A program made the position numbers and the translations under genes. The notes beneath the pieces are model-generated. The model did not search any database and was not told where the DNA came from. It worked only from the letters and a program-made list of their open reading frames with translations. From Aromatoleum buckelii (GTDB taxonomy: Bacteria; Pseudomonadota; Gammaproteobacteria; Burkholderiales; Rhodocyclaceae), in assembly GCF_012910785.2 (NCBI RefSeq), contig NZ_WTVH02000001.1, positions 248,001-312,000 on the forward strand: DNA of 64,000 nucleotides. Direction: 5' to 3'. Shown here piece after piece: positions 1 through 64,000 of the stretch (positions are counted from its first letter, which is position 1; each line of letters begins with the position of its first letter).

Positions 1-108
1 GGTCGTTGGTCCTGGGCGCCCATGGCGTGCTCCTAGCGAGTGGCTCGGGGGGAATGCGACAGGCGAGGCAGGCGTGGCACTTTCCGCGTCGTGCGTGCCC
101 AGGCGCCC

Positions 109-147
109 CCCGGCGCTGCGCCGGGATGACCTTCGTTCGCGGAACGA
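109..147 (-). terminator. Two tandem hairpins downstream of the tail operon
   Basis: Two perfect short hairpins lie just past the stop of the last visible tail gene. One has a 7-bp stem with a CTG loop (109-125, arms CCCGGCG/CGCCGGG). The other has a 6-bp stem with a GCG loop (133-147, arms TCGTTC/GAACGA). Neither is followed by a T-run on the minus strand, so an intrinsic terminator is only possible. The rest of bases 1-176 holds nothing I can support. Confidence 0.3.
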
Positions 148-176
148 CGAGCACGGATCGGTCGCATGTGCCTCTC

Positions 177-1961
177 CTACTGCCGCTTGTTCAGCTTGTC
201 GATCTGCTTCTGCTGCGCGGCGACGAGGCGCTCGAGGTCGGCGACCTTGCGCGAGATGTCGTTGACGTCCGCGGCCGGCCCTGCTGCGGCCAGCGGGGCC
301 AGCGCGGAGGCGTCGGAAGCGCGCGCGAGCAGCGCCGCCCACAGCGGGTGGTGCTTCGACGCGGCGCCTTCGCTGCGCAGCGCTTCATAGTCCTTGAGCA
401 TGAAGCTCAGCAGGTGGTCGGCGGCGAGCGCGTCGGCGAGCGGGTCCCCGCCCGTTTCCGGGGACGGGGTCGTCGGCGGGCGCCTCGCCGCCGCCCTGGC
501 GATTCCCGGCGTGCTCGCGGCCCCGCCCTGCTGGCCCGAAAAGGCGACGCCGATCATCAGCATCAGCAGCCGGTAGACGCTTCGCTCGCGCTCGTCGCCG
601 CAGCACAGGTCGGAAATCCACTTGCGCAGCAGCCCCCACGGCAGCCACGACAGCCAGTACATGATCGTGCGCCACGTGACGAGGATCTTGCGTGCTTCCC
701 AATTGCAGATCTCGACCACGCGGCAGGTGTCGCCGCCGACGGTGACGACCGCGAGCGGAACACAGTTGTCCGGCGACGGCGGCGGGCACGCCGGCAGCAG
801 CGCCGAGCAGAAGCACTCGGAGATGATGTCGAGCCAGGTCATGTCGAGCGCGGCGACGTTGCCCTTGAGCTGGCGTACCTGGTCCCTGGTGAGAACGCGA
901 GGTTCGCCGACGCGGCGAACGAACTCGCGCGCGTCGTCGTACTGGCGCTGCACGCGGGAAACGAAGGCGCAGCGGTGCAGGGAAAAGTCGGCGGCAAACT
1001 CCTGCAGCGCGGCTGCGTAGTCGGTATAGACCGACAGCGAGGCGGTGACGTCGAGCGCCTTGCCTTCGCGGATCGCCGCGCGCAGCTCCATCGCACGCGT
1101 GACGCAGCACAGCAGCCGTTCGAGCAGCGGGCCGAAGCGCGCGCGGTTCGCGTACAGCCACGCCCAGATCAGGTCGCCGGAACGCTCGCCGGCCGGGTCC
1201 GGAAGCTTCGCCGGCTTCGGCGCCGGGTAGGCGACGAAGCGGTAGCCTTCGCAGACCTGCGTCGGTTCGCATTGCGGCGCGTAGTCTTTGCGCCGCGGCG
1301 GGGCCGTCTCCCCATTCAGGCCGCAGCTGCAGTCGCCGCTCCTGCCCGGCGCTGCGCCGCTGCAGCTGGCGCAGCCGCAGCTCGTCGAACCGCCGCAAGC
1401 GCAGCGCGTGCCGCAAGGGGTGTCGCCCATCCCGAGTTGCGCGGTCATGCCGCGCACCGGCCGCTCGTCGTAGCAGATCGCCAGCACCCAGTCGCGCGCC
1501 TTGCCGCTGCAGTCCTGCGGCGGCGTGTCGTACGGCGGGTCGCACACCGGCTGGCGCGGCGCACACGTGTTGATCAGCGCGCAGAGGTCGACCGACTGGT
1601 CCGCGCAGACGACGATGTCGTCGCCGCATGGCGAGACCGCGTAACCGGTGCGGACGATGACGTGCCCGGGCGCGCAGGGGTCGCAGCCGACTTCGAGGCC
1701 GCAGGCCACGCCCCACCCATGCAGGTAGCGGTTGTGCAGGCGGTTCTTGTCGATGACGTACTGCTCGAGCCGATTGAGGTCGTCGTCCGTCAGCAGCTGT
1801 CCGGGAAAGAAACGCGGGCGGCACAGGCACTTGAGTCCGCCGCATGCCGGACACCGCGGCGTGCAGTCCTCCGCGCAGGGGTCGGGCCGCTGGCGTGCCG
1901 GCGCCCACGGGTTGACCGTGTCGAGGCGTTGCGTGGCGTCGTACATGAAGTCGTGCGACAT
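177..1961 (-). CDS. eCIS-associated Cys-rich fibre/adaptor-like protein
   Basis: 594 residues and the last visible gene of the tail operon, starting 27 bases after the upstream stop with a GGAG box before the ATG. The N-terminal ~210 residues contain FFPGQLLTDDDL, a tyrosine/lysine-rich helix, then LHGWGVACGLEV. The same pattern is in the upstream 805-aa protein, so the two are paralogous over this domain. Around residues 185-215 there is a dense cysteine cluster (CACGG, CGCASC, CSCG) that could bind metal or form disulfides. The C-terminus ends in a short coiled coil (heptads around LERLVAAQQKQIDKL). No catalytic motif is recognised. Position after the gpI-type gene suggests a baseplate-attached fibre or cargo adaptor, which is inference. 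Confidence 0.72.
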   Translation of the reverse strand: MSHDFMYDATQRLDTVNPWAPARQRPDPCAEDCTPRCPACGGLKCLCRPRFFPGQLLTDDDLNRLEQYVIDKNRLHNRYLHGWGVACGLEVGCDPCAPGHVIVRTGYAVSPCGDDIVVCADQSVDLCALINTCAPRQPVCDPPYDTPPQDCSGKARDWVLAICYDERPVRGMTAQLGMGDTPCGTRCACGGSTSCGCASCSGAAPGRSGDCSCGLNGETAPPRRKDYAPQCEPTQVCEGYRFVAYPAPKPAKLPDPAGERSGDLIWAWLYANRARFGPLLERLLCCVTRAMELRAAIREGKALDVTASLSVYTDYAAALQEFAADFSLHRCAFVSRVQRQYDDAREFVRRVGEPRVLTRDQVRQLKGNVAALDMTWLDIISECFCSALLPACPPPSPDNCVPLAVVTVGGDTCRVVEICNWEARKILVTWRTIMYWLSWLPWGLLRKWISDLCCGDERERSVYRLLMLMIGVAFSGQQGGAASTPGIARAAARRPPTTPSPETGGDPLADALAADHLLSFMLKDYEALRSEGAASKHHPLWAALLARASDASALAPLAAAGPAADVNDISRKVADLERLVAAQQKQIDKLNKRQ

Positions 1962-1988
1962 GACGGAATCTCCGGGCGAAAATGGGAA

Positions 1989-4406
1989 CTAGCCGCGCCT
2001 GGCGACCGCGAACCAGCTGAGGAAGGTGCCGCCCTCGATGCAGTCGCCGCTCCTGCGGCCGCCGGACACCCATGGCGGCAGGTGGTTGGCGTCGATGGCG
2101 CGCTGCCCCTTGGCGTCGCGGACGAGGTCGCCGTGCAGGCGCACGCGGTAGGTGTTGCCGGGCACGAGCGGCGGCTCGGGGTGGAAGCGCAGCGCGTTGG
2201 GCACGCCGTTGACGATTTCGCCCCCCTCTTCGCAGGGCTTGTCGAGGCGCAGCCGCTCGTACTTGCCCCGCAGCTGGCACCAGCAGTCGAGCTGCCGCTC
2301 GCGCTCGTCGGGGTCGCCGTGGATCGTCTCGACGATGAAAGCCTGCTCGAGCATTTTCTGCTTCAGGTCGGCCGGTTCGAGGTCGCCGTCGAAGGCGATC
2401 TCGATGAACGCGATGTCCTGCTCGGCGACGACGTCGGCGTGTTTCCAGTTGATGCGGCACACATGCACCAGGTCGCCGTCGCAGCACCGGGGCAGCGTCA
2501 GCGTCAGCACCTGGTTGGCGAGCGTCAGCGCAGGCGGGGTCGAGCAGTCGCCGACCTCCAGCACGACGTCGAGGACGCCCGGACTGCCATCCTGCCCATC
2601 CTGGCCGTCTGCGCCGTCCTGGCCGTCTGCGCCGTTCTGTCCCGGTGGTCCGGGAGGGCCGGGTACGCCGCCCTTCATCTGCAGGCATTCCAGCCACGCC
2701 TGCAGCGTCGCCGTCGTCGCCAGCAGCCGGCGGCCGGCGCGGTTGTCGATGCGTGCGATGCCCTGCGCGATGTCGTCGGCCGCCGCCGGCAGGTCGAGCA
2801 TCGTCATGCCGGGGATGTAGTTGGCGACGGTCGCGAGGACGACGCAATCGGCAATGTCGCAGCCCGCGCAGCCGTCGATCTGGTGCACGAGGTGATCCGC
2901 GCAGTCGCTGTCGGCGAGCGCGGTGACGTCGAGCGAGGCGAGTTGCCCGTTGGCGAGGATCAGCACGATGTGGCGAACGCCGGGCCTGAGTGCGCGCGGC
3001 GCCGCAACCAGCGGCGCGTTGCCGGTCGACAGCGGTGCGAGGTCAATCGACTGCACCCAGGCGTGGCCGGTGTCCTCCTCATAGACCGTGAGCCAGGGCG
3101 CTGCGGCGGTGCCGGTGGCGGCGAGGAAGCGCGGCGTGTGTGCGACGTCGATCGTGGCTTCGAGGGTGCCGGCGGCCACGGCGATGACATGGACGCGCTT
3201 TTCGCTGCCGCTGGCGATGCCGATCATCGGCGTCAGGCCGAGCACGAACGGCACCAGTGCGACAGGTTTGGCGCTTGCCGGCAACCCGCCGAGCGGGACG
3301 ACGCCGGGCGTCGTCAGATTGACGACCTGCACTTTTCCGGTCGTATCGACGAGGTAGGCGAACGTGCCGTCGCCGTTCGCGGCGAGCGTGCCGCTGCCGG
3401 CCGGCGTGGCGATCGGCGCGCCGTCGTCGGCATCGGTCACGCCGTGCGTCGGATCGGCGGCGAAACGGAACAGCTTGCCACTGCCCTGCTCGAGGACGAG
3501 CAGGGCGCTTGCCGCCGCCGACGTCGAAGCGGCGAACACCACGCTCGCTGCCGTCGATCCCGGGATTTTGCGCACCGCGCCGGCGACGACGGTCGCCACC
3601 TCCGCCCCGTCTGCGACGGCGTAGACATGGACTTCGCATTCCGTTCCGGCGTGCGGCGCGGTCACGACGAAAAAGCGCCCGCCGTCCGGGGCAAGCGCCA
3701 TCGCCTTGGCGGCGGCCGGCAGCGTCACGCTGATCATGCTCCGGTGCAAGGGATCGAGCACGAAGGCGCGGGTGGCGTTGCCCGGATCGATGACCGCGAC
3801 TTTGCCGGCGGCCGTCGCGCCGATGGCGCCTACGGCGCCGTGCAGATCGGTGGCGACGAAGGCGGCGAGTGCCGCGGCGTTGCCGATTTCGCCGGACACC
3901 GGCGGATCGACCAGCACGTCGAACGCGAACGACTCGAGGATGCGATTCGGCGCGCACTGGGTGTCGTCGCACCCGCACTCGTCGTACAGCACCGGCACTT
4001 CCTCGGTCGGGCAATCGCGATAACAGATCGCCAGCTGCAACGTATGCAGCTGGCCGTCGTGGGCAATCTTCTGCACCGCGGGGTGCTGCGCGATGTCGAC
4101 GATCTCGCGTTGCGGCAGGAGGATTTCGCGGCCACAGCAGTCGACGGCCGTTCCGGGATCGACGACGACGTAGCGTTTGCGGCATTCGGGTGACGGGTGC
4201 TGGCGTACCGCGAGACCGCAGACAACGCCCCAGCCGTGCAGGCGCACGTTATGGTGGCGCATCTTCTCGGCGTGGTAGTGCGATTCGGTGACGAATTCGC
4301 CGGCGCCCATCATCTTCCCGGTGAAGAAATGGTTGCGCACGAACGGCTCGAACTCGCACTGCGGGCAGCTATCCGGTTCCGAATGCTGGTGTTCGTGGTG
4401 AGCCAT
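1989..4406 (-). CDS. Putative tail fibre: adaptor domain, beta-propeller, collagen-like stalk
   Basis: 805 residues. Residues ~1-200 carry the FFTGKMMGAGEF ... LHGWGVVCGLAV domain shared with the next gene, including the matching LAICY and ECGCDD segments. Residues ~210-540 are alanine/valine/glycine-rich repeats that look like a YVTN-type beta-propeller. Residues ~577-610 are a collagen-like Gly-X-Y run (GPPGPPGQNGADG then GADGQD repeats), encoded by near-identical short DNA repeats at about 2578-2675. The C-terminal ~180 residues form a compact domain ending in GGTFLSWFAV. Collagen-like triplets typically trimerise, which fits a trimeric fibre on a baseplate. Receptor or cargo binding is inferred. 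A GAGGA box precedes the ATG. Confidence 0.75.
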   Translation of the reverse strand: MAHHEHQHSEPDSCPQCEFEPFVRNHFFTGKMMGAGEFVTESHYHAEKMRHHNVRLHGWGVVCGLAVRQHPSPECRKRYVVVDPGTAVDCCGREILLPQREIVDIAQHPAVQKIAHDGQLHTLQLAICYRDCPTEEVPVLYDECGCDDTQCAPNRILESFAFDVLVDPPVSGEIGNAAALAAFVATDLHGAVGAIGATAAGKVAVIDPGNATRAFVLDPLHRSMISVTLPAAAKAMALAPDGGRFFVVTAPHAGTECEVHVYAVADGAEVATVVAGAVRKIPGSTAASVVFAASTSAAASALLVLEQGSGKLFRFAADPTHGVTDADDGAPIATPAGSGTLAANGDGTFAYLVDTTGKVQVVNLTTPGVVPLGGLPASAKPVALVPFVLGLTPMIGIASGSEKRVHVIAVAAGTLEATIDVAHTPRFLAATGTAAAPWLTVYEEDTGHAWVQSIDLAPLSTGNAPLVAAPRALRPGVRHIVLILANGQLASLDVTALADSDCADHLVHQIDGCAGCDIADCVVLATVANYIPGMTMLDLPAAADDIAQGIARIDNRAGRRLLATTATLQAWLECLQMKGGVPGPPGPPGQNGADGQDGADGQDGQDGSPGVLDVVLEVGDCSTPPALTLANQVLTLTLPRCCDGDLVHVCRINWKHADVVAEQDIAFIEIAFDGDLEPADLKQKMLEQAFIVETIHGDPDERERQLDCWCQLRGKYERLRLDKPCEEGGEIVNGVPNALRFHPEPPLVPGNTYRVRLHGDLVRDAKGQRAIDANHLPPWVSGGRRSGDCIEGGTFLSWFAVARRG

Positions 4407-4430
4407 GGTCGGGTCCTCTTCTGAGAGTTC

Positions 4431-7076
4431 CTATGCCAACCGGGACGACGTGCCGACCCGTGCGCGGCCGACTTCGAGCGAGGGTGGGCGCGTGCTGCCG
4501 GCCGGCGCCGACGGGGCACTCGACAGGACGGTGCCCTGGCGCAGCCGTGCCTCGTCGAGGCGTACGCCGCAGGGCGTGCGCGCGATGACCGCGTCGAGCC
4601 CGACCATCGCCTGCACGCCGACGCGAAAGCGCGGCTCGACGTAACGCACGTCGACCGCGGTGTGCGCCGGCGCTTCGCGCGCGAGCAGGTCGTCGAGCGC
4701 GCGCTTCTCGCTCGCCGAGTCGCGGATGCGCGCGGGGACGAAGACGCTGAACTTGTGCGCGGTGACGTGGAAGGGGTCGCGCAGCGGGTCGGGAACGCTG
4801 TCGAGGCGCGTGACGCCCACCTGCGCGTTGCCGCGCTCAGGGTTTTGCGAGGTCGCGCTGCCGGAGAGCTGCGAGCGGCCGACGATGCGCTTCCCCCACA
4901 GCACGGAGTCGTCGCCGAGGCGGCCATGGCATGCATAGAGCCAGCGCCGCAGCTTGAAGTGCTCGAGGATCAGCGGCGGTGGCTCGGCCGGCGTGCACGG
5001 CGGGCACGGGCCGCAGTTTCTCGGCAGCGGCAGGCAGCGCGTCTGCGGGCGCTCGGCGAGGCAGTGCTCGGCGTAGGTGCGATCGAAGCCGAGCAGCAGC
5101 AGGAGCTGGCTGCGCAGACCGTCGGGCGTGCCGCGCTGGCAGTAGAGCTTCGCCGCCTGCTTGACGAAACGACGACGGCGTTCGAGGGGCCAGTCGCGTG
5201 ACAGCGTCACGCCGATCCAGTCGGCGATCCACGACAGGAAATCGAGCCGCCCGGGCAGCGCGTCGGCGGGCGCCGACAGCGGGTCGAACAGCATCGCCTC
5301 GCGGTCGACGCGTCCTTCGATCGAGCGCAGCGTCGCGTCGAAGATCGCCGTCAGCCGGTCGGTGAAGTCGGCACCGACCGGGTCGAAGCCGAAGACGCCG
5401 GGCAGGTAACGGCGCAGGGTGATGCGCGGGTACTCGACCAGCGCGGAGCCGATGCACGGCGTGACGCGGCCGTCGCCGGCGAGCTTGAGGTCGATCCACA
5501 GGAAGCGGCCAGGCGGGCTCGTGATCAGGCAGTCCCACGTGCAGGCCGACGGAATCGCCTTGTCGGGCGGCGTCATCGACGTCGAGACGAGGCGGGTCGC
5601 CCACGCGGATTCGGCCAGCGAATCGACCTCCGCCGGCGACAGTTCGATTGCCGCAGTCGTCGTGCGCACCTCGATCGAGGCGCCGGCGGGAAGGGCGCCC
5701 GAGAGCTCGATGCGATGCCATTGGCAGCCGTCGATGCCGGCGTCGAGAGCGTGCGAAAAGTAATGGCCGGTGCGCTCGTGGCGCTCGCCGTTCAGGCGCT
5801 CCTCGGGCGGCACAGGGCGTCCGTAGCGATCGAAGACGTCGGGGCCGCAGACACCGCACAGGTGCAGGTGACCGCGCGCATCGACGTGGATCGGGCTCGG
5901 CGGGAAACCTTCGACGAGGTCGGCGCGCGCTCCCGGAACGATCTCCACGCTGTCGCCGGCGATGCGGACCACGCGCGCGCCGGCGGCGATCACGTCGAAC
6001 GCCGGGGTCGCCGCATGGCCGGGCTCGGGCGCGAGCCTCAGGCGCAGGTAGCGGCCGACGACGCCCGAGAACGGCAGCGGATCGACCAGCCGCGGCAGGT
6101 CGGTACCCGCGAGCCACGGCGTCCAGCGCGGATTCGCGGCATCGTTGAGTTCGACGAGCGTCCAGGGCTCGTCGCCGGCATCGATCGCGATCGAGAAGCG
6201 CGCAGCGGGGAGCGGCGCGCCGAGCTTCAGCGTGTGCCAGTGGAAGCCTGCCGAGAGCGCATCGACCTGCAGCGCGACGCGCGTTGCACCGACCGCCGTC
6301 GCGACGAACTTCGTCTCGAACACGACCGCGTGGAGCCGGTCGCGGCAGTCGACCGCGAGATGCGTGACGCCGAGGCCCGCCTTCACGGCGCCGAGCCACT
6401 GGCCGCGCGGACCGAAGCGGTCGATGCGGCCGTTCCGGGGATCGGATACGTAAAGAATGCCATGGCCGTCGACGGCGAGGCCGGTCGGGTGCCACGGCGG
6501 GCTGGGCAGCGCCGCCTGCTGGCTCGGCGGCAGGCGCAGCGCGCCGCGCGGGACGAGGCCCGCGAGGCTGACGCGGACGACGCGGCCATGTCCGCGGTCG
6601 GCGATGAACAGTTCGCCCGCGCACACGGCGATCGCCTGCGCATCGAGCAGGCGGGTGAGCGGGACCGGCAGCGCCGCGGTGATGCCCGCCGCGCCGCGGT
6701 CGAGGCAGCCGGTGGGGTCGGCGGCGGTCTGCGTCGTGCACGGCAGCGGCTTGAAACGGCAGCAGCACGGGTCAAAGCGCGTGAGCGCGCCGGTCGTCGG
6801 TTCGAGCAGAAGGATGTCGCCGCTCGGTGTCTGCACGACATTCGGTGGCGGCTTGAGCCCGCCGAAGCTGCCGTCGGGTTCGCTCAGCCAGCGCGCAGTG
6901 GCGGGAGCGGGAGCGAGGACGAGGGCGCGCGTGCCGCCGTCGATGTCGACGCGCTCCGCTCGGCGCAGACGCCAGCCGATCGCAGGGCGCGGGCCGAGCC
7001 GGCCGGCGAGGAGCAGGGAGTAGGGGTCGTGCGGCGGGGCCGGCACGGGGGGCAGGCGCGAGACGTCGGTGCTCAT
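4431..7076 (-). CDS. Phage tail protein I-like baseplate wedge fused to NHL propeller
   Basis: 881 residues. I chose the ATG at 7076 because it overlaps the upstream gpJ-type stop as ATGA, implying coupled translation. The N-terminal ~270 residues contain NHL-type repeats (HPTGLAVDGHGILYVSD, AIAVCAGELFIADRGHGRV). A central beta-rich part follows. Residues ~520-690 match tail protein I (P2 gpI; TIGR02242-like), with LTAIFDATLRSIE, LSWIADWIG and YCQRGTPDGLR. The C-terminal ~150 residues (RLRQGTVLSS, VGRARVGTSSRLA) resemble attachment regions of such proteins. gpI links wedge to fibre, and the following gene is fibre-like. Confidence 0.85.
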   Translation of the reverse strand: MSTDVSRLPPVPAPPHDPYSLLLAGRLGPRPAIGWRLRRAERVDIDGGTRALVLAPAPATARWLSEPDGSFGGLKPPPNVVQTPSGDILLLEPTTGALTRFDPCCCRFKPLPCTTQTAADPTGCLDRGAAGITAALPVPLTRLLDAQAIAVCAGELFIADRGHGRVVRVSLAGLVPRGALRLPPSQQAALPSPPWHPTGLAVDGHGILYVSDPRNGRIDRFGPRGQWLGAVKAGLGVTHLAVDCRDRLHAVVFETKFVATAVGATRVALQVDALSAGFHWHTLKLGAPLPAARFSIAIDAGDEPWTLVELNDAANPRWTPWLAGTDLPRLVDPLPFSGVVGRYLRLRLAPEPGHAATPAFDVIAAGARVVRIAGDSVEIVPGARADLVEGFPPSPIHVDARGHLHLCGVCGPDVFDRYGRPVPPEERLNGERHERTGHYFSHALDAGIDGCQWHRIELSGALPAGASIEVRTTTAAIELSPAEVDSLAESAWATRLVSTSMTPPDKAIPSACTWDCLITSPPGRFLWIDLKLAGDGRVTPCIGSALVEYPRITLRRYLPGVFGFDPVGADFTDRLTAIFDATLRSIEGRVDREAMLFDPLSAPADALPGRLDFLSWIADWIGVTLSRDWPLERRRRFVKQAAKLYCQRGTPDGLRSQLLLLLGFDRTYAEHCLAERPQTRCLPLPRNCGPCPPCTPAEPPPLILEHFKLRRWLYACHGRLGDDSVLWGKRIVGRSQLSGSATSQNPERGNAQVGVTRLDSVPDPLRDPFHVTAHKFSVFVPARIRDSASEKRALDDLLAREAPAHTAVDVRYVEPRFRVGVQAMVGLDAVIARTPCGVRLDEARLRQGTVLSSAPSAPAGSTRPPSLEVGRARVGTSSRLA

Positions 7077-9160
7077 CCGCCCGCTCCTTCGAACTCGAAC
7101 GCCGTCAGCACCTCCACTCGCAACGCCGCGACTCTCACCAGCGCATTCGGCGCGAAAGGCGAGATCGCCACGTCGCGGCACTCCGGTTGCTCGTCCCCCT
7201 CGACCGTCAGCACCAGCCGCGGCACGCTGTCGACGCCGACGACGGCAAACACCTGCTGCACGATCTTCGAATAGCGCAACGCGCCGCCGAAAGGCCACCC
7301 CGACCCGTCGTCGCCGCCGAGCAACGGATGCAGATACGTCGCCAGCGCCTTCTCGACGTTCTGCTTCACGACGGCCGGATCGGCGTTGTCCTCGACGACC
7401 ACCTGGGCGTCGATTTCGACCGCGACATAGCGCGGCGCGACGACGAACAGTTCCGTCGTCAACAGCCGCCGCGCATCGAGGTACGCGCAGACGGTGCGCA
7501 GCAGTCCGTCGCTCGGCAGCGGATTCGGCCCCGCTGCGTCGGGGACGACGATCACCGTCACCGCGCCGGGAACGGCGACGCCGGGAAAGCGCGGATGCGT
7601 AAGAGGCAACGCCTTGGCGCGCTTGACGTTGCCGGCCTGCTGCGCGAGCAGCTCGAAGTCGTCGACGCTCACGGCGCGTTCTCGCGCGCGCAGGGCGCGA
7701 CGTGCGCGCACCTGCGCCTCCTCGAAGCGCTCCTCCTCGCGCCCGCCGTAGGCGGCGAAGACGTTCGTGGTCTTTCCGCCGTCGAGGCCGTCGATCGGCG
7801 ACAAGAGCGTCGCGATCGTGCCGGCGGCGACGTTGCCGCGCTTGCCGCCGCCAAAGCGGTATTCGACGGCGACGACGTTGGTATCCGGGTTGTCGGCGTT
7901 GGCGACCGGAATCTGGCCGTGCTCGCCGTCGCCGGCGCGCACCTCGCCGCTGGTCCAATTCACCGCCAGCACTTCGTCGGTCGGGCCGGCGCCGAACAGG
8001 TCCTCGGCGATCGCCCAGCGGCGTGCAGAGGCGCCGGGCGCCGCGGCCGCGTCGTCGGCGATGCCTTCGTCGATCTCGATGACGAGGCTGCCGTGCACGA
8101 TCGGCGTGTTTTCAAGCTGGAAAGTCTGGTTGCGCGCGCCCGTCGTGCCGCCGAGGATCTCGCGCTGCACCGTCTGCGCCTGCAGCGCCGGCACCGTGTT
8201 CGTGCGCACGGCGGCGAGACGCGGCGCGCGTTCGTACTGGTTGCGGGACAGGCGCGCACGCAGCCAGAACAGCGGCTCGCGCGGCTGCTTGGTGACGGGG
8301 TCGATGGCGTCGTACTCGCCGAGGAAACTTCGCGCCAGATTGAGCTTGCTGTCGATGCGCAGCATGATGTGGCCGGTGCGCGTGAAGGCGAGCGTCTCGT
8401 CGTTGAGCGCATCGACGCGCACCCATTCGGCGCCGTCCCAGCCTTCCCACTCGAGCTTCGCCGCGGCGAACGCACGCGTCGGCCGTGCGCATTGTACGGT
8501 CAGGGATTGCGTCGGCTGCTCGAAGGCCCAGAAAGCGAGGTCGAGGCTGAGCGTCGGAAACTGATCCGGCGTGGGGTAGGTCGGCGGGAACCCGAAGCCG
8601 AGGACGAGCGCCGCATCGTCGCGCGGCGCGTCGCCGAACGGCGCGAAGCCGGTCGGGTTCGGCCGGAGCGGCGTTGGCGAGACGCTGGAGTTCGCCGCGC
8701 TGACGTCGTGGTAGACGGCGCCGTCGTACGCCTGCACGGCGAGCAGCCTGCATGCGACCGCGGTCAGCGGCCGCTCGGTCTCGAACACGATCGGCGGACC
8801 CTCGTCGGACGGCGCACTGACCTGCGTGCGCGCCGGCACGATGACGGTCGGCAGCGGCCACGCCTCGTCGACGGCGAAGCTGACGTCCGCGCGCGCCGGC
8901 AGCGCCGGCATCAGCTCGATACCGATCAGCTCGAGGAACTTCACATAGTTGAGCTGCGGCACGCGTGCCATGCGAAAGAGCAGCATCTCCGACAGCCAGG
9001 CGAAGACGTGCGCGAGGATCATGCCCGGGTCGTTGTCGTTGACGTCGTTCCACTCGGGCTTCCACTCCGGCGTGTAGCGCGCGATGCGCGAGCGGATCTC
9101 CGCGACGATGTCGCTGTAGCGGCGGTCGTCGATGACGGGCAGGGCGTCCTTCAGCGGCAT
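7073..9160 (-). CDS. Baseplate J-like protein (gpJ, TIGR02243-like)
   Basis: 695 residues, the size expected of the 'putative baseplate assembly protein' family of tail-like clusters. The N-terminus has NDNDPGMILAHVFAW and YVKFLELIGIEL, typical of gpJ-like wedge proteins. The middle (TNVVAVEYRFGGGKRGNV) and C-terminus (RARRALRARERAVSVDDFELLAQ; split here as RARRALRARE and VSVDDFELLAQ) match the baseplate J signature. The C-terminal ~100 residues include VEKALATYLHPLLGG. It starts one base before the gp25 stop region and overlaps the next gene by ATGA. It should form the ring around the spike with gpI. Confidence 0.9.
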   Translation of the reverse strand: MPLKDALPVIDDRRYSDIVAEIRSRIARYTPEWKPEWNDVNDNDPGMILAHVFAWLSEMLLFRMARVPQLNYVKFLELIGIELMPALPARADVSFAVDEAWPLPTVIVPARTQVSAPSDEGPPIVFETERPLTAVACRLLAVQAYDGAVYHDVSAANSSVSPTPLRPNPTGFAPFGDAPRDDAALVLGFGFPPTYPTPDQFPTLSLDLAFWAFEQPTQSLTVQCARPTRAFAAAKLEWEGWDGAEWVRVDALNDETLAFTRTGHIMLRIDSKLNLARSFLGEYDAIDPVTKQPREPLFWLRARLSRNQYERAPRLAAVRTNTVPALQAQTVQREILGGTTGARNQTFQLENTPIVHGSLVIEIDEGIADDAAAAPGASARRWAIAEDLFGAGPTDEVLAVNWTSGEVRAGDGEHGQIPVANADNPDTNVVAVEYRFGGGKRGNVAAGTIATLLSPIDGLDGGKTTNVFAAYGGREEERFEEAQVRARRALRARERAVSVDDFELLAQQAGNVKRAKALPLTHPRFPGVAVPGAVTVIVVPDAAGPNPLPSDGLLRTVCAYLDARRLLTTELFVVAPRYVAVEIDAQVVVEDNADPAVVKQNVEKALATYLHPLLGGDDGSGWPFGGALRYSKIVQQVFAVVGVDSVPRLVLTVEGDEQPECRDVAISPFAPNALVRVAALRVEVLTAFEFEGAGG

Positions 9161-9574
9161 TTATCTCGACTCCCGGATGTAGAACGGATAGACCAGGTTG
9201 CCGATCGAGTTCGTCTCGCGCACGCGGTAGTTGATGCGGATGAGCAGCAAGTTCGGCGCGTCGAGGGTGGTTTCGGCATGCACGTCGAGCACGTCGATGC
9301 GCGGCTCGTAGCGCGTCAGTGCCTGGCGCACGTCATGCACGACGAGCGCCACCGTGCGCGAGTCGTTGGGCGCGAACAGCGTGTTGTGGATGCCGCAGCC
9401 GAATTCCGGCAACATCGGCAGCTCGCCCGGAACCGTGGACAGGACGATGACGATGGCTTCCTCGATGCGCTGCTCGTAGCGCGCCTGCGCGATCCGGCCG
9501 CTTGGCGTCACCTGCAGCGGGAAGCGCCAGCCGACGCCGAGGAATTCGCGATTCGTGCTGCGTTCGCCGTCCAT
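9161..9574 (-). CDS. gp25/GPW-like baseplate protein
   Basis: 137 residues, normal for the T4 gp25 / P2 gpW family. Visible motifs are FLGVGWRFPLQ, the helix YEQRIEEAIVIVL, and PGELPMLPEFGCGIHN, which contains the proline-rich baseplate signature; the second half has VHDVRQALTRYEPRI. The start at 9574 overlaps the upstream stop as TGATG, whereas the open frame extends far upstream without homology. This protein forms the sheath-proximal baseplate layer. Confidence 0.92.
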   Translation of the reverse strand: MDGERSTNREFLGVGWRFPLQVTPSGRIAQARYEQRIEEAIVIVLSTVPGELPMLPEFGCGIHNTLFAPNDSRTVALVVHDVRQALTRYEPRIDVLDVHAETTLDAPNLLLIRINYRVRETNSIGNLVYPFYIRESR

Positions 9575-10356
9575 CACAGCTCCTGTTTCGGCCCGCCGCC
9601 CTGCGGCTGGTAGCGGATGATTTCGGCATCGAGCGGGCCGGCGAGCACGATGCTGCGCCCGGGGGCTGGCTGCAGCCGGATGTCGCCGTTGTCGAGCAGC
9701 ACGATGCGCGCGCGCACCGCGCCGTCGGGCGCGCAACTCGCGATCTCGACCTCGCGGCCGCTGTTGGCACGGATCTCGACGAAGCCCGCTGCCGCGAGCG
9801 CGGAATCCTTGAGCAGCAGGCGCGCGCGCTCGCAGGTCTGCGCGTCGCCGGTGTCCAGGCTCACGGCGAAGCGTTGGGTGTCGGCGAGGCTGGCGAAGAC
9901 GAGGTCGGCGGAGGGGTCGCTCAGGCCCCGATAAACGCCGCCATCGCGGTGCGCCTCGACGAACGCGCGCAGCCGGTAACGCGGATTGCCGCCGGTCGCC
10001 TTGGCGATCTTCGGCGCGCCGTTCCTGTCCTTCGCTCCTGCCGCGACGAGGATGCCCTGCCATGGCAGCGCCGCGCCGGCCTTGAACACCAGCGGCAGCG
10101 GCGGCAGCGGCGCGAGCGCGTCGAGGTCGAGCGGCGCCGGCCCCCAGCGTTGCTCGGCGTCGTTCCAGATCTCGTCCGCGCCGGCGGCGGCGCGGTACAG
10201 ATGCACGCCGATCCTGTCGATCGCGTCGCCGGCGAGCGCGGTGCCGTCGGCGAAGGCGAGCGGCGCAAGGCACACGTTGACGACCCTCTCGATCGTCGGC
10301 GGCGCGTCGGGCGGATCGAGCGGTAATTGCGGCACGGGGATCGAGAGCGGGAACAT
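9574..10356 (-). CDS. Unknown protein between spike and gp25
   Basis: 260 residues, no family recognised. It begins MFPLSIPVPQLPLDPP, is rich in proline and alanine, and has a moderately beta-rich C-terminus (DNGDIRLQPAPGRSIVL). It has no PAAR motif (no conserved histidine/cysteine pattern), so I do not call it the tip. It sits 10 bases after the spike stop and overlaps gp25 by one base, so it is surely translated with the baseplate genes. A baseplate accessory or spike-associated role is inferred from position only. Confidence 0.7.
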   Translation of the reverse strand: MFPLSIPVPQLPLDPPDAPPTIERVVNVCLAPLAFADGTALAGDAIDRIGVHLYRAAAGADEIWNDAEQRWGPAPLDLDALAPLPPLPLVFKAGAALPWQGILVAAGAKDRNGAPKIAKATGGNPRYRLRAFVEAHRDGGVYRGLSDPSADLVFASLADTQRFAVSLDTGDAQTCERARLLLKDSALAAAGFVEIRANSGREVEIASCAPDGAVRARIVLLDNGDIRLQPAPGRSIVLAGPLDAEIIRYQPQGGGPKQEL

Positions 10357-10366
10357 TGCGTCGCCC

Positions 10367-11290
10367 CTAGATCAGGTTGCCGAGTCCCGGCGTGTACAGC
10401 GGGCTGACGACCGCGCCGGTGACGACGGCGGAGGCCTGCACGACGCCGGAGAACGTCGCGACGCCGCTGGTGACCGACAAGGCGGTCGCAGTGATGCTTG
10501 CCGCACCGCCCGCGGTGAGCGCCACCGCGCCGCCCGCGGTGATCGTGGCCGCCCCGCCGACGGTGATGTTCGCCGCGGCGCCGACCGTCACGTTGGCCGC
10601 GCCCGCGGTCGTTATCGACAGCGCGCCGGCGGCGTTCACCGTGACGCCCGCGGCGCTGACGTCGATCGTGTTGCCGGCGCCGACGGAAATCGACAGCGAC
10701 GGCTGCGGCGTCGCGTTCATCGTGATCGTCACCCCCACGCCGGAGCCGGCCCTGAGCTCGACCTTCGTCGCCGCCGGGTTGTCGTCCATGAGGACTTCGT
10801 TGCTGCCCGACTTGATGCGCACCTTGCCGAGTCCCTGCATGTCGTCGAGCAGCACTTCGCGCCCGCCGTTGCTCTTGATCATCACCTGCGGCCCGCTCGC
10901 CCTGTCCTCGAATGTCAGCGAATGCTTGCCGTTCGATTTCAGGATGACCCGCGTGTCGTCCTTCTTGTCCTCGAAGCGCAGCTGGTGCCCGCCGGGCGTG
11001 ACGATGACGCGCATGTGCGCTTCGGTCTCCGGGGACACGTGTTCGCCGTTCCACAGGAAGCCGACGATGTACGGGAAGCCGAATCTTCCTTCGCCGAAGC
11101 AGACGAGCACCTCGTCGCCCTTCTCCGGCATGAACAGCGCGCCGCGCCCCTTGCCCGACATCGGCGCGGCGATATACGCCCACGGCGACTTCAGGTTGTC
11201 CTCGATGCTCTTGTACCTGACTTTGACGCGCCCCTGCTTGGCATCGATTTCCTCGACGAAGGCGGTGACGACACCGGTTCCCGTAGTCAT
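10367..11290 (-). CDS. Spike protein (VgrG/gpV-like OB fold plus beta-helix)
   Basis: 307 residues. The ATG at 11290 is preceded by a clear GGGAGG box 6 bases away, so I prefer it over an ATG 27 bases upstream. Residues ~1-90 form the gp5/gpV OB domain (GVVTAFVEEIDAKQGRVKV, EKGDEVLVCFGEG, YIVGFLWNG). The second half is a run of short Ala/Val/Thr/Gly repeats (ITTAGAANVTVGAA) typical of a trimeric beta-helix needle. It is not fused to gpD: the hub is a separate upstream gene. Role: central needle of the injection tube. Confidence 0.88.
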   Translation of the reverse strand: MTTGTGVVTAFVEEIDAKQGRVKVRYKSIEDNLKSPWAYIAAPMSGKGRGALFMPEKGDEVLVCFGEGRFGFPYIVGFLWNGEHVSPETEAHMRVIVTPGGHQLRFEDKKDDTRVILKSNGKHSLTFEDRASGPQVMIKSNGGREVLLDDMQGLGKVRIKSGSNEVLMDDNPAATKVELRAGSGVGVTITMNATPQPSLSISVGAGNTIDVSAAGVTVNAAGALSITTAGAANVTVGAAANITVGGAATITAGGAVALTAGGAASITATALSVTSGVATFSGVVQASAVVTGAVVSPLYTPGLGNLI

Positions 11291-11330
11291 GAACGCCTCC
11301 CTTGGCCTGCCGCCCACTCCGTCCGTTGCG

Positions 11331-12557
11331 TCATACCGCCCCCTCGTCGTTGTTCTCGCGGCGCGCAGTGAATTTGGTCAGGTAGCCGCTGTCGTTGATC
11401 GTGTGCGTCGTCTTCGTGACGAAATAGACGCCCGAGAAGCGTGCGCCCAGGCCGCGGATGCGCACGCGCTGGCCGGCGCGCAGGTCGGGCAGCCCGACCG
11501 TCGTCCCGGTCGCCTCGACCATCTGCTTGAGGCGCTCCGACAGCAGCGCGGCGGCGCGGTGGTCGGCCTGCTCCGGCGTGTACTGCGGCTCGTTGACGAC
11601 GACCTCCTCGCGCGGCGTGCAGCCGGGCGGATCGAGCAGGTGGATGAGATCGGCGTTGACGCGCAGGTCGGGGTGCTTCAGGTCGGCCTTCTTGCGCACC
11701 GACTTGTTCGTCTGCCGGTTCCAGCTGCGCACTTCGATCGACTTCACCTGGTTCGCCGTCGATAGCTTGGGGGTGAAGTCGATCAGCGAGATGCCCCACT
11801 TCAGTTCGTAGGTGACGTCCGGCACCTTCGGGTTCTTCGCGTTCGACGGCCCGAAGTGCAGCACTTCGCGCGGCGGCTTGCCCTTGCCCTGCGGCTCGAG
11901 GTCGACGTAGACGACGTAGCCGACTTTCCTCGCCTCGAGCAACAGGAAGTCGATGTCGTACTGGTTGTCCTGCGCGATGTAATCGAGCTTCGGCTCGCGC
12001 CGCTTGGCCTGCGCGTCGGTGCGGATCGGCAGCGGAAAGCGCTTCTTGCCGTTGTCGGTGCGCCGGCCGATGTCCTCGGCGACGTCGCTGATCTTCCTGT
12101 TCTCCCAGTGGTCGCGGTACTGCTTCGTGCGCAGCTTGAACAGCACGTTGAGCGCGCGCACCGTGAGCGTCGAGGCGCCCCCCGCGGGAAAGCTGGGTTC
12201 GAGGCTGGTCGATGTGCCCTTGACGATGCTCAGCAGGTTCGAGCCGTAGCCGAGCTTCAGCTCGAAGTCGGCGAGGCACGGCTCGAACAGGCGCTGGACC
12301 TGTTCATCCGGGCTCGCCCCGGTGAGCTTCGCCTGCTTTTCGCTGCCGACGTACTTGAAATTCTTCGTCATGTCGTCCCAGTTGTTGACGGTGATGTCGA
12401 AGCTGTCGATCTCGGTCGTCGAGTCGTTGTAGCTGACCTGGATGACGTCGCGCAGCACCGCCGGCGGCAGCGATTTGCCGCCGACGTGGATCTCGAAGCG
12501 CGGGACGTAGAAGTCCTCGAAAGTCGCGGAGGCGTCCTGCAGCGTCGTCGCAGGCAT
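11331..12557 (-). CDS. Late control D / gp27-like hub protein
   Basis: 408 residues. FYVPRFEIHVGG and the segment EIDSFDITVNNWD are typical of the gpD/gp27-like N-terminal half of VgrG. Downstream are LTVRALNVLFKLR and YIAQDNQYDIDFLLLEARK, the usual gpD tail-protein motifs; the C-terminus carries LRAGQRVRIRGLGARFSGVYFVTK split over a typical 'phage late control' region. It starts 10 bases after the LysM gene. It should sit between the tube end and the spike as the trimeric hub. Confidence 0.87.
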   Translation of the reverse strand: MPATTLQDASATFEDFYVPRFEIHVGGKSLPPAVLRDVIQVSYNDSTTEIDSFDITVNNWDDMTKNFKYVGSEKQAKLTGASPDEQVQRLFEPCLADFELKLGYGSNLLSIVKGTSTSLEPSFPAGGASTLTVRALNVLFKLRTKQYRDHWENRKISDVAEDIGRRTDNGKKRFPLPIRTDAQAKRREPKLDYIAQDNQYDIDFLLLEARKVGYVVYVDLEPQGKGKPPREVLHFGPSNAKNPKVPDVTYELKWGISLIDFTPKLSTANQVKSIEVRSWNRQTNKSVRKKADLKHPDLRVNADLIHLLDPPGCTPREEVVVNEPQYTPEQADHRAAALLSERLKQMVEATGTTVGLPDLRAGQRVRIRGLGARFSGVYFVTKTTHTINDSGYLTKFTARRENNDEGAV

Positions 12558-12566
12558 GTCGTTGTC

Positions 12567-13397
12567 CTAGGTCAGGGGCGGAATCGTCAGGAAGACGCCG
12601 GGCGTCAGCCGACGCGGGTCGTCGATGCCGTTGTTCTCGGCGATGGGCCGCCATTCGGATGGCCGGTCGTAGTAGCGGTTGGCGACGCTCGCCAGCACTT
12701 CGCCCTGCTGCAGGGGATGGACGTGCGTGCGGTCGGGCGAGCTCAGGTGCAGTTCGAGCAGCTGGTCGCGCAGGCGCTTGTACTCGCGCAGGCTGACCGT
12801 CAGCGTCGCGCGCAGCGGAATGCCTTCCGGCGAGAACAGCGTGAATTTCTGCTTGATGCTTTCGATGATGCAGCGAAAGCCGTTGCGCCGCTGGCTGCCG
12901 AGCGGCGGCCCGACGACCGACTGCGCCGCTGCTCCAGTGCTGCCGGCGGCCTGCACCGCCGCGCCCACGGCGGCCCCTGCGGCTTGCGCCGCGCCGCTGA
13001 CCGTCTGCGTCAGCGCCGCGGCGACGCTTCCCGGCGCGCCGCCGATGTGCGTGCCGGCCATCTCGTGGCTCCAGATGAACTCGACGATGGGCGGCGCGTG
13101 CCGCTTCGGCTCGATCTTGATCAGCTGGTAGATCTTGTCGGTCTCGGTCGTCACGCTCGTCGCGCCCGCCCCCATGCCCAGCTCCGTGGTGTCGAAGAAC
13201 AGCTCGAGCGTGAGCTTCTCGGCGTTGCCACGGACGAACTGCTGCAGCGGCGCGTCGAGGCCGGGGATCTGCACCTCGCCGATCTGCGCCGACTTGTCGA
13301 ACGAATACTCGGTCGGGTTGTACTGCACGGGGATGTCCTGCGGCTGGTCGAGGCCGAACCAGTAGACGCGGAAGATCGCTTTCGCCGGCTCGTTCAT
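12567..13397 (-). CDS. CIS tube-end protein with C-terminal LysM domain (Afp7/gp53-like)
   Basis: 276 residues. N-terminal ~150 residues contain VQYNPTEYSFDKSAQ and EKLTLELFFDTTE, the CIS-tube family signature. An alanine-rich linker (residues ~125-165) follows. The last ~55 residues are a LysM module (HVHPLQQGEVLASVANRYY ... TPGVFLTIPPL). In known contractile systems this protein caps the tube at the baseplate. The first codon overlaps the upstream stop (ATGA, 13394-13397). Confidence 0.88.
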   Translation of the reverse strand: MNEPAKAIFRVYWFGLDQPQDIPVQYNPTEYSFDKSAQIGEVQIPGLDAPLQQFVRGNAEKLTLELFFDTTELGMGAGATSVTTETDKIYQLIKIEPKRHAPPIVEFIWSHEMAGTHIGGAPGSVAAALTQTVSGAAQAAGAAVGAAVQAAGSTGAAAQSVVGPPLGSQRRNGFRCIIESIKQKFTLFSPEGIPLRATLTVSLREYKRLRDQLLELHLSSPDRTHVHPLQQGEVLASVANRYYDRPSEWRPIAENNGIDDPRRLTPGVFLTIPPLT

Positions 13398-13606
13398 TTG
13401 TGCTTCTCCTCGCAGGCGTTGCAGCCGCCGCCGATATGCGTGTCGCGCCGGTGCGCCTCGCGGTCGCGCTGCTCGCTCTCCATCGCCGCCATCACCGCAG
13501 CGACGATGCGCTCGAGGATCGATGGCGTCAGCAGCGACTCGCTGTCGACGACCCGCATCGTTCCCGTCACTTCGCGAATCCGGATTTGCGGGGCTGCCAT
13601 GGTCAT
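13394..13606 (-). CDS. Small DUF5908-like tail cluster protein
   Basis: 70 residues. It resembles the small DUF5908 proteins found in eCIS loci at the same place: a short beta strand (PQIRIREVTGTMRV) then a helix (ILERIVAAVMAAME). The C-terminus is rich in His and Cys (GGGCNACEEKHK), which could bind metal. Two in-frame ATGs lie 6 bases apart (13606 and 13600); the GAGG box suits the second better. The stop overlaps the LysM gene's ATG. Function is unknown. Confidence 0.7.
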   Translation of the reverse strand: MTMAAPQIRIREVTGTMRVVDSESLLTPSILERIVAAVMAAMESEQRDREAHRRDTHIGGGCNACEEKHK

Positions 13607-13610
13607 CGCC

Positions 13611-14219
13611 TCACAGCAGGTTGCCGATCGCGCCCGGCGTGCTGCCGGCCGCCGCGATGCTCGCGCCGAAGCCGCCGCCGGCGACCGCCGAGGCGAGCGC
13701 GGTTGCCGCGCCGACGAAGGGCAGCTGGAAGATTCCTTCGTGCGTGATCTCGATCGACTCGATCGCGACGCTGTTCTGCATCGCGTTCATCTGCGGACCC
13801 GAGTACTTACTCGGCAGGCCGCGGCGGAAGAACCAGACGTTGTTCGGCACGTGCAGGTCGCTCAGCAGCACGATCAGCCCGTCGCGGCGCTTGCCCTTGC
13901 CGATGACGAAGCCGTAGTGCCAGTCCCACAGCGTGTTGCCCGAGCCGATACCCTTCTTCAGCGTGATCGCCGACCATTCGACGCGGTTCGGGAACTGGCG
14001 CGTGAAGCCGTTGGCGCCGCCTTCCTTGTACGGCTCGGGCTTCATCGTCATTTCGATCCCCGAGCACTCGGAGAAGCCGCCGACGGCGACGTCGAGCGCC
14101 GCGGACAGCGCTGCCGAACCGATCGTCGCCAGCACGCTGCTGGTGTCGAGCAGGCTGACGACGAAGTTGTGGTTGAGCACCGGATCGGCGCGCAGCGCAG
14201 TAGGGGCGAGGAGGGCCAT
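13611..14219 (-). CDS. Tail tube protein 2 (gp19/Hcp-like, TIGR02241-like)
   Basis: 202 residues. Motifs GGFSECSGIEMTMKPEPY, NGFTRQFPNRVEW and ITLKKGIGSGNTLWDW are the conserved tube signature (the 'conserved phage tail region protein' family). It is longer than the first tube (147 aa) because of an N-terminal extension and a glycine/alanine-rich C-terminal tail, as in Afp5-type tube-initiator proteins. It may form the ring joining tube and baseplate. A CGGAG box lies upstream. Confidence 0.9.
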   Translation of the reverse strand: MALLAPTALRADPVLNHNFVVSLLDTSSVLATIGSAALSAALDVAVGGFSECSGIEMTMKPEPYKEGGANGFTRQFPNRVEWSAITLKKGIGSGNTLWDWHYGFVIGKGKRRDGLIVLLSDLHVPNNVWFFRRGLPSKYSGPQMNAMQNSVAIESIEITHEGIFQLPFVGAATALASAVAGGGFGASIAAAGSTPGAIGNLL

Positions 14220-14234
14220 TGCTCTGTTGCTCCG

Positions 14235-14276
14235 TTACAAGTGGACGGTCGGCGGGGGGACGGGATACCGGTTCAT
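14235..14276 (-). CDS. Possible 13-codon micro-ORF between sheath and tube genes
   Basis: An ATG at 14276 overlaps the stop of the short sheath gene (ATGA) and opens a 13-codon frame, MNRYPVPPPTVHL, ending 15 bases before the tube ATG with that gene's ribosome-binding region after the stop. It could be a coupling peptide that carries ribosomes from the sheath to the tube cistron, or chance. Coding status is unproven. Confidence 0.25.
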   Translation of the reverse strand: MNRYPVPPPTVHL

Positions 14277-16312
14277 GCGCCCTCCGTCGCGGCAAAGCCT
14301 TCGCCGCTGACCGCGAAGCCGCTCGCGTCGCGCCCGATGCGCAACACGATGAACTCGAACGGCACGGTCGCGGCGACGCCGACCTCGATCAGCAACTCGC
14401 CGCGGTCCCTGGCGGCGGGCGGATTGTTCGTCTCGTCGCAGCGCACGAAATACGCTTCGTCGGCCGAGCTGCCGACGAGCGCGCCGTGCGCCCACAGCTC
14501 GCGCAGAAACGAGCTGAGGACCAGCGTCAGCTTGGCGCGTGTGCGCCAGTCGTTCGGCTCGAACACGGCCCACTGGATCGAGACGTCGATCGCCTTCTCG
14601 ATCATCGACATGAGGCGGCGCACGTTGATGAAGCGCCAATCGCTGTCTGACGACAGCGCGCGCGCGCCGAGCACGCGCACGCCGCGCCCCGGGAGCGCGC
14701 GCACGACGTTGAGGCCGAGCGTGTTCAAAACCCCGTGCCGTTCCTCGTCGAACGCGAGGGTCGTGTCCTGCACCCATTGCAGCGCGACGTTCGCCGGCGC
14801 GACATGCACCCCCGCCCGCAGATCGATCGCCGCGCATTGCCCGGCGACGTGGCCGCTGGGCGGAATCGCCCGCGTCAGCGCGCGGGCGCCGCGCGAGCGC
14901 AGCGGGTCGACGACCGCGAGCCACGGTGCGTAGAGCGCCGCGAACTTCGTCTCGAAGCGGCTGCGCCAGGCACGCAGCTCATTGACCGAGTAGCTCAGTT
15001 TCGCGCACGCGTCGAACGGCGCGTCGAGCAGCGCGAGGCGGTCGCGCTTCTTCTCGCAGTGCCCGACCATCGCCGCCTGCACGCGGTAGATGTCGGCGAG
15101 CGGGAAGCGCGGCGGCCTGTCGCCGACTGGCGGCGGCAGCGGGCTCGCCGCCGGCGGCGACACCGGGATGCAGCGGTCGACGACGCATTCGGGCGGCGGC
15201 AGCGTGCCATGCGGCGGGCGCGGCTGGATGTGGATGTCGGGCACGGCGACCAGCGCGATTTCATCGACCGCTTCGAGACAGGCGAGGCCGCGGCGCATCG
15301 CGGCAGCGCTCTCGGTGTCGGTTCCCGGCGGTGCGACCGCCCCGATGAAGTCGTCGGCGACCAGCGCAGCCAGACCATCGGCACCGCCGCGCAGCGGCAT
15401 CGGCGCGGCCGGCGCGGCGCCGCCGACGCTGACGAGCGGGCGCAGCGCGTCGCGGCGCGGCTGGCTGCGCAGCTCGCGGATCACGACCACCGGCGGTGCG
15501 ACGGCGCCGCGGTTGCGTGCGACGCGGAAGTAGTCGAGCGCGAGATCGGCTTGCGGGGCACGCGAGCCGTTCTCGTCGGGGCGGCGCGTATCCGGCGTCT
15601 GCCACGGCTGCTTCAGCACCAGCGGCCCGTAGCGGCCGGCCTCGGGAATCAGCGACAGGCCGTCATGGAGCGCGACCAGGCGGCCGCCATCGAAAACCTC
15701 CAGCGCATAAGTGATCGTCTCGACGCGCAGCGCCGCGTTGGCCGGCAGAAGCGCCAGCGGCGCGCCCAGCACGAGGGTATGGGACGCGGCCTCGACGGCC
15801 GCGACGCGCGCCGTCTCGACGAGCGCCCCGGCGCGGCATTCGACGAGCGAAGCCGCGGCGAAGCCGGCGCTGTCGGCGACGTGCACGCGGGCGAGATCGA
15901 CTGCGTCGACGATCGCGCGCGTCTGCGCCCGGCGCTGCTCGGTGACGCGCAGTGCCAGCGCGTTGCCCCACACGCCGGGACTCGACGCGTCGATGCGCCA
16001 CGCTGGCCCGGCCGCGTCCTCGAGCGTGAGCCCTGCGGTCGACGCCGCGTCCGACGCCACGCGTACCGCCCACATGCGTCGCCCGCCGTTCTCGAAGAAC
16101 GCGCGAGCCGAGTAGGCGAGGTAGCCGTTGTCGATCGGCTCGCCGAACCACGCCTCGAACTGGCGTGCCGACTCCACCGGCACCGCGATCCCAGGCGGCC
16201 CGCGCCGGGTGAGGCCGACGAAGCCGGCGATGTCGGTGCGCAGCGCCGCGATGCCGCCGCCGGAAGCGTCGGCCCGCTCGTAATGGACGCCGGGAGTTTC
16301 GTAGATGCGCAT
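14273..16312 (-). CDS. Contractile tail sheath protein 2
   Basis: 679 residues. The N-terminus MRIYETPGVHYER, the hydrophobic FVGLTRRGPPGIAVPV and FFENGGRRMWAVRV are the usual sheath N-terminal signature. The C-terminal ~150 residues carry FINVRRLMSMIEKAIDVSIQ, AVFEPNDWRTRAKL and the final beta hairpin (LLIEVGVAATVPFEFIVLRI). I use the ATG at 16312 because sheaths start like this; an ATG 18 bases upstream is in frame. The central ~350 residues are an insertion relative to a ~450-aa core sheath. Confidence 0.9.
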   Translation of the reverse strand: MRIYETPGVHYERADASGGGIAALRTDIAGFVGLTRRGPPGIAVPVESARQFEAWFGEPIDNGYLAYSARAFFENGGRRMWAVRVASDAASTAGLTLEDAAGPAWRIDASSPGVWGNALALRVTEQRRAQTRAIVDAVDLARVHVADSAGFAAASLVECRAGALVETARVAAVEAASHTLVLGAPLALLPANAALRVETITYALEVFDGGRLVALHDGLSLIPEAGRYGPLVLKQPWQTPDTRRPDENGSRAPQADLALDYFRVARNRGAVAPPVVVIRELRSQPRRDALRPLVSVGGAAPAAPMPLRGGADGLAALVADDFIGAVAPPGTDTESAAAMRRGLACLEAVDEIALVAVPDIHIQPRPPHGTLPPPECVVDRCIPVSPPAASPLPPPVGDRPPRFPLADIYRVQAAMVGHCEKKRDRLALLDAPFDACAKLSYSVNELRAWRSRFETKFAALYAPWLAVVDPLRSRGARALTRAIPPSGHVAGQCAAIDLRAGVHVAPANVALQWVQDTTLAFDEERHGVLNTLGLNVVRALPGRGVRVLGARALSSDSDWRFINVRRLMSMIEKAIDVSIQWAVFEPNDWRTRAKLTLVLSSFLRELWAHGALVGSSADEAYFVRCDETNNPPAARDRGELLIEVGVAATVPFEFIVLRIGRDASGFAVSGEGFAATEGA

Positions 16313-16326
16313 GGTCGCGACCCGGA

Positions 16327-16770
16327 TCACATCTCGAGCGTCAGCCCTTCATGCACGAGCTCGAGCGACTCCATTGCCACGTCGTTCGACGACGCTTTCA
16401 GCGCCGGGCCTTCGATCTTGTTGATCCACGCGTTCTCAGCGTGCCAGCGCAGCACCGGCTGACGCGCCTCGTTCATCAGCACGATCGTCACGTTGCGCCG
16501 GTCGGGGACGCCGTTCATGATGTTCACGTACCACTGCCACAGTTCCTTGTCCTGCGTGTAGCCACGCTTGAGGGTGATGTTGGTGTATTTCCTGAGGCCC
16601 ATCAGCTTGCGCACGTTCGACTGCAGGTCGGTGCCCTCGCGGTAGTCGACGCTGTCGCCGTCGGCAGTCAGCCCGCCGACCTCGGAGAAGGCGCCGCGCG
16701 AGACGTTGTCGATCTCAAGCGAGAAGTTGTAGCCGCGGACGGGGTCGTTGCGCTGGTCGGTCGCTGGCAT
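16327..16770 (-). CDS. Tail tube protein 1 (gp19/Hcp-like)
   Basis: 147 residues, standard for the inner tube subunit. Motifs are PVRGYNFSLEIDNVSRGAF, FSEVGGLTADGDSV, LMGLRKYTNITLKRG and SLELVHEGLTLEM. It lies 10 bases after the large sheath gene and 14 before the second sheath. It is predicted to polymerise as hexameric rings inside the sheath. Confidence 0.94.
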   Translation of the reverse strand: MPATDQRNDPVRGYNFSLEIDNVSRGAFSEVGGLTADGDSVDYREGTDLQSNVRKLMGLRKYTNITLKRGYTQDKELWQWYVNIMNGVPDRRNVTIVLMNEARQPVLRWHAENAWINKIEGPALKASSNDVAMESLELVHEGLTLEM

Positions 16771-16780
16771 GTCGTTTCTC

Positions 16781-19700
16781 CTAGTCTTCGGCGTGCGCCG
16801 TCCACAATCCGATGCGGACGATGACGAACTCGGCCGGCTTCACCGGCGCGACGCCGACCAGGACGATCAGCCGGCCTTGGTCGATGTCGGTCTGCGTCAT
16901 CGTCGTGCGGTCGCACTTGACGAAGTAGGCCTCCTCGACCTTCGTCCCTTCGAGGCCGCCGTTGCGCCACACCAGCGTCAGGAAGTTGCTGATCGCGCGG
17001 CGCACGCGCGCCCACAACGGCTCGGCGTTGGGCTCGAAGACGACCCACTGCAGCCCGCGGTCGATCGACGCCTCGATGAAGATCAGCAGTCTTCTGACAT
17101 TGACATACTTCCAGTCGGAATCGCTGGTGATCACGCGTCCGCCATAGACGCGGATGCCGCGGTTGTTGGGGCGGAAATCGCGGATGACGTTGATATTGAC
17201 CGGGTAGGGGTTGAGGATGTCGTGCTGCTCCTTGTTGAGCAGCCGCTGCAGCCCGACGACGCCGCGCACGACTTCGTTCGCCGGCGCCTTGTGCACGCCG
17301 CGCTCGATGTCGGTGCGCGCAAAGATGCCCAGCACGTGACCGCTGGGCGGTATCGGGTAGTCGGCGACCGCCGCGAGGTTGGTCGGGTACGGGTCGGGGA
17401 TCAGCAGCCAGGGGTGGTACAGCGCCGCATACTTGGTGTCGAACTGCTGCCGCTGGGCCTGGATGTCGCTCATCGAATCGGCCGGCGGCGGCGCACCATC
17501 GAGCGCGACGAAGCGGTAGCGCATCAGCTCGCAGTGGTTGATCAGCGCGCTTTGCATCTGCACGTTGGTGCGGCCCGGCGCCGCGACGATGCTGATCTCC
17601 TCGACGTTGCGCAGCGTGAAGAGCCCCGTGCGCTGCTCGGGGTCGACGCTGTCCGTGCCGATGTACGTCGCGTCGGTGATGCCCGGCACCATGTCCGTGC
17701 CGTTGCCGAGCGGCAGCAGCACGAGCCGCGGCGGTACGCCCGGGCGGACGTCGTAAGTGGCGACCGGTCCGGGGCGCACGCCCGTCGACGGCGCCACATC
17801 GAGGACGCGAATGTAGTCCGACTCGCCTTCGGAGCGGCGGTCGGCGCGGCGCAGCGGCCGGCCCGCGTCGTCGAAGGTGGTGGCCGTCGTCGTCATGTTC
17901 CACGTCGTCCCGACGACGCGCTGGAAGTAGCGCGAATGCCGTGGGTCGAGCGACAGGCCGGCGAAGACTTCGCGGTCGATCGCGGTCGTGTCGCGCGCCG
18001 GATACGCCGCGTCAGGCTGGCGCAGCAGCTCGACGACCAGACGGTACTCGCGGCTCCTCACCGCGTCGCCGGCGACCACGATGCCCGGCAGCGGCGTCGA
18101 TGCTTCGAGCGTGATGAGGAAGTCGTTCTGGCGGTCGATCGACAGCACCTTCAGCGGCGTCGTCGTGTTCGTCGAATCGGTGACCAGCAGCTCGCTGCCG
18201 GTCTCGACGCCGGCCGCCGAGTTCAGGCGCAGGCGGTTGCCGGGCAGCACTTGGCGCACGCGCGTCGTCAGCAGCGGCGCGTCCTGCGGCGGGTTCATCG
18301 CCTCCATCGCGACGCGCAGGCGGTTGCCCCACGCGCCGGCGTCGAGCGCCCGCACGAGGATCATCGGGTTGCGGCGGGCGACGAGCGCCCCTGCGCCGTG
18401 CGGCTGCGTCAGAGGATTGACGAGCGTCAGCGTCTGCGGGGTCACGGCCGCCGGCGCACCGGCAACGACGTGATAGAACGGCCCGCCGGCCAGCGGTTCG
18501 ATGCGCAACGCATCACTGGCAGCATAGCCGCCCAGGGCGACGACGACGTCGGGCGAGCCGACCGCGGCCGCCAGCGCGACGACGGTGTTGAGGGTCGCCG
18601 CGGTCGGCGGAGCACGTCGTGCGACGCTGGCGCCGCTCAGGTGCTGCACGCGTAGTGGCGCGCGCAGCACCACGTTGCCGGCATCGGGTGCTGGCAGACG
18701 CGCCGGCAGCGCGACGATCTCGACGAACTCGGTGTCCCCGAGCGTGCCGATCTCCAGCATGTCACCGACATTCATCGTCGTTCGGTCGAGCACGGCGATC
18801 GTCGTCGCCCCAGGGGCCGCGTTCGCGCCGAGCGTCGTCGCTGCGGACGCGGCGCCGAGCGTGACCTCCGAAACGCGCGTGCCCACCGGATAGTCGGCGT
18901 ACGCCGGCTGCGACAAGGTCAGCCGCGTCAGCGCGCCGATGCGGCGGTACTCGACCCGAGCCGGGTCGGGATGCGCGAATCGCACGCCGTCGCCGGGGGT
19001 CGTCAGCCCGGCGTTGCTGTTGACGAGCACGACCGCGCTGCCCGGCGCGACTCCCGCCCCGGGCGCCACTTGGCGGGCGGCGGCGACGGCGCCGATCGCC
19101 TGCCGGCGCAGCTGCGCCGCCGCAGCGTGCGCGAGCAAGAGCGGGGCGCGCAGGTTCAGCCGGTTGCCGGCGACTGGCCCGGCGGCGACGACCAGTTCCT
19201 CAAGGTCGCCGGTGTCGATGCGGAAGACGTCGCCGGCGGTGATCGCCGGCGCGAACGCCCCGGCGCCGAGCAGCACCGAGGTCGCGCCGATCGCGGTGGG
19301 GGAAGCCAGCGACGACGAATGCGACGCCGGTGGCGCGGCGTCGGTGATCGGCAGCTGGTCGACAGCCTGCGGGCTGGCGTGGTCGAACGACAGGGGCAGA
19401 TGCAGCGTCACGGTATTCGCGGCGACCGCGGGGGCGGCGACATCATCGAATTCGGCGCTGATGCCCTCGCCGAGCTGGAGCGTATTGCCGACGAGAAACC
19501 CCGGGTCGGCGTCGATCGTGATCGTCGTCTCTGTCGGCGCGGACGGCACGATCAGCCGCGCCGACAACGGTGCAGCGAGGTCGGGCGCGACGAGCTGACG
19601 ATTCGCCGGCAAGGCCTGGTCGATCTCGAGCACGCGCGTGACATAGACGCGCTTGCCGCCGTTGATGAAGAAACCCTCGACGCCGTGCGGCAGGAAACGG

Positions 19701-19903
19701 TGTTCGCCGTACACCGCGGCATTGAGGCCCTGTCCGAACCAGCGCTGGTACTCGCCGTAGCTGGTGACGAGAATCGGCACGTGCGCCGGGCCGCGCTCGG
19801 CCACGCCGATCATGCCGGCGGTGCTGGTCGACACGCCCTCGATCGGCTTGCTGCCCGTGTCGACTTCCTCGACATAGACCGCGGGGGACAGGTATTCGGG
19901 CAT
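16781..19903 (-). CDS. Giant contractile tail sheath protein 1
   Basis: 1040 residues, about twice a core sheath. The N-terminal ~110 residues (YLSPAVYVEEVDTGSKPIEG, GMIGVAERGPAHVPI, FFINGGKRVYVTRVL) and the C-terminal ~330 residues (SGHVLGIFARTDIERGVHKA, VRRLLIFIEASIDRGLQ, and the final REFVIVRIG-like strand FVIVRIGLW) are classical sheath. Between them lie roughly 550 residues of beta-rich, repeat-like sequence with several units of the form 'GD..EI..L...EFVEIV'. Such inserts protrude from the outer surface of sheaths in known structures. A GGAG box precedes the ATG. Confidence 0.92.
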   Translation of the reverse strand: MPEYLSPAVYVEEVDTGSKPIEGVSTSTAGMIGVAERGPAHVPILVTSYGEYQRWFGQGLNAAVYGEHRFLPHGVEGFFINGGKRVYVTRVLEIDQALPANRQLVAPDLAAPLSARLIVPSAPTETTITIDADPGFLVGNTLQLGEGISAEFDDVAAPAVAANTVTLHLPLSFDHASPQAVDQLPITDAAPPASHSSSLASPTAIGATSVLLGAGAFAPAITAGDVFRIDTGDLEELVVAAGPVAGNRLNLRAPLLLAHAAAAQLRRQAIGAVAAARQVAPGAGVAPGSAVVLVNSNAGLTTPGDGVRFAHPDPARVEYRRIGALTRLTLSQPAYADYPVGTRVSEVTLGAASAATTLGANAAPGATTIAVLDRTTMNVGDMLEIGTLGDTEFVEIVALPARLPAPDAGNVVLRAPLRVQHLSGASVARRAPPTAATLNTVVALAAAVGSPDVVVALGGYAASDALRIEPLAGGPFYHVVAGAPAAVTPQTLTLVNPLTQPHGAGALVARRNPMILVRALDAGAWGNRLRVAMEAMNPPQDAPLLTTRVRQVLPGNRLRLNSAAGVETGSELLVTDSTNTTTPLKVLSIDRQNDFLITLEASTPLPGIVVAGDAVRSREYRLVVELLRQPDAAYPARDTTAIDREVFAGLSLDPRHSRYFQRVVGTTWNMTTTATTFDDAGRPLRRADRRSEGESDYIRVLDVAPSTGVRPGPVATYDVRPGVPPRLVLLPLGNGTDMVPGITDATYIGTDSVDPEQRTGLFTLRNVEEISIVAAPGRTNVQMQSALINHCELMRYRFVALDGAPPPADSMSDIQAQRQQFDTKYAALYHPWLLIPDPYPTNLAAVADYPIPPSGHVLGIFARTDIERGVHKAPANEVVRGVVGLQRLLNKEQHDILNPYPVNINVIRDFRPNNRGIRVYGGRVITSDSDWKYVNVRRLLIFIEASIDRGLQWVVFEPNAEPLWARVRRAISNFLTLVWRNGGLEGTKVEEAYFVKCDRTTMTQTDIDQGRLIVLVGVAPVKPAEFVIVRIGLWTAHAED

Positions 19904-19915
19904 CGAGGTTCTCCT

Positions 19916-21322
19916 TCAGCTGAACACGATCGAAACCAGGTTGTCGGCCATCTGCTCGAGCGCGAAGTCGAGCTGCTGGTCCGGGTGCGGCGGGCGGCGC
20001 GCGAACAGTCGCAGTTGGGCGATGCGCGCAAGAGGCGGCCACACCGTCCGCCCGTTCGCGTCGAGCACCGTCTGGTGTGTGAAATTGACGCCGTCCCACG
20101 CCGGGTACTGCGTCGCGGTGTAATACGCGGCGTGGGGGGTCAGGTGCTCGATGGCGATCACGCTCGAGGTCGGAAGCGCGCCGATTCCGGCGGCGAAGAC
20201 GACTGCGTCACCGGGCAGCGCCTCGCGGCTGACGTTGCCGCCGGGGGTTGCGGCGCTGACGGCGAGGTCGCTCACCGGCTCGGTCACGCGATGAATCGCC
20301 GCCGTGGGCGCGGTGAGGCGGATCGTCACCGCGGCGTTCGGGTCGGCGACCGGGCCGAAGCCGGCGCTGACGACGATCTCGACCTCGGGCAGCAGGGGAT
20401 CGCCGAGGCGCAGCAAGTCGCCCCCGGCCGGATTGAGCCCGGCGTTCGGCGCCACCGTGATCGATGTCGCGCCGCGCGGCGCGAGCTCATGCAGGTGGCG
20501 CGGCGCACCCGACGCGGTGAGTGTGCAGCGGTGGATCGGGGCGCCGACAGGGTGCGCAAACCGCAAGCCGGGCTCGACCGCGCAGAAATCGCCGGCAACC
20601 GGAGGCGAAGTCTGCGTGTCCGGGTATGCCAACCAAATTCCGGCGATGCCGATCTCGGCACCGGTCGCCGCCACCATGCTTGTCGGGCTGCTGCGCCGGC
20701 GCATCAGAACGCGCAGCGCGAGCGGCGCTGCACGGTGCAGCGGCTGCGTGGGCAGTGCAAGCGGCACCCCGCTGACGCGCGTACCGGACGGACGGAGGAC
20801 TTGCGGGCCGTCGGCGATCGGCACCGTCGCCGGTGCCGGCGGCGGGGAAACGACGTTCGTGAACTGCTCGGCTTCGATCGAGGCCGTGCGCTCTAGCAGC
20901 ACCCCGCGCCCAGGTCGAAACTGCAGCGGCGGTACGGTGTCCGGCGGCAGCACGTCGAGGCTGGCGGCACCGGGGTTCGCAGGGGCGTTCAGCGCGCGGC
21001 GGGCGGCGTCGATCGCCGGCGTCAGGTCACGCGGCAGGTAGCCTGCAGCCTCGACGCTCGCGCTCAGTGCGCCCGGCATCACGAGCGCCGCCGAGACGTC
21101 GCGTGGCCGCGCGACGAGTCCGCAATAGCCGCCTTCGGCGATCCGTACCGTGGCGCGGCGCAGATTCGTCGTCAGCCGGATCCGGTTGGCCGGCGGCGCC
21201 AGCGTCAGCTCGTCGATGACGCGCGTGCGCAGCACTGCCCAGATTGAAAGGTCAGCGGGCGGCGGATCACCGTCGGCGATGGTATAGCGGATCGAGTCGT
21301 GGACGACCTCGCGACGCGCCAT
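19916..21322 (-). CDS. Unrecognised eCIS operon protein with Ig-like N-terminus
   Basis: 468 residues, second gene of the operon. The N-terminal ~110 residues (VIDELTLAPPANRIRL, GGYCGLVARPRD, SVEAAGYLPRDL) read like a carboxypeptidase-regulatory/Ig-like beta domain. The middle contains two modules with LRFAHPVG and GGDLLRLGDPLLPEVEIVV, echoing the repeat pattern in the giant sheath's insert. The end (HPDQQLDFALEQMADNLVSI) is helical. It starts by TGATG overlap with the DUF4255 gene. I cannot assign a function; a surface or sheath-binding protein is a guess. Confidence 0.65.
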   Translation of the reverse strand: MARREVVHDSIRYTIADGDPPPADLSIWAVLRTRVIDELTLAPPANRIRLTTNLRRATVRIAEGGYCGLVARPRDVSAALVMPGALSASVEAAGYLPRDLTPAIDAARRALNAPANPGAASLDVLPPDTVPPLQFRPGRGVLLERTASIEAEQFTNVVSPPPAPATVPIADGPQVLRPSGTRVSGVPLALPTQPLHRAAPLALRVLMRRRSSPTSMVAATGAEIGIAGIWLAYPDTQTSPPVAGDFCAVEPGLRFAHPVGAPIHRCTLTASGAPRHLHELAPRGATSITVAPNAGLNPAGGDLLRLGDPLLPEVEIVVSAGFGPVADPNAAVTIRLTAPTAAIHRVTEPVSDLAVSAATPGGNVSREALPGDAVVFAAGIGALPTSSVIAIEHLTPHAAYYTATQYPAWDGVNFTHQTVLDANGRTVWPPLARIAQLRLFARRPPHPDQQLDFALEQMADNLVSIVFS

Positions 21323-21939
21323 CAGCTTTCGCTCCCGACGATCACCGCCTCGTCGCTCCGCACCGACTCGACGAGCGGCGCGGTGAGCGGGTCGGCGCCG
21401 CTATCGATATTGGCCAGCGTCACTTCGTACGAGACCGCGAGCTGGTAGGAGCCTTCAAGTGCCTCCCAGACTCGCGTTATTTCCTCAATGTTCAGGGCCT
21501 CGAGGTGGATGTGGATTTCGGCATCGGTGCCGGCGAACTCGGCGCGCAGCAAGGCGCCGGCGACCACCGGATGCGTGTGGAAGAGCTGCAGTGCGCGGCC
21601 GAGGATGCGCTGCTCGGTGTCCGGGATCCCGGGGGCGAGCGGCGTAAGCAGGTAATGCAGACGGACCGGCAGCGGCGGCGGCACGAGTTCGGTGGCGCCG
21701 CCCGGCAGGGTGCGCACGCTCGGCGGCTCGTTGAGCCGGAATTCGTCGCGGGCGATCCGGTAGAGCCAGACCGACAGCCCCTGGCGCCCGGCAGCCACCA
21801 TTTCCTGCGGGGTTTCAAGCGAAACCGTCGTCGTTCCGGTGAAGAACGTTGCCAGCCCGCTTGGTCCGACATCGGTCGTCATCGAATCCAACAATAATTG
21901 GCGCAGCGTTTCGCTGGTTGCGGCAAGGCTTGTGTACAT
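21322..21939 (-). CDS. DUF4255 protein (Pvc16/Afp16-like tail terminator/cap)
   Basis: 205 residues and the first gene of the tail operon. The central sequence (GRQGLSVWLYRIARDEF and PLPVRLHYLLTPLA) is the DUF4255 signature, and ILGRALQLFHTHPVV follows. In Afp/PVC particles the DUF4255 protein caps tube and sheath and limits length, though there it is the last gene rather than the first. No strong Shine-Dalgarno sequence is visible before the ATG. The next gene overlaps by one base. Confidence 0.88.
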   Translation of the reverse strand: MYTSLAATSETLRQLLLDSMTTDVGPSGLATFFTGTTTVSLETPQEMVAAGRQGLSVWLYRIARDEFRLNEPPSVRTLPGGATELVPPPLPVRLHYLLTPLAPGIPDTEQRILGRALQLFHTHPVVAGALLRAEFAGTDAEIHIHLEALNIEEITRVWEALEGSYQLAVSYEVTLANIDSGADPLTAPLVESVRSDEAVIVGSES

Positions 21940-22316
21940 TTATTCGGCGCTCGAGAAGGGTTTGCACGAACAGCACCCACCGAACCTGCTGTTGCATAGC
22001 GCATGCCAGCGCGAGACGTGACGGAAGGCGGAATTTCAAGCCGAGGGGGCGCAGCACCGGGCAAATTTGTCCGCGCGCCGCCGGGCGGTCTCCTGCAGTT
22101 TCGAGCCAATGGCGCGAGGGCGGACTAGGACAAGTCCGGTCCGGTTCGAACAGCCGATTGTCCACGCGAGGCGGGGCGGCCGAAGCTCAGCCGGTGCTCA
22201 CTTTTGCGGCCCGGTGCGACGACCGGTTCCAGGCCGCAGAGGGGGCGAACGCGTTATCTCGCTGAATACCTCTGCAAAATCCGGACAACCGAGCGAGAAC
22301 GCACTTTCGGAACTGG
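21940..22316. other. Leader region upstream of the tail operon
   Basis: 377 bases with no supported gene. It must contain the promoter of the minus-strand tail operon, but I see no convincing -35/-10 pair. A small hairpin CGGACT/AGTCCG sits around 22110-22128. Confidence 0.4.
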
Positions 22317-22993
22317 CGTGAGCTCGCGCAAGAGCGAAGTGATCCACGCTGGTCTTTACTATGCGCCCGGCTCGCTCAAGGCGCGGTTATGCGTCGAGGG
22401 GCGCGAAATGCTCTACGCGTTCTGCCAGGAGCGGATGATCCCCATGCGCGCTGCGACATGCTCGTCGTCGCGGCGCGCGCCGAAGCCGACGGCGTGGGCG
22501 ACCTGCGCGAGCTCGATCGAGCGGCAGTTGCCGCGCTTGAACCGGCGCTGGACGTCCACGCGGCGCTGCTGTCGCCTTCGACGGGCATTGTGGACAGCCA
22601 CGCGCTGATGCTTGCGCTGCTCGGCGACGCCGAACGCGACGGCGCAATGTTCGCATTCGGTAGTCCGGTGCTGAGTGGACATTCCGATCCCCGAGCCCGG
22701 CGGGCTTGGGGTGCATCTGACGCTCGATCTGGGCGGGCAGGCGTAGTTCGGACCGGACGTCGAATGGATCGACGCGCCCGCCTACGACGTCGATCCCGTA
22801 CGGGCGCAGCGTTTTTACGCCGCGATCCGCAGCTGGTGGCCGGCATTCGAAGACGGACGGCTCGTGCCGGGATATGCCGGGGTGCGCCCGAAGATCGCAG
22901 GGTCGTGCATGCCGGAAGCGGACTTCCGCCTGGATGGGCCGAGCCGGCACCACGTGCCAGGCTTGATTCACCTGTTCGGCATCGAATCGCCAA
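22317..22993 (+). pseudogene. FAD-dependent oxidoreductase (L-2-hydroxyglutarate oxidase-like) pseudogene
   Basis: Stitched together from three frames, this reads as the LhgO-like DAO family: [20 protein letters not shown], then after a frameshift near 22448 [15 protein letters not shown], then after a large internal deletion near 22680 [18 protein letters not shown] followed by an in-frame TAG, and finally the C-terminal [10 protein letters not shown] and [12 protein letters not shown]. The N-terminal GxGxxG FAD-binding segment is missing. With two or more frameshifts, a stop and deletions, it cannot make an active enzyme. Confidence 0.85.
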
Positions 22994-23094
22994 GCCTCAC
23001 GGCAGGGATGGCGTCGGTGCCACGTCTCCAGGATCGTGCTCCGAGGGGAATACTCCTCCATGCGCTGCGCTGTCTGGCCCGACGCTTCGCCAGT

Positions 23095-23301
23095 GAATCG
23101 GCTGGCCTCAAGGAGCAGTTTAGCAACTCGCCCGACCTCGACAACCGAATCCTGGACGCCGTGATGGAGGCGCTGTCGGCCTTCACGTCGATGAGCAAGC
23201 AGGCGCTGGAGTCCGAGAAGATCCGCGCCGACCTCAAGTCGATTCTGCTGGGGCCCGGGAAGCTCTACGAGTCGCTCAGGGCCCAGGCAGGGAAAGGGTA
23301 G
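23095..23301 (+). pseudogene. hsdR: Type I restriction enzyme R subunit C-terminal remnant
   Basis: About 68 codons read FSNSPDLDNRILDAVMEAL, MSKQALESEKIRADLKSILL and GKLYESLRAQAGKG, matching the C-terminal tail of HsdR. Nothing upstream belongs to HsdR: the frame runs directly into the FAD-oxidoreductase remnant. No hsdM or hsdS is in the window, so this is a leftover of a deleted type I restriction locus. Confidence 0.75.
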
Positions 23302-23435
23302 ACACGCGCGCGAATCGGGCGCGAACCTGAAGTGCGAACTTCGGTGCGAACCAAAGTGCGAAACGATCGCCACACTCGCTTGGTTGGTTCATGCAGCACT
23401 CGTGGGCGCGTCGGCGCCCGAGCACGGAGGACGTC

Positions 23436-23747
23436 ATGGAACAGGTCGCGGCTGTGCTGGCCCTACTTGCCGTAATCGGCTACTGCTGCGTCTGTACCAT
23501 CAGAAAGATCCGCAAGCGTCGCCAGGACGCAGAGCTCCCCATTTCGCATCTTCTTCGCGACGAGCTGCAGCCGGGCGACGAGGCTGGCTCCCGCTTGACT
23601 GTCCCGACGGCCCGATTCTTCGGCTGCGCTGGACGAAAGCGGCGTGGGCCCAGCCGAGATGCCGGGTGCGGCTATCGCTGTCTCACCATAACCTTTCCAC
23701 TCGATCAATGCGCGAGCGATGAGCCCGCTGAACCCCTGGGCGGGTAA
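23436..23747 (+). CDS. Small putative membrane protein
   Basis: 103 residues if the ATG at 23436 is used; it follows a GGAGG box by 5 bases. The first ~20 residues (VAAVLALLAVIGYCCVC) form one transmembrane helix followed by basic residues (RKIRKRRQ), so the C-terminus should be cytoplasmic. The C-terminal half looks low-complexity and may be non-native. No family recognised. Confidence 0.4.
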   Translation: MEQVAAVLALLAVIGYCCVCTIRKIRKRRQDAELPISHLLRDELQPGDEAGSRLTVPTARFFGCAGRKRRGPSRDAGCGYRCLTITFPLDQCASDEPAEPLGG

Positions 23748-23773
23748 ATTGATATTGCGCCAGGATGAAGGCC

Positions 23774-23944
23774 TCAAGTCGCGGTCGTCGTGCGGCTCCG
23801 TGGAAACTTCAGCCTCTCGGCCAGAATTTCCTCGGCCAGCCGGTGCTCGCGCATCGTCTGATAACGCCCCGCACCGATCCCCGGATCCTCGTCCAGCGCC
23901 TTGTTCATCTCGCGCACTTCCAGGTTGCTCATCCGGCCGAACAT
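23774..23944 (-). pseudogene. Short orphan coding fragment
   Basis: A 56-codon frame (with ~16 further in-frame codons upstream lacking a start) reads MFGRMSNLEVREMNKALDE and TMREHRLAEEILAERL, a plausible charged helical protein with normal codon use. It is probably the 3' end of a lost gene cut by the kinase gene's arrival. I do not recognise the family. Confidence 0.3.
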
Positions 23945-23996
23945 CTCGTCGACCGTCGCTTCCGCTTCGGCCGCCCGATTCTTGATGCTGGAGGTT

Positions 23997-26867
23997 CTAA
24001 CCGGGCGAACTGCTTGCCATTGAATTTAACGCTCCGAGGTGAGTTGCGTACTCCCGGTCGGTGCCGAGCATATGCAACGCGACGAATTCGTAGGCGATGA
24101 ACTCGAGCAGCCCGGCTACGTTCTGCGCGCCATTGCCGAGGCGTGCCAGGAAATTCTCTGCTCTGCGCAGCAGGGCGGCGTGTTCGGCCCGGTGGCAGTC
24201 GAGGTCGGGATAAGCGGCCGCTTCGAGAATCTGTTCTTCGTCGCGACAATGCTGCGCCACCTCGCTCAAAACGCGCCGCGCCGCCAGCACGAGTTCGGGC
24301 GTCGGGCACCTTCCCCCCATAAGGTCCGTCAGCAGCGCATTAGCCTGTTCGACCAGAGCTCGGTGCTGGGCGTCGAGTGTCGGCTCCCCGCAGCAGTAGT
24401 GTTCATGCCAGACGAGCTGGACGAACTGCCCGTCGACCGGTCGCCGCGGCTTCCACAAGAGGTTAGCCGGATGCAGGCGTACGCAGTTACCGCCGGCGTT
24501 CTTCGCGAGGCGTACGGCGTCATCGGCACGTGCCAGCCATTCCTCGAACGGCTCGCCGGCTAGGTGTTCGGCTACGCCAAAGCTCGCGGTGACCTTGCCG
24601 ACGGTCGGACAGGGCTCGGCCTCGATGGCGCGGCGCAGACTCTCGGCGAGCGTCTCGCCGGCCGCGGGGGAAGTATTTTGGGCAAGTACGAGGAACGCTG
24701 CGCCCCCCTTGCGCCCCAGTTCGTCGCCCTCGCGCAGGGTGGCGCCCGCTCGTCGCGCAATCTCGCGCAGAACATCGTCCCCGCGCTGGGAACCAAACTC
24801 GCCGGCGAAATCTTGGAAGCAATCGATGTCAAACAAGATCAGCGACGGCGCTTGGTCACGCCGGGCTCCGGTGCGAATGGCATGGCGCGAAGCGTACTCG
24901 ATGCGCCGGAGGTTCCGGACACCCGTCAACGGATCGATTCCGGAGACAGCGGCGACCAAATTGGCCAGACAGACCTGCAACGCCTCGAGATCCAATGGCT
25001 TGTGCTGCACCGCGATCGCACGATCTGCCATATTGCGGATGAAGCTGGGAGCGGTTTCCCCGGTCAAAACGAGGGCCGGGATCATACTGTCGTGCAGTTC
25101 CCACACCGACTCGATGACGTCGAGGCCCGTTTCGCCATCCATGAGCCGATAGTCCGACACCACGGCGTCCGGGCGGCGCTCGCCGAGCGCCTCGAGCATT
25201 TCGTGGCGGCTTTGTGCCGCGATGACCTCGTGTCCGACGGACTCCAGCGCGCACTTCACGGCGTCCAGAACGGCGGGGTTATCCTCAACGAGCGCAATGC
25301 GTAGCGAACGGCGCTGCGGCCCCGGCTGCTGCGGCAGTTGGCGGGGCGCTTTGCCGAGCGGCAATTCGAGCGCGAACATGGAGCCGCGTCCAAGTCGCGA
25401 TCCGACCCGAATCTGCAAACCAAGCAGCGCGGCGGTTTTGGCAACGATCGCAAGTCCGAGGCCGCTACCGCGGGTGCGGGCACCGTCGCCCAACTGCTTG
25501 AACTCCTCGAAAATCTCGCTCATTTTGTTTTCCGGAATACCGACCCCGGTATCCCAGACCTCGACCCACGCCTTGCCACCTCGGCGCCGGCAGCCGACCA
25601 GAATTCGGCCGTGCTCGGTGTAGCGGACCGCGTTGGCGATCAGGTTGCCGAGCATGCGCTGGAACAGGACGGCGTCGGTGCGGGCCGTGAGGCGCGTCGA
25701 TACATAGGTCAGCCACAGGCCCTTAAGGCGTGCTTCCGGCGCATGAACTGCGAGCACGCTCGCAAGGATGTCGTTGATCGGAAAATCCGAGATCGTGGGC
25801 GTCACGACGCCAGCTTCGAGTTTGCTCATGTCCAGCAGGTCAGTCAGCAGCTTGCTCAAGCTGCTGACGCACTGGCGCAGATTCCCGACGAGCTTCTGGC
25901 TGCTCGCCGGCACTTCCTGTCGCAGAACGTCGAGGTACAACGTCATAGCCGCCAAGGGCTGACGCAGGTCGTGGCTCGCGGCGGCCAGAAAGCGCGACTT
26001 GGCTTCGTTCGCCCGCTCGGCCTCAGCCTTGGCCAGCACCAGTTCGTTTTCGACTGTCTTTTGCTCCGTGATGTCGAGTAGCGTCCCGAAAAGGTGCCGC
26101 GGCCGGCGGTTGTGATCCCGGATCATTTCGGCCCGGGCAAGGACGGTCCGCGTAGGCCCGCTTCCGCTCACGATGCGGTATTCGAGCGCATATCCGGTAT
26201 CGTGCTCGAAGGCGTTCCGAGTTGCCGCGTCGACCAGCAGCTGATCGTCGGGATGGAGCGTGACCCGCCACCCTTGGCCCGCAGCAGCTTCCGGCGCGAG
26301 GCCGCAGAGCTCGTACCAACGGGGATTCGCGGACAAGCAATTACCGTCGCGGTCGAGCTGATAGATGCCGACCGGCGCGTGGGTAGCGAGCAGGCGGAAG
26401 CGCTCCTCGCTTTCCCGCAACTGCTCGACCCGCTCTTCGATCCTCGCCTCCAGCAGCGCTTTCGCCGCTTCGAGTTCGCGGCGTTGGCGGAAGAGGTCAC
26501 AGAAGACCATGACCTTGCCGCGCAGCACGTGCGGCTCGAAGGGTTTGATCAGGTAGTCGACCGCGCCGAGCTCGTAGCCCTTGAACTGCATACCCCTGTT
26601 GGAAATGCCGGCCGTGACAAAAATGATCGGCAGATGGCGCGTCTTCGGATTGGCGCGCATCAGTTCGGCCGTCTCGAAGCCGTCCATGCCGGGCATCTGC
26701 ACGTCGAGGAGCACGAGCGCGAATTCTCGCGTGAGCGTGTGGCGCAGCGCGTCGTTTCCCGACAGCGCCTTCACCACATCGACCTCCTGGTCGTTGAGAA
26801 GCGCCTCGATGGCGGACAGGTTTACCGGCCGATCGTCGACGGCCAATACGGCCACGCGCTCTGCCAT
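23997..26867 (-). CDS. Hybrid sensor kinase: REC-PAS-HisKA-HATPase-REC-GGDEF-hemerythrin
   Basis: 956 residues from the ATG at 26867 (MAERVAVLAVDD). In order: a receiver (LLDVQMPGMDG) at ~1-125; a PAS domain at ~165-295; HisKA with the phospho-acceptor motif SHDLRQPLAAM at ~320; HATPase (DTGVGIPENKM, GSGLGLAIV) to ~525; a second receiver (VSDYRLMDGETG) at ~545-660; a GGDEF-family domain at ~668-800 whose signature is GGAAF instead of GG(D/E)EF; and a C-terminal hemerythrin domain with all expected ligands (LDAQH, HCRDEE, HRAEH, LHMLGTD). No membrane segment, so cytoplasmic. The cyclase is probably inactive. Oxygen or NO sensing through the diiron site is inferred. Confidence 0.9.
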   Translation of the reverse strand: MAERVAVLAVDDRPVNLSAIEALLNDQEVDVVKALSGNDALRHTLTREFALVLLDVQMPGMDGFETAELMRANPKTRHLPIIFVTAGISNRGMQFKGYELGAVDYLIKPFEPHVLRGKVMVFCDLFRQRRELEAAKALLEARIEERVEQLRESEERFRLLATHAPVGIYQLDRDGNCLSANPRWYELCGLAPEAAAGQGWRVTLHPDDQLLVDAATRNAFEHDTGYALEYRIVSGSGPTRTVLARAEMIRDHNRRPRHLFGTLLDITEQKTVENELVLAKAEAERANEAKSRFLAAASHDLRQPLAAMTLYLDVLRQEVPASSQKLVGNLRQCVSSLSKLLTDLLDMSKLEAGVVTPTISDFPINDILASVLAVHAPEARLKGLWLTYVSTRLTARTDAVLFQRMLGNLIANAVRYTEHGRILVGCRRRGGKAWVEVWDTGVGIPENKMSEIFEEFKQLGDGARTRGSGLGLAIVAKTAALLGLQIRVGSRLGRGSMFALELPLGKAPRQLPQQPGPQRRSLRIALVEDNPAVLDAVKCALESVGHEVIAAQSRHEMLEALGERRPDAVVSDYRLMDGETGLDVIESVWELHDSMIPALVLTGETAPSFIRNMADRAIAVQHKPLDLEALQVCLANLVAAVSGIDPLTGVRNLRRIEYASRHAIRTGARRDQAPSLILFDIDCFQDFAGEFGSQRGDDVLREIARRAGATLREGDELGRKGGAAFLVLAQNTSPAAGETLAESLRRAIEAEPCPTVGKVTASFGVAEHLAGEPFEEWLARADDAVRLAKNAGGNCVRLHPANLLWKPRRPVDGQFVQLVWHEHYCCGEPTLDAQHRALVEQANALLTDLMGGRCPTPELVLAARRVLSEVAQHCRDEEQILEAAAYPDLDCHRAEHAALLRRAENFLARLGNGAQNVAGLLEFIAYEFVALHMLGTDREYATHLGALNSMASSSPG

Positions 26868-27181
26868 CTCTCGTGTTCCTCTTCGCTGGACCCCGCTTGA
26901 TCGGGGTGAATTTAGACCTGCATCACTGATGTCGGCGCGCAAACGCTCTACGCCCTGTATCGCTCGCGTCGGCAGCAGCCCTTTGCCGCCGGACAATTGC
27001 GACCCGAATCACGGCTCGCAAGCCCAGTGTGAGGAGGTGCGGCGCCGCTGATCGCGTTCAAACTACCCCATGCATGGTACGCAGGCAGCGGCAGTCGCGT
27101 CTAGCCCGAGATCAACTGGCGCCCGTGCCAATGGAAACCCAGCTTGCCCGAAACGGGGAGCAGCACCGGAGGCCTCGGTAA
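26868..27181. other. Gene-free upstream region of the hybrid kinase
   Basis: About 310 bases between the kinase start and an IS remnant. Long open frames here have no homology I can recognise. It presumably includes the kinase promoter. Confidence 0.4.
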
Positions 27182-27328
27182 AGGCTGCTGCTCGTCGAGC
27201 ATACGCTCGGCTCGCTGCACCCCTTTCGCGGACTTCGCATCCGCTTCGAGCGCATCCCCGTCATTGGCTACGAAGCCTTCGAGATCGCCTGCTGCATCTT
27301 CTGCTGGCAACACTTGCAGAAGGCATAG
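27182..27328 (+). pseudogene. IS5-family transposase C-terminal remnant
   Basis: Forty-eight codons read LLLVEHTLGSLHPFRGLRI, RFERIPVIGYEAFEIAC and end in CIFCWQHLQKA, matching the C-terminus of IS5-type DDE transposases (VER.F.WL..FR.LR.RYER). The frame is closed by TAA just upstream, so only the tail survives. Confidence 0.7.
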
Positions 27329-27674
27329 ACTTCATTTTGCTAGAGCTTCTTGGCTTGCTGCAAAACGCTGCGAGGGCCAAAGTGCGCAAGCTCGGCACTC
27401 CGAGCAGGTCGATAGTTGGAACACATCTTCTGAATCCTGCCGTCATGGCGGATCGGGACGCACCGCTGCGATCTGCCGGCCCGCATGGCAGTCCCCCGCA
27501 TCGGCCGGGCGAGCGTCTCGCCCAATCAGTCCGCGAACACCGCGAGGCTCGCCGGCCTGAGCAGCTCCGATCGTTTGCACGAAAAGAGCCACGGGAGATC
27601 GTCGATGTCGCAACGACGCATGAAATGCCGATAGAATATCCGACGATTCGACATCGACCAGTGAGGACCGTCAC

Positions 27675-28016
27675 ATGCCACCTGCGAAGACCAGCAATTT
27701 TTGGTTCCAGACAAACGCCGACGTTGTCGCTCGACGCAAGATGCTCGGCCTGAACCAGAGTGAATTCTGGATGCGGCTCGGCATCACGCAATCCGGGGCA
27801 TCTCGCTATGAATCCGGGCGCACTATCCCGAATCCAGTGAAGATCCTGCTTCAGGTGGCCTACGGTTCCGACGCGCAGACGACCGTGACAGTCGCAGAAC
27901 TTCGGGAGATGCCTAAACGGCCGGAAAAGCAACCTGAAAGGCGACCGCAGAAGCTGGCTGCCAAAAAAGCTCCCCGCACGAACGATCAGCCGAGGGGCTT
28001 CGGCTACCTGCCGTAA
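27675..28016 (+). CDS. XRE-family helix-turn-helix regulator
   Basis: 113 residues. The N-terminal ~70 contain a helix-turn-helix of XRE type (RRKMLGLNQSEFWMRLGITQ, SGASRYESGRTIPNPV). The C-terminal ~40 residues are a basic, lysine/proline-rich tail (KRPEKQPERRPQKLAAKK). A GAGG box lies 7 bases before the ATG. It converges on psiF 16 bases away. No clear target operon is adjacent. Confidence 0.85.
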   Translation: MPPAKTSNFWFQTNADVVARRKMLGLNQSEFWMRLGITQSGASRYESGRTIPNPVKILLQVAYGSDAQTTVTVAELREMPKRPEKQPERRPQKLAAKKAPRTNDQPRGFGYLP

Positions 28017-28032
28017 GTTGGCTCAAGGCAGC

Positions 28033-28278
28033 TCAGTTCCCGACGGCATCGCGCGCGCACTTCTTGGTGAAGCTGGCACGTGCAGCGCCCGCGAGTTTCT
28101 TCTCGGTCGCCGCGACTTCGCAAGCCGCTTGTGCGTCCCGCGAACACTTCTTCATGAAGCTCGCTTTGGCGGCGCCTGACAGCTTCTTCTCGGCAGATCG
28201 AGCACTGCAAGAGCCTTCTTCCGCATGGCTTGCGAGACTGACGAGTGCCATTAGAAGAGCCAGAATCAACGCGCGCAT
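28033..28278 (-). CDS. psiF: PsiF-repeat periplasmic protein
   Basis: 81 residues with a signal peptide (MRALILALLMALVSLASHA then E). The mature part holds two PsiF-type repeats, each cysteine - AA - KKLsGAAkaSFmKKC (EKKLSGAAKASFMKKC and EKKLAGAARASFTKKC). PsiF is phosphate-starvation-inducible in enterics; its biochemical role is unknown. A GGAG box lies 8 bases before the ATG. No Pho box was convincingly seen. Confidence 0.8.
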   Translation of the reverse strand: MRALILALLMALVSLASHAEEGSCSARSAEKKLSGAAKASFMKKCSRDAQAACEVAATEKKLAGAARASFTKKCARDAVGN

Positions 28279-28489
28279 TTATATCTCCGCAGGGGGCTCG
28301 ATCACGCCAATAGCGCAGCCAAGGTACCCCATCATCATGACGTCTTCAAGTTGAATTCTCCTGGGGTACACTCAGATCGCGATGCCGCAGAACACTTAGC
28401 CCGTTTGTAGGCGGCACCTCTCGTCGACGCTGCGGTCGTCCAGTGGGTTATGGTGGCGCCCCCCGCCCAAGACTGACCCACGAAAACGT

Positions 28490-29224
28490 ATGCGAACGCG
28501 TTCCGTCGTTGCCCTAGCCGCCCTGCTGCTAACAACCACTAACTATGCCGCAGGCAACGGCTTTCGCAGTTGCCCGGACGCTTTCCCGGGCCCCCCTCCG
28601 GTCATCAAGCGGTCCGCGGATTGGAAGCTGCGCGAACTGTGCTACGACGCGTTCGCACTTCTGCATTCGGGCAAAACCCGCACGCCGCTGTTCGTGGTTG
28701 AGAAGCTCACCCGCGCAAGCTTGACCGACGCGGACGACGAGGAACGGACCAATCGGTTCTTCGCCGACGCCCGCCTGCCCAGATTAGAGCGCGCGCACCT
28801 CGACGATTACCACCGGTCGGGCTTCGACCGTGGTCACATGGCGCCGGCAGCTGACATGCCAACCGCTCAAGCGATGGCGCAGAGTTTTTCGTTGGCGAAC
28901 GTGGTTCCCCAGGCGCCGAACAACAACAGGCGGACTTGGGCCAAAGTCGAGCGGGATACCCGGGCCTACGTGAAGCGCAGCGGCTCGACCGTTCACGTGT
29001 TTACAGGCCCCGCATGGCAAGGGCACCGAGCCACCATTGGCTCCAGTCCCGTCGCGGTACCAACCCATGTGTACAAGCTCGTGTATGACGCTACCAAGAA
29101 CCGCGCGTGGGCGCACTGGCTGCCCAACACTGATGAAGCTCGCCTGGGCAGGCCCATCTCGTACGACGCGTTGACGCAGCACCTGGGGTTTGAACTGTTG
29201 CCTGGGAAGCGCCCTTCCCGCTAA
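28490..29224 (+). CDS. Secreted DNA/RNA non-specific endonuclease (NUC1 family)
   Basis: 244 residues. An N-terminal signal peptide (RSVVALAALLLTTTNYAAG) indicates export. The catalytic core has FDRGHMAPAADM, the DRGH motif with its general-base histidine, and the metal-binding asparagine region NVVPQAPNNNR. Length is typical. It is a single-gene unit between psiF and an IS91 fragment. It probably degrades extracellular or periplasmic nucleic acid; no immunity protein is adjacent. Confidence 0.9.
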   Translation: MRTRSVVALAALLLTTTNYAAGNGFRSCPDAFPGPPPVIKRSADWKLRELCYDAFALLHSGKTRTPLFVVEKLTRASLTDADDEERTNRFFADARLPRLERAHLDDYHRSGFDRGHMAPAADMPTAQAMAQSFSLANVVPQAPNNNRRTWAKVERDTRAYVKRSGSTVHVFTGPAWQGHRATIGSSPVAVPTHVYKLVYDATKNRAWAHWLPNTDEARLGRPISYDALTQHLGFELLPGKRPSR

Positions 29225-29323
29225 ACCTGCCGGTCGTGCGGCGGGAAGCTGCGATCAAGAATGGCGGGTGTCGAGTGACGGTGACTGGGTGCTTCCGACC
29301 CAGCCATTGCCACCATTATGGGT

Positions 29324-29563
29324 TTAACGGCAGGTAACAAAGCAGACCCGGCATTGCTGCGGCGAGGTGAAGACGACATGGAAGTACTCGACCGGGAGGA
29401 GCTCGGCACGCCGATTCTCGAGCCGCTCCGCGCGCGTGAGCGCTTGGTACTTCGGACAATGCCGGTTGCGGCAGCTGTTGAAGGCGATCCGCTGCTGGCC
29501 GCTGCTGAGAACCGCCGCGTGATCGTCGTGACGATAGGCCGCCACGCCACACCAATTATCCAC
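29324..29563 (-). pseudogene. IS91-family (Y2) transposase N-terminal fragment
   Basis: About 80 codons include QQRIAFNSCRNRHCPKYQ and LLPVEYFHVVFTSP, the zinc-binding N-terminus of IS91-type transposases; the usual CPKC is CPKY here. It starts at a GTG, the upstream part of the zinc finger is absent, and the frame breaks at VCFVTCR before the catalytic tyrosines. Non-functional remnant. Confidence 0.8.
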
Positions 29564-29592
29564 ATCGTGACTAGCAGCTGACTTACGCCAAC

Positions 29593-30168
29593 TTAAGGTG
29601 CTGCTGATGGCGTATGCCGAAAGGTGAAGTGCCCGATCTCGCGTGAGCCTTGGTCTTCAACCGCCAGCACGCGTACGCGCATTTCATGGGCTGGCATCTC
29701 GCGCAGTTCGGCGAGCTTGGACAGGAGCACCACCTCCCCGCTGGCGGCATCGAAAGGGATGTCGCGCAGCCATTCGGTGTCCCCGCCCAGCGAGGCGTCG
29801 GCGGTAATATCCAGCCGTTGCACGCCCTCCAGCGGCACCTGCAACCGGCCGACGACCACCTCGTCGTCCGTACCCACCGAACAGTTGACGCTTCCATTGA
29901 GTGGCACCCGGTACTCGCGCATCCGCCGCCCCTGTTCGGCCAGCCGGGCGACAAAGCGCGGGGTCACGACGACGCTCAGGCGTCCGGCATCGAACGCCTC
30001 GCGCACACCGCGAGTCAGGGCGGCGATGCGGTCGAGTTGCGCGCCGCAGGCCTCGCAGCCGAACAGATGCTCGTCGAGGGCATCGGTGGTCGTCTCGTCG
30101 CTGTCCCCCAACCAGTAGTCAAGCAGATCGCCGAAGTCGGGGTGATCGCGGGCGGATGTCTTCGTCAT
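29593..30168 (-). CDS. Zinc-finger anti-sigma factor
   Basis: 191 residues. The N-terminal ~60 residues contain the anti-sigma H-x3-C-x2-C zinc motif (DEHLFGCEACGAQ). No transmembrane helix is seen, so it should be cytosolic, unlike many membrane anti-sigmas. The C-terminal ~120 residues form a beta-rich domain (DEVVVGRLQVPLEGV, PFDAASGEVVLLSKL). It overlaps the sigma gene by 4 bases (ATGA), the usual arrangement for a cognate pair. Confidence 0.82.
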   Translation of the reverse strand: MTKTSARDHPDFGDLLDYWLGDSDETTTDALDEHLFGCEACGAQLDRIAALTRGVREAFDAGRLSVVVTPRFVARLAEQGRRMREYRVPLNGSVNCSVGTDDEVVVGRLQVPLEGVQRLDITADASLGGDTEWLRDIPFDAASGEVVLLSKLAELREMPAHEMRVRVLAVEDQGSREIGHFTFRHTPSAAP

Positions 30169-30743
30169 GGCCGCTTCCCTCCGGATTCAATGCAAGTGCG
30201 CAGCCTCCCGATGCCCCGGTGGCGGATCACGCGCACGTTCCCGGGACTCAGGCCGAGCATGGACGCCACGTCTTCCGAAGGTCGATCTTCGTAGAAACTC
30301 ATCACGAGCACAGAGCGCTCTCGCTCCGGCAGACGTTGCAGGCAGTCGGCCACGCGTTCATGGTCGAGCCGCTGCGGCGCGGTGATGTCGGCGATGGAGA
30401 GCGTATCGCCATAGCGCTCGAGCAAGGCCTCGCGGCGCCGCCAGCCACGGCGCATCTCCAGTACGGTCATGCGGCACGCGCCGAGCACGAACGACACGAC
30501 GCGTCCCGGCTCGCGCAACGCGCCGCTTCGCAACTGTTCAATGGTCAGCGTCATCACATGCTGCATCAGGTCGGAAGCGGCATGCTCGTCGCGCAGATGG
30601 CGCAGGCCATAACGACGGGCACGCGGTGCCAGCAGGCGGTACAGGCGGGCTTCCGCGTCCAGGGCCTCGCCCGCTGGGGCCCCGGCGATGCGGCGGGCCA
30701 GCTGCGCTTCGATGTCTTCCTTGCCGACGTCTTCCGGGTCCAT
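30165..30743 (-). CDS. ECF-family RNA polymerase sigma factor
   Basis: 192 residues from the ATG at 30743. Region 2 is seen in HAASDLMQHVMTLTIEQL and region 4 in LQRLPERERSVLVMSFYED and MLGLSPGNVRVIRHRGIGRL. It is co-translated with the zinc-finger anti-sigma and divergent from the metallo-beta-lactamase gene, whose promoter likely lies in the shared 93-base region. The signal is unknown. Confidence 0.9.
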   Translation of the reverse strand: MDPEDVGKEDIEAQLARRIAGAPAGEALDAEARLYRLLAPRARRYGLRHLRDEHAASDLMQHVMTLTIEQLRSGALREPGRVVSFVLGACRMTVLEMRRGWRRREALLERYGDTLSIADITAPQRLDHERVADCLQRLPERERSVLVMSFYEDRPSEDVASMLGLSPGNVRVIRHRGIGRLRTCIESGGKRP

Positions 30744-30836
30744 GGCGGAGCAGTATAGCCCCCGTGTCGCGCGAAAAAGCTTGTAACGATCTGCCGGGTG
30801 GCGACACATCCTGCAGTCTTTTCACAGGAGGCGTCC
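30744..30836. promoter_or_regulatory. Divergent promoter region of ECF sigma operon and MBL gene
   Basis: 93 bases separate the two divergent starts. A strong Shine-Dalgarno (ACAGGAGG) precedes the MBL gene. Sharing this region suggests the ECF sigma may drive both its own operon and the MBL gene, but I see no unmistakable -35 AAC motif. Confidence 0.4.
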
Positions 30837-31568
30837 ATGATCACCAACTCCCAGTCAGGCACGAACGTCCACGAGATCGCCGAGGGCATCTACCGCATCA
30901 ACACCCCGATCCGATTGCCGGATGGAGCGCGGTTCAGCTTCAACCAGTATCTGGTGGTGGATGAGGACCCGCTGCTCTTCCACACGGGACCGCGCAAGCT
31001 GTTCCCTGTGGTAAGCGAGGCGATCGGGCACGTGCTCCCGCTCGAGCGGCTGCGCTACGTCGGCCTGTCACATGTGGAAGCCGACGAATGCGGCTCGATG
31101 AACGAATTCCTCGCGATCGCCCCGCGGGCCGTGCCTCTGTGCGGGCAGATCGCCGCCATGGTCTCGATGAACGACCTGGCGGACCGTGCACCGCGGGCGA
31201 TGGCCGACGGCGAGCTGCTCGTGCTCGGCCGCCATGCGATGCGCTGGTTCGACACGCCGCACGTGCCACACGCTTGGGAATGCGGACTGATGATGGAGGA
31301 GTCCACCCGCACCTTCTTCTGTGGCGACCTGTTCACACAGCCGGGCAGCGGCGAGGCGGCACTGACGGAAGCCGACATCCTGGCCCCAAGTGAAGCATTC
31401 CGGCGGCCGATGGACTACTTCGCCCATGCGCCGAGCACCAGCGCCACGTTGAACCGGCTGGCTAGCGAGGAGCCGAAGACGCTGGCGTGTATGCACGGTA
31501 GCGCTTGGCGCGGCGACGGTAGTTCGCTGCTACGCGAGCTGGCGCACGCGGTCACGACATCAGCATAG
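30837..31568 (+). CDS. FDP-like metallo-beta-lactamase fold protein (ODP-type)
   Basis: 243 residues, from the ATG at 30837 preceded by AGGAGG. Motif LSHVEADECGSMNEFL matches the H-x-E-x-D metal motif of flavodiiron/ODP proteins rather than the HxHxDH of hydrolases; further ligands are probably in TPHVPHAWECG, FFCGDLFTQPG and CMHGSAWRG. There is no flavodoxin domain, unlike true flavodiiron NO/O2 reductases. By analogy it could bind a diiron centre and sense or reduce O2 or NO. Confidence 0.85.
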   Translation: MITNSQSGTNVHEIAEGIYRINTPIRLPDGARFSFNQYLVVDEDPLLFHTGPRKLFPVVSEAIGHVLPLERLRYVGLSHVEADECGSMNEFLAIAPRAVPLCGQIAAMVSMNDLADRAPRAMADGELLVLGRHAMRWFDTPHVPHAWECGLMMEESTRTFFCGDLFTQPGSGEAALTEADILAPSEAFRRPMDYFAHAPSTSATLNRLASEEPKTLACMHGSAWRGDGSSLLRELAHAVTTSA

Positions 31569-31889
31569 ATGAGGGCGCTGGCCCCGGGCCGAGGGCCCAG
31601 CTCATGCGTTTCGTACGGTGGTGGGCAACCGAGCGCCTGGACGCCCCAGGGTGGAGAGTATGCGGCAGCTGTACGCTTCACGGCCGCCGCTCATACGGCG
31701 CGAGGCGGCCGGCGGCATTGGCCGATAAGCCGGAATTCACCCCAACGTGGCAAACGGCGGCTCCCTTAGGCGGCCGACGGCGGACCAAAGATGCATGATC
31801 GTTGGCAATGGGCGGAACCCCAGAGATGCGATTCGCTGCCCGCTGCGGGCCAGTCGGCGAGAAAATCTCTGACCGGAGTGGTGCTGTGG
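31569..31889. other. Gene-free region
   Basis: About 320 bases after the MBL gene. GC-rich palindromic-looking intergenic sequence (CGGCCGCC...GGCGGCCGACGG around 31680-31790) but no supported gene. Confidence 0.35.
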
Positions 31890-32139
31890 CCGTTAGCGGG
31901 GAGATCGCCCTGCCGGGCCGGTAGCCCTGCACGACGTCGCAGCCCATTTTGCGAACTAAATCGTACTGGATCGCTGTCTCTACGCCTTCGACAATGACTT
32001 CGAGTTCCAGTTGGTGAGCGAGGGCGATGATGCCGCGGACGATAGCGGGGTCCGGGCCGGTATCGGCGAGCTCGGTGACGAAGGTGCGGTCGACCTTGAG
32101 GATGCCCACAGGCATGCTGCTTTCCGCACGGCAGCGCAA
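31890..32139 (-). pseudogene. EAL-domain (c-di-GMP phosphodiesterase) fragment
   Basis: The reading frame contains MPVGILKVDRTFVTELA, IVRGIIALAHQLELEVIVE and GVETAIQYDLVRKMGCDVVQ followed by GYRPGRAI, the C-terminal half of an EAL domain. The EAL signature, the DDFGTG loop and the N-terminal half are missing and the tail is not EAL-like. Remnant of a signalling gene. Confidence 0.8.
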
Positions 32140-32458
32140 TTCCTTTCACATGCGCACCGCACCAGCCTCCGTGTGCTTGCGCTCGGCTGTTGGCGGTGCG
32201 CTGAGGGGGAGTGGTGTCGCGCTGATCCGAGGGCAACGATACTTTGCTGCTCCCCGCAATTCCTGCACTGTGGCCATCGGCGTTGCCGACCGATCTGGTC
32301 CTCATCGGCGGCGTCGCGGTCACCAGGCTGGCGGTGCGGGCCGTCAAGGGGTCCATGTCCGAAGTGCGGTGTCGTGCCGAGGGCTGTGAGTAGGAAGGAC
32401 TCCCAATCGTCCAAGTCGAAGCCCTCTCATCGAGGCGTGGTTGCGAGTTTCTCGACAG
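32140..32458. other. Gene-free region
   Basis: About 320 bases upstream of the EAL fragment. No recognisable protein on either strand; probably further debris of the same lost gene. Confidence 0.35.
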
Positions 32459-33754
32459 TCAGGTGAACGATTCGGACTGCACCCGCTCCGGCGCAATGCC
32501 GAGTCGTCGGGCCTCGCTGCGCACGGCCTCGATTAAGGCGGCGGGTCCGCAGACGTAGAACACCGCATCCGCGCACGGGCCTGGGAGCACCTTCGAGACG
32601 TCGAGACGCTCTTCACCCGGAACACGACTGGAATAGGTGAAATAGCTTGCCGGCAGCTCCCGAGCGAGCTGCCGGTGATAGGCCATATCGGCAGGAGTTC
32701 GCCCGGTGTAATGCAGTTCGAACCTGGAGTTCCGCCGTCGCAGCGCTTCCGCCATGGCCTTGATCGCAGTGATCCCGATGCCGCCTGCAATCAGCACCGC
32801 CGGCCGTGAGTCGGCGTGTAGCGGAAAGTGGTTGATCGGCCGCGACACACGCAGCCGCGTACCGATCTGCCACGTTTCATGGATCGCAAGCGATCCTCCG
32901 CGTCCCTCGCTTTCGCGGAGCACCGCGATTTCATAGGCATCGCAGCTTGCGGGGTCTGCGGCAAGCGAATACTGCCGCGTGACGACGGATCCGTCCGCAA
33001 GCCGTACCGGCACTTCGAGGTGTGACCCCGCCTCCGCCGGCGGCAAGAGGCCCGCACCTTCTGCACGCAACTCGTAGGCTCTTACGCGCAAGGTCAGTTG
33101 CCGGACGCCGGTGACCGCAAGCGCAAGTTCCCCGCTGCCGAGCGGCTCATCGGATCCCGGGCTTCCCTGCGACACGGTTCCCGCGTGGGCCTCGACAGCA
33201 TCCCGGATTCGCTGCGCGACTTCCTCTTCCGTATACCGAGGGGTGATGTACTTCGGGCAGTTCCAGTCGAAACCCTCGATGCGGATAACGATCCCGCGCT
33301 CGACTCGCGCGCGGTAATGCGGGTTGTCGAGGCGTGCCATCAATTCCGATTCGCTGTCCTCGTCGACGACCCGTGCCCGCCCCAGGATTTTCAGGCGCGT
33401 CTGGCGCGGATAGTCCATCAGGAACAGGCTGACGCGGTTGTCGCCGGCCAGATTGCCGGTCGAGACGTACTGTCGGTTTCCGCTGAAATCCGCGAAGCCG
33501 ATCGTGCGCGAGTCGAGTACTTTGAGGAAACCCGTCGGCCCGCCGCGGTGCTGGACATACGGCCATCCGGTCTCGCTCACCGTCCCCAGGTAGAAGCTGT
33601 CGCGTGCTTCGATGAAGGGAATCTCGTATGGACCGAGCACGGGCTCTTTTACAACGTCCTCATCGCCACGGGCATACGCGTCGCGGCTCCCCATGCGTGC
33701 CTGCAGCGCCCGAACGTTCGGGGTGAAGGCAATCTCCATGAATGCGTTGGCCAT
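32459..33754 (-). CDS. PNPOx-like / FAD-NAD(P)H reductase fusion flavoprotein
   Basis: 431 residues. The N-terminal ~190 residues are a pyridoxamine-phosphate-oxidase-like split barrel (FYLGTVSETGWPYVQHRGG, FADFSGNRQYVSTGNLAGD). Residues ~210-425 are an FNR-like reductase: RQYSLAADP for FAD and IAGGIGITAIKAMAE plus YVCGPAALIEAV for the nucleotide. The protein ends at VQSESFT, exactly where related fusions continue into a [2Fe-2S] ferredoxin domain. AGGAG precedes the ATG. It is 55 bases downstream of the AhpD-like gene, probably in one operon controlled by the divergent LysR. Confidence 0.88.
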   Translation of the reverse strand: MANAFMEIAFTPNVRALQARMGSRDAYARGDEDVVKEPVLGPYEIPFIEARDSFYLGTVSETGWPYVQHRGGPTGFLKVLDSRTIGFADFSGNRQYVSTGNLAGDNRVSLFLMDYPRQTRLKILGRARVVDEDSESELMARLDNPHYRARVERGIVIRIEGFDWNCPKYITPRYTEEEVAQRIRDAVEAHAGTVSQGSPGSDEPLGSGELALAVTGVRQLTLRVRAYELRAEGAGLLPPAEAGSHLEVPVRLADGSVVTRQYSLAADPASCDAYEIAVLRESEGRGGSLAIHETWQIGTRLRVSRPINHFPLHADSRPAVLIAGGIGITAIKAMAEALRRRNSRFELHYTGRTPADMAYHRQLARELPASYFTYSSRVPGEERLDVSKVLPGPCADAVFYVCGPAALIEAVRSEARRLGIAPERVQSESFT

Positions 33755-33809
33755 TGAGTTCTCCTGGAAGTAGCGCGGAAGGGGAAGGCCTTCCGCGCTC
33801 GCGTCGATC

Positions 33810-34355
33810 TCAAGCGGCGGGCCTCAGTTCGACCTGCGGAAAATCGATGTCGACGCGGCTGGCCTTGCCGAGGATGTTGGTGAGAATGTTCATGCCGACG
33901 TGAGTGATGATCTCGACGATCTCCGCATCGCCATAGCCGGCGTTGCGCACGTCGGCCAGCTCGGCGGAGGTGACCTCGCCGGAGTGAGCGACGAGGGCGC
34001 GGGCAAACCTGACGGCCGCGGCGGCCTTGGCATCGTGGCTGCCGCCCGCCCGGTTGGCTTCGATCTCGGCATTGTCGAGCCCCGCCTTGCGACCGATCGC
34101 GGTGTGGGCCGACAGGCAGTACTGGCAGGCGTTGTGCTGTGCCAGGGCGAGCGCGATGCGCTCCCGCGTCAGCGCATCGAGACTGCCCGTGTTGGCGATG
34201 CCGTGCAGGCCAAGGAAGGCCTTGAGGGCCTCCGGCGAATTCGCGAACACCTTGAGGAAGTTCGGAACGATGCCGAGTTTGGACTGGATGACGTCGAAAA
34301 GCGCCTTCTGTTCGGCATTGGCAGTCTCGTGCGTGACGACGTTGATGCGGGCCAT
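33810..34355 (-). CDS. AhpD-like / carboxymuconolactone decarboxylase family protein
   Basis: 181 residues from the ATG at 34355, preceded by AAAGGAG. Motif HNACQYCLSAHTAIG contains the redox CxxC and the following histidine of AhpD-like peroxidase-family proteins; LTRERIALALAQ precedes it. Likely peroxidase-type or thiol-redox role. First gene of the operon divergent from lysR. Confidence 0.88.
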   Translation of the reverse strand: MARINVVTHETANAEQKALFDVIQSKLGIVPNFLKVFANSPEALKAFLGLHGIANTGSLDALTRERIALALAQHNACQYCLSAHTAIGRKAGLDNAEIEANRAGGSHDAKAAAAVRFARALVAHSGEVTSAELADVRNAGYGDAEIVEIITHVGMNILTNILGKASRVDIDFPQVELRPAA

Positions 34356-34486
34356 GATGTTTCTCCTTTGCGTGATGAGCGGATTTGGGTGTCGGAGCAC
34401 CGTCGACGCTCACCACTTTGCCAAAGGCGATTTCAGGCAAGAATAGCCGTAGAATGAAATTCATTATTCCGTACGGCGTAATACTG

Positions 34487-35389
34487 ATGGACCGCTTTCA
34501 CCTGATGAACGTCTTCGTCGCCGTGGCCGAAGCGGAGAGCTTCGCTGGAGCGGCCCGTCGCCTGCGGCTTTCGCCGCCCGCTGTCACGCGCGCCGTCGTC
34601 GCTCTCGAAGAGCGCCTTGGGGTGCGCTTGCTCACCCGCACCACGCGTGTCGTGCGGGTGACGGAAGCCGGCGCGCGCTACCTTGAGGATGCCTGCCGCA
34701 TCATGATGGAACTGGACGAGGCCGATGTCGCGGCCGCGGGTGTTAACGCCGCGCCGCGCGGTCACTTGGCTGTCACCGCCCCTGTGCTTTTCGGCAAGTT
34801 GTATGTGATGCCGGTCATTGCGGAATATCAGTCGGCCTTCGAGCAGACGTCGGTGTCCGCGCTATTCGTCGACCGGCTCGTGAACCTCGTGGAGGAGGGC
34901 ATCGACGTCGGCATCCGCATCGGCCAACTGCCCGATTCGTCGCTGCGCGCGATCCGTGTCGGACAGGTGCACCGGGTCGTTGTGGGCGCCCCGGCATACT
35001 TCCACGAGCACGGCGTGCCCGAAAGGCCGGAAGATTTGGCGAGGCATCGTCTCGTTGCCGCGAGCGGGGTCTCCCCGACAAACGACTGGGTCTTTCAGTC
35101 GGCCAGCGAGAAACGGACCGTGCGCGTGCAACCGCGCATCATCGTGAATACCAACGACGCCGCCCTCGAGGCCGCCCGGCGAGGTTACGGATTGACGCGC
35201 CTGTTGTCCTACCAGATCGCGCCAGAACTCGCTTCGGGAGAATTGCGGGCCGTCCTCACCGACTGCGAGGCGCCCGATCTGCCGGTACATGTGGTCCATC
35301 GGGAGGGGCGCCATGGCTCGGCGAAGGTGCGCAGCTTCGTCGATCTTGCGGTTGCGCGGCTACGTGCTGATAGCGCCTTGGGTCCCTAG
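34487..35389 (+). CDS. LysR-family transcriptional regulator
   Basis: 300 residues, standard size, from the ATG at 34487. The N-terminal winged helix reads FVAVAEAESFAGAARRLRLS and PPAVTRAVVALEERLGVRLL. The effector domain (LVNLVEEGIDVGIRIGQLPD) is of the CrgA/DmlR-like subgroup. It is divergent from the AhpD-like/flavoprotein operon across 131 bases, so regulation of that operon is likely. A strong hairpin follows the stop. Confidence 0.92.
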   Translation: MDRFHLMNVFVAVAEAESFAGAARRLRLSPPAVTRAVVALEERLGVRLLTRTTRVVRVTEAGARYLEDACRIMMELDEADVAAAGVNAAPRGHLAVTAPVLFGKLYVMPVIAEYQSAFEQTSVSALFVDRLVNLVEEGIDVGIRIGQLPDSSLRAIRVGQVHRVVVGAPAYFHEHGVPERPEDLARHRLVAASGVSPTNDWVFQSASEKRTVRVQPRIIVNTNDAALEAARRGYGLTRLLSYQIAPELASGELRAVLTDCEAPDLPVHVVHREGRHGSAKVRSFVDLAVARLRADSALGP

Positions 35390-35392
35390 CAC

Positions 35393-35433
35393 CCTGTCGG
35401 ACTTCGCTACCGTCGGTGGCGTAGTCCGACAGG
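35393..35433. terminator. Strong hairpin after lysR
   Basis: Arms 35393-35407 and 35419-35433 (CCTGTCGGACT-CGC / GCG-AGTCCGACAGG) pair over 15 bp with one mismatch around an 11-base loop, starting three bases after the lysR stop. No T-run follows. It may be a terminator, or a dispersed palindromic repeat of this genome. Confidence 0.6.
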
Positions 35434-35921
35434 CCGCTAGGTGTTGCATCCACCAAGTCCGCTGGCCTGCACCGGCCGCCCAGCGATCACCCTGAGCGGC
35501 ATCCGATTCGAGGTGGCAGCGCGATCACAGCCCTTCAAGCAGTACCGGCTGCTCACCGGCGAGATCTTGAGGGCTCGCTACCGGCCACAAACGGCCAATG
35601 GCCGTTTTCCCCAAAGCTGACGTTGAGTGGGACAGCGCACCCGCAAGCCGCCGTTGCCCTGCGTACGCGACTTTTGGCGTACGACGGGCAGCTTTCTGAG
35701 CGCTCCAGAGGTTGGCCATCGCCTTCCCGGGGCCTCAGCTCGGCCATAAGCGGCCAGCCATTTCCGCTCCAAATCGGACATCTGAATGCCTGGCCTAACC
35801 CAATGCGGCCGTTGAGCTTTGAGGAAAACTACCGCTCAACGCCCGAATCAGCGGGCAAATGAAACACAGCGGAATTTGCTCCGTTGTAGCTGATTATTAA
35901 GCGCATTACGCGAATAGTACA
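35434..35921. other. Gene-free region with a palindrome
   Basis: About 490 bases of intergenic sequence. It contains an inverted repeat CGTTGAGC/GCTCAACG at 35810-35817 and 35834-35841 and marks the change from GC-rich to AT-rich composition. No gene is supported. Confidence 0.4.
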
Positions 35922-36740
35922 TTAAACCCCCCTCAAATATCGCTTCACCTTTCCTGGTAGTTTCATTTTCTTGTCAAGCCATTGAAGCGCATATCTAGAA
36001 CCATATGGCGAGTGTGTGCTGATAAGCTGTTCCAAGGTCGTGACGGAGTCAGATAACCTCAGTTTAAAATTCTCATTAGGAATTTCAGCAAGACCGGTGT
36101 CGCTTTGCGCGAACCATGGATTGTAGAAATAGAATGTCTCAACTAGGCTTTGATCCAATTTCCTAAGCGTTTCCTGTATGGGAGGCACACCAATTAGCTG
36201 CCTAAGACCAAAAGCAAAGCTATCAAGCGCAAACAAATAGCCCGAGCTAAAGCTAACACCGAATGAGTTGTAACGGTTGTCTGGACTTCCTTGCGCTTCA
36301 AGATCATTTATGAGTCTAGCTACTGAGATTTCATCAAAAGAGTCAGCGACATTCGGATGAAACTTAATTCTTGAATGTGGATTCGTATCGACAGAGGCTA
36401 GCTCTTCATCTACCGAGCACGCTTCATGAAATAAGTCGCCTATCGGATGCCCTTGGAAACGTATTTCGTTGACCGAAGCCCCTCTCATCAACAAAAAAGC
36501 CTTTAGGTATTTTTCCACTGCTTGCGAGGCTGCCCAGAAAAATGCGCGGTGCATTCCTTTTTGAGCCAATAACCGAGCGGTTATATAATCCTCGTCTCCC
36601 GGTTTAACAAAGGATTCGGAGATAACTTGAACTATGTAACGCTCTATATTACTTTGCACTTGATCTGACAGCTTTTCCAAATGCTTAATGTCATCTCCGC
36701 ACTTAAAGCTGTAAACGTAGCTTAATCTTTCTTCGTTCAT
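35922..36740 (-). CDS. HEPN-like domain protein
   Basis: 272 residues. Residues ~45-125 resemble a HEPN domain: DYITARLLAQKGMHRAFFWA, ASQAVEKYLKAFLLMRG, then GHPIGDLFHEA. The R-x4-6-H catalytic motif of RNase HEPNs is not obvious, so it may be a substrate- or nucleotide-binding HEPN. The C-terminal half (SFAFGLRQLIGV, YFYNPWFAQ) is unrecognised. Codon use is AT-rich, unlike the genome around it, indicating transfer. It follows the exonuclease gene on the same strand by ~140 bases. Confidence 0.7.
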   Translation of the reverse strand: MNEERLSYVYSFKCGDDIKHLEKLSDQVQSNIERYIVQVISESFVKPGDEDYITARLLAQKGMHRAFFWAASQAVEKYLKAFLLMRGASVNEIRFQGHPIGDLFHEACSVDEELASVDTNPHSRIKFHPNVADSFDEISVARLINDLEAQGSPDNRYNSFGVSFSSGYLFALDSFAFGLRQLIGVPPIQETLRKLDQSLVETFYFYNPWFAQSDTGLAEIPNENFKLRLSDSVTTLEQLISTHSPYGSRYALQWLDKKMKLPGKVKRYLRGV

Positions 36741-36773
36741 GTCTCGGTCTTAAACTCACGCATGTTGCTAAGC

Positions 36774-36885
36774 GCCTAACGAATAAGGTAAGCAGCCCGC
36801 CCACTCTTGCTGCTACATATGGTCGACGCAGACATCGAAGGTCTGCTAAAAACGCAATCCTCGATTAACAGTTATCGCCGTTAGC
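36774..36885. repeat. Possible integron attC-like palindromic site
   Basis: Between the exonuclease stop and the HEPN start lies a 112-base stretch bounded by GCCTAACG (36774) and CGTTAGC (to 36885). It contains two internal stem-loops (GTAAGCAGC/GCTGCTAC and GCAGAC/GTCTGC). On the gene strand it ends in GTTAGGC, which fits the GTTRRRY core. The outer arms pair over only 6 bases, so assignment is tentative. Confidence 0.3.
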
Positions 36886-38230
36886 ATGTATCCGGGTGCT
36901 GTTGCCGCGAGCTACCCTTTCCCAACCTCTTTGAAATACGGTCACGGATTTTCTCCGCCCCGGGGAGCGAATTTGTGCCTGGATAACGATTAAATAGATC
37001 ATCAGCCGTGGCAGCCGCTTCGACGTGTAGTTTGTTCCGGCATAAAACCATCGTTATCCGATCCACCGCTTTCAATAGCGAATTACATCGATGAATCTTT
37101 CCGTAAGCTCGATCAACCTCTCCAAGCAAACTGTCTTCCAGTAACAGATCCAACTGCTCTTCCCCCAGCTTGATCGCCCGTCGGTAGGCGTCCAACGCAT
37201 CATCTGGATTAGTTTTTTCGACGAGCTTCCCGGAATTAATCAGGGTATCAATTTGGCCTTTTAGCGATTGATATCTCTCCTGCGCCTTTGCGTTGTATTT
37301 CCGCCATGGGTTAGCGCGATTGAGTACCGTTTTTGCGTGAGTTTTTAGCAATTTGTCTTTGACAGCTAGTGCTTTTTCATATGTAAGTCCGTTATCCAGC
37401 AGGCGAATATCGTATTTACCAGCAACCATTTGCTCAGTGTAAAATGCCCAGATCGGATCCTTGTCGGGGATTGTTGATTGCCCTCCGCGCACAGTCCGCA
37501 CGTAAAAGCACTCTCCGGCCATGTTGAAATGGCCGTAAACTTCGCATTCCTCGTCATCGTCATCGTTGTCGACATAGGAATGACGCAGATACGTGGCATC
37601 AGGCTGCTTTTTTGTTCTTATAGCATCCCATAGAGCAATCGCCCGGATTGCGTCTCCTTGCGCCCTATGCGCTTTGCCCTCGGGATGGATGCCGAGCGCG
37701 GTGCAGGCATCCCCCAGCTTATACGAGCGCAAATTCGGATGCTTCTCGCGTAGCAGTTCAAGCACACAACGGGATTCATTGTTAAAAGATCGCCCCAGAC
37801 GCTTTGCGGCCGCTCGCAGAAAGCCCATGTCGAAATCGGCGTTGTAAGCATGTACCGGATCGGCGCCGATGTAGTCAAAAAATTTGTGAAGGATTTCCTC
37901 TCCCGGTTTGTCGGTCACCATTTCGTCGGTAATCCCCGTCAACTCGACAACCCGTCGGGGAATTGGCCGACCAGGATTAATCAAGGTACCCAGTCCGTCG
38001 TGGACGGTTTCCCCAAAAGCTGCACGAAACAAGCAAATTTCCGTAATCCTGTCGTTCTCAGGATCCAGGCCTGTCGTTTCGAGATCGAGGAAAAGTGCGT
38101 AGTTCTTCGATGTTTCGCCAGGCGTGCTACTTGCCGATACCGGCTCCGTTTGCGCGGGCTTTTCCCGAAACACGACCCACGCCGCCGCAAAGCCTATGAG
38201 TACCGTCAGAACTATCAGAATGTAAGTCAC
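36881..38230 (-). CDS. Membrane-anchored DEDDh exonuclease (DnaQ/RNase T-like)
   Basis: 449 residues from a GTG at 38230 preceded by AGGGGG; the longer frame begins at a TTG without such a box. Residues ~2-22 (TYILIVLTVLIGFAAAWVVF) are one transmembrane anchor. Residues ~45-215 are a DEDDh 3'-5' exonuclease: ALFLDLETTGLD (ExoI, D-x-E), HAYNADFDMGFL (ExoII) and HRAQGDAIRA (ExoIII, H-x5-D in spirit HRAQGD). The C-terminal ~230 residues are helical and unrecognised. A membrane tether is unusual for DnaQ-type nucleases. AT-rich like the HEPN gene. Confidence 0.8.
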   Translation of the reverse strand: MTYILIVLTVLIGFAAAWVVFREKPAQTEPVSASSTPGETSKNYALFLDLETTGLDPENDRITEICLFRAAFGETVHDGLGTLINPGRPIPRRVVELTGITDEMVTDKPGEEILHKFFDYIGADPVHAYNADFDMGFLRAAAKRLGRSFNNESRCVLELLREKHPNLRSYKLGDACTALGIHPEGKAHRAQGDAIRAIALWDAIRTKKQPDATYLRHSYVDNDDDDEECEVYGHFNMAGECFYVRTVRGGQSTIPDKDPIWAFYTEQMVAGKYDIRLLDNGLTYEKALAVKDKLLKTHAKTVLNRANPWRKYNAKAQERYQSLKGQIDTLINSGKLVEKTNPDDALDAYRRAIKLGEEQLDLLLEDSLLGEVDRAYGKIHRCNSLLKAVDRITMVLCRNKLHVEAAATADDLFNRYPGTNSLPGAEKIRDRISKRLGKGSSRQQHPDTC

Positions 38231-38395
38231 GGAGCCCCCTATTCTTTGGAGTGGCGGTAGTTTGGCAGGGTCTGAATGACATCGCAATTTAATAGTAACG
38301 CACAGTGTTTGCAGGATTGAGAAGCTGACATTCGACGCGTTTTATGCATAAGAGTAGTTAACCGATAAATAGCCGACCGAGCAAAACCAAAGGTT

Positions 38396-39674
38396 GGGCA
38401 CCTCGAATAACCCGAGGTTTTCAATGAACCCCGGTGCGACACGATGACCGCGACCGAATTCGGTTCAGTTCCTTCGGCAAATCACCGCTTCTTCCCGCGG
38501 TGTCGCTCAGTTTTTGCCTCGAATCGCCTCGGACATCGGCGATGCGGCCCATTTCGGGCGTCAGAAGGCCTCGATTCCGGCCTTCCTGAAATAGACCAGC
38601 CGCTTCAGGTTGTAGCAGGCAGCCATCATCGTCATCGCAAAGTTCGCCCGCGCCTGACCGATGGTGCGCAGCAGCTTGCCGCCCATCTGCTCGATGGCCC
38701 CGAACACGTGCTCGACCCGCGCACGCGTCTTGGCGATGCGTTTGTTGCGTCGCTGCTGGCACTCGGACAGCGGCTTGTTGCGCTTGCCCTTCCGCTGGAT
38801 CTGGTTGCGAAAGCCGTTCTCCTTGAGCCTGGCTTCACGCTGCTCGGACGGGTAGCCCCGATCGGCATAGACATCGCGGCTCGTGTTGCGCGTGTCGAAG
38901 ACGTTGTCAAAGTGCTGGCTGTCGTGCGTGCTGGCAGTATCGGTCTCGATTCGGCGGATGATCTTGTACTTCTTGTCGATGTTGATCGACAGCTTGTAGC
39001 CGAAGTAGCTCTTGCCGTGCTTCCTGGTCCAGGTCGCCTCAGTATCCTTCTGGCGCCGCTTCGCCGGGCGCCACGAGGCGGGCATTGCGCCTTGCTCGAT
39101 CAGTTCCTTCTCGCCGCGGCGGTTGTGCTGCTTGGGCGCCGGCACCAGCGTCGCGTCGATGATCTGACCGCCGCGCGCGATGAACCCCTTCTTGAGCAGC
39201 TGCGTCGAGACCCCGTCGAACAAGGCCTTCGCCCCCGCTTCACCAATCCGGTTCTCGAAGGTCCACACCGTGGTGCGATCCGGAACGTTCGTCGCATTCG
39301 CCAGTCCGCAGAAGCGCTTGTAGCTCATGCGGTCGAGCAACTGGTACTCCATCTGCTCATCGGACAGGTTGTACAGACGCTTCAACACCAGGATGCGCAC
39401 CATCGTCTCGGTCGGGTATGGCGGGCGCCCGCCCTGCGCACTCACGAGTCGCGGCGCAATCATATCGACCTCGGCCGCCAGCGCGGGAAAATCGATATGC
39501 GATTCGATCTCGACCAGCGGGTCACCCAGCGTGTCGATCTTCTTGCAGTGGGCATCAAAGGCAAACAGGTCGGTCTTGATGGCGCTGCGCGGTTTCATCG
39601 ATGTCGGCTGTGGCGAGATTGAGGACGCTGTAATTTTACCAAGGGTGGGCGAGTCGAGGTTTTTCGAGGCGCCC
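38396..39674. mobile_element. Complete IS5-family element
   Basis: A 1279-base element holding one transposase gene. The ends read GGGCACCTCGAATAACCC (left) and, inverted, GGGCGCCTCGAAAAACCT (right), matching at 15 of 18 positions. The bases GGTT directly flank both ends (38392-38395 and 39675-39678), a 4-base target duplication as expected for the IS5 group. Confidence 0.75.
38561..39598 (-). CDS. IS5-family transposase
   Basis: 345 residues. The N-terminus has GGRPPYPTETMVRILVLKRL and MEYQLLDRMSYKRFCGL, typical of the IS5 group. Probable catalytic triad: D in IIDATLVPAP, D in VYADRGYPSEQ and E in ARVEHVFGAIEQMGG. The frame is intact, so it could be active. It is inserted next to the AT-rich exonuclease/HEPN pair. 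Confidence 0.92.
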   Translation of the reverse strand: MKPRSAIKTDLFAFDAHCKKIDTLGDPLVEIESHIDFPALAAEVDMIAPRLVSAQGGRPPYPTETMVRILVLKRLYNLSDEQMEYQLLDRMSYKRFCGLANATNVPDRTTVWTFENRIGEAGAKALFDGVSTQLLKKGFIARGGQIIDATLVPAPKQHNRRGEKELIEQGAMPASWRPAKRRQKDTEATWTRKHGKSYFGYKLSINIDKKYKIIRRIETDTASTHDSQHFDNVFDTRNTSRDVYADRGYPSEQREARLKENGFRNQIQRKGKRNKPLSECQQRRNKRIAKTRARVEHVFGAIEQMGGKLLRTIGQARANFAMTMMAACYNLKRLVYFRKAGIEAF

Positions 39675-40334
39675 GGTTCAAGGTCAGCTTGGGCCGCAAT
39701 GCCGTATCGACGATCAGGCGGCTTTCTGAGCGGAGCGGACCCTTGTACGTCAGATTTTTTGAAAAAGTGACAGTCTGGTTGTGGCCGGTGACCGACCAGC
39801 GCCTTCCTACCCTTACTGACCGGTTCGCCCTCAAACCTGCGCCCAGGTAGCCAAAGACGCTTCGGCGTATCGAACGGCCGCATCCGTCGCGTCGGTTGTT
39901 GGAGCGAATGGCCGCTTCGACAAAGCTCGACCGGCAAGTTTGGGTCGATAAGACCCGTTCGATGAACCAGAGACCCGCCGTTCGACGGTGCTGAGCGCGG
40001 TGCGACGGATTTCCGCAACACTGCCGCCGCTCAATCGGCGCAGGCTGGCCGTCCGCCACGGCTGAGTTGTGTGAGTTGCGTTTCGGGCAGGTTACGAAGT
40101 GCAGCGGTCGTTTGCATCGCCGCTTGCTGGAAGAACAGAACGGCAGCACTGGGCCGATAGCCCCGGTTCGCCCATCGTGCTGGGAAGCTGACGGTGTTAC
40201 GCCGACTAGATGCTGATACGACGATTCGTCGCTCACCTCACCCATCGCTTGAGGTATCACCAACTTATTGCAGGCAAGCGAAAATGACGCGGATAGTGCC
40301 GAGCGCAAGGGTGGTTCCGGTGTAGGCTCTCTTA
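39675..40334. other. Gene-free region right of the IS5 element
   Basis: 660 bases between the IS and the flavodoxin gene. No gene or remnant recognised on either strand. The flavodoxin promoter presumably lies in its last ~100 bases. Confidence 0.4.
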
Positions 40335-40826
40335 ATGAGAACGCTGTTAATCGTCTACCACACCATGACCGGGGGTACGATGCAGATGGCACGCTCCGCG
40401 GCGGCCGGTGCCTCTGCGGATGGAACGGTGGCAGTGCAGCTCTTCCATGCCCGGGAGGCCGGCCCTCAGGATGTCCTGGATGCGGATGGGTACATCTTTG
40501 CAACCCCTGAGAACTTGGCTGCCATCTCCGGGCAGATGAAGGACTTCTTCGATCGTAGTTACTACCCTGTGCTGGACTGTATCAATGGGCGTCCTTATGC
40601 GACCCTTGTCTGCGCAGGCAGCGACGGCGCCAACGCGGCCCGACAGATTGATCGCATCGCCACCGGTTGGCGGCTGAGACGGATCGCACCCCCACTGATC
40701 GTCTGCACGCATGCCCAAACTACCGAGGCGATCCTTCGGCCCAAGCAAATCGCCATGGAGGATCTTCGACGCTGCGGAGAGCTCGGAGCCGCGATGGCAG
40801 CCGGTCTGGCGATGGGGATCTTTTGA
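40335..40826 (+). CDS. Flavodoxin-like / NAD(P)H oxidoreductase family protein
   Basis: 163 residues. The N-terminal strand and FMN-phosphate loop read LLIVYHTMTGGTMQMA, and IFATPENLAAISGQMKDFFD is the second flavin loop. Near SDGANAARQIDRI the third loop is seen. Size and motifs fit short-chain flavodoxins/flavin reductases. Partner unknown; the P450 is 560 bases away on the opposite strand and has no ferredoxin of its own nearby, so an electron-transfer link is conceivable only. Confidence 0.82.
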   Translation: MRTLLIVYHTMTGGTMQMARSAAAGASADGTVAVQLFHAREAGPQDVLDADGYIFATPENLAAISGQMKDFFDRSYYPVLDCINGRPYATLVCAGSDGANAARQIDRIATGWRLRRIAPPLIVCTHAQTTEAILRPKQIAMEDLRRCGELGAAMAAGLAMGIF

Positions 40827-41057
40827 GGCCGACTTCCAGGCCCTACGCCTGCTGACGGATGCGTTGCGGTCATTGGGGACACGGAGCCCCAACGACCGTT
40901 CAGGCCGAGATGCTGAATTCCGTCATTCGGCAGGTTTCGGAGCGGAACAGCCATTCGAAAGTCCGTTGTCGAGAGAAGGTGACCGGCCGGCAGCAGGCGG
41001 AATTTCTCGCTCGGCGAGCACCGCGACCTGCCGTTCGTCGCTGGCACGGCATCGGCG
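40827..41057. other. Gene-free region
   Basis: About 230 bases between the flavodoxin gene and the VOC remnant. Nothing recognised. Confidence 0.35.
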
Positions 41058-41290
41058 TCAGCCGCGCCGAGCGGGCTCGATCGCAGCGATATCAATCTTT
41101 CTCATCCCCATCATGGCTTCGAACGCGCTGAGCCGCAGCTAAATCAGGATCGGTGATAGCGGCTGTCAGGGCGCGTGGCCTGATTTGCCACAACAGTCCC
41201 CACTTGTCTTTGCACTCGCCGCATGCGCTTTCCTGTCCGTCATTTCCTACAGTCACATTCCACAGGCGGTCCGTTTCAGTCTGGTCGTTG
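41058..41290 (-). pseudogene. VOC/PhnB-like protein C-terminal pseudogene
   Basis: On the minus strand the sequence reads QTETDRLWNVTVGNDGQESA, CGECKDKWGLLWQIRPRAL, TAAITDPDLAAAQR, then after a -1/+1 shift near 41127 AFEAMMGMRKIDIAAIEPA. This is the C-terminal half of the PhnB/3-demethylubiquinone-methyltransferase-like VOC family. The N-terminal half is gone and the frame is broken. Confidence 0.82.
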
Positions 41291-41388
41291 GTCCAACCTG
41301 AAATCCCACGGCAACAGCATCTGCGGGCGTCGAGTTAATGGTAGGTGGCACGTGCCAGCATCCAACTCATGCGCCAAGGCGAACGGGG

Positions 41389-42540
41389 TTACGCCAGCAC
41401 GATCGGTACCATGGCCCAGCCGCCAACTGGAGACACGGCCCGCTCGGCTGGCCGCTGCGAGTCGAGTGCAATCGACGACGTCGCGGCGAGGAGTTCTTGC
41501 ATCGCGATGCGCATTTCCAGCGTCGCCAGCAAGCGTCCGGGGCACGCGTGCCTTCCGATGCCGTACACCAGGTTTCGGTCGGCGTTGCGCTCCGGATCCA
41601 TGGCGTCCGGGTCGCCGAAGACCACCTCGTCCCGGTTCGCGGACGTCCAGTTCAGTTTCACGCGTGCGCCTTGCGGCAGTTCCGCGCCACCGATCGTGAC
41701 AGGGCACGTCGTCACGCGGCGATTGGACACGAACGGGTCGTCGATCCGAAGGATCTCATCGATGATGGCATCGATCTCGGCGTCAGGTACGCCCGAGCGC
41801 AGATGATCCTGCACAGCTGGGTGCGTCGCCAAGTAATGGACCAGCACGCCGATACACTGTGCGATGGAGCCCAGGTCCCCACCCGTCCAGTTACGCAGAA
41901 CCGACACGATCTCCGCGTCGGTCAGCGGCCGGCCGTTCACTTCGGTCCGCATGAGCCCGGCGGTGACATCGTCCGCGCCGTCCTCGCGCGCAGTGCCGCG
42001 GCGCGGCTCGAGCACGGAGCGGATCAGGTCGTCGAACGACTCCGCCACCCGCTGCGTCCACGACCGATCGCCCGAGCGCGTCGCGGCATGGTTCTCGGCA
42101 ACCCAGTCCACGAGGTGATCTTCGAGATCGGCCGGCCAGCCCAGCCACGCGCTTTGCGCCCGGACCGCAAGCCGGACGCCCACTTGGGACACGGCGTCGA
42201 CGGCAACGCCCCTGGGCAGCGACGCGACCAAGCCGGTCGCCACCCGACGGAATCGCTCACGGAAGGGCGCGAGCGCCTCCGGGGTGAGGAAGCCGTCCAG
42301 GGCCTCCCGGTATGCCGTGTGCTCGGCCGAGTCCATGCCGTTCGGGACGTGGAGATGGCTCGACACCGCGCTGGAAAACCGGTCATCGCTCAGCGCAGCC
42401 TGCACGACCAGTTCGTGTCTCAGCAACACCCACTCGCCATGGACGTTGCGCACGACGCCGTGCCGGGGACGCAGCTCGTCGGTGTAGGCCCTCAGGTCCC
42501 TGCCAGTGGCAGACAGGTCATCAGGCATGTGGTCGGTCAT
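41389..42540 (-). CDS. Cytochrome P450
   Basis: 383 residues from the ATG at 42540 with a GGAGGGG box. The haem-thiolate loop is YGIGRHACPGRLLA with the axial cysteine; the K-helix ExxR is in DEILRIDDP. The I-helix reads NWTGGDLGSIAQCIG: an acid is present but the conserved threonine of AGxDT is replaced, which affects proton delivery in other P450s. No ferredoxin or reductase gene is beside it. Substrate unknown. Confidence 0.92.
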   Translation of the reverse strand: MTDHMPDDLSATGRDLRAYTDELRPRHGVVRNVHGEWVLLRHELVVQAALSDDRFSSAVSSHLHVPNGMDSAEHTAYREALDGFLTPEALAPFRERFRRVATGLVASLPRGVAVDAVSQVGVRLAVRAQSAWLGWPADLEDHLVDWVAENHAATRSGDRSWTQRVAESFDDLIRSVLEPRRGTAREDGADDVTAGLMRTEVNGRPLTDAEIVSVLRNWTGGDLGSIAQCIGVLVHYLATHPAVQDHLRSGVPDAEIDAIIDEILRIDDPFVSNRRVTTCPVTIGGAELPQGARVKLNWTSANRDEVVFGDPDAMDPERNADRNLVYGIGRHACPGRLLATLEMRIAMQELLAATSSIALDSQRPAERAVSPVGGWAMVPIVLA

Positions 42541-42896
42541 CCCTATCCCCTCCATGCGTTCCACGCAGACGGCGGTCGATGCCCGGGTTACCAGAACAAA
42601 TCGCCGGTGCCACTGGGGTGGCGCCACCAAAAGGCGATTCGCCAAGCAGCACCGGCGCGGGCATCCCGTCGGTGACGGTTGCTGTACCGGGCAGTCCTGG
42701 ACAGGACTCGGCCCGGCACCGAGACTGTGTGGCTGATGGAAGCGCGCTCCGGCGTTAGATTCCCGGCGGCAACAATTCGAGACCGCCTGTCACCGACCGG
42801 CGTGAGAACGCCTGTTGCGGCTTCTCGCGATCTGCGCAAGTTGGGCTTTGCCAGCCCCGATCCCGCGGCCTCCGGCCGGGTCTCCCGCGTCGACAC
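42541..42896. other. Gene-free region upstream of the P450
   Basis: About 355 bases between the P450 start and the ilvD remnant. No gene recognised; probably contains the P450 promoter. Confidence 0.35.
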
Positions 42897-43507
42897 CTAC
42901 AAGTCCAGATCGGTACCCGCACCCTTGCTCGCGGAACTGGCGAGTTTTGCAAACTTCGCCAGCACGCCGCGGGTGTAGCGCGGGGACGGCGGCGTCCAGT
43001 TGGCGGCTCGCCGCGCGAGCTCTTCATCACCGACATTCAGCTCGACGAGCTGCCGGTGCGCGTCGATCGTGACCGAGTCTCCGTCGCGGACCAGCGCAAT
43101 CGGGCCACCGACAAACGCTTCGGGGGAAACGTGGCCGACGACCATGCCCCAGGTGCCTCCCGAGAACTTGGGGCGCCATGATCGCCCTCATCGCGCCGTC
43201 CTCGGAGTCGAAGACGCGCGCCGGGCCGGTGATGGCGGGGTTCTTCCCGAAATCTTCGCCACGCAGCCTTCCGGCGATAGATTGCCCCTGAGGATTCCGA
43301 GATGGCCTTCGCGTACAGCGGATTGGCACCGGCCTCCTTCAAGGCCGCGACCACGGTATCGGCCAGCGGTTGCAGCCGGCTGTTGCAGGGCGTGATTGTC
43401 GAATGTGCGCTCGCCACGCCGACCATCGGCTTGCCGAAATCCGTCTCCCGATAGCCCATCGCGTAGTACATCGATCGATTGGGCGCGCGCATCACGCCTT
43501 CGGTCAC
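42897..43507 (-). pseudogene. ilvD: Dihydroxy-acid dehydratase pseudogene
   Basis: Three frames carry successive pieces of Ilv[20 protein letters not shown] with [17 protein letters not shown] (N-terminus), [18 protein letters not shown] (internal), and [16 protein letters not shown] with [20 protein letters not shown] (C-terminus). At ~610 bases it lacks about two thirds of the ~560-residue enzyme, including the iron-sulfur cysteines of the middle. Multiple deletions and frameshifts: non-functional. Confidence 0.92.
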
Positions 43508-43750
43508 GTTGCGCGAACGTTCACCGATCGGGGCTGGACGGATGGGCCGGACATATCGTCTCCTTGCTGGTAGCGGTTCGCATCCCCGGCTTCAGGGCAT
43601 CGGCCGCGCCCCGACGTTTCCTGAGAATCATAGGTCGGGGCGCCCTCGGCCGCACTGGCCGGCTACGCGGCCCACCCAAGTCGCGAGCGAGCCTAGAATG
43701 AAGCAAGACGCGCACATAGCGGGCCGAAGTCGGCCGATGCGGCAAGGACG

Positions 43751-44395
43751 ATGGACGTAGACATTCCCGACCCGGCGTACACGAGTTCCGAGCGCGCCCG
43801 CGCGAGCTTCCGCCTTGCGTTCAGGATCGCGCTCTGCCTGGTCGCTTTCCTGTGGCTGGTCCAGGCGGTGAACACGGCGCTCGACCTGGGCCTCGAGCGG
43901 TTCGGCGTGCGCCCCCGCGAGTTGAGCGGACTGCCCGGCATCGTACTGGCGCCGCTGCTGCACGGCAGCTTCGGCCACCTGATCGCCAACACGGCGCCGC
44001 TGCTGGTGTTGCTTACGGCGATGCTGCACCTCTATCCGGGCTCGGCCGTCCGGGCACTCCCGGCGATCTTCCTCGGCCCCGGCGCCGCAGTGTGGCTGCT
44101 CGGCCGCGCATCGGTCCACGTCGGTGCGAGCGGGGTGGTCTACGGCCTGGTTGCCCACATTTTCCTGGCCGGCGTGATTCGGCGCGATCGGCGCGCGATC
44201 GCCGCGTCCCTGCTCGTGTACTTTCTCTACGGCAGTCTGGCCTGGGGAGTCCTACCAATTCAGCAGGGGCTGTCGTGGGAAACTCACCTGGCAGGTGGCC
44301 TGATCGGCGCGCTGTCAGCGATAGCGTTGCGGCGTCTCGATATCCCGCCTCGCCGCCGCTATGCCTGGGAGGACGAAGAAGGCGAGCGCGATTGA
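43751..44395 (+). CDS. Rhomboid-family intramembrane serine protease
   Basis: 214 residues with about six transmembrane helices. The catalytic serine motif is VHVGASGVVYGLVAH (GxSG) and the catalytic histidine lies in WETHLAGGLIG; HGSFGHLIANTAPLL is the usual second signature. AAGGA precedes the ATG. Cytoplasmic membrane. Substrates unknown; single gene. Confidence 0.92.
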   Translation: MDVDIPDPAYTSSERARASFRLAFRIALCLVAFLWLVQAVNTALDLGLERFGVRPRELSGLPGIVLAPLLHGSFGHLIANTAPLLVLLTAMLHLYPGSAVRALPAIFLGPGAAVWLLGRASVHVGASGVVYGLVAHIFLAGVIRRDRRAIAASLLVYFLYGSLAWGVLPIQQGLSWETHLAGGLIGALSAIALRRLDIPPRRRYAWEDEEGERD

Positions 44396-44528
44396 TCCAT
44401 TGCATGGCGCGACGAAAACCGGCCGCCCGAGCGTGAAGCGCCCCGCGAGCGTCCCTTGCGCTCATTTCTGCCGCCGCGCCGCCGCGATGGATCGCCCCCA
44501 CTCGCATCCACGGCAACACGACGTTGCG

Positions 44529-45935
44529 TCAGGAGAACGTCTGGATGAGTTGACGTAGACGATCGCAGGCGGCGGGGAGATGAGCTTCGGGTGTGGTGGC
44601 AACACCGAGAAGAAGCCCCGGGCGTTGAATTCCGGCGGGACTGAACCACGCAGACAGTGGAGACGGCGCCAACCCGAAGGCCAGTGCTTCTCGGGCGATA
44701 ACGCTGTCGCGCGCCCCTTCGGGTAGCCATAGCAGTACGCCGAGGCCTGCCGGACGGGCGAGATATCCCATGGACTGCACCATTGCAAGGAGCGCATTGC
44801 TGCGACCGGCATATACGCGCTTCATGCGACGCAGATGCCGCATGTAGTGCCCGTCGCGCATGAACTCCGCCGTTGCCCACTGCACCGCGGGACCGGGAGC
44901 GGGAGCGAGACACAGGGCCGCTTCGGCAAACCGCGGACCCAGCGCAGGAGGCACGACGACGAAGCCGAGCCGCAGCGTGGGACTGATCGTCTTGCTGAAC
45001 GAGCCGATGTGGACCACACGTCCGCTGCTGTCCAGTGATGCCAGCGCGGGGGCCGCCCGGCGCTTCAGCTGGAGCTCACCGAGATAGTCGTCCTCGATGA
45101 TCCACGCGTCGGCGCGCGTCGCCCATTCGATTAGTTGCACACGCCGAGCGAGCGACAGAGGAACTCCGCTTGGAGCCTGTTGGCCTGGCGTCACCAGTGC
45201 CAAGGCAGCATCGGGCGCATGCTGCATGCCGTAAGCAACGTCGATCCCCTCATCGTCAACGGGGATCGGGACCGGGGCGAGCCGAGCGATTTCAAGCGCT
45301 TTGCGGCTGGGAGGAAAACCGGGATTCTCCACCCAGGCGGATCGCCCTTCCGGCTGGAGGACCCTGAGCGCGACGCCGAGTGCGCCGGAAAAACCCGCCG
45401 TGATGAAGATCTGGGACGGACGGCATTCGATACCCCGCGAAAGTGCCAGATGCGCCGCAATCTCGCGTCTGAGCTCAGGCTCGCCGCGCGGGTCCGGATA
45501 AATGAGCGGAGCGGCGACTTCGGCACGGGCGGCCTGGGCGCGCAATCGGGCGAAGAGCGCGACCGGAAAGCTGTCCGAGGCGGGCACGCCGTTTTGGAAC
45601 ACGGATGTTCCGCTAAGGAAGTCCTGGTACAGCTGCGGCAACGCATCCGCCGTCCTGGACGAGTCCGGCGCTGCGCGCTTCGCCGGACGGTCCGCCACCC
45701 GAGTGCCGCCGGAACGCGACGAGACGATGAGCTGCTTATCCGCCAATCGCTCGTAAGCCGTCTTGACGGTGCCGCGTGCGACACCCAGTTGTGCGGCGAG
45801 ATCCAGCCACGAGGGCAGTCGTGCTCCGGGCGCGAGCACTCCGCTGTCGATCGCTGCCGTGACGCCGATGCGGATCTGTTCGGCCAGGGAGGCCGCGGCC
45901 GTTCGATCGAGCTTGAGATCGAGGATCTTCGCCAT
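44529..45935 (-). CDS. PdxR/MocR-type GntR regulator with aminotransferase domain
   Basis: 468 residues. The N-terminal ~75 residues are a GntR winged helix (GARLPSWLDLAAQLGVARGT, VKTAYERLADKQLI). The remaining ~380 are a fold-type I aminotransferase-like domain with the PLP lysine in GSFSKTISPTLRLGF and EDDYLGEL. Such regulators usually sense PLP or an amine. It is divergent from the paired AhpD-like genes across about 110 bases, so these are likely targets. Confidence 0.92.
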   Translation of the reverse strand: MAKILDLKLDRTAAASLAEQIRIGVTAAIDSGVLAPGARLPSWLDLAAQLGVARGTVKTAYERLADKQLIVSSRSGGTRVADRPAKRAAPDSSRTADALPQLYQDFLSGTSVFQNGVPASDSFPVALFARLRAQAARAEVAAPLIYPDPRGEPELRREIAAHLALSRGIECRPSQIFITAGFSGALGVALRVLQPEGRSAWVENPGFPPSRKALEIARLAPVPIPVDDEGIDVAYGMQHAPDAALALVTPGQQAPSGVPLSLARRVQLIEWATRADAWIIEDDYLGELQLKRRAAPALASLDSSGRVVHIGSFSKTISPTLRLGFVVVPPALGPRFAEAALCLAPAPGPAVQWATAEFMRDGHYMRHLRRMKRVYAGRSNALLAMVQSMGYLARPAGLGVLLWLPEGARDSVIAREALAFGLAPSPLSAWFSPAGIQRPGLLLGVATTPEAHLPAACDRLRQLIQTFS

Positions 45936-45937
45936 GC

Positions 45938-45951
45938 TACATGGTACATCC
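45938..45951. promoter_or_regulatory. Candidate operator of the MocR-type regulator
   Basis: Two direct repeats TACATGG and TACATCC abut each other three bases upstream of the regulator start. MocR/PdxR proteins often bind direct repeats, so autoregulation is plausible, but this is only seven bases twice. Confidence 0.3.
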
Positions 45952-46044
45952 TGAATATACTTTTTTGGTTCTTTTTAATGAACCTCGGCGACTACATACT
46001 CCTGTCCACACGATCCTGTGCTCCTGAGAAATAGGTTTTTTGAA

Positions 46045-46506
46045 ATGAGTGAAAGACTGGATTACACGCGAACCTCGCCCGCTGGCGTGAAAGCCTTCGG
46101 CAGCGTCTACGGCTACGTCATGCAATCCGGGCTCGATGACGTGCTGGTCGACCTGGTCTATCTGCGCGTGAGCCAGATCAATGGATGTGCCTATTGCCTG
46201 GACATGCACACTCGCGACCTCGTCAAGAAAGGGGTGAAGGTCGAGAAGTTGGCGCTCGTGCAGGTGTGGCAGGAGGCCGGGGAACTGTTCAGCGATCGCG
46301 AACGGGCAGCCCTGGCGTGGGCGGAAACGGTGACCCGGGTGGCGCAGACCGGCGTTCCGGATGCCGAGTTCGAAGCCGCCAGGCGCATCTTCAACGAGAA
46401 GGAACTGGCCGACCTGACGATGGCCATCGGCTTGATGAACGCCTACAACCGCCTCGCGATCAGCTTCCGTCGCACACCAGAAGCGGTGTTTGCAGCCAAG
46501 TCCTGA
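46045..46506 (+). CDS. AhpD-like / carboxymuconolactone decarboxylase protein 1
   Basis: 153 residues from the ATG at 46045 (a GTG 27 bases upstream is also possible). The redox motif is INGCAYCLDMHTRD; RERAALAWAETVTRV follows. First of two adjacent paralogues divergent from the MocR-type regulator. Predicted thiol-dependent peroxidase-like or detoxifying function. Confidence 0.88.
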   Translation: MSERLDYTRTSPAGVKAFGSVYGYVMQSGLDDVLVDLVYLRVSQINGCAYCLDMHTRDLVKKGVKVEKLALVQVWQEAGELFSDRERAALAWAETVTRVAQTGVPDAEFEAARRIFNEKELADLTMAIGLMNAYNRLAISFRRTPEAVFAAKS

Positions 46507-46571
46507 AAAGGATTCGAATTTTTTCTACCCGACGACGGCAGTTCGCGTCGCTTCAATTACAGGTTGAACAC

Positions 46572-47012
46572 ATGGAACAGCGATTCGACATCACCAAACT
46601 TATCCCCGAGGGCTATAAAACCATGTACGCGCTGCACACCTACGTGCAGGGCGCCGGTCTCGATCTCGGCCTGCTCGAACTGGTGCGCCTACGCGTGTCG
46701 CAGACGAACGGTTGCGGCTTCTGCGTCGCCATGCATATTCCGCTCGCGCGAAAGTACGGCATCACCGAACATCAGATCAATCTTGTCGCCACCTGGAAGG
46801 AATCGCCGGTCTTCAGTGTTCGCGAGCGGGCGGCACTGGCTTGGGCCGATGCGGTGACAGCACTTGCCGGACAGGAGGTGCCGGATACGGTCTATGAACA
46901 AGTGAAGGCCGAGTTCAGCCCCGAGGAGATTGCCAACCTCACGCTGTGCATTGGTGAGATCAACACCTGGAATCGCCTCATGATTGCGTCGCGCACGCCG
47001 CCAGCGCTGTAA
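46572..47012 (+). CDS. AhpD-like / carboxymuconolactone decarboxylase protein 2
   Basis: 146 residues. Motif TNGCGFCVAMHIPLAR and RERAALAWADAVTAL align with the upstream paralogue, so this is a tandem duplication with clear divergence. It starts 65 bases after the first gene and ends before an IS630 element. Proteins of this family form trimers or hexamers; a mixed complex is possible. Confidence 0.88.
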   Translation: MEQRFDITKLIPEGYKTMYALHTYVQGAGLDLGLLELVRLRVSQTNGCGFCVAMHIPLARKYGITEHQINLVATWKESPVFSVRERAALAWADAVTALAGQEVPDTVYEQVKAEFSPEEIANLTLCIGEINTWNRLMIASRTPPAL

Positions 47013-47241
47013 GGACGGCGTCGCTCGATCGTTTCAGAAAGGATTCGCAGTGAGTGCGACCAGACTACCGTTCTTCGAATCCAGCCCTCGCGGCGACAAG
47101 GCGAAGAGCAGCGAGTTCGGGTTCCCCCTGCTGTCGGCGATCACGGCACCGGTCGGGTGTGGGCTCAGGGCTCGACCTCGGCCCACAATTTCACTATGCC
47201 GGCGGCGCCCAAGACCTGGGACCACCTGATCAAGTTGGTTA

Positions 47242-48341
47242 CTAACTTTCCCGAAAGTAATGCCATATAGGCGATAATATGCGGCATGAAATGCAAGCGA
47301 ACTTCCGACGGCCGCGCCCACGATCATCACACCTTGCAGGTGATGCGGCAGCAGGCCATCAAAGCGGTGCGTGAGGGGCAGACCGTGCAGAGCGTCGCCG
47401 CCTCGTTCGGCGTGAATCCTCGCAGCGTCTTCCGCTGGCTGGCCGACTTCGCCAACGGCGGCCAGAACGCCCTGCTCGCCAAGCCGATCCCGGGACGTCC
47501 GCCCAGGCTCAGCGCCGAGGAGATGGCCTGGCTCGCCCGCGCGGTCCGCGACCACACCCCGCAGCAGTTCAAGTTCGAGTTCGGGCTGTGGACGCTGACG
47601 CTGATCCGTCACCTGATCAATCGTCAGCTCAAGAAGGAACTGTCGGTTTCCTCGGTCCACCGGCTCATGAAGATCCTGGGCTTCAGCGCCCAGAAACCGC
47701 TCTATCAGGCCTGGCAGCAGGATCCCGTGCTGGTGCGGACCTGGGAGACCGAGACCTATCCCGCCATTCGCGCCGAAGCGCGTGCGACGGGCGCAACGAT
47801 CTACTTTGCCGACGAGTCGGGCATCCGTTCCGACTACCATACCGGCACCCCCTGGGCGCCGCAGGGCCAGACGCCGGTGGTGACGGCCACCGGCCGGCGC
47901 TTTTCGCTGAACATGATCTCGGCGGTGAGCGCGCAGGGCGAGTTTCGGTTCATGCTGCATGAAGGCTCGGTCGGTGCGAAGGTCTTTCTGGAGTTCCTCA
48001 AGCGCTTGATGATCGGCGCTCAGAAGCCGGTGTTCGTCATCGTCGATGGTCATCCGATCCACAAGGCAAAGTTGATCAAGACCTATGTCGACAGCCTCGG
48101 CGGCCGGCTGAAGCTGTTCTACCTGCCGCCGTATTCGCCGCACCTGAACCCGGACGAAACGGTCTGGGCGCATGTGAAGCGCAAGGTTTCGCGCCAGGGG
48201 GTCGAGAGCAAGGAGGACATGAAGCGCCTCGCACTCGGGGCCCTGCGCAGCATTCAGAAACTCCCCGAGCTCGTGAAGTCATTCTTCCGGCAACCAGAGT
48301 GTCAATACGCTCTATAGTGACACTACTTATTGAAAAGTTAG
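47242..48341. mobile_element. Complete IS630-family element
   Basis: 1100 bases, with ends CTAACTTT-N5-AAGTAATGCC (left) and the inverted CTAACTTT-N5-AAGTAGTGTC (right), flanked by the TA duplication (47240-47241, 48342-48343) that is the hallmark of IS630/Tc1 elements. It sits precisely in the stop codon of the cupin gene to its right. Confidence 0.9.
47286..48317 (+). CDS. IS630-family transposase
   Basis: 343 residues. N-terminal HTH (VQSVAASFGVNPRSVFRWL), then the DDE domain: IYFADESGIRSDYHTG (first D), VFVIVDGHPIHKAKLI (second D) and LPPYSPHLNPDETVWAHVKR (E), the classical IS630 signature. Frame intact. Confidence 0.94.
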   Translation: MKCKRTSDGRAHDHHTLQVMRQQAIKAVREGQTVQSVAASFGVNPRSVFRWLADFANGGQNALLAKPIPGRPPRLSAEEMAWLARAVRDHTPQQFKFEFGLWTLTLIRHLINRQLKKELSVSSVHRLMKILGFSAQKPLYQAWQQDPVLVRTWETETYPAIRAEARATGATIYFADESGIRSDYHTGTPWAPQGQTPVVTATGRRFSLNMISAVSAQGEFRFMLHEGSVGAKVFLEFLKRLMIGAQKPVFVIVDGHPIHKAKLIKTYVDSLGGRLKLFYLPPYSPHLNPDETVWAHVKRKVSRQGVESKEDMKRLALGALRSIQKLPELVKSFFRQPECQYAL

Positions 48342-48754
48342 TACTTGAACGTTGTCAGTTCTTTGTCGTCGGTATCCACTACAAAGATTGCAAGCAGCTT
48401 TGCGGGTTCGGTTTTGCTCGCGTTGCGGCTCACTGGATGACTGGCGCCCGGCGGCTCCGACCAACTCTGCCCAGCCTTGTAGATACGGCTCTCGCCGTTG
48501 TTGACCTTCGACTCGATCGAGCCGGACACGACATAGGCGTAGATGAATGCGGACTTGGCGTGAACGTGCGGAAGTGATGTCCCGCCCGGTGGGTAATCAA
48601 CCTCCACAGCCACCAGCGACTTGCCAGGGATGTTGGGAATACCTTGCTCGAAGTTGGGCGTGATCTTGTCGCCGGGCCCATCCGCCAAGGAGGGAGCGGC
48701 CCACGCAAGCAGTGCGGCGGAACCCAGCGCATTGATCGTGATACGGAAGTTCAT
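48338..48754 (-). CDS. Periplasmic cupin-domain protein
   Basis: 138 residues. Signal peptide (LGSAALLAWAAPSLADG). Cupin motif 1 is PPGGTSLPHVHAKSAFIYAY and motif 2 is PPGASHPVSRN. The last codon (Tyr) and the stop TAA derive from the inserted IS630 element; without it the stop would be TAA right after FK, so the protein is one residue longer but otherwise whole. Function unknown; small cupins of this kind bind a metal. Confidence 0.87.
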   Translation of the reverse strand: MNFRITINALGSAALLAWAAPSLADGPGDKITPNFEQGIPNIPGKSLVAVEVDYPPGGTSLPHVHAKSAFIYAYVVSGSIESKVNNGESRIYKAGQSWSEPPGASHPVSRNASKTEPAKLLAIFVVDTDDKELTTFKY

Positions 48755-49129
48755 GTCAGGGTTACTCCTGTTTGAGAAGCGATTGCACAGGTATTGTGCC
48801 TAGTGCTCGGTGCAAAGTCGTGAACCAGAAGAGCTCTCAATTGATGCACCACGCATGTCTTCCCGGCTTCCAATCGCGATCAAGCAAGCGTCACAAACCT
48901 CCATGAATGGGCAAATTCGACCAATAATAAACGACCACTGAGCAGGATGTGCCGCGGGCGATGGGCTGATTGGTGGATTCTGCTCGATCCGTGAGCGAGC
49001 ACTCGTAGCATGTCGTCCTCATTTCGATCTTTTTCGACGAGGGCGTGCTGCGGCTCCTGCAACGTCTGAAGCTGGCACCGGCACTGTTTTGCGGAATGGC
49101 TGCTTCGGAAAACCGCGACGGACAGGTAA
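48755..49129. other. Gene-free region upstream of the cupin
   Basis: About 375 bases. No supported gene on either strand; expected to hold the cupin promoter. Confidence 0.35.
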
Positions 49130-49161
49130 GGGTCGCTATGTAGACCTCTGCATAGCGACCC
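49130..49161. terminator. 11-bp perfect hairpin downstream of the sigma-54 regulator
   Basis: GGGTCGCTATG (49130-49140) and CATAGCGACCC (49151-49161) pair perfectly around a 10-base loop, 80 bases beyond the regulator stop on the minus strand. Followed by TTACC, not a T-run, so it may be a terminator or an operator. Confidence 0.45.
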
Positions 49162-49241
49162 AAAGCTGTCCTTGGGGGGGCTTGCGAAAGCGATGCGCGA
49201 GCGAATCACTCCTATCCCCCGCGTCGGTTCCGGCGGCGCTG

Positions 49242-51143
49242 TCACTGAACTGATCGCGACACGGCCTCAGTTGTGGCCCGTTTGCGCAGCCTGCGGTAGA
49301 GCGTGGCGCGACTGATGCCCAGCATCTTGGCGGCCATGCGGACGTCTCCATTGGTGGCCTGCAAGCTGCGGGTGATGGCGTCCTCCTCGAGTGTTAGCAG
49401 CAACCCACCCATGGGACTGCAGCCTGGCAAAGCGTCGGGCGCTGAGAATTCGGGGAAGTGCGCCGGCAACAGTGCGTCGTCAGGGTCGGCCATTGCATCG
49501 GCATAGCAAAGCGCGTGTTTCAGTTCGCGCGTGTTGCCGAACCAGGGATGGGACAGTAGCAGTTGCATGGAGTCACTCGACAACTGCCTAGAGCCGTTGC
49601 CAATACCCGTTAGTAGGGCGTGTATCAGTGCCCGTAAGTCGCTCCGCTCACGCAACGGTGGCAACCGCAAGGAGAATCCGTTGATGCGGTAATAGAGATC
49701 GGCGCGGAAGCGACCTTCCCGGACTGCGCGTGGGATGTCCTGATGAGTGGCACAAATCAGTTGGCAATCCACTTTGCGGTTGGTCACGCTGCCAAGTCGA
49801 CTAACCTCACGTGTTTCCAGTACACGCAGCAACCGCGCCTGCAGGTGCAGCGGCATGTCGCCGATCTCGTCAAGAAAGAGCGTCCCCCCGTCGGCCTGCT
49901 CGATCTTGCCGGGCATGCCACCGCGCCGGGCGCCGGTGTAAGCGCCCTCGACGTGGCCGAAAAGCTCGCTTTCGATCAGAGTTTCCGGGATGGCCGCACA
50001 GTTGAGCGCCACAAGCGGACCGTCGCCATAGCGACTACGGGCATGCAGGGTTTGCGCCACCATTTCCTTTCCGCTGCCGGTTTCGCCCAGCACAAGCAGC
50101 GGCAGGCCGTTGGCGAGTGCGCGACAGCCGGCGTCGAGCCGGACGCTGATCGCCGGGTCGCCGAACTCCAGTGAGCCGGTAACTGGAGCCGCGTGCGAAG
50201 TCGGCCGGGTCACCGGGGTGGGGCGTGCGGGCGGATCGGCGAGCGTGGCGTAGAGCTGCAGGCCGGAGCGCAGCCGTAGCGGCAGCGCCTCGGCGCCACG
50301 GAGAAAGGCCGCCGCACAGTCGCCGAAACGGCCGTCGACCAGATCCTCGAAACGGCTCGCGGCGGACAGGGCGTCGGCACCGATGAAGCGCCGTGCGGGC
50401 TCGTTGACTGCGAGAAGTTCGCCCTCGGCGCCGAAGGCGACCAATAGCGTCAGTTCCCCCACCGTCGGCGCCGGATGCCAGCCGAGCGCGAGGGTGAGTG
50501 CGGCGGGCAGGGCGCGGAAGAGCTCGCGTTCGATGGCTTGCGCGGACTGGTGAACCAGCGCGAGCGCACCGGGATCGGCCAGCGGCGAATCGCGGGTGAT
50601 ATCGATCACGCCGGCGAGGGTGCCGTCGGGCGCGATGATCGGCGCGGCCGCGCAGTGGAAGCCGCGGATGGCCGAGAAGAAGTGCTCGGGCCCGAACACC
50701 CGTACCGGGCGGCGCTCGGTCAATGCGCACGACATCGCCGACGTGCCGATCGCATACTCGGAAAGATCGACCCCTGGCCGGAAGGCGAGCCGCATCGGGT
50801 GCGGACGTTGGTCAATGGCTCCCGCCACGGACAGGGCGTACCCCCGGTGGTCCGTCATCAGTACCGCATAGCCTGCGCCGGAAACAGCGCGCGCCAGCCG
50901 CTCCAGCGGTTCGCGCGCAGCGCGAAGCAAGTCGTTGCTGCGATCGCGCAACTGGCGCAGCTGCGCGTGGCCAACTGGCTGGAACTCGACTGCTTCGCGC
51001 TCCCTGCGGTCGGCCGCCGTACAGCGCGTCCATGAGCGGAAGATCGCATCGTCGATCAGATCGCTCGGGCTGAGGCCGTGCTCGAAATAGGCCCGTCGGG
51101 CAGCGACGGCGCTTTCCAGGGACGGAATCGGTGTGGCGTTCAT
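49242..51143 (-). CDS. AcoR-like sigma-54-dependent transcriptional activator
   Basis: 633 residues from the ATG at 51143. N-terminal sensory region with a GAF-like domain (~75-230; [18 protein letters not shown]). The AAA+ domain has Walker [11 protein letters not shown], the sigma-54 contact loop as GAYTGAR (GAFTGA variant), Walker [14 protein letters not shown] and the arginine finger region [17 protein letters not shown] Fis-type HTH ([18 protein letters not shown]) ends the protein. It lies downstream of the dehydrogenase genes on the same strand; the likely target is that operon. No Shine-Dalgarno stands free before the ATG because a hairpin occupies the region. Confidence 0.9.
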
Positions 51144-51158
51144 AGCGGGCAGCTGAGG

Positions 51159-51198
51159 GGCCGACGCCTCGCCGCCGGGCGGCGGCGAGGCGTCGGCC
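51159..51198. promoter_or_regulatory. Perfect 18-bp hairpin just upstream of the activator start
   Basis: Arms 51159-51176 and 51181-51198 are perfectly complementary over 18 bases (starting GGCCGACGCC) with a GGGC loop. In the transcript it ends 15 bases before the activator ATG and follows the ALDH stop. No T-run follows, so it could attenuate read-through from the dehydrogenase genes or block activator translation. A TATAAA-like -10 box lies just upstream (about 51216). Confidence 0.75.
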
Positions 51199-51315
51199 GC
51201 TATTACCAAAGCCCTATTTATACGCGGATAAGCCATGTCATGGTACCGTCCGTGATGGTGCACCGCACCAACGCCCGCCCGCCTGCGACCGAAGATGCGG
51301 CTGCAGGGCGCCGTG

Positions 51316-52776
51316 TCAGAAGGGATACTGGATCCCGCGATCCATGACGCTAACCCACTGGGTCTGGCAGAATTCCTCGAAGCTGGCCGGGCCACCGAAG
51401 CGGCTGCCGTTGCCCGATATGCCCATGCCGCCGAAAGGCACCTGGAATTCATTGTTCACGGTCTGGTCGTTGATGTGGACCATGCCGGCCTTGAGCCGGG
51501 CCGCCAGCGCCAGCGCGCGTGATATCGACGCGCTATGCACCGCGGCGGACAAGCCGTAGTCGGAGCTGTTGACCAGCGCCACCGCCTCTTCGTCCGTGTC
51601 GAACACCGTGATCGGCGCAACCGGCCCGAAGATCTCTTCGTCCCATGCGGGCATCTCTGGGGTCACGTCGGCGAGCACGGTGGCCGGGTAGAAGCGGCCG
51701 TCGCGCTTGCCGCCGGCGAGGACGCGGGCGCCCTGTGCCACCGAGCGCTCCACCACCTCGGCGACACGCGTTGCCTGGCGGTCGTTGATGAGCGGGCCGA
51801 GGTGAACCGGGCCGGTAGCGGGGTTGCCGACCACCAGCGCTTCCGCGCGCGCGGCCAGCAGGTCCGCGTAGCGTCCGGCAATCTTGCGGTGGACGATGTG
51901 GCGGCCGGCCTGCATGCAGATCTGGCCCTGGTGGAGGAAGGCGCCCCAGGCGGCGCAGGAGGCGGCGGATTCGAGGTCGGCGTCGTCGAGGATCACCATG
52001 GCGTTGTTGCCGCCGAGCTCCAGCGCCACCTTCTTCAGCATGCGCCCGCAGGTCTCGCCGATCTGGCGGCCGACGGCAGTGGAGCCGGTGAAGGAGATCA
52101 TTTTCACCGCCGGATGGCGCACCAGGGCGTCGCCGGTGGCGGGGCCGCCGGGCAGCACGTGGAGCACGCCCTTGGGCAGTCCGGCGTCCTCGAACAGCTC
52201 GGCGAGCAGCAGGCCGCCGCAGATCGCGCTCTGCACGTCGGGCTTGAGAATGACTGCATTGCCCATGGCGAGGGCCGGCAGCACCGAGCGCAGGCCGAGC
52301 AGGATGGGGAAGTTCCACGGCGCGATGACGCCGACCACGCCGATCGGCACCCGCTGCCAGTAGTTGCGCCGGCCGGGCATGGAGGAGGGGAAGATCTCGC
52401 CGATCGCCTGCATGGGCATCGCCGCCGCCATGTGGGCCTGCTCGACGGTGGCGGCCAGTTCCCATTCGGCCTTGGGCGGAATCGACCCGCATTCGCGGAT
52501 GTTCCACTGGTTGATCTCGCCGGCGCGCGCTTCCAGCAACTGGGCGACCTTGCGCAGCACGGCGGCGCGGCGGTCAAAGGGCAGTGCGGCCCAGGCGGAC
52601 TGGGCCTCGGTTGCGAGGCGGGCCGCTTGGGCGACGTCCTCGGCACTGGCAGTGGCGAGCATTGTCAGGGTGTCGCCGGTAGCGGGTTCGATGACCGGCA
52701 CTGCGTCGCCGCGTCCGGCTGCCCATTCGCCGAAGAAGATGCGCTGCTGCCAGCGGGGGGAAGTGTCCTGGTTCAT
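51316..52776 (-). CDS. Aldehyde dehydrogenase (NAD(P)+)
   Basis: 486 residues, typical ALDH length. PWNFPILLGLRSVLPALAMG and FTGSTAVGRQIGE bind cofactor; the catalytic glutamate is in VALELGGNNAM and the catalytic cysteine in GQICMQAGRH. The C-terminal PFGGMGISGNGSRFGG is typical. Overall it resembles benzaldehyde/salicylaldehyde-type ALDHs. It follows the GMC dehydrogenase by 20 bases and should oxidise that enzyme's aldehyde product to the acid. Confidence 0.93.
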   Translation of the reverse strand: MNQDTSPRWQQRIFFGEWAAGRGDAVPVIEPATGDTLTMLATASAEDVAQAARLATEAQSAWAALPFDRRAAVLRKVAQLLEARAGEINQWNIRECGSIPPKAEWELAATVEQAHMAAAMPMQAIGEIFPSSMPGRRNYWQRVPIGVVGVIAPWNFPILLGLRSVLPALAMGNAVILKPDVQSAICGGLLLAELFEDAGLPKGVLHVLPGGPATGDALVRHPAVKMISFTGSTAVGRQIGETCGRMLKKVALELGGNNAMVILDDADLESAASCAAWGAFLHQGQICMQAGRHIVHRKIAGRYADLLAARAEALVVGNPATGPVHLGPLINDRQATRVAEVVERSVAQGARVLAGGKRDGRFYPATVLADVTPEMPAWDEEIFGPVAPITVFDTDEEAVALVNSSDYGLSAAVHSASISRALALAARLKAGMVHINDQTVNNEFQVPFGGMGISGNGSRFGGPASFEEFCQTQWVSVMDRGIQYPF

Positions 52777-52796
52777 GGTCGTTTGTCCTCGCTGGC

Positions 52797-54359
52797 TCAG
52801 GCTTGCGGAGCATTGATCTGGTCGGCGATGTAGTGCGCGAGCGCATACACCGTTTCCGAAGGGTTGTAGCCGATGGACGTTGGCAACAGGCTGGCGTCTA
52901 CGACGTAGAGCCTGCGCACGTCGTGGGTTTCGCCCTTCGGGTTCACCACCGTCCGCGCCGGATCGGCGCCCATGCGGCAGGTGCCCTGCGGATGAAACGA
53001 GGTGTAGCGATAGCGTGAGGGCTCGTTTCTCAGCCCGTCTATCACCCGGTGGATCTCGGCTGGGCCCTCGATGGCCAGCGCGTGCGAGGTCGGCAAGTGG
53101 ATGCGCTTCGCGCCGGCGGCGAACAGCACCCGGGCGTTGGTCTTGAGGCCGGCCTTCATCGATTCGAAGTCGGCGTCGTCGACCGTGTACCGGATGGCCT
53201 TCGCGCCGTCCGTCCAGCCCACCTCGCCGACATTCTTGTCATGGATCAGGGTGATCAGGCGGATGGTATTGCGGTAGCGGCTCATGTACGAGACATAGGG
53301 CTTACCGGTGCCGGGCTCGACCTGGAAGCTCGCCTCCACCGGATCCTGCACCGCGTTCAGCAGCAGGTAGCCGCCTTCTTCCGGCAGCGTGTATTTGTCG
53401 ACGTAGAGCGAATGGGTGGCGCCGTGGAAGTCGTCCACCGGCTTGTCGAACTCGGCGGTGAGCGACATCGTCGGGTGGCAGGCGAAATTCTTGCCGACCT
53501 GGCCGCTGCTGTTCGCGAGCCCGCTCTTCAACAGCAGCAGCGGGGTCTGTACCGGCCCGGCGGCGAGCACCACGATGGGGGCATCGATGCGCAGATCCGC
53601 CTTCTTGCGCCCGGTCGCCGGGTCGACGACTTCGGCCTCCACGCCCCGGGCATTCCCCTCGTCCGCCAGCACTTTGGTGACACGGGTATCGGCAAAAAGC
53701 TGGGCCCCCTTTGCGACCGCCCAAGGGAGGTAGGTCACCAGCATCGACTGCTTGCGATCCGACACGCAACCCGCGAAGCAGAAGCCGGTGAGACCGCATT
53801 CCTTGATGTTGCGCTTGGCGATGCCGGGTGGGATGCCGAGCTTTTTCAGCCCCGCATTGATCAGCTCGGCGCCGGGGCTGGTTTCGTGGGGGGCATTCTG
53901 GCGAATATGCAGATTGGCCTCGACCTTGTCGAAATAGGGCGCCATCACTTCTGGAGTGAGATTGGTGAGCCCGAACTCCTGCGCCCACTGCTGGAGGTAG
54001 TAGTCCGGCGTACGGAAACAGAGTGCGGCGTTTACCACCGTGGAGCCGCCGACGCAGGCACCCTGAAGGATGCTGATGTCGCCTTCGGTGTTGGACTGGC
54101 CCCCGTGGTCCTGGTACAGCGTGCCCATGGCGATGGCCAGCATTTCGGTGAATTTCTCCGAGGGCACGTAGGGGCCGGCTTCGAGCACCACCACCGTCTT
54201 GCCCTTGGCGGCGAGTTCGTAGGCGGCGATGGCGCCGCCCGCGCCCGAGCCGACGATCACCGCGTCGGCCGCCAGGTGGATGCTAGGCTGCTTGACGTCG
54301 GCCGCTTGGGTGAGCTTGAGGCCGTGGCGTGGGACCTGCGCGATCATTTTCTGGGTCAT
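52797..54359 (-). CDS. GMC-family alcohol dehydrogenase (FAD)
   Basis: 520 residues. Dinucleotide fold ADAVIVGSGAGGAIAAYELA near residue 33, the GMC signature SILQGACVGGSTVVNAALCF, and the C-terminal catalytic region HPQGTCRMG with SIGYNPSETVYALA. There is no own signal peptide. It is 19 bases after a gluconate-2-dehydrogenase-3-like Tat protein; such pairs form membrane or periplasmic dehydrogenase complexes in which the small subunit carries the Tat signal for both. Substrate inferred from context as a primary alcohol. Confidence 0.9.
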   Translation of the reverse strand: MTQKMIAQVPRHGLKLTQAADVKQPSIHLAADAVIVGSGAGGAIAAYELAAKGKTVVVLEAGPYVPSEKFTEMLAIAMGTLYQDHGGQSNTEGDISILQGACVGGSTVVNAALCFRTPDYYLQQWAQEFGLTNLTPEVMAPYFDKVEANLHIRQNAPHETSPGAELINAGLKKLGIPPGIAKRNIKECGLTGFCFAGCVSDRKQSMLVTYLPWAVAKGAQLFADTRVTKVLADEGNARGVEAEVVDPATGRKKADLRIDAPIVVLAAGPVQTPLLLLKSGLANSSGQVGKNFACHPTMSLTAEFDKPVDDFHGATHSLYVDKYTLPEEGGYLLLNAVQDPVEASFQVEPGTGKPYVSYMSRYRNTIRLITLIHDKNVGEVGWTDGAKAIRYTVDDADFESMKAGLKTNARVLFAAGAKRIHLPTSHALAIEGPAEIHRVIDGLRNEPSRYRYTSFHPQGTCRMGADPARTVVNPKGETHDVRRLYVVDASLLPTSIGYNPSETVYALAHYIADQINAPQA

Positions 54360-54378
54360 GTGCGTTCTCTCCCGGGGA

Positions 54379-54969
54379 TCACTTGGGCATTGGAGCGTTG
54401 CCGAGGGACTTCAGGCCCCACTTCCTGGTGACCGGGCCGTCGTAGCCGAGGGGCACCCAGGTTGGGGGATTGGCCCAGTAGGCCAGGCCCACCAGCTTCT
54501 TCAGCCCCATCGCCAGTGCGCGGTGCGGCGCCTCCGGCGCGTTCGCCCACTCGTCGCAGAAGCGCGCCGCGGCGGCGTCGTCGAGTTCGGTGAAGCGCTT
54601 GCCGTAGCGTGGAATGGGGCCCTCATCGAAATACTTCACACCCCCCTTGAGGCCTTCCAGGAGGTGGGGCGGCATGGTGGCCAGCAGCGCCGCGTCCAGT
54701 GTCTGCATCACTGGCACCTGGGTGGTGGGCACCAGCCGGCTTCCTTCGGTGGGCAGCATCACCGCGAGCAGCCGGGCGAACACCGCATGCTCGGACTCGG
54801 TCATGACGTGCACGCCCTCGGGCAGGGCGGCGAGGGCGGCGTTCGCTACGCCCAGGCTGCCGAGCGTGGCTGCGCTCGTCACTGCGGCGCCGAAACGGAT
54901 GAAGTCGCGGCGGGTCATTCGCCCGATCTGCGCGAGCGCTTCGTGGACCTTGCGGTTAAGGTCTGACAT
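54379..54969 (-). CDS. Gluconate 2-dehydrogenase subunit 3-like Tat-exported partner
   Basis: 196 residues. Twin-arginine signal MTRRDFIRFGAAV followed by a hydrophobic stretch and ALAALPEG. The body (ARLLAVMLPTEGSRLVP) resembles the small subunit of GMC-type membrane dehydrogenases. Immediately upstream of the GMC gene with a strong purine-rich box (AGGAGACGAAG), so co-export of the complex is likely. Confidence 0.85.
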   Translation of the reverse strand: MSDLNRKVHEALAQIGRMTRRDFIRFGAAVTSAATLGSLGVANAALAALPEGVHVMTESEHAVFARLLAVMLPTEGSRLVPTTQVPVMQTLDAALLATMPPHLLEGLKGGVKYFDEGPIPRYGKRFTELDDAAAARFCDEWANAPEAPHRALAMGLKKLVGLAYWANPPTWVPLGYDGPVTRKWGLKSLGNAPMPK

Positions 54970-55092
54970 CTTCGTCTCCTGTCGTTGTTGGGCTTGGTCC
55001 GGCGCCGAAGCGACGCGGGCGCTGCCACGACTTGCTTTTGTAATGTGTCGCTTGGAGCGGTAGGCGTCGAGCTCGCCTGCCGCGCCCGGTGG

Positions 55093-57093
55093 TTAAGGCT
55101 CGATCATGTCGAAGCCCGGGGTGCCGGTATCGAAAAGCTTGGTGAAGGCGACAAACTTCCCTTCATTGCCTGTGACCTTGATGCGTGCCGAGCGAAGGGC
55201 TTCGTCGAAGGTCGTCTTGCGCATCATCAGGTCGTCCAGCACGCCGCGATTGAGCGCGACGGTAGCGTCGGGCGTACCCTGAGAACCGCCGGGAAGGTAA
55301 GTGAGCGTGGCGTTTTCGACGTTGACCACGTACGACTCCCCGCTGTCCTCGAATTTCCACTGCAGCACCATCTTTTCCTTGTCGGCTCGGCTCGGGTCGA
55401 GATTGACGCCGAGATAGTCGAAGTAGAGGGATGTCGGCATCGCGGCAATGAGGTCCGGGCTGACGATCCTGGCTCCGGAACCGGCCTTCACGCCGTTGCG
55501 CAACTCGTATGCGCCCTGAAGGTATGCATTGCGCCAGATCGCCGATTCGCTCTGATAGCCGAGTTGCTCGAATGCTCGGGCCTGCAGTTCGCGAGCTTCG
55601 CGATTGTCCGGGTTGGCGAACACGACGTGCTTCGTCACCTCTGCAACCCAACGGTAATTGCCCGCTTCGAGGTCCTTCTTGGCCTGGGCGATCACATTGC
55701 CCTCGCCCCCCATGTAGGCTACGAACTTCGCGGCGCTTTCCGCCGGAGGCAGCGGATTCAGGCTCGCGGGATTGCCGTCGTACCACCCGAGATAGAGTTG
55801 ATACTGCGCCTTTGCATTGTGGCTCACGGTTCCGTAATAGCCGCGGGTCCACCAGCTTTGGGCTAACGTGGGCGGCAGTTCCAATTGCGCCGAGATCTCG
55901 TTCGGCGTGTAGCCCTTGTTCATCAGTCGCACGGACTGGTCGTGGATGAACTTGTACAGGTCTCTTTGCTGGGAGAGGTAGCTCTTCACCTTTTCCGTGC
56001 CCCATTTCGGCCAATGGTGCTGGGCGAATACGAGTTCTGCTTGAGGGAATTCGTGCATCATCTCAGCGATATAGCGGGACCATTCCGCGCCGCTGCGCAC
56101 CGATGCCCCCCGGATCGCGTAGAGGTTATGGAGCAGCGGCGTCACGATTTCCGCGGTGTTGAGAGCCTTGAACTGCGGAAAGTACATGACCATTTCCGAC
56201 GGCGCCTCCGCATGGAGCGTCAGCAGGAATTCGATTTCGATGCCGTCAACAGTGATCTTCTGTCGCCGTTCGCTGATCTCGATCGTGGGCGGCACGACCG
56301 TCACGGTTCCGGTGGAAATCGTCTGGCCCAAGCCCCCGTCTACGCGGCCCTTGGCACCGACCGGTACGGCCGTACCGAACTGGTACTGAATTCGTCGGTT
56401 CATTGCGGGGCCGGCAATGACGTTCTCGGCAACCAGGGTCTCCATGAACCCCTTCGGGGCGATGACCTGGGTCTGCCCCCCTGCGACCGAGGCCCGGTCG
56501 ACAACGCCTCTGGCGCCTCCGAAGTGATCCACGTGGTTATGACTGTAGATGAAGCCGACGATCGGCTTCTGCGGACGGTGCTCGAAATATAGCTTCAGCG
56601 CGTTCTTCGCGGTTTCCTCGGACATGAGGGCGTCGATCACGATGATTCCCGTATCGCCTTCGATGATCGACACGTTCGCCAGGTCCGCGCCGCGGACCTG
56701 ATAGATCCTGTCGGCGACCTTGAACAGGCCCGTGATGCCGTTCAGTTGGGACTGCCGCCAAAGGCTGGGATTTACGGTGGGAGGCGAATCCGGCGATTCG
56801 ATAAAGCCGAAGGCACCGGGGTTCCAAGCCCTTCTTCCATCGGCGGTCTTCACCTCGCTCTGGGGCAGGCCGGCGATTCTCCCGCGGGCGGCGTCTTCGT
56901 AGTCCGAACGATCAGAAAACGGAAGCTGACTGAGTGTCTTGCTATTGACCGATACGGTATGAGGGGTGGCTTCCAGCGGTTCGCTCGCTACCGCACGGGG
57001 CGGCGTGATCAAACTCCCTGATGCGCAAACTACGATTGCAGCTGTTACGCAAAGTGAGCGACGAAGGGTGTTGGCCATGGTTATCTTCAGCAC
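55093..57093 (-). CDS. Exported MBL-fold alkylsulfatase (SdsA1/Pisa1-like)
   Basis: 666 residues from a GTG at 57093; AAGGAG lies 7 bases before it, while the ATG 15 bases downstream has no box. A signal peptide follows (LCVTAAIVVCASGSLITPP). The zinc-binding motif is YSHNHVDHFGGARG (HxHxDH), with further ligands in FPQFKALNTAE and FAQHHWPKWG. The middle region is the all-alpha dimerisation domain and the C-terminal ~120 residues an SCP2-like domain (TPDATVALNRGVLDDLM). The family hydrolyses primary or secondary alkyl sulfates to alcohols in the periplasm. Same strand as the GMC/ALDH genes. Confidence 0.9.
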   Translation of the reverse strand: MLKITMANTLRRSLCVTAAIVVCASGSLITPPRAVASEPLEATPHTVSVNSKTLSQLPFSDRSDYEDAARGRIAGLPQSEVKTADGRRAWNPGAFGFIESPDSPPTVNPSLWRQSQLNGITGLFKVADRIYQVRGADLANVSIIEGDTGIIVIDALMSEETAKNALKLYFEHRPQKPIVGFIYSHNHVDHFGGARGVVDRASVAGGQTQVIAPKGFMETLVAENVIAGPAMNRRIQYQFGTAVPVGAKGRVDGGLGQTISTGTVTVVPPTIEISERRQKITVDGIEIEFLLTLHAEAPSEMVMYFPQFKALNTAEIVTPLLHNLYAIRGASVRSGAEWSRYIAEMMHEFPQAELVFAQHHWPKWGTEKVKSYLSQQRDLYKFIHDQSVRLMNKGYTPNEISAQLELPPTLAQSWWTRGYYGTVSHNAKAQYQLYLGWYDGNPASLNPLPPAESAAKFVAYMGGEGNVIAQAKKDLEAGNYRWVAEVTKHVVFANPDNREARELQARAFEQLGYQSESAIWRNAYLQGAYELRNGVKAGSGARIVSPDLIAAMPTSLYFDYLGVNLDPSRADKEKMVLQWKFEDSGESYVVNVENATLTYLPGGSQGTPDATVALNRGVLDDLMMRKTTFDEALRSARIKVTGNEGKFVAFTKLFDTGTPGFDMIEP

Positions 57094-58262
57094 GTTTTGT
57101 CTCCTTAGCCCGCCGATGGGGGCTCGTATCCTTTATTTCCTTTCGGGGATTCGCCGCACAACAATAATGTCGCTACCGTGCGCCAATCGGTAGCCTCAGG
57201 ACGCGCGAACGCAACTTGGCAGAGCGGCTGTTCCGTTCCGTTTCTGGTTTGCTTGACGGTTACCAGAAGGCTCCTCCCTGTCGAAGTGGAGCAGGCCGCC
57301 CCATGATTTACCGTTCTGCAGGGCCTTCAATTCGTTGTAGCGAGTGGCTGATGTCTCCTCACTTTTCGTGTTGTCGTTACGGAACCGGGCTTCTTGGTCC
57401 TAGCTCCGTTATGCAAGGGGCGCGCCAACTAATTGATTCCGCCCTGGCACGCGATATTCCTTTAAGAACAAACGACTGAGCACTCTTCCGAATTAGGTCG
57501 CGAAGATCCTGCGTCTCGTGGTGAGACAAGGCAGGCGCAAATTGAGACCAACGTGAGAGCGTGAATCGATTAGGTGGACGATCCGAGGTCGGAGGCTTCC
57601 TTGAGGATCAGCCCCGCGATATTCATCCGGGTCGCGTGCGCAGCATACCGCGGGCCCATGCCGGATGACCGCTAACGAGCGCTGGCCCTCGGTGGCGGCT
57701 TTTGGCCGGAAGTGTGATTCTGAGGGGGCACCGTAAACTTGACGTTGGCAAGCCGCCGAACGGTATGCTGACCGGCAGTTCAAGCCGGCGATGCGACGAG
57801 GGCAGTAGGTTGGCGAACGTCAGCTACTCTTGTGAAGTTGCCAACCGACTGCGCAGTCCGGGTCGGGGACGAAGGGCGGGGCGCTCAGTTGTCGGAACCA
57901 GGGCACCCCTCGATCCGGAGGGCCTTATTGCCGATGAGTGGCTGGACGATTGCCGGATGGGCGCGAAACGTATGCCATGCGCCGGGCCACGGTGATGTAG
58001 ACGATGTCCGCGCTTTACCGGTAGGGCAGGCAGGGATGGCCGCCCTAGCGCCGCCGTCGTTCTCATCGGAACCCCTATGACAGCGGCCATCAACGGCTAG
58101 CTTGCGGAAGTCCGCCGCCAGCAGATCAGGCATGCACCGCGATTTGAGCAGACTTATCCACAGCTAGCCTGGGACAGCTCTGTGGATAAGGTGTGCGCAA
58201 CCCTTGCCTGCGGCGCGGCTGCAGGCCGGGACGGCACTGCCTAAGTGTGGGGCGAAGCACGT
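57094..58262. other. 1.2-kb gene-free region
   Basis: No gene is supported on either strand; short frames here have no recognisable motifs. It contains the alkylsulfatase promoter and, near its end, two inverted DnaA-box-like sequences. It may be debris of a deleted segment. Confidence 0.45.
58153..58190. promoter_or_regulatory. Inverted pair of perfect DnaA boxes
   Basis: CTTATCCACAG (58153-58163) and CTGTGGATAAG (58180-58190) are exact inverted copies 16 bases apart, and each contains TTATCCACA, the strong DnaA-box consensus. This could be a DnaA-binding or titration site, an origin relic, or another palindromic operator. No dnaA, rep or parA gene is nearby. Confidence 0.55.
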
Positions 58263-58469
58263 TCACAGGTAGCCCCGGCCGTGGCACGCGGAGCAGGGCT
58301 GGTCCTCCCACGTCGACTCCATCCCCCGGCCGTTGCACGCCCGGCAAACGTCGTCGTGTGAGCCCTGCTCACGCGCGCAGCCGCCGCAGACCCGGCAAGG
58401 CCGCTCGATGTTCGTCTTGTTTTCGCGGGCGCCGCGACAGTACGGGCAGGGACGTTCATCTTCGAACAT
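58263..58469 (-). CDS. Small CxxC-repeat (DnaJ-type zinc-ribbon) protein
   Basis: 68 residues made almost wholly of cysteine repeats: CPYCRG, CRVCGGC, CRACNGRG and CSACHGRG, the last two matching the CxxCxGxG unit of the DnaJ zinc-binding domain. Four pairs could bind two zinc ions. It has no J domain. Its start overlaps a small palindrome CGGGAG-T-CTCCCG that covers the ribosome-binding site. Function unknown. Confidence 0.65.
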   Translation of the reverse strand: MFEDERPCPYCRGARENKTNIERPCRVCGGCAREQGSHDDVCRACNGRGMESTWEDQPCSACHGRGYL

Positions 58470-58484
58470 CGGGAGTCTCCCGGG

Positions 58485-58674
58485 TCAGAATGTGTTGTTG
58501 AGACTCGAAAGAACCTGGGGTGGCAGATCCTGCCACCCTGCCGGATCGTCGGTCGTGACGCAGTAATGGCCCGACACGCGCGTGCCTGAGCCGTCGCGCG
58601 CCAACTCGAGATTGAGCTTGTTGTCGGGAGCCGGTCGTCGGCTGGCTAAAAGCTCAGCCTGGCTGGACGACGAT
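58485..58674 (-). pseudogene. 3' remnant of an unknown gene
   Basis: About 62 codons without a start, reading DNKLNLELARDGSGTRVSG and WQDLPPQVLSSLNNTF before the stop, look genuinely coding; the frame is closed by TGA at about 58675. It ends 16 bases before the CxxC-repeat gene, as if the two were once one operon. Family not recognised. Confidence 0.35.
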
Positions 58675-58737
58675 CGTCACGCACTTCAACCCCCGGCTGC
58701 CCTACGCAGTCGACCCGCTGCAGCGGACGAGGCTGGC

Positions 58738-61038
58738 TCACGGAGGGCCGGCAATTGCGGCAACGACCCCACGCAGATCGCCTGGCAGGAAGGGTTTTTC
58801 GATCACCGGACGGCCGCTCGCGGCGGCAAACTCGCGCAAGGCATCGGTCAAGGTATCCCCGGTCACGAAGACCACGCGCCCGGCCTGCTCGGGCCAGCGT
58901 CGCTCGACCTCCTGATACAGGGCGCGCCCGTCGAGATCGGGCATGCGGATGTCCGTGAGGATCACGTCGTAGCGCTCGGCGGCCATGCGCTCCAACGCTT
59001 CTCGCCCGGAACTGGCGGTGACGACCCGATGCCTCGCGTCGGTCAGAATCTCGGCCAGTGTTTCGCGAATTTCCGCTTCGTCGTCGACGACGAGTATCGC
59101 GCGCGCGCTCGGGCTCTTCTTCACAGGCGGCGGGGCAGCGGTACCCCCTGCGTCGGCATTGCCCACGGGCAGCGTGATCGCGAACTCGGCACCGCCTTCG
59201 ACCGGACAATCGACGGTAAGCGTGCCGCCATGGGCTTCGACGATGCCGAGACTCACCGCCAGCCCGACGCCGGTGCCGACGCCCACCGGCTTGGTGGTGA
59301 AATAAGGCTCGAAGACCCGTGCACGAAGACCCGCCGGAATGCCCGGTCCGTTGTCGGCGACGATGATGCGGATCACGTCGCTGGCCGGGTCGTAACGGCT
59401 GGTCAAGCGAATTCGGCGCGGCCCCGGCTGATCTTGCAGAGCTTGCTGCGCATTGATGATCAAGTTGAGGAACACCTGGTGGAGCTGGTCGGTGTCGGCG
59501 GACACGGCCGGGAGATTGTCGGCAAGATCGAGCGACACGTCGATTCCACTGGTACGAACAGCGTAGCCGGTGATGTCTAGCGCTGCCGACACGACCTCGT
59601 TGATCGCCACCGGAACGCGCTCGGGTTGTTGCTGCCGAGCCATAGCGAGGAAGGTTCGCACGATGCGCGCGCATCGCTCCGCGGCAGTACGGATTTTTGC
59701 TGCAGCGGCCTGGGTCGTCGAATCCCCTTGTTCCTCCAGCATGACCGCCCGCGCCACGACCACGGAAAGCGGGTTGTTGAGTTCGTGAGCGACGCCGGCG
59801 AGCAGCGAACCGAGCGCAGCCAGTTTCTCGCGTTGATGCAGGCTTTCGCGATGGCGCGCCAGCTCCTCTTCGGAGCGCTTCTTTTCGGTGATATCGCGCG
59901 TGATCATCAGCACATGCGGCTTTCCCTGATACTGCATCGGGATGCCGTGAACCTCGACTTCGATCGGGGAGCCGTCCTTGCGCAAATCGGTGAGCTGCAC
60001 GTGCAACGACTCGCCCGCAGCAATCGAACGCAGCAGATCCGGATGGTAGGACGGGCCGACGAATTTGCTCAGCGGCGAAGCCCGGTGCTCCGCTTCGCTG
60101 AAGCCGTAGATCTTCCATAGTGCCGGGTTGGCATCGACCATTTCCCCCGCGGCATTCCACAGCGCCAGCCCGTCAATCGACGCATTGAACATGGATCGAT
60201 ACTGCTCTTCGCTATTCTCCAGTGCCTGCTGCACGCGGGCGCGTTCGGCAATATCCTGACGCAAGCGGGTTTGCGTCTCGGCCACGTCGTCCGCCATCGC
60301 GTCAAAAGCTCGACTCAGCCGGCCGAGCTCGTCGCGCCCACGCAGTTTGCTGCGGGCGGCGAGATTTCCGGCCGCGAGTTGCTCGGCAGCGCCTACCAAT
60401 CGCGCCGTGCGCCGCGTCAGGAGGAAATGGAACGCCAGCCACATCGCCAGGGCAAGCGCGATCACCCATCCGGCCCAGTAGATCGACTGCTGTAGCACCC
60501 GGGCGCGCGCCTCCGCTGTGGACCGCTTGAGATCGTAGGCGAGGAACAGGCTGCCGGCCCTCGAGGGACGAAGTTCTTCGCGCTCGCTTCCCATCAGGAT
60601 TCCGGCGTAGGCGAGCAATGCGTTGTCTGCGTCATCGTGGGTGACCCTCGCGCGGCGTTCGCGAATCGCCCCGGCCGCCTGCTCGAGATCGAACTGAGGC
60701 AGCACGTCGGTGACCGGCTGACCCAGCCACGCCCGACGCGTCGCCGCGATGACCGATTGCCGGTCATCCGTGAGGACGACGACGATGTAGTCGTGGTTGT
60801 GTGCGAGCACCGCAATCTCGCGTTGCGCGGTCACTTCGTCGCCCTTGAGCAGCATGTACTCCAGCGTGCTTTGCAGCCGCGACATCTCCTGAGCGAGGCG
60901 TTTGCGGCTCTCTTCCTCCGCCGCCAGTTCGGCACGCGGCACGTGGTAGACGAAATTGAAGGCACTCAACGTCGCGGCAAACACCAGCAGGATGAGCGGG
61001 ACCGTAAGCCTGAGCGAGGCCGGAAGGCGAATCCTCAC
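58738..61038 (-). CDS. Membrane hybrid sensor kinase: TM-HAMP-PAS-kinase-REC
   Basis: 766 residues from a GTG at 61038. Two transmembrane helices (~10-28 and ~185-205) flank a ~150-residue periplasmic sensor; then HAMP (~205-260), PAS (~275-395), HisKA with GVAHELNNPLSVV, HATPase (ADNGPGIPAGL, GTGVGLAVSLGIVEAHGG) and a C-terminal receiver (VILTDIRMPDLDG). The stop of the binding-protein gene overlaps its start by 4 bases (GTGA), implying tight coupling. Together with the lipoprotein and OmpR-type regulator it should form a three-component sensory system. Confidence 0.92.
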   Translation of the reverse strand: MRIRLPASLRLTVPLILLVFAATLSAFNFVYHVPRAELAAEEESRKRLAQEMSRLQSTLEYMLLKGDEVTAQREIAVLAHNHDYIVVVLTDDRQSVIAATRRAWLGQPVTDVLPQFDLEQAAGAIRERRARVTHDDADNALLAYAGILMGSEREELRPSRAGSLFLAYDLKRSTAEARARVLQQSIYWAGWVIALALAMWLAFHFLLTRRTARLVGAAEQLAAGNLAARSKLRGRDELGRLSRAFDAMADDVAETQTRLRQDIAERARVQQALENSEEQYRSMFNASIDGLALWNAAGEMVDANPALWKIYGFSEAEHRASPLSKFVGPSYHPDLLRSIAAGESLHVQLTDLRKDGSPIEVEVHGIPMQYQGKPHVLMITRDITEKKRSEEELARHRESLHQREKLAALGSLLAGVAHELNNPLSVVVARAVMLEEQGDSTTQAAAAKIRTAAERCARIVRTFLAMARQQQPERVPVAINEVVSAALDITGYAVRTSGIDVSLDLADNLPAVSADTDQLHQVFLNLIINAQQALQDQPGPRRIRLTSRYDPASDVIRIIVADNGPGIPAGLRARVFEPYFTTKPVGVGTGVGLAVSLGIVEAHGGTLTVDCPVEGGAEFAITLPVGNADAGGTAAPPPVKKSPSARAILVVDDEAEIRETLAEILTDARHRVVTASSGREALERMAAERYDVILTDIRMPDLDGRALYQEVERRWPEQAGRVVFVTGDTLTDALREFAAASGRPVIEKPFLPGDLRGVVAAIAGPP

Positions 61039-62015
61039 GGCGGCGAGCTCGCCAGCGGGCCCGGTGCAAGCACTTCATTGATTTCAATCGGAGCGCGCAG
61101 CAACTTCTCTTCCTGCATCAACGCCATGAGTCGGCGCCCGCTGACCGCAAGCTCGGGTGTCGGGCCGCCGAGCATCCTGAGGTTTTCCTCGCGCGACGGG
61201 ATGTGGAGACCTTTCAGCGCGTCGAGGAACTGCTCGCCGGTCGTCTGCTGGCGTATGCCCATGCGGTGCGCCGCATCCCTGGGCTCGCGCTTCAGATAAT
61301 CGAGCGCGCTGAACCAGCCCGTCAGCAGGGCCTGAACGGCGTTGGGCTGTTTTTCGAGTACGGTCGCTCGCACCGCGACGAGATCGACGATCTCTCCGGG
61401 AATTTGCGTGCTGTCGAACAGCGTCGTCGCGCCGGCGCGCAGCAACTGCGTGCGGTACGGGTCGAACGTGACGGCCCCATCCACTTGGCCCTTCACGAAA
61501 GCACTGGGTTGCTCGTTCGACTCGAGGTGCACGACATTGACGTCGCTCGCCCGCATTCCGTTGAGCGCCAGGGCCCGGCTCAAGACGTAGGCACCCAGCG
61601 CACCGCTTTCGACCGCGACCGGCTTGCCCTTGAGGTCCGTCATCGAGCGCATGCCGGGGCGGCCCACGACGACATCTGCACCATGAGACACGTCCACGAC
61701 CAGGATGATCCGGGGTTGCAGCCCATCCACGGCAAGCCCGAAAAGCTCGTCGAGGCTGATCACCATGCCGTCGATGGCCTCGTTGCGAAACGCCCGCAGC
61801 ACTTCGCTCGCCGACGGATATTCGACGAGTTGCACGATATCGGGATCCAGGTGACCCAGCTCCCGCGCCAGATAGAGCGGTTCGCTCCCGATCCACACGT
61901 TGGTGCCGATGCGTAGCGCCGATTCCGGTTCGCGCACGCACCCGGCAAGCGGGAGCAAGAGCGCGACGCACGCGAGAGCGGCCCAATGTTTCCTCATCCA
62001 AAGCGACGTTTTCAC
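61035..62015 (-). CDS. NMT1/SsuA-like substrate-binding lipoprotein
   Basis: 326 residues if the GTG at 62015 is used, which has a GAGGG box; an ATG 18 bases downstream is also possible. Signal peptide with lipobox LLLPLAGC. The body (IGTNVWIGSEPLYLARELG, GAVTFDPYRTQLL) is typical of NMT1/TauA/SsuA-type periplasmic binding proteins. No ABC permease or ATPase gene is beside it; it lies between the response regulator and the kinase, suggesting it presents a ligand to the sensor rather than feeding a transporter. Confidence 0.88.
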   Translation of the reverse strand: MKTSLWMRKHWAALACVALLLPLAGCVREPESALRIGTNVWIGSEPLYLARELGHLDPDIVQLVEYPSASEVLRAFRNEAIDGMVISLDELFGLAVDGLQPRIILVVDVSHGADVVVGRPGMRSMTDLKGKPVAVESGALGAYVLSRALALNGMRASDVNVVHLESNEQPSAFVKGQVDGAVTFDPYRTQLLRAGATTLFDSTQIPGEIVDLVAVRATVLEKQPNAVQALLTGWFSALDYLKREPRDAAHRMGIRQQTTGEQFLDALKGLHIPSREENLRMLGGPTPELAVSGRRLMALMQEEKLLRAPIEINEVLAPGPLASSPP

Positions 62016-62022
62016 TTGGCCC

Positions 62023-62733
62023 TCACTCTCCGCTCGGGACGAACACATAACCGGCATTGCGCACGGTCCTGATGAACCGGGGATGCTCGGGGTCGGGCTC
62101 GATCTTCTTGCGCAGGCGCATGACGCGCAGGTCGACGCTGCGGTCGAACGGGTCCATGTCGCGCTGCTGGCTCAGATTCAGGATGCGTTCGCGAGACAGC
62201 GCCCGGTTGGGGTTTTCCACCAGCGCCTTCAGCAGATCGAACTCCAGCGGCGACATCGGCACGTCATTGGCCGCCTCGTCGGTCAGCCGATGTGCGCCGA
62301 GGTCGAACACGCACCGCCCGACGCGAACCCTGGCGGCGCCAAGATCGGCACATGCGGCGAGCGACGTGCGGCGCAGCACGCTCTTGACGCGGGCGAGGAG
62401 TTCGCGCGGGTCGAAGGGCTTGGATACGTAGTCGTCTGCGCCCATCTCCAGCCCGACGATGCGGTCCACGACCGTACCGGCAGAAGTCAGCATCACGATC
62501 GCGATCCGTGCGTAGTGCTCGCGCAGGTGCCGCGTCAGGCTCAGGCCATCCTCGCCGGGCATGGAGATGTCTACGAGCGCCACGTCAACCGGACTCCCGG
62601 CGGCGATCTCGCGCGCATCGCCGGCGTTAGCCGCGCACAGGGCCGCGTAGCCCTGCGCGACGAAGTATTCCTCCAGCACCTCGCGCACGCCCGGCTCATC
62701 GTCGACGATCAGGATGGTGGCTTTGGGGCTCAT
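62023..62733 (-). CDS. OmpR/PhoB-family response regulator
   Basis: 236 residues from the ATG at 62733. Receiver with DDE pocket, VALVDISMPGEDGLSL (phospho-aspartate), and KPFDPRELLARV; then a winged-helix DNA-binding domain (MSPLEFDLLKALVENPNRAL, RTVRNAGYVFVPSG). First gene of the operon. The neighbour kinase carries its own receiver, so a relay with phosphotransfer steps is possible. Confidence 0.94.
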   Translation of the reverse strand: MSPKATILIVDDEPGVREVLEEYFVAQGYAALCAANAGDAREIAAGSPVDVALVDISMPGEDGLSLTRHLREHYARIAIVMLTSAGTVVDRIVGLEMGADDYVSKPFDPRELLARVKSVLRRTSLAACADLGAARVRVGRCVFDLGAHRLTDEAANDVPMSPLEFDLLKALVENPNRALSRERILNLSQQRDMDPFDRSVDLRVMRLRKKIEPDPEHPRFIRTVRNAGYVFVPSGE

Positions 62734-63040
62734 GGAAGCACGCCCTCTCCTTTGGCCTTGCGGGTACGGCAACGATCGGTTTCGAGGCTGCCTGCTGCAC
62801 GGGCCTTATTCCCCAAGCTAGCACATGCAATCACTCATTGCCCCTTGGACGGGACGCACGCGCGGTGGAACGAAGGCCTGAAACAAACGAAACAAGAACG
62901 GCCTCGCGCTGAAGTTCGCCTGCCATGGCGGCTCAATAGACTGGCCCTCAATCCAGACGCCAGCCGATCCACCGCGACATCGCCCGCGGTTCCCGGGAGG
63001 CCGATCGGAGGGTGAGCCCACGCAACTCAAGGAGAAGACC
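62734..63040. promoter_or_regulatory. Divergent intergenic region
   Basis: 307 bases between the response regulator and the divergent diiron gene. It must hold both promoters; no conserved box was convincingly seen. The diiron gene has a strong AAGGAG box. Confidence 0.45.
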
Positions 63041-63976
63041 ATGGAGGCCATGCAGCACACAGCCAGCAGCGATCGCTACGCCAAGTGCATCGAAGCATCG
63101 AAGCGCATCCGCTGGGACATCGATCGCGACGTGATTCGCGGCCGCAAATTCGACCTCTCGAAGAAGTTCCTGCCCGACGGACTGTCGAAGATCGAGCGTC
63201 TGTCTTTCCTCGATGCCGACGAAAGACGGCTGGTGAGCCAGATCCAGGGGCGTACGTACGCCAACCTTTTCGGGCTCGTCGAACGCTACATCGGCGCCAA
63301 GATGCTCGAGATCAGCCGCGAGCATTCGCTCGGCGACCAGACCGCGCTCGAGGCGCTCGTGCGCTTCACCGATGAGGAACTGAAGCATCAGGAACTGTTC
63401 CGCCGCATCGAGGCGATGATCGCCGCGGACATGCCTCCCGGGTACACCTTCCTGCCGAAGCCAAACGACGTCGCGACCGCCGTGCTCAGCAAGTCGACCT
63501 GGGCAGTGCTTGGATTAACTTGCCACATCGAGCTCTTCACCCAGGCGCACTACCGCCAGAGCATCGAGCCGGACCTCGCGCTGTCCGAGCTTTGGAAGGA
63601 CGTTTTCCTGTTCCATTGGAAGGAGGAGTCGCAGCACGCGATTCTCGACGAACTCGAATGGCGGCGCGAGAACGCCAAGTTGACGCCGGAAGAGCGCGAT
63701 GCGGCCGTCGCCGATCTCATCGACCTGGTCACTGCGGTCGACGGCATCCTGCAGATGCAGGCGAAGGCCGACACCGAGTATTTCCTGCGCGTGTGCGACC
63801 GGACCTTCGACGATGCGCAGGTGCAGCAACTGCACGAGACGATGCTGCAGGCCTATCGCTGGCAGTACATCGTTTCGGGCGTCGCGGACGAGCGCTTCCA
63901 GAAGATCCTGGGCGGCATGATCACGGCGCCGCAGTTCAACCGCATCGGCACGGCGCTCGCACCGATCATGCAATGA
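63041..63976 (+). CDS. Ferritin-like diiron protein
   Basis: 311 residues, mostly helical. Carboxylate-histidine motifs that could hold a diiron site: FTDEELKHQELF (ExxH), LTCHIELFTQAHY, and FHWKEESQHAILDELEW (E..xH). No signal peptide. AAGGAG lies 6 bases before the ATG. Related to ferritin-like/AurF-type oxygenase families at the level of motifs only; exact family not recognised. Its divergence from the three-component system suggests control by it. Confidence 0.65.
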   Translation: MEAMQHTASSDRYAKCIEASKRIRWDIDRDVIRGRKFDLSKKFLPDGLSKIERLSFLDADERRLVSQIQGRTYANLFGLVERYIGAKMLEISREHSLGDQTALEALVRFTDEELKHQELFRRIEAMIAADMPPGYTFLPKPNDVATAVLSKSTWAVLGLTCHIELFTQAHYRQSIEPDLALSELWKDVFLFHWKEESQHAILDELEWRRENAKLTPEERDAAVADLIDLVTAVDGILQMQAKADTEYFLRVCDRTFDDAQVQQLHETMLQAYRWQYIVSGVADERFQKILGGMITAPQFNRIGTALAPIMQ

Positions 63977-64000
63977 CGGCGAGCTGCGAATCCGGGCTCG

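Follow-up and report, generated by a model that had tools for sequence, protein, structure and literature searches.

In a stretch of 64,000 nucleotides from Aromatoleum buckelii (NZ_WTVH02000001.1, positions 248,001 to 312,000; the window), a 16-gene operon encodes an extracellular contractile injection system (eCIS) with the DUF4255 gene leading. Past position 1 of the window lie genes for two large effectors, each carrying an N-terminal eCIS_core (DUF4157) domain and each adjoining a gene of an immunity family. We consider it rather probable that this Tail_P2_I-type eCIS, located on a plasmid-like replicon, loads two immunity-paired nuclease effectors and is aimed at other bacteria.

Structural operon and gene order

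The gene model holds exactly 16 minus-strand genes, running from window position 21939 down to 177 (Table 1), the same number of consecutive genes as in an earlier sequence-only reading of this DNA; the 1-4-base overlaps mentioned there were computed as 4, 4, 1 and 1 bases, other gaps being mostly short. That reading had named sheath, tube, hub, spike, baseplate wedge and fibre-like products, and these assignments are supported by Pfam, PHROG and CIS13-like matches, the fibres scoring far below the model cut-off. The core parts of an eCIS (sheath, tube, spike, gp25 and J baseplate) were recognized by Pfam and PHROG, and the Pfam identifications above the cut-offs comprise two sheaths, two gp19 tubes, CIS_tube, the OB-fold spike, gp25, Baseplate_J, Tail_P2_I and Pvc16_N/DUF4255. 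The chassis itself is ordinary.

Table 1. Features of the eCIS locus. Positions are those of the window; L002 coordinates equal window position plus 20000.
Feature	Position	Strand	Match or basis
Candidate sigma-54 promoter, beginning 69 bp upstream of DUF4255 start	21993..22008	-	GG and GC conserved; 2 mismatches
DUF4255/Pvc16_N cap (tail terminator), 205 aa, first operon gene	21322..21939	-	PF14065 E 1.5e-36; sole match in the genome
468-aa protein, slot of Alg16B-type cap adaptor	19916..21322	-	position alone
Sheath 1, 1040 aa	16781..19903	-	PF17482 2.6e-16, PF04984 1.2e-13
Inner tube 1	16327..16770	-	PF06841 8.8e-42
Sheath 2, 679 aa (alternative start GTG at 16330)	14273..16312	-	PF17482 4.4e-15, PF04984 1.9e-9
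Inner tube 2 (gp19-like)	13611..14219	-	PF06841 3.4e-29
70-aa protein, at the usual place of the small Pvc6/Afp6-like gene	13394..13606	-	position alone
CIS_tube (Afp7-like)	12567..13397	-	PF19266 5.4e-29
Hub (gp27/gpD-like), separate from spike	11331..12557	-	PHROG tail protein phrog_52 9e-29
OB-fold spike	10367..11290	-	PF04717 1.5e-20
260-aa protein between spike and gp25 (consensus PAAR slot)	9574..10356	-	position alone
gp25 baseplate wedge	9161..9574	-	PF04965 5e-25
Baseplate J (Afp11)	7073..9160	-	PF04865 1.6e-26
Tail_P2_I baseplate/fibre adaptor with NHL repeat match	4431..7076	-	PF09684 2.7e-6, PF01436 8.3e-6
Fibre 1, CIS13-like N-terminus and collagen-like stretch	1989..4406	-	NF053767 6.1e-22 (residues 21-163), far below model cut-off; PF01391 2.8e-4, below cut-off
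Fibre 2, CIS13-like N-terminus	177..1961	-	NF053767 1.3e-7, far below cut-off
Fibre 3, 745 aa, CIS13-like (first 23 bases in the window, rest beyond the edge)	1..23	-	PHROG tail-fibre profiles 1e-9
Tape measure	L002:16087-17781	-	candidate: CIS_TMP 7.9e-6, 25.9 bits, slightly below the cut-off of 27.8; expected place directly before ATPase
AAA+ ATPase	L002:13900-16041	-	PF00004 1.3e-26, WHD 7.5e-22
Effector A, large, N-terminal eCIS_core (DUF4157)	L002:9305-13903	-	eCIS_core (see text)
Imm33-like gene	L002:8694-9308	-	1.8e-16
Effector B, large, N-terminal eCIS_core (DUF4157)	L002:4260-8567	-	eCIS_core (see text)
Imm49 gene	L002:3207-4235	+	1.1e-25
Sigma-54 activator gene	L002:1763-3172	+	

The position of the DUF4255 gene at the head of the operon was borne out, and the ATG at 21939 is preferred over the gene-model start at 21801 because the Pfam domain starts at residue 8 of the longer form. 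This order had been thought unusual; however, DUF4255 followed by one further gene and the sheath is a common layout, present in 17 of 20 regions of relatives, and a protein of 255-333 aa directly follows DUF4255 in 16 of 19. The promoter candidate upstream is weak, as about 5% of shuffled upstream regions score equally well; the window contains 25 sigma-54-like sites compared with 27.5 expected by chance, and among 19 relatives a perfect site was found in one, the others having at least 3 mismatches or no site.

Three proteins (468, 70 and 260 aa) matched no family in Pfam, PHROG or NCBIfam, and single-sequence AlphaFold models of the 468-aa and the 260-aa protein were useless (pLDDT 31 and 33, respectively). 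PDB sequence searches with P0004, P0006 and P0008 yielded no useful match; the only one for P0004, a plant cyclophilin-type protein (E 0.003), was taken as chance. By the consensus gene order given in Sarris 2014 (PMC4122934), the 260-aa protein is a possible tip candidate, and the tail of the neighbouring spike is repetitive and, judged by eye, probably beta-helical. No match to PAAR_motif was obtained in the whole 4.16 Mb genome, with the same search being positive in 3 of 14 control genomes. The lack of a PAAR gene had been regarded as unexpected for an eCIS; however, PAAR absence, together with a split hub and spike, is already described for proteobacterial clusters in the same paper (Sarris 2014, PMC4122934).

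Besides the Tail_P2_I gene, the eCIS has three fibre genes. The eBAP3/Tail_P2_I class, as described in Nachmias 2026 (PMC12923769), likewise has a Tail_P2_I adaptor, several fibres and a collagen-like stretch in one of them, and the locus is tentatively placed with eBAP3 by this resemblance. Fibre 3 matches PHROG tail-fibre profiles, but when two of the three fibres were compared directly with phage records no relatives emerged, so that the target of the eCIS cannot be read from its fibres.

ATPase, candidate tape measure, effectors and immunity-family genes

Inside the window the ATPase and tape measure are indeed not visible, as the sequence-only reading had stated, but the ATPase and a probable tape measure begin 4.0 and 2.2 kb, respectively, past its edge on the same strand; their apparent loss arose because the window edge cut them off, and the reading of a locus without them was rejected. 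The upstream extension suggested in the sequence-only reading thus gave an AAA+ ATPase and a tape-measure candidate and, in addition, the two eCIS_core effectors, whose eCIS_core scores (7.9e-26 and 8.1e-20) are the only two matches in the genome.

The C-termini of effectors A and B are predicted nuclease domains, HNH-like and PD-(D/E)XK-like, respectively, a prediction drawn from distant matches and conserved motifs. Neither effector matched a toxin model of Pfam or NCBIfam at 0.01, and PDB sequence searches with both toxin domains gave nothing significant. Domain A matches a DUF4150 effector (E 1e-8) inside a VgrG-DUF2169-DUF4150 cluster and retains DH...N...N in 3/3 sequences. With its own genome counted, domain A was detected in 3 of 274 and 4 of 398 genomes, and the one outside genome match inspected is an HNH-type protein of different make-up. 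Domain B was found in its own genome only (1/274; 1/398); among plasmid records it has only two matches at E 0.01, one at the end of an Rhs protein (E 3e-6) and one at that of a DUF637 hemagglutinin-type protein (E 2e-4), with E, D, ExK and Q being retained in 3/3 sequences.

Both immunity families are rare. The Imm33-like gene and the Imm49 gene are each the single match of their family in the genome; among 150 family genomes, own included, 5 carry an Imm33-like gene (4 over the cut-off) and 8 an Imm49 gene (5 over the cut-off). At this locus the Imm33-like gene overlaps effector A by 4 bp, and 24 bp separate the end of Imm49 from the effector B stop codon, the two genes being convergent. Imm49 also directly follows both outside domain-B genes (Rhs and DUF637, 2/2), although co-directional with the toxin gene in both examples and convergent here. 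Effector B and Imm49 therefore resemble a polymorphic toxin-immunity pair that recurs in other delivery systems, with predicted activities. The partners of Imm49 are listed in Zhang 2012 (PMC3482391) as Tox-REase-1 and -6 (E, D, ExK, Q), which share with effector B the restriction-endonuclease-like residues and the Imm49 partner; however, domain B is borne by eCIS_core and not by Rhs or hemagglutinin, and the REase-1 and -6 rows of that listing omit a PVC route. Pair A rests on adjacency, because the neighbour of the DUF4150 homologue matches no family and shows no detectable similarity to the Imm33-like protein. An Imm33-like homologue follows a hemagglutinin-type gene at a distance of three genes, while the other homologue inspected, in Priestia (L130), and the only plasmid match of Imm49 itself, in Streptomyces (L131), have no annotated toxin adjoining.

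A search of 12 genomes for the Imm33-like family found none, the controls likewise giving no match, and when 1637 predicted proteins were scanned with profiles of three or four sequences apiece, neither the toxins nor the immunity genes turned up a second time. We further surveyed 127 neighbours (within two genes, 70-450 aa, whole ORFs in one stretch) of 83 eCIS_core proteins at 62 other loci; no Imm family occurred among the 25 of 115 families listed, and the type II antitoxin family PhdYeFM was present in 2 members. Imm families represented by a single member could have escaped this listing.

Proposed working and rival explanations

What is observed is the set of parts and its gene order, two rare immunity families adjoining the effectors, and the repeated pairing of B with Imm49; from this we infer the following course. 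The particle would consist of cap, sheath, tube, split hub and spike, a gp25/J/Tail_P2_I baseplate and three fibres, with the tape measure and the AAA+ ATPase serving its construction. It would load effectors A and B via their N-terminal eCIS_core, bind a target cell and inject both, upon which A and B would cut nucleic acid, while the Imm33-like protein (against A) and Imm49 (against B) would shield the producer and its kin. An immunity-family gene stands beside each effector, and therefore other bacteria are the likely prey.

A nuclease meant for eukaryotes would also require self-protection, which counts against the antibacterial reading. That protists or other eukaryotes are the target of the eCIS, with the immunity genes protecting the producer alone while nucleases build up before release, is possible but in our view unlikely. 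Nucleases cut DNA of any source, two of the fibres lack phage relatives in direct searches, and Geller 2021 (PMC8213781) describes four eCISs acting between bacteria and invertebrate hosts as well as MACs whose injected nuclease is lethal to eukaryotic cell lines; however, both toxin domains are common to T6SS-type, Rhs or hemagglutinin-type proteins, and domain B is accompanied by Imm49 in the Rhs and hemagglutinin-type contexts. It is improbable that the immunity-family genes stand there by chance or under a wrong name, beside effectors that are ordinary eCIS_core proteins without known activity: for each immunity family the genome holds a single match, which adjoins one of only two effectors, and B pairs with Imm49 in 2/2 outside matches, even if the effectors match no toxin-family model, both immunity genes occur elsewhere without an annotated toxin adjoining, and a recognized immunity gene was missing for most antibacterial eCIS toxins tested in the work reported by Geller 2021 (PMC8213781).

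Intracellular contractile systems serving regulated cell death or development, as in Streptomyces, are known (PMC10020575), and Nachmias 2026 (PMC12923769) reports an earlier assumption that such systems lack fibres. For the present locus this function is very improbable, as three fibre-type genes with CIS13-like N-termini and the immunity genes favour an external target. A defective prophage, tailocin or T6SS, with which sheath, tube and baseplate share ancestry, is scarcely credible, since AAA+ ATPase, DUF4255 and eCIS_core are all present. Pfam scans of flanking genes (25 of the 29 predicted to the right within the window, 9 of 23 in L004 to the left and the cluster-adjoining genes of L002, small ORFs excluded) revealed neither TssJLM nor any family of phage capsids, terminases, portals, holins or lysins, and TssK, one of the T6SS genes named in the sequence-only reading, had no match in the genome (search positive in 1 of 14 controls). 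The mobile neighbours of the cluster are transposases and plasmid genes, not phage genes. The earlier reading of an injection machine rather than a prophage hence stands.

Plasmid-like setting and significance

The 334-kb contig has backbone sequence in common with conjugative plasmid 2 of Aromatoleum aromaticum EbN1, at 97% identity, and the eCIS appears to sit on a plasmid-like replicon. Nuclease colicins are plasmid-borne nucleases with an immunity protein, which are released outside the cell and enter by receptor hijack; the present effectors, in contrast, would travel by an injection particle. Speculatively, and with considerable doubt, particles from part of the population could kill any neighbour lacking the two plasmid-encoded immunity genes, plasmid-cured cells among them, so that the eCIS would act like a nuclease bacteriocin and serve the plasmid as an extracellular means of addiction and competition. 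The sigma-54 activator gene lies 34 bp from Imm49 and may be co-transcribed with it; it could switch on immunity and machine together.

AlgoCIS from Algoriphagus machipongonensis (PMC8894135) is among the closest known systems, with a short single-domain cap (197 aa there, 205 aa here), a second cap protein, whose counterpart here is assigned by position, and two DUF4157 cargo proteins with differing C-termini; the word immunity is absent from the main text of that paper. The RES-like toxin EAT5 (Geller 2021, PMC8213781) is likewise linked to an eCIS, and the antitoxin gene next to it protects bacteria, whereas here two pairs stand in one locus, both with predicted nucleases and named immunity families. 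The scarcity of immunity genes beside antibacterial eCIS toxins is termed an intriguing mystery in Geller 2021 (PMC8213781); a 2023 review states that such immunity proteins are not known, whereas a 2026 review presupposes cognate immunity genes. Whether some eCISs truly are antibacterial weapons is still argued. The locus described here argues with unusual clarity for an antibacterial eCIS, with its target and activities predicted: as one locus holds two nuclease-type effectors with named immunity families, one pair of which is common to Rhs and hemagglutinin-type toxins, the question becomes directly testable, and the plasmid-like replicon is a possible reason for such a machine to spread.

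Layout of the structural operon

The window corresponds to bases 248001-312000 of a contig 334,342 bases long. A gene model based on codon usage, covering the window and 20 kb of the same contig, places 16 genes on the minus strand between 21939 and 177, in agreement with the count of the sequence-only reading, and together with domain scans it bears out DUF4255 as the first gene. Scans with Pfam, PHROG and NCBIfam profiles identified two sheath proteins, two gp19 tube proteins and CIS_tube, a gp27-like hub with the OB spike on a separate gene, gp25, Baseplate_J and Tail_P2_I, and weakly matching CIS13-like fibres. A 468-aa protein adjoining the cap gene is, by analogy, a candidate for the role of Alg16B, described as the AlgoCIS cap adaptor (PMC8894135); a PDB sequence search did not show homology to Alg16B.

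DUF4255 was found in 35 of 150 family genomes, and 20 with the short form were used to compare gene order. DUF4255 is followed by one other protein and then by the sheath in 17 of these 20 regions, the exceptions being two in which the sheath slot holds a spurious minus-strand model, and a third, unreadable region. The ATPase gene comes after the sheath, tube and gp25 genes in 17 of the 20, the remaining three regions being at most 16.5 kb long. The DUF4255-first layout, taken at first as unusual, is thus not odd. The ATPase and the tape measure are indeed missing from the window, but the ATPase and a probable tape measure are present on the contig beyond its edge, in the same direction. No PAAR gene lies in the window, as had been read, and a profile search for PAAR_motif found no match in the whole genome; according to Sarris (2014, PMC4122934), a PAAR gene is apparently absent from Proteobacteria, in which separate ORFs encode the hub and spike domains. 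As a chassis, this eCIS is ordinary.

Features beyond and around the operon (L002, same-contig stretch beyond window position 1, coordinate = window position + 20000; L004, contig stretch left of the cluster, contig C1; L152, stretch just outside the cluster)
Feature	Coordinates	Observation
Fibre 3		crosses window edge, same direction as operon
Probable tape measure		past edge, same direction; CIS_TMP match slightly under cut-off
AAA+ ATPase with winged-helix domain		past edge, same direction
Effector A, 1532 aa	L002:9305-13903	past edge, same direction
Imm33-like protein	L002:8694-9308	between effectors A and B, same direction
Effector B, 1435 aa	L002:4260-8567	past edge, same direction; first residues uncertain because of TTG start
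Imm49	L002:3207-4235	opposite to effector B, 24 bases between stops; zinc-ribbon-like tail
Sigma-54-type activator, 469 aa		Imm49 34 bases behind this gene
LuxR/GerE regulator, 548 aa	L004:17358-19004	between plasmid backbone and eCIS cluster
KfrA-KorA-IncC-KorB block (IncC/ParA)	L004:10352-14208 (C1:218352-222208)	about 7.5 kb left of sigma-54 activator
RES-domain toxin-like gene	L004:6993-7649	small gene before it; RES family gene also in matching EbN1 plasmid stretch
Alpha/beta-hydrolase-looking protein, 544 aa	L152:2662-4296	no Pfam match; membrane stretches and, by eye, an HSHGG motif; possible extra effector
Region before operon	window 22000-23300	no convincing intact gene; resembles decayed remnants (by eye)
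Large hybrid chain	window 23997-26867	receiver, PAS, histidine kinase, GGDEF and hemerythrin domains
DNA/RNA non-specific endonuclease	window 28490-29224	secreted-looking (PF01223, 1.7e-46)
Two transposases, different families	window 38561-39598, 47343-48317	right of cluster

Predicted effectors and immunity genes

Both effectors carry eCIS_core, the DUF4157 effector domain, with an HExxH motif. The whole genome holds two eCIS_core proteins, one Imm33-like protein and one Imm49, every one within the eCIS locus, and the Imm33-like family occurs in five and Imm49 in eight of the 150 family genomes (own included). The last 236 aa of effector B match two plasmid records, the full list at E 0.01. 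In Pseudoalteromonas shioyasakiensis the match falls at the end of an Rhs protein, and in a Photobacterium at the end of a DUF637 hemagglutinin-type protein; Imm49 directly follows both homologues, with gaps of 21 and 9 bases, respectively. E, D, ExK and Q are common to all three domains and are reported as the signature of Tox-REase-1 and -6, Imm49's listed partners (Zhang 2012, PMC3482391). Imm49 as query matched one plasmid record, with no annotated toxin adjoining there.

The last 203 aa of effector A match a DUF4150 effector of Rhizobium tumorigenes (two plasmid records), which sits in a VgrG-DUF2169-DUF4150 cluster, and also a Rhodococcus protein, and all three share DH...N...N. Judged from these comparisons, pairing of effector A with the Imm33-like protein is less certain than that of effector B with Imm49, because the neighbour of the Rhizobium gene has no recognisable Imm33-like resemblance and the contexts of the Imm33-like homologues are mixed: among three plasmid records, two were inspected, one with the homologue three genes behind a hemagglutinin-type gene and one with no annotated toxin adjoining.

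Immunity genes in eCIS loci are an idea already published (Geller 2021, PMC8213781; a 2026 review), and a few toxin-immunity pairs are reported, most antibacterial eCIS toxins having no immunity gene (Geller 2021, PMC8213781). Our survey took in 62 loci that hold 83 eCIS_core proteins, with 127 of their neighbours; the loci are a sample from among the matches listed by the eCIS_core scan and the family regions. No Imm family was among the 25 listed of the 115 families in these neighbours, and neither toxin domain nor either immunity gene was found in the other surveyed loci. One relative's region (L027, genome G125) has three consecutive eCIS_core proteins followed by two small opposite-strand genes, which might be immunity genes.

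Replicon, regulation and significance

The KfrA-KorA-IncC-KorB block is an IncP-like plasmid maintenance block that shares 95.3% identity, over its full length of 3857 bases, with plasmid 2 of Aromatoleum aromaticum EbN1, whose record is typed conjugative; a 20-kb stretch overlapping the block shows 97.0% identity over 73% to the same plasmid. The eCIS contig is probably a plasmid; an overlap between the contig ends, sought as a sign of circularity, was not found. The G+C content is 70.6% in the cluster, 62-63% in its flanks and 67.9% in one 20-kb stretch of contig 2, and we read the cluster as a putative island of high G+C carried by a plasmid replicon in a Rhodocyclaceae bacterium. Thauera and Aromatoleum belong to the same family. 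Thauera is among the isolated carriers for which genetic exchange was inferred (Sarris 2014, PMC4122934).

The region upstream of DUF4255 has, at a distance of 69 bp, a sigma-54-like site that is equalled in about 5% of shuffled upstream regions. A perfect -24/-12 site occurs in one of 19 relatives (G079, region L040), 189 bp upstream of the DUF4255 gene of its eCIS operon. GerE is reported beside 25.8% of eCIS loci (Geller 2021, PMC8213781). In the literature searched, eCIS and sigma54 are mentioned together, once each, only in papers whose titles do not concern eCIS control, and no paper mentions eCIS together with rpoN.

It is the effector cargo, and not the chassis, that makes a bench test of this locus worthwhile, as a predicted plasmid-borne antibacterial eCIS.
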